Below, piece after piece: positions 1 to 20,684 of a stretch of DNA of 20,684 nt. Each line of letters starts with the position of its first letter. Position 1 is the stretch's first letter. The DNA lies in IMG/VR virus record IMGVR_UViG_3300007734_000445, positions 1 through 20,684 of that record, one strand, 5' to 3'. This DNA is from a virus. The position numbers and the translations under genes are program-made. The notes beneath the pieces are model-generated. The model was not told the origin of the DNA. It searched no databases and saw only the letters and a program-made list of their open reading frames with translations.

Positions 1-61
1 GCCGATTTGAGCCTATTTCGACCACGTTGCCACCAGTTGAGCCTTGTTCTGGCTTATTCAT
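1..61 (-). CDS. terL: Terminase large subunit of a third unit (Z), N-terminal fragment
   Basis: The first 20 codons of a TerL gene start at an ATG at 61 and run off the left edge. The peptide carries GGNVVEIGSNR, matching GGQVVEIGSKR at the same position of the complete TerL at 13068-14561; 12 of the first 20 residues agree. The start overlaps the stop of the HNH gene by 8 bases, exactly as in the other HNH-TerL pair. Because the sequence differs from the complete TerL, this fragment belongs to another phage genome, not to a repeat of the same one. TerL is the ATPase and nuclease that packages DNA into the prohead. Only the non-catalytic N-terminus is visible here, so the identity rests on context and similarity. 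Confidence 0.85.
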   Translation of the reverse strand, partial: MNKPEQGSTGGNVVEIGSNR

Positions 62-341
62 GGCTTTGGCTCACGTTTTGAGGTAAATAACGTCCATGGA
101 GAGTCGGGGGTGTGTGTGCCGTACCAGAAAATGACCCCCCCTTCGCTAAATTACACCTTCTGCAAGCGGTTATGAGATTATCCATGTCGTCTGACCCATT
201 CAGGCGCTTCGGGATTATATGGTCAATGTGTAAGTTCTCGTCACTGCCGCAGTACTGGCAGACCCCACCGTCTCTTTGGATAACCTGTTGCCTTAGTCGT
301 CGCCAACCCTTCGACGAACCCTTAGCCCACGATCGACTCAT
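54..341 (-). CDS. HNH endonuclease, end of unit Y
   Basis: A 95-residue HNH nuclease. Zinc ligands C28/C31 and C60/C63 flank the core, with D40-H41 as the catalytic HNH pair and N55 and N64 as the later Asn positions. Small HNH proteins beside TerL are typical of cos-type phages, where they assist terminase cleavage of concatemers; that role is inferred from family and position. The ATG overlaps the stop of the upstream hydrolase gene (TGATG), and the stop lies 8 bases inside the next terL. The protein is roughly half identical to the HNH at 14554-14844. Its codons for TPPTLH near the C-terminus are identical in both copies, unlike the flanking codons. Confidence 0.92.
   Translation of the reverse strand: MSRSWAKGSSKGWRRLRQQVIQRDGGVCQYCGSDENLHIDHIIPKRLNGSDDMDNLITACRRCNLAKGGSFSGTAHTPPTLHGRYLPQNVSQSHE
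95..113. other. Candidate cos or packaging element, left copy
   Basis: The 19 bases catggagagtcgggggtgt are identical to 14595-14613 and lie at the same distance (34 bases) from the downstream TerL start. All six codons (TPPTLH) match including wobble bases, while neighbouring codons differ. The position inside an HNH gene just before terL is where cos sites often lie in actinobacterial phages. This is inference, because other near-identical patches exist between the units, for example around the fibre start. Confidence 0.35.
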
Positions 342-829
342 CAGTGATACCCGTTAGCTTGGAAGAACGCCCAAGCCTTACACATCGAACCGTAACGCTC
401 TTTGATATAACGAATCGACCACTCAATCTGAGTAAAGCCATCGAGGTTCTTGTATTTCGTGTTACGCATCTGGCCAATACCCCAGTGCGACCCGTTGCGC
501 GCTGATGGATTCCAGTGCCTGTTCTCTTTGTCTATCAGTCTCACGAAGCAAGTATATTGCTCGAAGTTCACAATGCGAGAGTGAGCGAAGAGTTTATAGT
601 GATCTGTTGATGTTGTGTCTGTAGCTTGTACGGGTGTCATCTGTAGCATAAGCAAGCCTAACAGTAGGCAAAGCCCTCCCGTTCGCTGCGTTCGCCCCTG
701 CGAGCTACCACGCCCTGCGGCTCGCTGGGAGCGACGACAGCGTAGCCGACGAGTCAAGGATGTGGATAACTTAGACGAGGGCTTGGGCGTGTCTACAGGG
801 TTATCCACAGGCTGGGTATAACTATTCAT
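341..829 (-). CDS. Secreted SLT/lysozyme-like peptidoglycan hydrolase, unit Y
   Basis: A 162-residue protein. Residues 1-50 are polar and Arg-rich, about 52-66 form a hydrophobic signal segment, and a likely signal peptidase site follows VQA (69). The rest is a compact lysozyme-like domain: probable catalytic E102 in the segment DKENRHWNPSA, then GSHWGIGQMRN, and a pair of cysteines (C94, C150) that could form a disulfide. The family cuts glycan strands; a role in wall penetration or lysis is inferred. The start forms an ATGA overlap with the Dam-type gene. The N-terminal extension carries DnaA-box-like sequences and a stem-loop, so its protein sequence may be shaped by DNA function. Unit X has a homologue at 14844-15317. 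Confidence 0.82.
   Translation of the reverse strand: MNSYTQPVDNPVDTPKPSSKLSTSLTRRLRCRRSQRAAGRGSSQGRTQRTGGLCLLLGLLMLQMTPVQATDTTSTDHYKLFAHSRIVNFEQYTCFVRLIDKENRHWNPSARNGSHWGIGQMRNTKYKNLDGFTQIEWSIRYIKERYGSMCKAWAFFQANGYH
700..725. repeat. Inverted repeat GCGAGC(14)GCTCGC
   Basis: A 6-bp perfect stem, gcgagc at 700-705 and gctcgc at 720-725, sits in a GC-rich patch of short imperfect repeats in the N-terminal extension of the hydrolase gene, about 35 bases from the DnaA-box cluster. Unit X has a palindrome at the equivalent place (15212-15225). It may belong to an origin or regulatory element, or may be only a low-constraint coding spacer. Confidence 0.4.
761..809. other. DnaA-box cluster, candidate replication origin of unit Y
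   Basis: Two perfect DnaA boxes are visible: TGTGGATAA at 761-769 (reverse orientation) and TTATCCACA at 801-809. Between them GTGTCTACA at 789-797 matches the box TTGTCCACA at 7 of 9 bases. The order and orientation repeat in unit X (15263-15312), with total spans of 49 and 50 bases. The cluster lies inside the 5' end of the hydrolase gene. No phage replication genes are seen, so host DnaA recruitment here is a reasonable inference. It has not been shown that the site works as an origin. Confidence 0.6.
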
Positions 830-1308
830 CGAACCCTCGCAATACCTAGACGCTTTAATCCTTCAACGTTCTGCTCGCCAAAGGCGAAGAATACCGTGGG
901 CATGAAGATGCCTTTATAGTCACCGTTAGAAGTTACGAACTCCATCCGTGATGGTAACGGCATAATCGCGTCGGCTGCGTCCCACATCTCATCGAACCAT
1001 TTAGCCTTAGCTGTAGGCATTAGGCAGACGCCGTTATTGTGAGCTGCGAACTTACGCGCCCACGGTGTCGAGTTGCTAAACGGTGGATTCATCCAGACTC
1101 GACCTTCCCACGGTTGCGCCAAGCCGTCATCTAGGATCGTGTAATACTTGTCCACCGGTATCCACGAAATGCCGCCAATCGGCTGGGCTGGGTCGGTGTT
1201 GAAGTGCAGACCTAACCCTTCGAAGACCCACGGCGGCGTGTAATAATCGTCAGAGGTCTGCGGTACGTTCTCTGCCCCAATGTCGAGGTCTAGGCTGTAA
1301 TCAGTCAT
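826..1308 (-). CDS. dam: Phage DNA N6-adenine methyltransferase (Dam-type)
   Basis: A 160-residue protein matching the phage Dam family (PF05869 type) by eye. An N-terminal YTPPWVF segment (residues 23-29) precedes F-N-T-D-P-A, and the catalytic NPPF motif stands at 74-77 inside VWMNPPFSNSTPW. The family methylates adenine at N6, usually to protect phage DNA from host restriction. The ATG overlaps the stop of the upstream zinc ribbon gene, and its own stop forms ATGA with the hydrolase start. Unit X has no counterpart: the same slot holds an FmdB-like zinc ribbon gene. The recognition sequence cannot be read from the protein. Confidence 0.85.
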   Translation of the reverse strand: MTDYSLDLDIGAENVPQTSDDYYTPPWVFEGLGLHFNTDPAQPIGGISWIPVDKYYTILDDGLAQPWEGRVWMNPPFSNSTPWARKFAAHNNGVCLMPTAKAKWFDEMWDAADAIMPLPSRMEFVTSNGDYKGIFMPTVFFAFGEQNVEGLKRLGIARVR

Positions 1309-1456
1309 TGAACTGATCCATTAGACAGATACCGAGCTGGCCGCAGACCGTACATTCCAGCACTTTGACGTTAGGCGGTAGATTGTTAGTTACCACGCGC
1401 TCCCTTTGCTTGGTCAGGCGCTTACAAGTCCGGCAGTTATAGTCGAGCAGTTCCAT
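1301..1456 (-). CDS. Small zinc ribbon protein, unit Y
   Basis: A 51-residue protein starting at ATG 1456. It carries a CRTC pair near residue 8 and a CTVC pair near residue 36, the usual four-cysteine zinc ribbon, with NNLPPNVKVLEC between. Unit X has a homologue at 15474-15638 that keeps the NLPPNV segment and the C-terminal Cys pairs. The 5' end overlaps the nuclease-like gene by 20 bases, and the stop lies 8 bases inside the methylase gene. Such proteins often bind nucleic acid or a polymerase subunit, but nothing here shows which. Confidence 0.72.
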   Translation of the reverse strand: MELLDYNCRTCKRLTKQRERVVTNNLPPNVKVLECTVCGQLGICLMDQFND

Positions 1457-1952
1457 ATTTACTCCGTTCCAAGTTCTCCATAGGCTGCAAGTTAATCTGC
1501 GTTACCCAATAGTTACCTTGCTGATCGTGTAGGTACTTCGACTGCTTGGCCACAGCTACTGGCAGCCAGCCGACCAAGTAATAACACGGCGACTTTCCCA
1601 CCACGAGGATGGCCACGTCGTCGTCTCTGTCCCATGTCTGGATTATGAGCGGCGAGTTTTCGTACTTCGCCCACTTGACCTCGATGTCTCGGCCAACATC
1701 GGCCTTGATCTTGTAATTTCGATTGTTGTATTCCGGCAAGTTCTGCTTGAGATACGTGGCCACTGCGCACTCCGCTGCAAAGGCCTCGGTCTGTCGTAGC
1801 ACTAGCTCGGGAAAGGTTAGTTCACCGTACTGCTTCTTCTTTGGGAACGAGTGAGCCTGTTTAGTCCACTGTGGGATGTAATTCTCGGCTCGAAATAAAC
1901 CGCCTCGCGCAGCTAGTAGCTGATGCTCTAAAGGTAAGTTGATCCGTATCAT
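1437..1952 (-). CDS. Putative PD-(D/E)XK-fold nuclease, unit Y
   Basis: A 171-residue protein. The signature is E61 in a helix, D85, then E91-V-K93 (KADVGRDIEVKW), the E...D-x5-E-x-K pattern of PD-(D/E)XK nucleases. The unit X homologue at 15616-16107 keeps all four residues (E52, D77, E83, K85) although much of the rest differs. The downstream region DRDDDVAILVVGKSP...YYLVGWLP is also conserved. The start chosen is ATG 1952, which forms ATGA with the upstream zinc ribbon stop and aligns with the X start; an in-frame ATG at 1961 would add three residues. The role, perhaps recombination or concatemer processing, is inferred from the neighbours. Confidence 0.62.
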   Translation of the reverse strand: MIRINLPLEHQLLAARGGLFRAENYIPQWTKQAHSFPKKKQYGELTFPELVLRQTEAFAAECAVATYLKQNLPEYNNRNYKIKADVGRDIEVKWAKYENSPLIIQTWDRDDDVAILVVGKSPCYYLVGWLPVAVAKQSKYLHDQQGNYWVTQINLQPMENLERSKYGTARL

Positions 1953-2083
1953 TTGCCGCACTCCCTACAGAAGAAGAGAATTGCCAGTCCGTCTTTATAT
2001 TCAAAGACGCCTTCAGCGTTAGGCGTGGGCTTTTCGCACTTGTCGCAGTAATCCCACTTCTTGGTTGCCTCGACCCAGCCCAT
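1949..2083 (-). CDS. Tiny zinc ribbon protein, unit Y
   Basis: A 44-residue protein with CDKC at 13-16 and CREC at 39-42, a four-cysteine zinc ribbon. The ATG at 2083 overlaps the stop of the ssDNA-annealing-like gene (TAATG), and its stop overlaps the nuclease start (ATGA). Unit X carries a longer relative (16104-16298, 64 residues) at the same place, with W-x-x-C-D-K-C and C-R-E-C conserved. Function unknown. Position between the two DNA-metabolism genes suggests a partner protein. Confidence 0.7.
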   Translation of the reverse strand: MGWVEATKKWDYCDKCEKPTPNAEGVFEYKDGLAILFFCRECGK

Positions 2084-2733
2084 TATTTATGCCACGCTTT
2101 AGCTTCACGCTTGACCCACTTGCCAGCCGGATTCAAGTCGTACCAAATGGCCTCGCACTGGTTAGCCTTTAACCGTTCTGGGCAGGCGTAGCCGTGATAG
2201 GCTTTCCCGTTCTTCTGGCTCGTTCCCTCTTTTAGGATCATGTGGCCGTGTTTACACTGTTCCGCTTCTTCCACTAGCTCACCGCCAAGATTGCCGGCGA
2301 TGGCTTGGATTGAAGTTCCGAGTGTTGGCATTCCGGCTTGTTTGGATTGTGCCGTCGAATTCCACGCGTCGAGGTTCTCTCTTGCAGCTACATCTGCCGC
2401 TGATAGACGCTCGACCTTTTCCATGTCCTGACGAGTAGGCCTCGCCTCGCTAGGCGTTAGGGCGCTTATAACTCTTCCGTAAGCGGAAGTGACACAGTTC
2501 TCGACCCAGAAGTCACGATTGACTCCACGATCAGAACGCATTTCGAATGCGAAGTCCACGGCGCTGGGTACAGTGTCTTCGTACTCACGAAACACCATCG
2601 CTTTGACCAAGATGTAACCGCGCTGGACGTCGAAGTCCTCCACTGAGGCCTCAAGTCTGCCGGTTGGGAATTCTAGGCGGAAGCGCTTAATACGGGCGTT
2701 TACGTCCTCGTAGCCGTCCAAGAAGCCGCTCAC
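2083..2733 (-). CDS. Putative ssDNA-annealing or binding protein with C-terminal zinc finger, unit Y
   Basis: A 216-residue protein. Residues 1-95 (GFLDGYEDVNARI, FPTGRLEAS, GYILVKAMVFREYED, WVENCVTSAYGR) show the pattern of actinophage proteins related to single-strand annealing proteins; this is recognised by eye only. Residues about 158-200 form a zinc finger with C160, H162, C184 and C193. GTG 2733 is chosen because it overlaps the upstream stop (GTGA) and aligns with the ATG of the X homologue (16298-16915); a GTG at 2739 is the alternative. A role in recombination-driven replication or concatemer formation would fit a phage without its own polymerase, but is inferred. Confidence 0.6.
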   Translation of the reverse strand: MSGFLDGYEDVNARIKRFRLEFPTGRLEASVEDFDVQRGYILVKAMVFREYEDTVPSAVDFAFEMRSDRGVNRDFWVENCVTSAYGRVISALTPSEARPTRQDMEKVERLSAADVAARENLDAWNSTAQSKQAGMPTLGTSIQAIAGNLGGELVEEAEQCKHGHMILKEGTSQKNGKAYHGYACPERLKANQCEAIWYDLNPAGKWVKREAKAWHK

Positions 2734-2897
2734 TTCCACGCCGCCTCTGTTAATGCCTTAGCGATTGCTCGACCGCGTACGTAGCCCTCAGAGTGTCCGT
2801 CACGCCAGCCTTTGGAATATCCAATCATGGTAAATAAGAACGTGGAAAGACCCACGCTTACCACCATCAGAACGAAGTCTGCTGTTTCCTGTTTCAT
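2730..2897 (-). CDS. Small membrane protein with Gly/Tyr-rich tail, unit Y
   Basis: A 55-residue protein: a hydrophobic segment at about 8-27, then a soluble tail with spaced glycines (GYSKGWRDGHSEGYVRGRAI). The ATG at 2897 has a GGGAG ribosome site lying in a potential hairpin. The stop overlaps the next start (GTGA). The X homologue (16916-17059, 47 residues) keeps the layout of one membrane segment followed by GY..GR..GY..G..IGYRRG. Function unknown. It is the first gene after the only promoter-sized gap in the unit. Confidence 0.75.
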   Translation of the reverse strand: MKQETADFVLMVVSVGLSTFLFTMIGYSKGWRDGHSEGYVRGRAIAKALTEAAWK

Positions 2898-2904
2898 TGT
2901 GTAG

Positions 2905-2939
2905 CTCCCGATTCTGGGAGTCAGTCCGTCTGCTCCCAG
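2905..2939 (-). promoter_or_regulatory. Candidate Shine-Dalgarno switch: two competing hairpins, unit Y
   Basis: On the transcript, element a GGGAG (2933-2937), element b CUCCC (2916-2920) and element c GGGAG (2905-2909, the ribosome site of the next gene) occur in order. Pairing a with b gives a 7-bp stem (2914-2920 with 2933-2939, loop 12) that frees the ribosome site; pairing b with c (stem 5, loop 6) hides it. No T-run follows, so this is not an obvious terminator. The same three-element order is present in unit X. Confidence 0.4.
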
Positions 2940-2968
2940 TCTTAGGGTTCAGCAAGAACGGCACTCGG

Positions 2969-3253
2969 TCAAGGATTACGCGTGTCTTTCGGCGTGTCTT
3001 CCGGACTTTTAGCCTTCGACTTTAAACCGTTTGAAGCTAAGACACCACCAAGCGAACCGGTTAAGAATACCGTCAGAGTAGTTAGCAGATCGATGAAAGC
3101 CTTGTCGTTCGGAGCTTGAACCGAGACGGGCTGCGTTACAAAGATTAGCGCGTAAAGCATGCCAAAGACTGCGCCGCCGAAGACAACCGAAAGCGTGATG
3201 CCGATAAAGACTATCAGCCGAGCGTGTAGCTCCTCAGGGCTGAGGCGTTTCAT
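2969..3253 (-). CDS. Small membrane protein (possible second holin), unit Y
   Basis: A 94-residue protein with two membrane segments at about 12-38 and 54-76, a basic N-terminus and a charged C-terminal tail (KSKAKSPEDTPKDTRNP). The start at ATG 3253 has a good GAGGG site; an upstream in-frame start would run through the lipoprotein gene. It overlaps that gene by 20 bases. Position after holin and endolysin suggests lysis or membrane disruption, but function is unproven. Unit X has an unrelated single-span membrane protein in this neighbourhood. Confidence 0.7.
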   Translation of the reverse strand: MKRLSPEELHARLIVFIGITLSVVFGGAVFGMLYALIFVTQPVSVQAPNDKAFIDLLTTLTVFLTGSLGGVLASNGLKSKAKSPEDTPKDTRNP

Positions 3254-3440
3254 AGACGCCCTCTGGGAGTAAATCTTCTGAGCAAATACCCAAGACCTCG
3301 CATCTTGGCGGCTGACAATCGGGACTCGTCCAGTTCTCGTATTCTTGGCATTCATAGCGCACCCATCCCTGATACCCACAGCCAGACAACAGCAGCGAAA
3401 GGCTGACTGCTATTGCCCATGCCGCGCGTATCGGAATCAA
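3234..3440 (-). CDS. Small cysteine-rich lipoprotein, unit Y
   Basis: A 68-residue protein with a hydrophobic signal (about 6-19) and a lipobox LLSGC, lipidated cysteine at 21. The mature part is rich in Cys and Trp/Tyr (GWVRYECQEYENW...CQPPRCEVLGIC). The start is a TTG overlapping the holin stop (TTGA). A small lipoprotein overlapping a membrane-protein gene directly after holin recalls the Rz/Rz1 spanin layout of phages of outer-membrane hosts, which would be unexpected for an actinobacterial host. I cannot assign a function. Absent from unit X. Confidence 0.65.
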   Translation of the reverse strand: MIPIRAAWAIAVSLSLLLSGCGYQGWVRYECQEYENWTSPDCQPPRCEVLGICSEDLLPEGVYETPQP

Positions 3441-3628
3441 TTCCCCTTGATCCCGAATGCTTCGTCTTTAGGATTCAAGTATCGAAGAACGACTGGCAGA
3501 ACGGCTGCAAGTCCGGCGTAACCAATCTGCTTAATGTCGGGATTAGCTGTGTCTGTCATGTAGACCGCCAAAGCAGCAGCTAGAAAGCTGCGACCCCATG
3601 AGGCTAGAAGTGCTTTTATCTTGTTCAT
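3437..3628 (-). CDS. Holin, unit Y
   Basis: A 63-residue membrane protein with hydrophobic stretches at about 13-25 and 36-50, and the conserved blocks ASWGRSFLAAALAVY and AAVLPVVLRYLNPKDEAFG. It follows the M15 endolysin with an ATGA overlap. A very similar protein occupies the same place in unit X (17342-17527). Holins permeabilise the cytoplasmic membrane at the end of infection so that the endolysin reaches the wall. The call rests on size, topology and position next to the endolysin. Confidence 0.8.
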   Translation of the reverse strand: MNKIKALLASWGRSFLAAALAVYMTDTANPDIKQIGYAGLAAVLPVVLRYLNPKDEAFGIKGN

Positions 3629-4095
3629 TTTCTCTCCTTTAGCTTCAAGCTCCCGATGAGCGCAGCGGCTTTCGCCTCGCTCAAGTCGATTTCGAAGTGC
3701 ATCTCGTCGGCGCGAGACTTGTAATCCCCACCCCAGCGAAGGCCGTACTTCTTGGCGAGCGCTCGGATCATAGGTACTTTCTCATTTGGGAACGTTCCGA
3801 CCTTGCCAAGCTGATGGCTCGAGGCGTTAAGGTCGATGGCCGTCCCAGAGGAGTGATTGCTTAGCTTGTCTGATGATCCGCGCACGTTCCGAAAGCAATA
3901 ACCCCAGTCATCCAGTGAGCCTTCATCGATTGGCTCAATGAGTGCATGAAACTCTTCGGCAAATCCAACCAAGAGTGGAGCGCACTTCTCAGCGCATCGC
4001 AGCTTGATCTTCGTGCCTTTGACCGGATACGACTTCACGCCAATCTCATTCGGATCAGCGGAAGCCGTCCAGCCATTCAATGAAGTAAGAGTCAT
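3625..4095 (-). CDS. M15-family peptidase endolysin, unit Y
   Basis: A 156-residue zinc peptidase of the VanY / D-Ala-D-Ala carboxypeptidase type. Zinc ligands are H81 and D88 (SNHSSGTAIDLNA) and H133 (DEMHFEI, with E131 as likely base). The segment LGKVGTFPNEKVPMIRALAKKYGL...WGGDY is conserved with the X homologue. The whole protein is catalytic domain, with no evident wall-binding module. It cleaves peptide bonds in peptidoglycan and with the downstream holin forms the lysis pair. ATGA overlaps on both sides show tight translational coupling. Confidence 0.92.
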   Translation of the reverse strand: MTLTSLNGWTASADPNEIGVKSYPVKGTKIKLRCAEKCAPLLVGFAEEFHALIEPIDEGSLDDWGYCFRNVRGSSDKLSNHSSGTAIDLNASSHQLGKVGTFPNEKVPMIRALAKKYGLRWGGDYKSRADEMHFEIDLSEAKAAALIGSLKLKERK

Positions 4096-4310
4096 CGGAG
4101 AAGCAATTTCGCTTGCTCTTCTGTAATTCCTAACTGTGCAAGAAGTGCTGCTCTGTCGGTTGCCTTTTGAGATGCGGCTGCCTCGGTTTCCGATTGCGCC
4201 GTTAAACCTTCAGCGCGTGACTTTTCCAGTTCTTTGACTTCCTTATCAGTTAAAGGAATCTCAATAATTTCACCAGTCTGGACGTTGTGTTCGATCTTGA
4301 TTTCGCTCAT
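4092..4310 (-). CDS. Small fibre-associated protein, unit Y
   Basis: A 72-residue, Ala/Glu-rich, probably helical protein. ATG 4310 is chosen because a strong GGAGG site precedes it and the fibre stop TGA lies one base upstream; a longer in-frame version would overlap the fibre gene by about 150 bases. The C-terminus (RAALLAQLGITEEQAKLLLR) is shared with the X protein at 17978-18241 (SILDRLGLTAEEAALLLK), while the N-termini differ. This is the layout expected of a fibre chaperone or accessory protein that varies with its fibre, an inference from position. Confidence 0.65.
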   Translation of the reverse strand: MSEIKIEHNVQTGEIIEIPLTDKEVKELEKSRAEGLTAQSETEAAASQKATDRAALLAQLGITEEQAKLLLR

Positions 4311-4311
4311 T

Positions 4312-5214
4312 TCAGCCTCCGTAAACGGCATAAGTGCCAGTGCCATTGAATGTATAACCACCAGTGGTTGCAATGTTGACTGATGTGATTTGAGCAGCAG
4401 TTTTGAAAATACCTGTGACCCATGTGTTAGTTGTTGAAGGTTCATTAAAGCAACTTTGCGCAACTATTGTCGTGAAACCTGTTGCCTTACAATTTGAAAG
4501 TGTAATAATGTAATAGTTTGAACTGTCTGTATATGTTTGGTTTCGACCGCCTTGCAAATTAAAGGAAGTTCCATTTTGTGTTCTGACATAGTTTGAATCT
4601 GGTCCACCGCTTGCAAATGCGCTAATTGAATCATAAACCGCACTTGTCGAGTTATTTGGTCGCACTCTAATTTGCGAACTAGCGGTTGCCCATGTCAATC
4701 CGTATAAATGAATTTGAATAAAATCCTGCGTAAGACTTGAAATTGTAAGGCTAGTTCCTGTATTTAATGAACCGCTTGTAATTAACGAAAGAGTAAGTGC
4801 CGCTGAAACCGTGCCCCATGAATTCGTTGTTCCATTTGTAGTTAAGTACTGACCATTTGTGCCAGTGCCAAGTCTTGCAAATGTTCCTGAACCAGTTGCC
4901 TGAATTAAGTCACCCGAAGTTGTGAACGCAGTTGCCATTGAGTTGGTGACTGTTACGTCACCCGAAGTTCCACCGCCTGAAATACCAGTTCCAGCAGTTA
5001 CACCAGTGATGTCTCCAGTTGTAGGAGCGACCCAAGTGAAATCCATGTCTGCACTTGTTGTCTTTGATAAGACTTGACCGGTTGTGCCACCTAATAGATC
5101 AGCCATCGATGTTGCCACGGCTTGACCAAAGACTTCAAAGTCTGCCGGCAAATCCGTGACGAGATCGCTTGCCGTCGGCATTTGCCAGCCGAATGGCGTT
5201 GTTGGATTGCTCAT
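4312..5214 (-). CDS. Tail fibre / receptor-binding protein, unit Y
   Basis: A 300-residue protein. ATG 5214 is chosen because a GGAG site follows the upstream stop and it aligns with the X fibre start; an upstream in-frame start would overlap the minor tail gene. The N-terminus (MSNPTTPFGWQMPTASDLV) and the next 35 residues are nearly identical to the X fibre and should attach to the tail. The rest is Thr/Ser/Gly-rich beta-type sequence typical of fibre shafts and heads, and is unrelated to X after about residue 60. The gene looks more AT-rich than its neighbours, consistent with exchange of the receptor-binding part. Confidence 0.8.
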   Translation of the reverse strand: MSNPTTPFGWQMPTASDLVTDLPADFEVFGQAVATSMADLLGGTTGQVLSKTTSADMDFTWVAPTTGDITGVTAGTGISGGGTSGDVTVTNSMATAFTTSGDLIQATGSGTFARLGTGTNGQYLTTNGTTNSWGTVSAALTLSLITSGSLNTGTSLTISSLTQDFIQIHLYGLTWATASSQIRVRPNNSTSAVYDSISAFASGGPDSNYVRTQNGTSFNLQGGRNQTYTDSSNYYIITLSNCKATGFTTIVAQSCFNEPSTTNTWVTGIFKTAAQITSVNIATTGGYTFNGTGTYAVYGG

Positions 5215-5222
5215 ATTTTCTC

Positions 5223-6470
5223 CTAACTTACAATCGTCGCCGAAGCCCAGTCGAGCGTCGGATTTACTGTGTTCCATAGTTCCGTGATTGGAACGCTCTG
5301 CCAGTTCATTGCCTGCAAAGAATACGCGATAGGCGACAAGTTCATTGTTAGGGACACTTCGTTATAGGCCGCTTGGAACGTCCAACCTTCTACGAAGCCG
5401 AGGAAGTTACCGCTGACCATATTAAGCGGAAGGTCGCTGAGAGAGACCGGCATTCCCATAAAGACATTAATAAGGTCGTCTCGGTCAGCGTTGTCTATTT
5501 CAGGATTTGTTAGCTGGTAAGTAATATTGTTAAAGTTAGCTTGCGGATAAGCTCGAAGGCTCAAGTAGAAATCGGCTTGCGTCTGCGCGTCAGCGGCATT
5601 GTGTAGGGTGGTCGTAATAATTTGGCCAAGTGAACCGTACAGCGAGATTGAGTCGTTATCGATTGCCGATTTCTCTGCCGATGATGTGGCGTTATATTTT
5701 AAGGTTATTGAGTTACGAACGTCGCCTGCTCTTGTCTGGATTGATAAGCCCGATCCTTGAGCGTTATTGGCAGAAAGTTCTATGTACCCATTAGCGGCCA
5801 AATACTGGCTTCGGTGAGTGCTATCGGCATAAGATATTTGGCCGGCCGCATTCTCATAAAGATACCCAAGTCCAGACGTTGCGATTGCCGAGACCAAAGA
5901 GTAAGAGTCTGTCCGACTAGAAGCGCGAGCTGCTATTTCATAATCTCCGGGTCTGTCTATTTCGCCAAGTCCCGTATTAAATGCTGTCGCCCAAGTAAGG
6001 GTCGGATCAGTCGTCTGCCATTGCAAGGTAGCTGGTACTTGATTCCACTGGTTAAACAAGATGGATTTAAGAACGTCATAGATTTGGTCACCATCGAATT
6101 CTTTAGGTAATACGCCATCTGTTAGGTACTTTGGAAGTCGTGAAAGTGCGCCAAGCGCAAGGATTGTAACTCGCTGCGTATACCCGACACCGCCGACATC
6201 CGAGACCTCAATAGTTAGATCTGTAACCGTTCCGCCAAAGATAGGTACAAGGGTAGCTGTTGAGTCCTGTAGCTCGACGGTGATGGAATCGTTAATCGTA
6301 ATCGGGATGGCCGTCTGGTTTAGGTTAATCAGGGTCAGATTGACGTAACCGGCCTGCGCTTGTTCGTATATGTTGGTACGTCCACTGGTCAGGCTTAGAT
6401 TGGCCAATACGCTGTCTGTAACGGGTACGCCGTTGATTTCGACGTTCCAGACGGGATTCCACAGGGTCAT
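5223..6470 (-). CDS. Minor tail protein (tail tip), unit Y
   Basis: A 415-residue protein directly after the tape measure (ATGA overlap). It begins MTLWNPVWNVEINGVPV and holds the block LANLSLTSGRTNIYEQAQAGY shared with the X homologue at 19246-20496; similarity continues to the C-terminal W..V...ELWNTVNPTLDWASA. In this gene order the protein is expected to be the baseplate or distal tail hub linking the tube to the fibre. No enzymatic motif is seen. Confidence 0.78.
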   Translation of the reverse strand: MTLWNPVWNVEINGVPVTDSVLANLSLTSGRTNIYEQAQAGYVNLTLINLNQTAIPITINDSITVELQDSTATLVPIFGGTVTDLTIEVSDVGGVGYTQRVTILALGALSRLPKYLTDGVLPKEFDGDQIYDVLKSILFNQWNQVPATLQWQTTDPTLTWATAFNTGLGEIDRPGDYEIAARASSRTDSYSLVSAIATSGLGYLYENAAGQISYADSTHRSQYLAANGYIELSANNAQGSGLSIQTRAGDVRNSITLKYNATSSAEKSAIDNDSISLYGSLGQIITTTLHNAADAQTQADFYLSLRAYPQANFNNITYQLTNPEIDNADRDDLINVFMGMPVSLSDLPLNMVSGNFLGFVEGWTFQAAYNEVSLTMNLSPIAYSLQAMNWQSVPITELWNTVNPTLDWASATIVS

Positions 6471-8131
6471 TTATCGAACGCCCCTACAAGCGCTCCAGCG
6501 CCCGATGTGCCACGGTAGAAGGAATCGTTGAGCGTGTTTACGATTGTCCGAGCTGTGCCTTCGGAGTCGATTGCGCCGTTCACGGTTAAATTAATCATCG
6601 TCGCAGCTTCTCCAGCGCGGAATCTTCCGGGATTGAAAGTACTTTCTGATTGAACGATATTTCCAGTAACAATATCGGCGCGCTTCTGTACGTCGTCGAA
6701 GGACTTAATAATTGCGTCCAGTCGCTTCTGTGCATCTGCCTTGTAAATCTTATTACCCTCCACGTCGCTGGTTAATTTACCAAGTGCGTCTGAGATGTCG
6801 GTCAGGTCTTTAATAACATCCATTGCATTAGCTCCGCCTTTGCTAACCGCAGCTAGTCCACCACCGCCTCCACCTCCACCAGCGCCTGTTCCGCCAAGTC
6901 CAAGACCGCTTAGATCGAGACCACCGGCACGAGAGACGCCTGAAGCGCCTCCGAGATACGTACCCTTCTGGATTGGGTTACTTCCGCCGCCGGCCACCGT
7001 GTTATCGAAGTCGAGAGACGCGTTCGAAGAGTTCGCTAAGGCGTTCGCACCAGCTAAGACACCGGCAGCAAGTGCCACAGCGCCGACGCCTAGCAGCGGA
7101 TTTAAAGCGAACGCAGTCGCGACGCCTGTAACAATAGCTGAAGCTTTGAGCGCGTTATAGGCAGCAATTAAAGTCTTGATAATCGCAATCGTGGCCGTAA
7201 CATAAGCCGCTACTTTAGAGACCACAAATACAGTTCCAATGACAATACCCAGCGCAATAATCTCATCTTTAAATGAGATGACAGTCTTGATGACGTCCTT
7301 GATTCGCTCGCCCCATTGATACGCGTTCTTTTCCGCGTCACTCAATCCTTCGCTAAGTCCACCCTTGCCGGTTAGCCCGTTTACGAAGGCTTGAAGTTGT
7401 GGGACGACGTTCTCTAAGATGTATTTTGTAAACTGCTGAACCAGTGGAAGCAGAGCCGTTCCGATTTGCTCGTTAAGTTCATCCGTGGCAATCTTGATAC
7501 GAGCTAAGCCCTTCTCGGTACTTTGCGCTTCGTTCTCTGCAAAGTTTCCAAAGGTCTGCGTTAAGGTATTCATAATCGCGTCGGTGTCTTTAGATTTAAG
7601 AAGGTTGGCATCGAGTCCAAGACCCAAGCGACCTAAAGCCTGAGAGTTCCCGTCGTAAGCCTTGCCTAACGCATTCGAGACGGCCTCCAGCGGTTTACCC
7701 GTCGCCGAGCTTATGTCTAGCGCCAGATTGAGTAGCTTCTGAGCTTCCTCGACATCGTTCGTACTTCTAACAAGTCGAGAGAACGCCGGACGAAGCTGGT
7801 CATCAGTGACGCCAATCGCCAGCGATGTCTGCGTAATATAATCTTCAACCCCTGCTATTTGAGCAGCCGTGGCGTTAGTCGTGTTCTGAATAGTCAGCGT
7901 AAGTTTACGTTGGGCAGCTTCGTCGGCTGCTGCGTTCTCAATAGCGGCTTTGGCATAAGCACCAATAGCAGCGCCGGCAGCGGCAAAGGCTAGGGCAGCC
8001 TTCTTTCCAAAGTTGCTAAATTGATCGCCTAAAGACTCCGCACTTGTGCCGGCCATCTTCATGTTCTTATTGAAGTCAGCGACCTCGGCTAAGATTGAAA
8101 GCTTTAACGTTCTCGAGCCAGTTGTAGCCAT
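6467..8131 (-). CDS. Tape measure protein, unit Y
   Basis: A 554-residue protein, short for the family, implying a tail of roughly 80 nm at about 0.15 nm per residue. ATG 8131 is chosen for its TAATG overlap with the preceding gene and GGAG site; GTG 8137 is the alternative. N-terminal half helical, a hydrophobic region at about 290-370, then a Gly-rich linker with a run of eight glycines, and a conserved C-terminus (ARTIVNTLNDSFYRGT) also present in the X fragment. The protein sets tail length and is ejected during infection. Confidence 0.88.
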   Translation of the reverse strand: MATTGSRTLKLSILAEVADFNKNMKMAGTSAESLGDQFSNFGKKAALAFAAAGAAIGAYAKAAIENAAADEAAQRKLTLTIQNTTNATAAQIAGVEDYITQTSLAIGVTDDQLRPAFSRLVRSTNDVEEAQKLLNLALDISSATGKPLEAVSNALGKAYDGNSQALGRLGLGLDANLLKSKDTDAIMNTLTQTFGNFAENEAQSTEKGLARIKIATDELNEQIGTALLPLVQQFTKYILENVVPQLQAFVNGLTGKGGLSEGLSDAEKNAYQWGERIKDVIKTVISFKDEIIALGIVIGTVFVVSKVAAYVTATIAIIKTLIAAYNALKASAIVTGVATAFALNPLLGVGAVALAAGVLAGANALANSSNASLDFDNTVAGGGSNPIQKGTYLGGASGVSRAGGLDLSGLGLGGTGAGGGGGGGGLAAVSKGGANAMDVIKDLTDISDALGKLTSDVEGNKIYKADAQKRLDAIIKSFDDVQKRADIVTGNIVQSESTFNPGRFRAGEAATMINLTVNGAIDSEGTARTIVNTLNDSFYRGTSGAGALVGAFDK

Positions 8132-8580
8132 TACCACTCCTTCAATATCTTAGTGAACGCCTTTTCCCACTTTTCAAGTATCTCCGGCTGCAAGCGTCGA
8201 AGCGTTGGGTAGATAAACCATCCACGTGATCCGCGCTTGTATCGGCCAGACCAAATAGGAAATTGCTTATATTTATTTGAGCCGAATTCCTCGCCGCCCC
8301 AGAGGTCGCGAGTTGTAGCTCCTCCGCTGAACTTTTGATTTGCAAACCCGTACGAAATCTCGCCGACTTTGGATGACTTGACGACCTTTGAACCCAGCGC
8401 AATTCTCGAAGCAACAGTTCCACGATCACCAGCGGCTTCAAAGATATTGCGTTGAACAAAGGAAGCAAGCGCTCCAGATTCTTCTTTGGCCGCATCTACA
8501 GCCGCCTCGTCCATCCCTTTGAAAGCAGTAATAACGGCGCGCAGTTCTTGCTTGTTATAAGCGACTGCCTCATCCGCCAT
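8131..8580 (-). CDS. HK97 gp10-like tail completion or minor tail protein
   Basis: A 149-residue basic protein with features of the HK97 gp10-like family: a central G-Y-F-A/SGG region and a C-terminus (WFIYPTLRRLQPEILEKWEKAF) ending in a helix. It starts at ATG 8580 with a GGAGAAG site, overlapping the frameshifted end of the tail chaperone by 11 bases. In most siphoviruses this family lies before the tail tube gene; here it lies between chaperone and tape measure. The family call is by pattern only, so a minor tail role is equally possible. Confidence 0.5.
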   Translation of the reverse strand: MADEAVAYNKQELRAVITAFKGMDEAAVDAAKEESGALASFVQRNIFEAAGDRGTVASRIALGSKVVKSSKVGEISYGFANQKFSGGATTRDLWGGEEFGSNKYKQFPIWSGRYKRGSRGWFIYPTLRRLQPEILEKWEKAFTKILKEW

Positions 8581-8961
8581 TTCGCTTCTCCAATATCTCG
8601 ATAGCCGTCAGGATGTCTTCTGCGCGTACCCACTCACTCATTGGAATCTTGGTCGCTATTGCGACTTCAACCAGTAAGCGATTTATGCTTCCGCGCTGGT
8701 AGCTTTTGGGCTTTCGCCTTCGCCTACCTTTACTTCTACCACCGTCTCAATCCATGCCTCGTACGGCTTAACTGGTTTACCGGCTGCTTCGCGCTTCATA
8801 GCGTAGTACGCCAAGAATAGAAGATCGGAGATTCCGATTTTCTCTTGCGCTTGCGAAATAGTAAAGCCAGTCTTGTTCTCCCACTTTGCCCACTCTGGCG
8901 GTTGCGCCGTGTAAGTGGCAAGTGTTGCATCTGCGTATTCAATATGGATTGGTAATTTCAT
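8570..8961 (-). CDS. Tail assembly chaperone, -1 frameshift product (gpG-T like)
   Basis: Starting at ATG 8961, ribosomes slipping back one base at CCCAAAA (8704-8710) leave the 92-residue frame and read open sequence to TGA 8570-8572. The extension begins SYQRGSINRLLVEVA and continues IPMSEWVRAEDILTAIEIL, with the Trp and D-I-x-T-A-x-E-I-L pattern of T-domains. No stop interrupts the new frame after the slip. In lambda-like phages the long form brings tail tube subunits to the tape measure. The extension has no start of its own with a good ribosome site, which supports frameshifting. Confidence 0.8.
8683..8961 (-). CDS. Tail assembly chaperone, short form (gpG-like)
   Basis: A 92-residue protein between tail tube and tape measure, the classical place for the chaperone. 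It starts at ATG 8961 after AAGGAG. Content is mixed helical (WAKWENKTGFTISQAQEKIGISDLLFLAYYAMKRE) with a variable acidic tail. The normal stop is TAA at 8683. A perfect slippery heptamer lies seven codons before the stop (see the frameshift product). It coats the tape measure during tail assembly and is absent from the virion. Confidence 0.82.
   Translation of the reverse strand: MKLPIHIEYADATLATYTAQPPEWAKWENKTGFTISQAQEKIGISDLLFLAYYAMKREAAGKPVKPYEAWIETVVEVKVGEGESPKATSAEA
8704..8710 (-). other. Programmed -1 frameshift site CCCAAAA
   Basis: On the coding strand the zero-frame reading is AGC CCA AAA GCT, so the heptamer C CCA AAA fits the X XXY YYZ rule for -1 slippage. The -1 frame downstream stays open for about 44 codons and yields a T-domain-like peptide. 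No pseudoknot was modelled. Confidence 0.8.
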
Positions 8962-8976
8962 GCTCCCGATCTCCTT

Positions 8977-9372
8977 CTAAGCTAGTGCTGGGGTTGTGAC
9001 GCAGGTAAATGATAGCGATACGGTCTGCGCGTCTGGTGCAGTGCCGCCGGCTGAAGGGAAGATAGGTTGAACGTCAAAGGTAAACACTGCGCCGGTGTCG
9101 GCTGTGAGTGATACCGATAGAGGAGTATTTGGAGCGGAGTCTGCTGCGTTCCATAGGGTGTCGCACAATCCAGATGCTACTCCCCAATCTGAAAGCATTT
9201 CTACCGCAAAAGTACCCTGCGAATCAGTCGTGTAATACGCTTTTCCATCGAGTGTCTGGTACGTGTTAATAGTTGAGTCAATTGTAAGTGTTGCTGATGT
9301 TGCTTGTGCGTCGTAGTTGTCGCCTTCAATTGTGAAGGTGATGTCTCTACCCGTGACGATAGTTGTAGGCAT
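8977..9372 (-). CDS. Major tail tube protein
   Basis: A 131-residue beta-rich protein (MPTTIVTGRDITFTIEGD..., many alternating Thr/Ser/Val strands) without charged helices, right before the tail chaperone and after the tail terminator-like gene. The size fits small siphovirus tube subunits. It has a strong AAGGAG site six bases before the ATG, consistent with high expression. The subunits form the hexameric rings of the tail tube. The call rests on position and composition. Confidence 0.75.
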   Translation of the reverse strand: MPTTIVTGRDITFTIEGDNYDAQATSATLTIDSTINTYQTLDGKAYYTTDSQGTFAVEMLSDWGVASGLCDTLWNAADSAPNTPLSVSLTADTGAVFTFDVQPIFPSAGGTAPDAQTVSLSFTCVTTPALA

Positions 9373-9381
9373 TGCGTCTCC

Positions 9382-9768
9382 TTAGTTGGTCTGTGTGTAG
9401 TAGGTGGAGACGGATAGATCTGCGGTTAGCAGAGTGCTTGCTCCGACCGATGTAATCGAAGGACGCGTTACGTCTCCGACCACGTATCCCGACGGCATCG
9501 CGCCGAGAATGCTGATTATTAGCTGCTCCAAGTTGTCCAAAGCGCCGGCGTTATTGTTGTAGGCAACGGCTGCCGTTACGTCAAAGTTAATTCTTACTTT
9601 CACCGAGCTGCCGATAAGGACACTTTCTAAGTATGGCGATGAGGGGACAATTACCACAGCTGGCGGAATCACGGTCTCTGGTACTGACGGATAGACCGAG
9701 GCTTCGACGCCAGCTAAGGCCGTCGCAAGTGTTCCGCGAACGTCAGCGGCAATAGTACTCACTGGCAT
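9382..9768 (-). CDS. Tail terminator / head-tail joining protein
   Basis: A 128-residue protein with the layout of tail terminators: N-terminal helix (IAADVRGTLATALAGVEASVYPSVPE), strands with PPAVVIVPS, a V-K-V-R-I-N-F-D-V strand and a C-terminal strand. It overlaps the preceding connector by 10 bases and is followed by the tail tube gene, the usual position of this function. It caps the finished tail and joins it to the head. Assignment is from position and fold-like pattern. Confidence 0.58.
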   Translation of the reverse strand: MPVSTIAADVRGTLATALAGVEASVYPSVPETVIPPAVVIVPSSPYLESVLIGSSVKVRINFDVTAAVAYNNNAGALDNLEQLIISILGAMPSGYVVGDVTRPSITSVGASTLLTADLSVSTYYTQTN

Positions 9769-10337
9769 ATTGTCTCGACATCTATAAATGGACTTAACAG
9801 CCCGATGACTCTGTTCATAAGACTTCTGCCCATCCGATAGGGCGTTGGAGCAAAGTCCACTCCTTCGATTTGTCCACCGGCGGCAGTAATACTTTGGAAG
9901 ATTTCTGTGGAGACCACTAGCAGCGCTGACTTGATCGGCGCGACACCAGTATAAATATCGGCGGCCGAGCCACCATCGAGGGTCGCAGTGCCGGCAGGTA
10001 TTACTGGGGTCTCTATTTGATCTGCTGCTACAAGGGCAGCGGTAAATGAGAAGGGTTGGATTCTGTCATCCGTAACGGTGTAATTCCCGTCAATCCCAGC
10101 GCCGCAGCCAAGGATGTCTACACCCTGACCGACCACGAAATAATTAGGGCGAATCGTCGTCACGAAGAGAACATCATTTGAGATTGAGTAGCTCGCAACG
10201 GCTGATTGATATTGAGTTAGAAGCGGCAGGATTACGCCTTCAGCGGAGTCAATGATCTGTTGAAGATAAGGATTGTCGTAAAGAGAATCAGAGACGCCAA
10301 GTACCTGTCGAAGTTCTGCGACTGTAATAATCGACAT
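9759..10337 (-). CDS. Head-tail connector (adaptor) with inserted beta domain
   Basis: A 192-residue protein. N-terminal helices (VAELRQVLGVSDSLYDNPYLQQIIDSAEGVILPLL) and C-terminal helices (APIKSALLVVSTEIFQSI, MNRVIGLLSPFIDVETI) look like the gp6/gp15-type adaptor that docks on the portal. About 80 residues of beta-type sequence between them exceed the compact adaptor core, suggesting an inserted domain. It starts at ATG 10337 after GAAGGA. Function from position directly after the capsid gene. Confidence 0.65.
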   Translation of the reverse strand: MSIITVAELRQVLGVSDSLYDNPYLQQIIDSAEGVILPLLTQYQSAVASYSISNDVLFVTTIRPNYFVVGQGVDILGCGAGIDGNYTVTDDRIQPFSFTAALVAADQIETPVIPAGTATLDGGSAADIYTGVAPIKSALLVVSTEIFQSITAAGGQIEGVDFAPTPYRMGRSLMNRVIGLLSPFIDVETICQ

Positions 10338-10357
10338 CTCTGATCCTTCCTTCTGCT

Positions 10358-10385
10358 CGATGACGTTCGGGAGCGACCGTCACCG
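10358..10385 (-). other. Stem-loop between capsid and connector genes
   Basis: CGATGACG (10358-10365) pairs with CGTCACCG (10378-10385), 8 bp with one G-U pair and a 12-base loop, in the 59-base gap after the capsid stop. No T-run follows, so it is not a canonical terminator. It could trim or stabilise the 3' end of abundant capsid mRNA, reducing expression of the connector. Confidence 0.4.
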
Positions 10386-10396
10386 ATGATTAGTTA

Positions 10397-11935
10397 TTAG
10401 GTGAAGTTGAACGCATTCGCCGCAGCTGCAATCTTTGTAGCGCAAGCGCCATAAGAATTTAGCGAGATTTCAACAGTTCCATCTGATGGCTTATTAACAT
10501 CGAGGCGGAAGTTACCGCTTTCGTACCATGTATAACCGGATGGCTCGATGACCATCATTGAGTCATCGCCAGTGCCTGTGATTTCTCCTGAGTTATCTAC
10601 GAAGAAGTTCAACCCAAGAACGACACCGCGCTGGGATTGACCTGTCACAAGGCCTGCCTGATTTTGAGGCTGGTATGCGTTGAATAGCGGTGTGCCGTTG
10701 TCGTTGTAGCCCATGATGTTTGACCATTGCGCTGGTGACACCAAGATGTTCTGTGCGAAGCGTTGAGTTCCGGCGTATACGGCTGCGTTAGCGCGGCTTA
10801 CGTATGCGATGAGTCCGGCGGCTGTGTTAGCTGTTGGAGTTCCATCTGAAACTGAGTCTGTCTTGATTTGATTTGCCACGAACTTATTCTGGGCAAATGC
10901 CATTGATGCACCCATGATTCGAACAAGTTCATTGAAGAAGTCTGGCGAGCTGCGATCGATGATTTCTGTTGTGAGAATATTGCGTCCGGCAAAGCGGCTG
11001 ATTGGCACTGAGATGTACGCTGATTCAATTCCTGTATTTGAAACTGCGCCGCCCTCTGCCACTGCTTCAACGGTTGCGATTTGCGAAATCTTAGGAATCT
11101 CGAACTGTAATCCAGCGTCCGGAAGAGTGCCACGAGAAATCGCATCTATTGCGCCTCTAGTTCCGTTACTTAGCCCATTGATTACTTCATTGAGCTGGCG
11201 TGTTGGATTGAAGGCTGGGTTAGTTGTTCCAAGATCATCATTAGCTGCTGCAACGTAGATTGCAGAGTCTGACATTGGATTTAACTTTGCCTTGATTGAA
11301 TGCTCCATCCATGTGCCAAGATTTACGATTGGCGAACGTGGAGAAGTAAAGAAAGATGGTGCTGGTTTGTTAGCTTGTACGACGTGCTGTGAAGCCTCGA
11401 CCACCTCTGCGGCTGGTGCTTCTGTTTGTTCGGTAGTGGATTCCACTGCGTCTCCTTCGGTTGGTTGTGTGTCTGGTGTGATTTCCGTTGTAGCTGCGAC
11501 ATGACTGACGCGCGCTGCATCGAATGCTGGGTTATGGGTTAAGGCGACGCCTACGAGAGTCCCTGAATTTACGACCATCGTTCCGTCCTCGTTAAATCCA
11601 TGATCTGAAACACTGGCCTCGACGGAGAACCCGTCACGCAGTCCATCCATAGCTTCTTGGATGGCGTCTGTGCCGGCTGTGGTCTTTGAAATCTTAAATG
11701 TGGCATCGATAGACTTTCCATCTGGTGAAAGTTCCATCTTTAAAGTTTTCCCGATTGGACGGGCAGAATCATGCTCAAGGTTTAGTTTTACTGAAGCCGG
11801 AGTAAGTGATCCAGACTTAAATAAGACTTTACCTGTCGAAGCGTTGGCCGGAGTATCGAACTCGACGATTCTTCCTGTGATGGTGCGAGCCTCTGAATCG
11901 GCTGCCGTAATTGTGAACGGTGTAAGTATCTTCAT
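10397..11935 (-). CDS. Prohead protease-major capsid protein fusion
   Basis: A 512-residue protein. Residues 1-150 are an HK97-type prohead protease with probable catalytic H55 (NLEHDSARPIGK) and S104 (RDGFSVEAS). Residues about 150-200 are a Pro/Glu/Thr-rich linker. Residues about 200-512 are an HK97-fold major capsid protein (EIPKISQIATVEAVAEGGAV, FAGRNILTTEIIDRSSPDFF, a late SYGACATKIAAAANAF). Protease and capsid are usually separate genes; the fused form occurs in some very small actinobacterial siphoviruses as I recall. Cleavage in the linker during maturation is expected. The ATG overlaps the portal stop (ATGA). Confidence 0.9.
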   Translation of the reverse strand: MKILTPFTITAADSEARTITGRIVEFDTPANASTGKVLFKSGSLTPASVKLNLEHDSARPIGKTLKMELSPDGKSIDATFKISKTTAGTDAIQEAMDGLRDGFSVEASVSDHGFNEDGTMVVNSGTLVGVALTHNPAFDAARVSHVAATTEITPDTQPTEGDAVESTTEQTEAPAAEVVEASQHVVQANKPAPSFFTSPRSPIVNLGTWMEHSIKAKLNPMSDSAIYVAAANDDLGTTNPAFNPTRQLNEVINGLSNGTRGAIDAISRGTLPDAGLQFEIPKISQIATVEAVAEGGAVSNTGIESAYISVPISRFAGRNILTTEIIDRSSPDFFNELVRIMGASMAFAQNKFVANQIKTDSVSDGTPTANTAAGLIAYVSRANAAVYAGTQRFAQNILVSPAQWSNIMGYNDNGTPLFNAYQPQNQAGLVTGQSQRGVVLGLNFFVDNSGEITGTGDDSMMVIEPSGYTWYESGNFRLDVNKPSDGTVEISLNSYGACATKIAAAANAFNFT

Positions 11936-13041
11936 CTGATCATTTCCTCTGCTACTCGTATTTCCTCTGCACTTAACGCGCCGACGCGGTTAAGAATTTC
12001 GTAAATTTGCGCACGTTCTAACGCTGAGCCGCGCAAGTAATCATCGAGTGCGTATTCGACGCGCTGCGTTGATGGTACAAAGTCCGGCATTGATAATCTT
12101 TCAGTTACGGAGTTCATAAGTGGAATTAAGGAGAAGTCGAGCAAAGTCTGACGAGTCGTGCTGGCGTTGGAGTACGTCATCGACGAACCAGTCTCCGCAT
12201 CTACAAAGTAAGCCGGAATTCCAAGCGCTCGCGCTAGTTCTGTCGCGATGTAGCTTCTCGCACTTGCCAGCTGTAACTTCTCAGGGTCAAAGCCTAAAGT
12301 TTCAAGTGAGATGTCTGCGTTAAGAAAAGCAGTCGTGCGATTGCGCCTGCTTGCGCCCCAAGACTCAAGTAACTTGGCAATGCGATCTGCTGGCAATGCT
12401 GAACCGTTAGATTTGAGAACCATCTGCGGCACAGGTTCGCGCGCGTACAAAGCGGCAGCTCGTTCTAGTTCCGCGCCGGTGCGAATTGTCATTCCAGCGC
12501 GATTTAGTAATCCTTCGTCGTTACCGTAGAAGACAACGAGCGAACCAACACCTGAAAGTGGAAGTGGCGTATGTCCGTCGATTGAGTACGATTCAATCTC
12601 GGTCGAATCGCTGTTCGTGTTAATTGTGATGCGCTCTGGTGAAATTCTCTGAACACTGCGAACGCGCTGCGTATCTGCAAAGAGTTCTGTAATCTGCCAA
12701 TAGGCGTAACCGTGAAAGAGCAAATCTTCAAGCGTCCAGACGTACGTAGCGACTCCTGGAATTCGTGGGTCTGGTGTACGAATGACGCGTGGAATATCTA
12801 CATTCATCCCAGTATCGCGATCGCGAACGTCAAGACCAATCGAAGCAATCGAAGAACAAATAATATTGCGACCGCGCGCGATGGCTGGAACGCTCATCGC
12901 TTCTTGTCTTGTAGCTGTGCGATTGCCGCGAAAGAAAGGCGAAAGTGAGTCCAGTGTCGTTACTGGCGCAAGAGAAGCAGAGACGTCGTAGGTCAATGAT
13001 TCCACTTTTGAAGTTCGAACGAAGATGTCTCTAAATCCCAT
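11932..13041 (-). CDS. Portal protein
   Basis: A 369-residue HK97-type portal, at the short end of the family. Recognisable blocks are VPAIARGRNIICSSIASIGLDV, LLFHGYAYWQITE, ISPERI, and a C-terminal region with S-S-M-T-Y-S-N...TRQTLLDFSLIPLMNSVTERLSMPDFVP. It forms the dodecameric ring at the capsid vertex through which TerL pumps DNA. It follows TerL by 26 bases with a weak ribosome site and overlaps the capsid gene start. Confidence 0.9.
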   Translation of the reverse strand: MGFRDIFVRTSKVESLTYDVSASLAPVTTLDSLSPFFRGNRTATRQEAMSVPAIARGRNIICSSIASIGLDVRDRDTGMNVDIPRVIRTPDPRIPGVATYVWTLEDLLFHGYAYWQITELFADTQRVRSVQRISPERITINTNSDSTEIESYSIDGHTPLPLSGVGSLVVFYGNDEGLLNRAGMTIRTGAELERAAALYAREPVPQMVLKSNGSALPADRIAKLLESWGASRRNRTTAFLNADISLETLGFDPEKLQLASARSYIATELARALGIPAYFVDAETGSSMTYSNASTTRQTLLDFSLIPLMNSVTERLSMPDFVPSTQRVEYALDDYLRGSALERAQIYEILNRVGALSAEEIRVAEEMIR

Positions 13042-13067
13042 GCGCGTATTGTCGCAGGCTTATAACA

Positions 13068-14561
13068 TCACCCTACAAGAATATCTATTTCCGTCTCTGG
13101 GCGTGTCGCAAAGTGCGTAACGAGTGCAGCGGCCACAGCAGCGCAGACCGCAGCTTGCGATGCGCGCCTTCCTATGACCCAGCCGCCATCGCCACGACGT
13201 AGCTGCACAGCCGAGAGTATTTGCGTCGTTAAATCGGTCTGACCCTTATGACGAAGCCGTCCCGAGTTAATCGCACCCAGTAGCTCGTCACAAGCCTGCG
13301 GATAGGCCGCGTCCATATCGAAAGTCGGGATTCCGGCCGGTTGGAGTCTTGCAGCTACAGCGCCACTTGTTCGCCGGCTATAAAGCAACCACTCCAAAGG
13401 GTACTTGCGCAAATAGGGAGCGGCTTCGTTAGCAATAGCACGATCATCTAGCTGGATGGCGTTCTCCCAAGTGTGAAGCAACTTTACGATGAACTTCTCT
13501 TCTCCGAGTTTCTGGGCTGCAACAAGCGCGGCAAATCTACGATCCGGCGAGCAATCGATTGCCATCCACGTTAGCTTCTCAGGATCGAGTTCGGCTTCTT
13601 CGTCTTGGCAGTTCTGCCACTCGGCCGCCCCAATGACGCTGGAGATGGTCTGAACCCACCGGCACAATACTTCGGTCATCACGACGTCGGCAGGGTCGTT
13701 GAAGACGGCTTTTATATTGTCAGGGTGAATCGTATGGCCGAGCGCCGGATTCGCAAAGGCTGCGTTTTCTAGACTTACCTCATCCGTCGGAGCGCTCCAT
13801 TCGAAATACCCGATGTCGTCCTCTGCGCCACTAGCTGCGGCCAGACCACGTTCCCTGAGCATATTCAAGACGATGCTGTGGGAATCGCCGGCGTTCGTGT
13901 AAGCCATGACCATTGGATTCTTAGCTGCGAGAAGGGTGTAGCGAAGTGAGGCGAAGGATTCCATATCGTGCATCTCTCGTAGCTCGTCGAGATGGATTGT
14001 CTCTGGCCTTGATACACCGCGAGCCGCTGAACCGCCGGCTTTGACGATGAACCTCGTACCCTTCAAAGTCTCGATTTCCTCCGAGCCGTGACTCCAACGA
14101 ATACGCTTAATCTGCTTGGCCAAGTAATCGCTTGTCTCAATCAGGCTGACCAACTGGCGAAATTGCTCAAGCGAGGTCGCAAGTCTATGAGCCGACCCGA
14201 TTTGCAGAGGTTCGTCCCAGAGAAAGAGACCGCCGAGAATTCTGACTTGCATCAGAAATGACTTTCCAGATTGTCGAGCTACGACGACCGTATTAATCGG
14301 CGATGCCCAGCGACCGTCCGGCTTGACCTTGTGCGTGTGTTCAAGAACGAACTTCTGCCACGGCATCAGTTCCACGCCGACTTCTTTTGCCAAATCTATG
14401 AGTTCGAAGCCCTTTGACGGCAGATCATTGAGCGGAGTATGAATTCTTGGCGTCGGATGGCCAAATAGCGGAGCTGATGTCGGCGCAATTCCCGACTGTA
14501 GCCGTTTAGAGCCTATTTCAACCACCTGCCCACCAAGTACGACTTGATCATCACTATTCAT
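13068..14561 (-). CDS. terL: Terminase large subunit, unit Y
   Basis: A 497-residue packaging motor. Walker A ARQSGKS at 95-101, Walker B TIHLDE at 188-193, coupling motif AYTNAGD at 220-226, and the C-terminal RNase H-like nuclease starting at IDCSPD with D336. The ATG lies 8 bases inside the HNH gene. No small terminase subunit is seen between HNH and terL; either HNH takes part of its role or terS is unrecognised. The sequence clearly differs from the TerL start at 1-61. The gene marks the left end (in transcription order) of unit Y. Confidence 0.95.
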   Translation of the reverse strand: MNSDDQVVLGGQVVEIGSKRLQSGIAPTSAPLFGHPTPRIHTPLNDLPSKGFELIDLAKEVGVELMPWQKFVLEHTHKVKPDGRWASPINTVVVARQSGKSFLMQVRILGGLFLWDEPLQIGSAHRLATSLEQFRQLVSLIETSDYLAKQIKRIRWSHGSEEIETLKGTRFIVKAGGSAARGVSRPETIHLDELREMHDMESFASLRYTLLAAKNPMVMAYTNAGDSHSIVLNMLRERGLAAASGAEDDIGYFEWSAPTDEVSLENAAFANPALGHTIHPDNIKAVFNDPADVVMTEVLCRWVQTISSVIGAAEWQNCQDEEAELDPEKLTWMAIDCSPDRRFAALVAAQKLGEEKFIVKLLHTWENAIQLDDRAIANEAAPYLRKYPLEWLLYSRRTSGAVAARLQPAGIPTFDMDAAYPQACDELLGAINSGRLRHKGQTDLTTQILSAVQLRRGDGGWVIGRRASQAAVCAAVAAALVTHFATRPETEIDILVG

Positions 14562-14844
14562 GGCTTAGGCTAACCGTTTCGGGGAGATTGTTTACATGGA
14601 GAGTCGGGGGTGTCAAAGGCTGTTCAAAAAAACGGCCACCTTTCGATAAATTGCACTTTTGGCAAAGAGTCTGCAAATTCTCATCTAGGTCACTGCCGTT
14701 TAAGCGTCTCGGCACGATGTGATCGATGTGCAACTTACCTTCAGTCTCTCCACACCTTTGGCAGCAATAGCCATCACGCATCAAGATTCGTTTGCGGATT
14801 GCAGCACGCTTTGCGCTGCTTCCACCACTCCAAACGCTTGCCAT
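14554..14844 (-). CDS. HNH endonuclease at the X-Y junction
   Basis: A 96-residue HNH nuclease with C28/C31, D41-H42, N56, C61/C64 and N65 in the expected order. It starts by TGATG overlap with the X hydrolase stop and ends 8 bases inside the Y TerL gene. Because upstream genes belong to unit X and downstream genes to unit Y, the genome junction must lie in or beside this gene; no scar, direct repeat or att-like sequence is evident. The codons for TPPTLH are identical to the left HNH copy. Confidence 0.92.
   Translation of the reverse strand: MASVWSGGSSAKRAAIRKRILMRDGYCCQRCGETEGKLHIDHIVPRRLNGSDLDENLQTLCQKCNLSKGGRFFEQPLTPPTLHVNNLPETVSLSHE
14595..14613. other. Candidate cos or packaging element, right copy
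   Basis: Identical 19 bases to 95-113, again 34 bases before the TerL start. If this is the terminase cutting site it defines a unit of exactly 14,500 bp and gives unlike genomes compatible ends. It is a candidate only: no overhang or nick position can be read from sequence. Confidence 0.35.
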
Positions 14845-15317
14845 CAGTAATGACCTACTCTTTCGTGAAATCTCCAGGCGTTACACATTGAACCATATCG
14901 ATGATTGATGTATTTGATTGTTGCATCTATCTGACGATAACCATCGAGATTGCGATAGTGCTGTGATCGCATCTGACCTAAGCCGTAATGACTGCCATTC
15001 TTTGCATTTACATTCCACCTGGATTCTTTGTAAATGATTCGTGAAAAGCATTTGAATTGCTCGTAATTTACTAGCCTTGAATGTGCATATAGCTTGTAAT
15101 GATCCACGCTGTTTGCTTGTGCGGGTTGCACGTTTATTGCTAAAGAGCCTATCAATAGGCATAGGCCTGGCATTAGCTTCACTACTCGCTGCGAGCTACA
15201 CCGGCACACCGGCTCTCGCGAGAGCATGAAGCGTACCGACGATGTCAAGTGAATCAGCGAATTGTGGATAAGTCGAACGGGGCTTCGGCGTGTTGTCCAC
15301 AGGTTATCCACAGGCAT
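14844..15317 (-). CDS. Secreted SLT/lysozyme-like peptidoglycan hydrolase, unit X
   Basis: A 157-residue homologue of 341-829. Hydrophobic signal at about 50-64 with cleavage after AQA (68); catalytic domain with E98 (YKESRWNVNAKNGSHYGLGQMR) and cysteines C90 and C145. ATG 15317 is preferred because it overlaps the upstream stop (TGATG); TTG 15320 is possible. Signal segment and enzyme align well with Y, whereas the first 45 residues differ because the DNA there is read in another frame in part, although DnaA-box sequences are kept. Confidence 0.82.
   Translation of the reverse strand: MPVDNLWTTRRSPVRLIHNSLIHLTSSVRFMLSREPVCRCSSQRVVKLMPGLCLLIGSLAINVQPAQANSVDHYKLYAHSRLVNYEQFKCFSRIIYKESRWNVNAKNGSHYGLGQMRSQHYRNLDGYRQIDATIKYINHRYGSMCNAWRFHERVGHY
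15212..15225. repeat. 14-bp perfect palindrome GCTCTCGCGAGAGC
   Basis: A perfect two-fold symmetric 14-mer in the N-terminal extension of the X hydrolase gene, 37 bases from the DnaA-box cluster. Just before it, ccggcacaccgg forms another small inverted repeat. The symmetry suits a dimeric DNA-binding protein. Y has a different inverted repeat at the equivalent place. Confidence 0.5.
15263..15312. other. DnaA-box cluster, candidate replication origin of unit X
   Basis: Three perfect DnaA-type 9-mers lie in 50 bases: TGTGGATAA at 15263-15271 (reverse), TTGTCCACA at 15293-15301 and TTATCCACA at 15304-15312. TTGTCCACA is the form favoured in high-GC actinobacteria and TTATCCACA the general bacterial form. 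Order and orientation match unit Y. The cluster lies in the first 18 codons of the hydrolase gene. Confidence 0.65.
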
Positions 15318-15487
15318 CAATCCTTACCCCATCCAGTACCCTTGAAATGGATTGGCGTTGATGTCCAAACCCTTTCCATTTGAACCAGGCAGAATTGGCA
15401 TGATGGATAGACGAATGATTCGTCAAATGCTGCCTTAACTGTGGCTATCGTGCTGCACACTGGGCATCTGAATTCATAGCTCGGCAT
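15317..15487 (-). CDS. FmdB-family-like zinc ribbon protein, unit X
   Basis: A 56-residue protein resembling the FmdB zinc ribbon family: MPSYEFRCPVC at the start, C8/C11 and C30/C33 as ligands, and the C-terminal HFKGTGWGKD that matches the family's usual ending. ATG 15487 is chosen because it overlaps the upstream zinc ribbon gene and fits the family start. FmdB was named as a putative regulator in methylotrophs; in phages its role is unknown. It occupies the slot that holds the Dam-type methylase in unit Y. Confidence 0.75.
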   Translation of the reverse strand: MPSYEFRCPVCSTIATVKAAFDESFVYPSCQFCLVQMERVWTSTPIHFKGTGWGKD

Positions 15488-15638
15488 CTTCGACCTCAAA
15501 TAGCTGAATCCCTAATACGCCGCAGCTCATGCACTCGACGCAATGTACGTTTGGTGGCAGGTTATCGTGAACCTTGACGATTTTGTGATCTGTGGCCTTC
15601 TTCTCGATCCGACAATCAAGCTTGACTGACTTGAGCAT
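15474..15638 (-). CDS. Small zinc ribbon protein, unit X
   Basis: A 54-residue protein from ATG 15638 (GGAG site upstream). Cysteines at 9, 33, 36 and 39; the first CxxC pair of the Y homologue (1301-1456) is reduced to one cysteine here, so zinc binding may be altered. HDNLPPNVHCVEC matches NNLPPNVKVLEC of Y. It overlaps the nuclease-like gene by 23 bases and the FmdB-like gene by 14. Confidence 0.68.
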   Translation of the reverse strand: MLKSVKLDCRIEKKATDHKIVKVHDNLPPNVHCVECMSCGVLGIQLFEVEDAEL

Positions 15639-16107
15639 AGATACTCCTATTCAGATTTTCGATGGGATTTAGGTCTGATGGATTGATCCAATATGACCCA
15701 TCGCTACGTTTGCGCTGTGGCCTGCGTGCCATACCAATGGGAATCCAGCCGACGATGTAATAGTTTGGTGAATTGCCAGTGACTAGCACTGCCACATCTT
15801 CAGCCCTGTCACGATCACGCAATATTAGACATCCATCTTTCCAGGGTGTGTGTTTGACTTCGAGATTCCAGCCCACATCAGCTTTGCTTTTGAATGTATT
15901 GACTGTTGGCTTAAATGGAATGTCTCGATGAAAGTATTTATGTACGGCATTTTCAGCCCCTATCGCTTCGCCATTGCGGGCAATGTCCTGGAATAAATTC
16001 ATCTTCTGCACGCTGTAATCGTTCATGCCTTCTGATCCATAGGCACGCAGTAGGGCATAAGCCGCACACGTCATTTCCTCGTCGTGTGTGAGCTTGACCG
16101 GAATCAT
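15616..16107 (-). CDS. Putative PD-(D/E)XK-fold nuclease, unit X
   Basis: A 163-residue homologue of 1437-1952. The E52 (GAENAVHKYF), D77 and E83-V-K85 (KADVGWNLEVK) pattern is kept, as are DRDRAEDVAVLVTGNSPNYYIVGWIP and the late NPIENLNRSIY. N-terminal thirds share little. ATG 16107 overlaps the preceding stop (ATGA). Retention of the putative catalytic residues between diverged copies supports an active enzyme; the fold call is by motif only. Confidence 0.62.
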   Translation of the reverse strand: MIPVKLTHDEEMTCAAYALLRAYGSEGMNDYSVQKMNLFQDIARNGEAIGAENAVHKYFHRDIPFKPTVNTFKSKADVGWNLEVKHTPWKDGCLILRDRDRAEDVAVLVTGNSPNYYIVGWIPIGMARRPQRKRSDGSYWINPSDLNPIENLNRSIYAQVSQA

Positions 16108-16298
16108 TTACACTCCCGGCAAAGCCACATCAATGACTGGCCTTGATTTTTGACCATATAGCCACCATCAAGTGATTTCCACATTTGGCATTTATCACAC
16201 CAATCGATTTGAATGGGCAGATTCTCGCGAATCTCTGTTCCATCCTCTTTGATGGTTAATGAATCGCCGTTAGGCTTTTGAATAAATAGCTCACCCAT
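16104..16298 (-). CDS. Small zinc ribbon protein, unit X
   Basis: A 64-residue protein with CDKC and a C-terminal CREC pair. The N-terminal 30 residues (FIQKPNGDSLTIKEDGTEIREN) are beta-like and absent from the 44-residue Y relative. ATG 16298 overlaps the upstream stop (TGATG) and is preferred over GTG 16316. Function unknown. Confidence 0.68.
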   Translation of the reverse strand: MGELFIQKPNGDSLTIKEDGTEIRENLPIQIDWCDKCQMWKSLDGGYMVKNQGQSLMWLCRECK

Positions 16299-16915
16299 CA
16301 GATTTGCTCTTTCCACTTGCCGTCACTGCCTAGTACGTACCAAATAGGCTTGCACTGATTGGCTTTGACTTTCTCCGGGCAGACGTGGCCACGATAGGGC
16401 TTGCCTGTTTTTGGTGAATCGCCTTCCTTCAGGATCATGTGACCATGTGAGCAGATAGGGGCTTCAGATTCAAGCTTGCCGCCTAATTCACTGGCTATTT
16501 GCTCGACTGCCGATTTTGCTGTGGTGAATCCATCTTCCCAAATTGGCTTTGCCCACGGATCATCCTCGACGAAGGCTTTTGGCATCGTCTCGACTTGCTG
16601 CATTGATTCCAAACTAGGTTTAGTCTCCGCACCTAATACCACCGAAGCGCACCTGCCAATTGCAGAGCTGACTGTGTCCTCTACGTACCAGCGTTTCATT
16701 TGAACGTTATATGCCCCGACCATGCCGTGTGCATAGTCGATGGCTGCCGGCTTTTCATCCTCGTAATGACGATAAATACGGCACTCGATTAGAATGTAAC
16801 CTTTTTCCGGGTTCCAGTCGATGATCGATGTCTCGATGCGGTTTGTGGGAAATGTGGCGTGCAGCCGAATCACTTTCTGATTGACTGTCTCGTATCCATC
16901 CAGGAATCCGGCCAT
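16298..16915 (-). CDS. Putative ssDNA-annealing or binding protein with C-terminal zinc finger, unit X
   Basis: A 205-residue homologue of 2083-2733: GFLDGYETVNQKV, FPTNRIETS, GYILIECRIYRHYED and DTVSSAIGR in the first 90 residues, and a zinc finger with C155, H157, C179 and C188 followed by PIWYVLG. The start ATG 16915 lies immediately after the upstream TAA. The middle segment (about 95-150) is variable. The relation to annealing proteins is a pattern-level inference. Confidence 0.6.
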   Translation of the reverse strand: MAGFLDGYETVNQKVIRLHATFPTNRIETSIIDWNPEKGYILIECRIYRHYEDEKPAAIDYAHGMVGAYNVQMKRWYVEDTVSSAIGRCASVVLGAETKPSLESMQQVETMPKAFVEDDPWAKPIWEDGFTTAKSAVEQIASELGGKLESEAPICSHGHMILKEGDSPKTGKPYRGHVCPEKVKANQCKPIWYVLGSDGKWKEQI

Positions 16916-17059
16916 TTATTTGACCGCCTTTGATAGTGCCTGGCCTCGACGATAACCGATTGCCTTGCCTTCTTTGTAGCCATCCTCACGGCCTGCGTAG
17001 TAACCGCAGACCAAAGCGAAGATATGTGTCATCACAAGGATGATTTGTAGAATTGTCAT
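16916..17059 (-). CDS. Small membrane protein with Gly/Tyr-rich tail, unit X
   Basis: A 47-residue protein: membrane segment about 3-18 (ILQIILVMTHIFALVC), then GYYAGREDGYKEGKAIGYRR with glycines every 3-4 residues. The ATG at 17059 has GGGAG five bases upstream, inside a palindrome. It is the homologue of the 55-residue gene at 2730-2897. It may anchor the downstream DNA-metabolism proteins at the membrane, which is speculation. Confidence 0.74.
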   Translation of the reverse strand: MTILQIILVMTHIFALVCGYYAGREDGYKEGKAIGYRRGQALSKAVK

Positions 17060-17064
17060 TTGTT

Positions 17065-17092
17065 CTCCCGACGGGAGCTTGTCGATTCTCCC
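17065..17092 (-). promoter_or_regulatory. Candidate Shine-Dalgarno switch, unit X
   Basis: Transcript order: GGGAG (17088-17092), CUCCC (17073-17077), GGGAG (17065-17069, ribosome site). The middle element can pair with either, as in unit Y. The pair nearest the gene is also a DNA palindrome (CTCCCGACGGGAG, 17065-17077) that could be a repressor site. Surrounding bases differ from Y, so the arrangement itself appears to be what is kept. Confidence 0.4.
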
Positions 17093-17094
17093 TA

Positions 17095-17122
17095 CCTATA
17101 AGGTGACGCATCGGGCTGACAA
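17095..17122 (-). promoter_or_regulatory. Possible promoter for the DNA-metabolism cassette, unit X
   Basis: TTGTCA (17117-17122, coding strand) and TATAGG (17095-17100) are 16 bases apart, in the only gap of promoter size in this unit. The -10 match is only partial and no equally good pair was found in the unit Y gap, so confidence is low. Confidence 0.28.
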
Positions 17123-17153
17123 TTGCAAGAATCCCGCCTAAATATCGGCGTGT

Positions 17154-17345
17154 CTAATGCCTGCCATGATCGTTTAGGTGCTGAATGAGCAAAGCCCTGA
17201 TTTCCCTGACGTCATGGCGTAGGCCATCGGCAAAGCCGTTTGAGACTGGCCGGGAATTGCGTTCGGACTTAGCTGCAAAGATTGCTGCAATGGCAGAGAT
17301 AGTTGCCGCCGCTATTACGCCGACGGCCTGGATAGTCTCGGTCAT
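17154..17345 (-). CDS. Single-span membrane protein, unit X
   Basis: A 63-residue protein with an N-terminal membrane helix (about 5-24) and a soluble tail ending LRHDVREIRALLIQHLNDHGRH, a pattern common in small actinophage proteins downstream of holins. It forms ATGA overlap with the holin stop. It replaces the lipoprotein and two-span protein found after the holin in unit Y. A lysis-related role is possible from position. Confidence 0.68.
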   Translation of the reverse strand: MTETIQAVGVIAAATISAIAAIFAAKSERNSRPVSNGFADGLRHDVREIRALLIQHLNDHGRH

Positions 17346-17527
17346 TTGTCATTGACGCCAAACTGCTTATCGTTGGGATTGAGCCAACGGATGATGACTG
17401 GCAATACGGCAGCTGCGCCAGCGGCGATGATTGCCTTTGGATCAGTTACTCCGGCAAGATAGACGGCCAAAGAAGCTGCCAAGAAGGATCGTGCCCAACT
17501 AGCCGCCATCGCCTTAAATTCAGTCAT
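17342..17527 (-). CDS. Holin, unit X
   Basis: A 61-residue membrane protein with ASWARSFLAASLAVYLAG and AAAVLPVIIRWLNPNDKQFGV, closely matching the Y holin. Two hydrophobic stretches at about 13-25 and 34-48. The ATG lies 8 bases inside the M15 gene end. It should form the membrane lesion that lets the M15 endolysin out. Confidence 0.8.
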   Translation of the reverse strand: MTEFKAMAASWARSFLAASLAVYLAGVTDPKAIIAAGAAAVLPVIIRWLNPNDKQFGVNDK

Positions 17528-17981
17528 TTTCTTTCTCCAATTTTGCTATCAACGCAGCGACCTTCGCCGGTGGCAAAGCAATTTCAAAGTGCATTTCGTC
17601 TTTGCGATTGCGGTAATCGCCACCCCAAATTAAGCCATATTTTTTGGCCAAAGCTCGGATCATCGGCACTTTCTCGTTTGGGAATGTTCCGACCTTGCCT
17701 AATGGATGGCGTGTGGCATTTAGATCGATGGCCGTACCGGATGAATGGTTGGAAAGCTTCCCCACATTTCCGCGAATATCCCTAAAGGCGTATCCCCAAT
17801 CATCCGGTGTGCCCCCATCGATTTGCTCGATAAGTTTGTCGAATTCGCAGGCGAACCCAATGAGCAATGGTGCAACGGCTTCGGCGCATTGAAGCTTCAA
17901 TGACGTACCAGGTACGGCAAATGACTTCACTCCGATTGAGGCCTTGTCCTTAGACGCAGGCCAGCCGTTTGCAGAAATCAT
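17520..17981 (-). CDS. M15-family peptidase endolysin, unit X
   Basis: A 153-residue zinc peptidase with H79 and D86 (SNHSSGTAIDLNA) and H131 with E129 (DEMHFEI). The LGKVGTFPNEKVPMIRALAKKYGL block is identical to unit Y, one of the best conserved proteins between the units. The ATG overlaps the upstream stop (ATGA). Endolysin role from family and holin neighbour. Confidence 0.92.
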   Translation of the reverse strand: MISANGWPASKDKASIGVKSFAVPGTSLKLQCAEAVAPLLIGFACEFDKLIEQIDGGTPDDWGYAFRDIRGNVGKLSNHSSGTAIDLNATRHPLGKVGTFPNEKVPMIRALAKKYGLIWGGDYRNRKDEMHFEIALPPAKVAALIAKLEKEND

Positions 17982-18241
17982 TTGAGCAATAATGCCGCTT
18001 CTTCAGCTGTAAGGCCTAGACGATCCAAAATTGACTGTTTTTGGGCATTTATTTCTTTTTGCAATTTGATTTCAGTGGCTTCAATTTTTGCAATTTCAGC
18101 ATCAATTTCAGATTGTGTTGGTGCATCTCCTTCAAGCACATCCCATTGAATGGATGAAATGTCACCGCCAACGATTGAAAATTCTGCCGTTGGTCGGAGT
18201 GATTTAATTGCTAGGATTAACTTTTCAGCGGTAGTTTGCAT
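17978..18241 (-). CDS. Small fibre-associated protein, unit X
   Basis: An 87-residue protein: a beta-like N-terminus (ATG 18241, TAATG overlap with the fibre stop) with FSIVGGDISSIQWDVLEGDAPTQSEIDA, which resembles XkdW-like proteins found after phage fibre genes, then a helix and the C-terminal LGLTAEEAALLLK shared with unit Y. Likely a fibre accessory or chaperone. Confidence 0.66.
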   Translation of the reverse strand: MQTTAEKLILAIKSLRPTAEFSIVGGDISSIQWDVLEGDAPTQSEIDAEIAKIEATEIKLQKEINAQKQSILDRLGLTAEEAALLLK

Positions 18242-19236
18242 TATGCACCAATTTCCATGAGAATGATCACTGAAGTGTTGTTGTCACTTTGTGCTGTGAT
18301 TGATCCAGAATTTGATGTGGAAAAAATCGCAGCCTGTGTTTTGTAGGTTGTTGCGGAAGTTGTAGCTGGTGAATCTAAATATGAAACACTGACAATTTGA
18401 CGAAATGCGTTGTTTCCATCACCAGGCGCACCTGTTCTAAATCCGACGGCTAAATTTCCGTTACCACCGCCGTTCCATACTGTGGTGGAATCTCTCACAA
18501 TGTTGTACCCAAATGCACTGAAAGTATCAACTCGTGCTTGATAAATTTGTTGGCTAACAATGACCATGATTTTACTTGTCGCGGAAGTTGGCGTGATTGA
18601 GCATGATAAACCTGTGTTTGTCATTGAAGTTGAAGCGATTGCCACGTCTGTGGTTGTAGTGGCTTGAACGACTTGCAGCACTTTACCGCCGCCGCCAGCT
18701 GTGCCCCATTTGAGGCCAGTTGCAGTCGTTGAATCGGCCATAAGTACCTGACCGTTTGTGCCAACGGCTAGACGTGAAACTGTGTCTGCCGCTGTTGCAG
18801 CTATTAAATCTCCTTTTGCATCCACAATTGATTTCGCAACTGCGCCGTTTGCAAGATCATACGCAGATTTGACTGCATTTGGCGTTGCCGCCGTGGTGGT
18901 CGATGTGCTTGACGTTGAATCGGTGAGCTGAACCGCACCCGCCTGTGTTGTCGATGCTGACTGAATTCCCACTGTAATTGCGCCGGATGTGCCACCGCCT
19001 GTAAGTGGTGAAGTGGCTGTGATTCCCGTGATGTCACCTTGATCGTTGGCGATCCACACGAAATCCATATCGGTATTTGAATTCTTTGCCAGGATTTGAC
19101 CAGTAGTGCCGCCAAGTAGGTCGGCCATCGATGTCGCAACGGCTTGCCCAAATACTTCAAAATCGGCAGGCAGGTCTGTGACCAGGTCTGTGTTTGTTGG
19201 CATCTGCCAGCCAAACGGCGTTGTTGGATTGCTCAT
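18241..19236 (-). CDS. Tail fibre / receptor-binding protein, unit X
   Basis: A 331-residue protein starting MSNPTTPFGWQMPTNTDLV, with about 60 residues nearly identical to the Y fibre (VTDLPADFEVFGQAVATSMA, DLLGGTTGQ), then repeat-like shaft sequence (SGAITVGIQSASTTQAGAVQL, AKSIVDAKGDLIAATAADTV) seen in many aquatic phage fibres. The distal part (KVLQVVQATTTTDVAIAST to LMEIGA) is unrelated to Y, pointing to a different receptor. Confidence 0.82.
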   Translation of the reverse strand: MSNPTTPFGWQMPTNTDLVTDLPADFEVFGQAVATSMADLLGGTTGQILAKNSNTDMDFVWIANDQGDITGITATSPLTGGGTSGAITVGIQSASTTQAGAVQLTDSTSSTSTTTAATPNAVKSAYDLANGAVAKSIVDAKGDLIAATAADTVSRLAVGTNGQVLMADSTTATGLKWGTAGGGGKVLQVVQATTTTDVAIASTSMTNTGLSCSITPTSATSKIMVIVSQQIYQARVDTFSAFGYNIVRDSTTVWNGGGNGNLAVGFRTGAPGDGNNAFRQIVSVSYLDSPATTSATTYKTQAAIFSTSNSGSITAQSDNNTSVIILMEIGA

Positions 19237-19245
19237 ATTTTCTCC

Positions 19246-20496
19246 TTATGCGACCACTAGGGCATTTTCCCATGTGAGAGTGTTTGAAATCGTGTTCCAC
19301 TGTTCCGACACGCTGACATCTTCCCACTTCATTGCTTGCAATGAGTAGGCCAATGGCGAAAGCAAAGCCGTGACAGAAATGGTGTTATATCCGGCTGACC
19401 ATTGCCAACCCTCGACGAATCCGGCGTATTGACCCGATGACATATTGGCCGGCAAATCAGAAATACGCAGCGGCAGACCCATGAAAATATTGATTAAGGA
19501 ATCACGATCAGCATCGTCAATTTCCGGGTTTGTTAGCTCAAATCGAATCGACTGCATCATATATTGCGGGTAGGCACGCAGTTTGAGATAGAAAGCCGCT
19601 TGATCTTCGGCATCTACTTGATCGTGCAAAGTAGTGTTGATGATTTGTGCTAAACGGCCAAAAATAGCCACTGAAGTCAAATCTTGATCCGTTACCTGGC
19701 TCGATGAATTGTGGCCATATTTGATGGTCAAGTCATTTCGCACATCGCCTGCCCTAGTCTGAATCTTGATTCCAGGGGCAATGGCTTGAGCTGCCGAAAC
19801 GTCGGTGTATCCGTTGGCTGCTAAATAAATAGATCGATGAGTCGAGTCGGCGTAGGAAATCTGACCTTGAGCATTTTCGTAAATGTAGCCAAGCCCTGAC
19901 GTGGCCAGCGATGCGACCAATGAATAAACGTCGGTGACATCGGCTGACCTAGCTGCGAGATCATAATTGCCAGGTGTGTCAATTTCTCCCAAACCTGTAT
20001 TTTCGGCATTTGCCCATATAGTGGTTGCCGGTGTGTAAGTAGCCCAAGTGAGAGCTCCGGGAACTTCTGACCAGTTGTTGAGAAGCAAATCCGTGAGAAC
20101 TGTATCGATTTGCGTGCCGTCAAATGCTCGATTAAGTGATGCGCTGTATAAGGCCTTTTGGAGCCTAGATAATGCACCCAAAGCCACGATTGTGATTGAT
20201 TGCGTGATTCCAATGCTTCCCGCATTTGCCACTTCGATGCTTAGATCAACGATGGAACCGCCAAAGATAGGCACGAAAACGTCATTTGAATCCTTTAAGC
20301 CTATTCCCACGGAATCGTTGATATTAAATTCCACTTGAGACTGCATGACGTTATACAAGGTCAAGCTGCAATATCCGGCCTGTGCCTGTTCATAAATGTT
20401 TGTGCGGCCACTTGTAATGCTTAGATTTGCCAGCACGAATTCGGTGTAATCCACGCCATTAATAGTGACCTGCCAAACGGGATTGAATACTGTCAT
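19246..20496 (-). CDS. Minor tail protein (tail tip), unit X
   Basis: A 416-residue homologue of 5223-6470, beginning MTVFNPVWQVTINGVDYTEF with the block LANLSITSGRTNIYEQAQAGY, and matching along its whole length (GLGEIDTPGNYDLAARSADVTDVYSLV, YADSTHRSIYLAANGY, AGFVEGWQWSAGYN). The ATG overlaps the tape measure stop (ATGA). Nearly the same length as in Y, as expected for a structural hub. Confidence 0.8.
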   Translation of the reverse strand: MTVFNPVWQVTINGVDYTEFVLANLSITSGRTNIYEQAQAGYCSLTLYNVMQSQVEFNINDSVGIGLKDSNDVFVPIFGGSIVDLSIEVANAGSIGITQSITIVALGALSRLQKALYSASLNRAFDGTQIDTVLTDLLLNNWSEVPGALTWATYTPATTIWANAENTGLGEIDTPGNYDLAARSADVTDVYSLVASLATSGLGYIYENAQGQISYADSTHRSIYLAANGYTDVSAAQAIAPGIKIQTRAGDVRNDLTIKYGHNSSSQVTDQDLTSVAIFGRLAQIINTTLHDQVDAEDQAAFYLKLRAYPQYMMQSIRFELTNPEIDDADRDSLINIFMGLPLRISDLPANMSSGQYAGFVEGWQWSAGYNTISVTALLSPLAYSLQAMKWEDVSVSEQWNTISNTLTWENALVVA

Positions 20497-20684
20497 CGTT
20501 CAACCCTGAAAGCCGTTGCCCCACCTGTGCCGCGATAAAATGCATCATTGACTGTATTGACGATAGTTCGTGCAGCTGCTTCCGGATCACCAACGATGCC
20601 CATATTGACTGTGACTTGTGGTGCCACGGCATTGCTTTGGTATCCGGCAGGTGCCCCACCGATTGTCACTGTTGGTTTGAATAG
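20493..20684 (-). CDS. Tape measure protein, C-terminal fragment, unit X
   Basis: The last 63 codons of a gene entering from the right edge. ARTIVNTVNDAFYRGTGG matches ARTIVNTLNDSFYRGTSG at the end of the Y tape measure, and the ATGA junction with the minor tail gene is the same. The fragment shows that unit X continues upstream with a tail module like that of Y. Confidence 0.85.
   Translation of the reverse strand, partial: LFKPTVTIGGAPAGYQSNAVAPQVTVNMGIVGDPEAAARTIVNTVNDAFYRGTGGATAFRVER

Follow-up and report, generated by a model that had tools for sequence, protein, structure and literature searches.

A viral contig of three unlike small phages, most likely formed by joining at shared cohesive ends

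Different phages can become joined through their ends when these are single-stranded and identical, as is known from classical studies of lambdoid phages; P2/P4-like phages have 19-nt ends in common. Among the small actinobacterial siphophages, Arthrobacter phage Adaia (15,840 bp) and cluster AN, Rhodococcus phage RRH1 (14,270 bp) and Curtobacterium phage Penoan (15,303 bp) have their genes in the order terminase-portal-capsid/protease-tail-lysis, with the capsid protein fused to a protease, and in Adaia and RRH1 the gene order closes on the right with an HNH endonuclease, adjacent to the terminase end. An Adaiavirus phage of 16,449 bp, the same length as Pseudomonas phage Hadban (OR067381), has cohesive 3' termini (PMC10458142). 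Here we describe a stretch of viral DNA, referred to as the window, in which unlike phages appear to be joined through identical ends as in the lambda-type case; the difference is that these phages form a large uncultured group with predicted 12-nt 3' ends and are known from metagenome contigs.

The window is an entire IMG/VR record of 20,684 bases without any N. It holds three different small phages head to tail on the minus strand, on which all features named below are located: the late part of phage X (14610..20684), one complete genome of phage Y (110..14597) and the first 97 nt of phage Z (1..97), comprising the end of an HNH frame and the start of a large terminase gene (TerL). At the X|Y join the exact 12-mer CCCCGACTCTCC stands between ACAC and ATG (14598..14609), and the same 12-mer with the same flanks is found at the Y|Z join (98..109), so that both junctions read exactly ACAC-CCCCGACTCTCC-ATG. 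These identical sites bound Y on both sides and are 14,500 nt apart, which is the length of Y with one overhang counted. The original prediction had described Y as a complete unit running from a TerL start at 14561 to an HNH stop at 54, with X before it and a differing TerL start after it, and had noted that HNH stop and TerL start overlap by 8 bases at both junctions (14554-14561 and 54-61); both observations were reproduced. Its description of the array as one of unlike genomes also stands, as X and Y, although homologous, are diverged and align only in scattered pieces that are 70-78% identical and offset by about 13.9-14.5 kb, and the TerL start following Y is a different one. The absence of an integrase was borne out for the scanned genes of the window, as was that of host DNA within it. 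What had been overlooked is the 12-mer with its ACAC and ATG flanks at both junctions, the very point where the contigs of related phages end.

Phage Y encodes a large terminase (13068..14561; PHROG 9, 1.2e-56), a portal protein (11932..13041; PHROG 12, 1.9e-34), a major capsid protein fused to a protease domain (10397..11935; PHROG 2263, 8e-50, and the head maturation protease PHROG 80, 9e-9) that matches the capsid-protease fusions of Arthrobacter phages, a tape measure protein (6467..8137; PHROG 8462, 1e-4) and an endolysin (3625..4095; PHROG 1512, 4e-22), together with tail proteins, a Dam-like methyltransferase, a transglycosylase-like protein and an HNH endonuclease. The part of X that is present contains the end of the tape measure gene, a minor tail protein, a tail fibre-like protein, the counterpart of the Y endolysin (17520..17981; PHROG 1512, 3e-23), small genes, a transglycosylase-like protein and most of an HNH gene.

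A search for near DNA matches among cultured phages returned none. At the protein level, TerL shows 29% identity to actinobacterial phages, and the capsid protein, across about a third of its length, is 30-41% identical in amino acids to the capsid-protease fusions of Arthrobacter, Rhodococcus, Curtobacterium and other small phages; the capsid of Hadban likewise matches the window group. Features that characterize the RRH1/Adaia type were found, namely a genome of about 14-16 kb, the order TerL-portal-capsid-tail-lysis, an HNH gene at the right end and the capsid-protease fusion. Genome size is shared with Adaia and cluster AN, RRH1 and Penoan, and gene order and capsid-protease fusion are those of the same siphophages. 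Judged by protein similarity and gene order, the window phages are new and distantly related to RRH1 and Adaia, siphophages of 14-16 kb, and their host is probably actinobacterial, since most relatives of TerL and capsid are phages of actinobacteria. Cultured Nanopelagicales phages were considered as kin and rejected, as at 39 kb they are not close in size.

The position of the genome ends was derived from relatives gathered with the TerL of Y, which gave 288 related places in viral contigs, many of them on contigs of 14-15 kb. The left ends of these relatives pile up at a single base, the contig beginning with ATG 36 nt ahead of TerL, and in one case (L039) an Illumina adapter immediately precedes this ATG. 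At the right end, 15 of the 28 contigs that end past the HNH motif terminate exactly at ACAC, and in L116 the adapter AGATCGGAA follows immediately after it. The 12-mer is missing from the trimmed right and left ends alike and is found exactly once in joins, whether a unit is joined to itself or to an unlike one. Library end repair strips 3' overhangs (PMC5557969), and this would explain why the 12-mer is missing from both types of end. As contig ends recur at ACAC on the right and at ATG on the left, twice with an adapter attached, the junction is identified, on sequence grounds, as a cos site with a 12-nt 3' overhang CCCCGACTCTCC. Both hallmarks of a cos phage with 3' cohesive ends are thus combined in the group: its genome ends are fixed, as seen in the contigs, and a short 3' overhang can be deduced from the sequence. 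Note that the conservation of the 12-mer is partly built in, most of the contigs compared having been fetched by that very pattern; contigs fetched through TerL alone carry the same 12-mer. Circles with direct terminal repeats only were considered in place of cos. They were rejected on two grounds: the repeats are as long as assembler k-mers, and the linear contigs have fixed terminal bases.

Two side observations concern the same position. A sister group (L007, L013, L015, L045 and L293) differs in its overhangs, having CCCTGACCCTTC and CCCTGACCCTTT at this point. Five further contigs (L050, L069, L011, L295 and L296) have a few extra bases at their cos ends that resemble part of the overhang in reverse complement and may be artefacts of fold-back or amplification.

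The cos site lies within a gene. An HNH endonuclease frame crosses the X|Y join (14554..14844; Pfam PF01844, 8e-14) and another the Y|Z join (54..341; Pfam PF01844, 5e-16), the last 14 codons being supplied by Y in the first case and by Z in the second. In every join that was translated, unlike or self, the frame stays open over cos and its last 14 codons come from the left end of the next genome. In the linear genome these codons are at the other end from the rest of the gene, so the HNH gene would be cut in two in virion DNA and whole only after circularisation or joining. Outside the window the gene was seen to straddle the cos cut in L002, L203 and L086. In Adaia and RRH1, the HNH gene also lies at the right end beside the terminase end but is annotated to end before the end of the genome, whereas in the window group its frame crosses the cut. 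The placement of the HNH gene directly beside TerL at cos may also be compared to the HNH partners of HK97-type cos-cleaving terminases, a likeness of arrangement. Within 13068-14844, TerL has no recognisable small terminase alongside, and the HNH gene takes that position.

Each of the three units was traced separately. Over its full 6075 nt, X matches at 98.7% identity the right-hand part of L082, a linear contig of 13,966 bp from Lake Soyang (3300007735) that begins with ATG and ends with ACAC at the same base as X. The left end of this contig is not that of Y (65% identity where alignable), and X thus exists alone as a linear genome. The closest relatives of Y on both halves, L002 and L286, join to themselves. 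The left end of Z is 99% identical to L203 and to L288 (the same contig as L245), 98% to L283 and 78% to relatives of Y. L203 joins it to the right end of the same phage (99% overlap); its left partner is a strain-level relative in L288 and an unrelated unit in L283, so that it has at least four different left neighbours when Y in the window is included. X, Y and Z are each an ordinary small tailed phage, separate from and independent of the others.

These observations bear on the notion of a stable element, either a heterodimer replicon or a tandem phage array in a chromosome, both of which had been listed as options in the original prediction. The contig itself and the genes that run in frame over its junctions would be consistent with such an element. 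Neighbours that stay constant across independent samples were not found, however: X occurs alone, the left end of Z is self-joined in one contig and has other left partners elsewhere, and another pair of units occurs in reversed order. Nor does the window contain host DNA, or an integration gene among those scanned, and a scan of 84,980 species genomes of bacteria and archaea detected, within its sensitivity, no TerL relative; other contigs, moreover, pair other phages. We therefore regard a stable element as hardly credible, and neither the heterodimer replicon nor the tandem chromosomal elements are retained. Of the listed options, it is joining at compatible ends that is upheld, as each junction falls precisely at cos and the 12-nt overhang is identical in the two; an error of assembly alone is unlikely for the reasons given below.

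Unlike joins at cos were found in 13 contigs (the window, G001, G002, L281, L282, L283, L284, L288, L289, L290, L209, L177 and L272), all with the same ACAC-12-mer-ATG. Self joins were found in about 24 contigs, with repeats that are 94-100% identical, against 67-90% identity between the units paired in unlike joins; the cut-off between the two classes, at about 90% identity, was set after the values had been seen. Contigs with an internal cos and no measurable overlap (e.g. L142, L139, L255 and L162) were left unclassified. The contig G001, of 25.5 kb, contains three units with two consecutive unlike joins, and L290 carries a unit U followed by V, the opposite order of L177, where a relative of V is followed by a relative of U. 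The counts of self and unlike joins cover contigs long enough to be tested and are not molecule frequencies, and long contigs are biased towards unlike joins because homogeneous concatemers collapse to circles in assembly. Among the relatives, L110 and L111 (3300008450) have an equal length of 7205, the same sample and the same match coordinates, and are probably a duplicate record.

Chimeras readily arise when metagenomes are assembled from short reads, and relatives with the 12-mer in common do occur in one sample, so that X, Y and Z might have been linked by the assembler without any joining molecule. The exact sequence common to the X|Y junction and to self junctions, however, amounts to 4+12+3 = 19 nt, and the same is true of Y|Z. 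The k-mers on record for the Lake Soyang assemblies, 27-127 (PMC7553992), are all longer than this, from which it follows that real joined molecules must have been present in the libraries. A chimera of this kind is also at odds with the 12-mer, which trimmed linear ends lack and joins nevertheless contain exactly once. An origin in assembly alone is accordingly quite improbable, and we consider it highly likely that the joins in the window arose by cohesive-end joining, whatever the setting.

In the mechanism that we propose, each phage would be packaged as one linear genome, cut at cos and ending in a 3' overhang, CCCCGACTCTCC. This overhang is common to the whole group, so a phage's right end would anneal as readily to the left end of a different phage as to its own left end. 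Ends would anneal in mixed DNA and be sealed by ligase during library preparation, and reads over the sealed joins would then be assembled into a single contig. In dilute DNA self joins are favoured, and a chain of three unlike units therefore needs concentrated DNA or an assembler that chooses among several partners.

The setting of the joining is addressed by four of the unlike joins (L209, L282, L289 and L272), which come from the samples 3300007735, 3300007734, 3300011115 and 3300011114, all of them Lake Soyang viromes. These were prepared by 0.2 um filtration, DNase treatment and CsCl purification of virions, sequenced from TruSeq libraries without amplification and assembled with SPAdes at k 27-127 (PMC7553992). 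Unlike joins are thus present in purified-virion DNA, as would be seen if cohesive ends join in vitro. A cos phage packages its DNA from cos to cos, and no internal cos is expected in its virion; as each virion should carry one such genome, the Soyang joins were most likely formed by annealing after extraction. Of the contigs tested, those from these viromes have 4 unlike joins and no self join, and those from elsewhere 8 unlike and 24 self joins (Fisher p 0.008), a result that is suggestive only, since library type, assembler and DNA concentration also differ, the cut-off is post hoc and most of the other samples are without identification. In the main test, the documented virion samples did not include 3300011335 and 3300011339.

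The same joins might instead have formed in co-infected cells, as mixed concatemers whose identical ends were sealed by host ligase or recombined at cos and which were caught before packaging. The shared overhang would permit this, the HNH frame is intact at every join examined, and six unlike joins (G002, L177, L283, L284, L288 and L290) come from samples without an identified preparation. Against it stand the four unlike joins in DNase-treated, CsCl-purified virion DNA, where an internal cos is not expected, and the fact that all joins encountered, short of a systematic search for others, lie exactly at cos, whereas homologous recombination would also join genomes elsewhere. Mixed concatemers are on balance a rather unlikely source, and for this contig joining in the tube is favoured over them. 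For the joins in the window we put the probability of formation after DNA extraction at roughly 0.7; note that this is inferred for this contig, not shown. The array is a real sequence feature with an ordinary cause, the cohesive-end joining of unlike phages, most likely after extraction.

Phage contigs that are longer than one genome are easily mistaken for new replicons or satellites. The artefact recurs in about a dozen public contigs, such records can be identified by one 12-mer, and records of this sort in virus databases should be split at cos. For an abundant uncultured group of phages of roughly 14 kb, the exact genome ends and the packaging type are now given. Slightly less likely again than mixed concatemers as such is the broader idea that co-infecting freshwater phages join in the cell and that a large guild keeps the common overhang; if true, joining in the cell would create hybrid packaging substrates and in-frame hybrid HNH proteins, and would help the exchange of whole genomes or arms. 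The finding raises a testable question, namely why one overhang persists across genomes that are as little as two-thirds alike.
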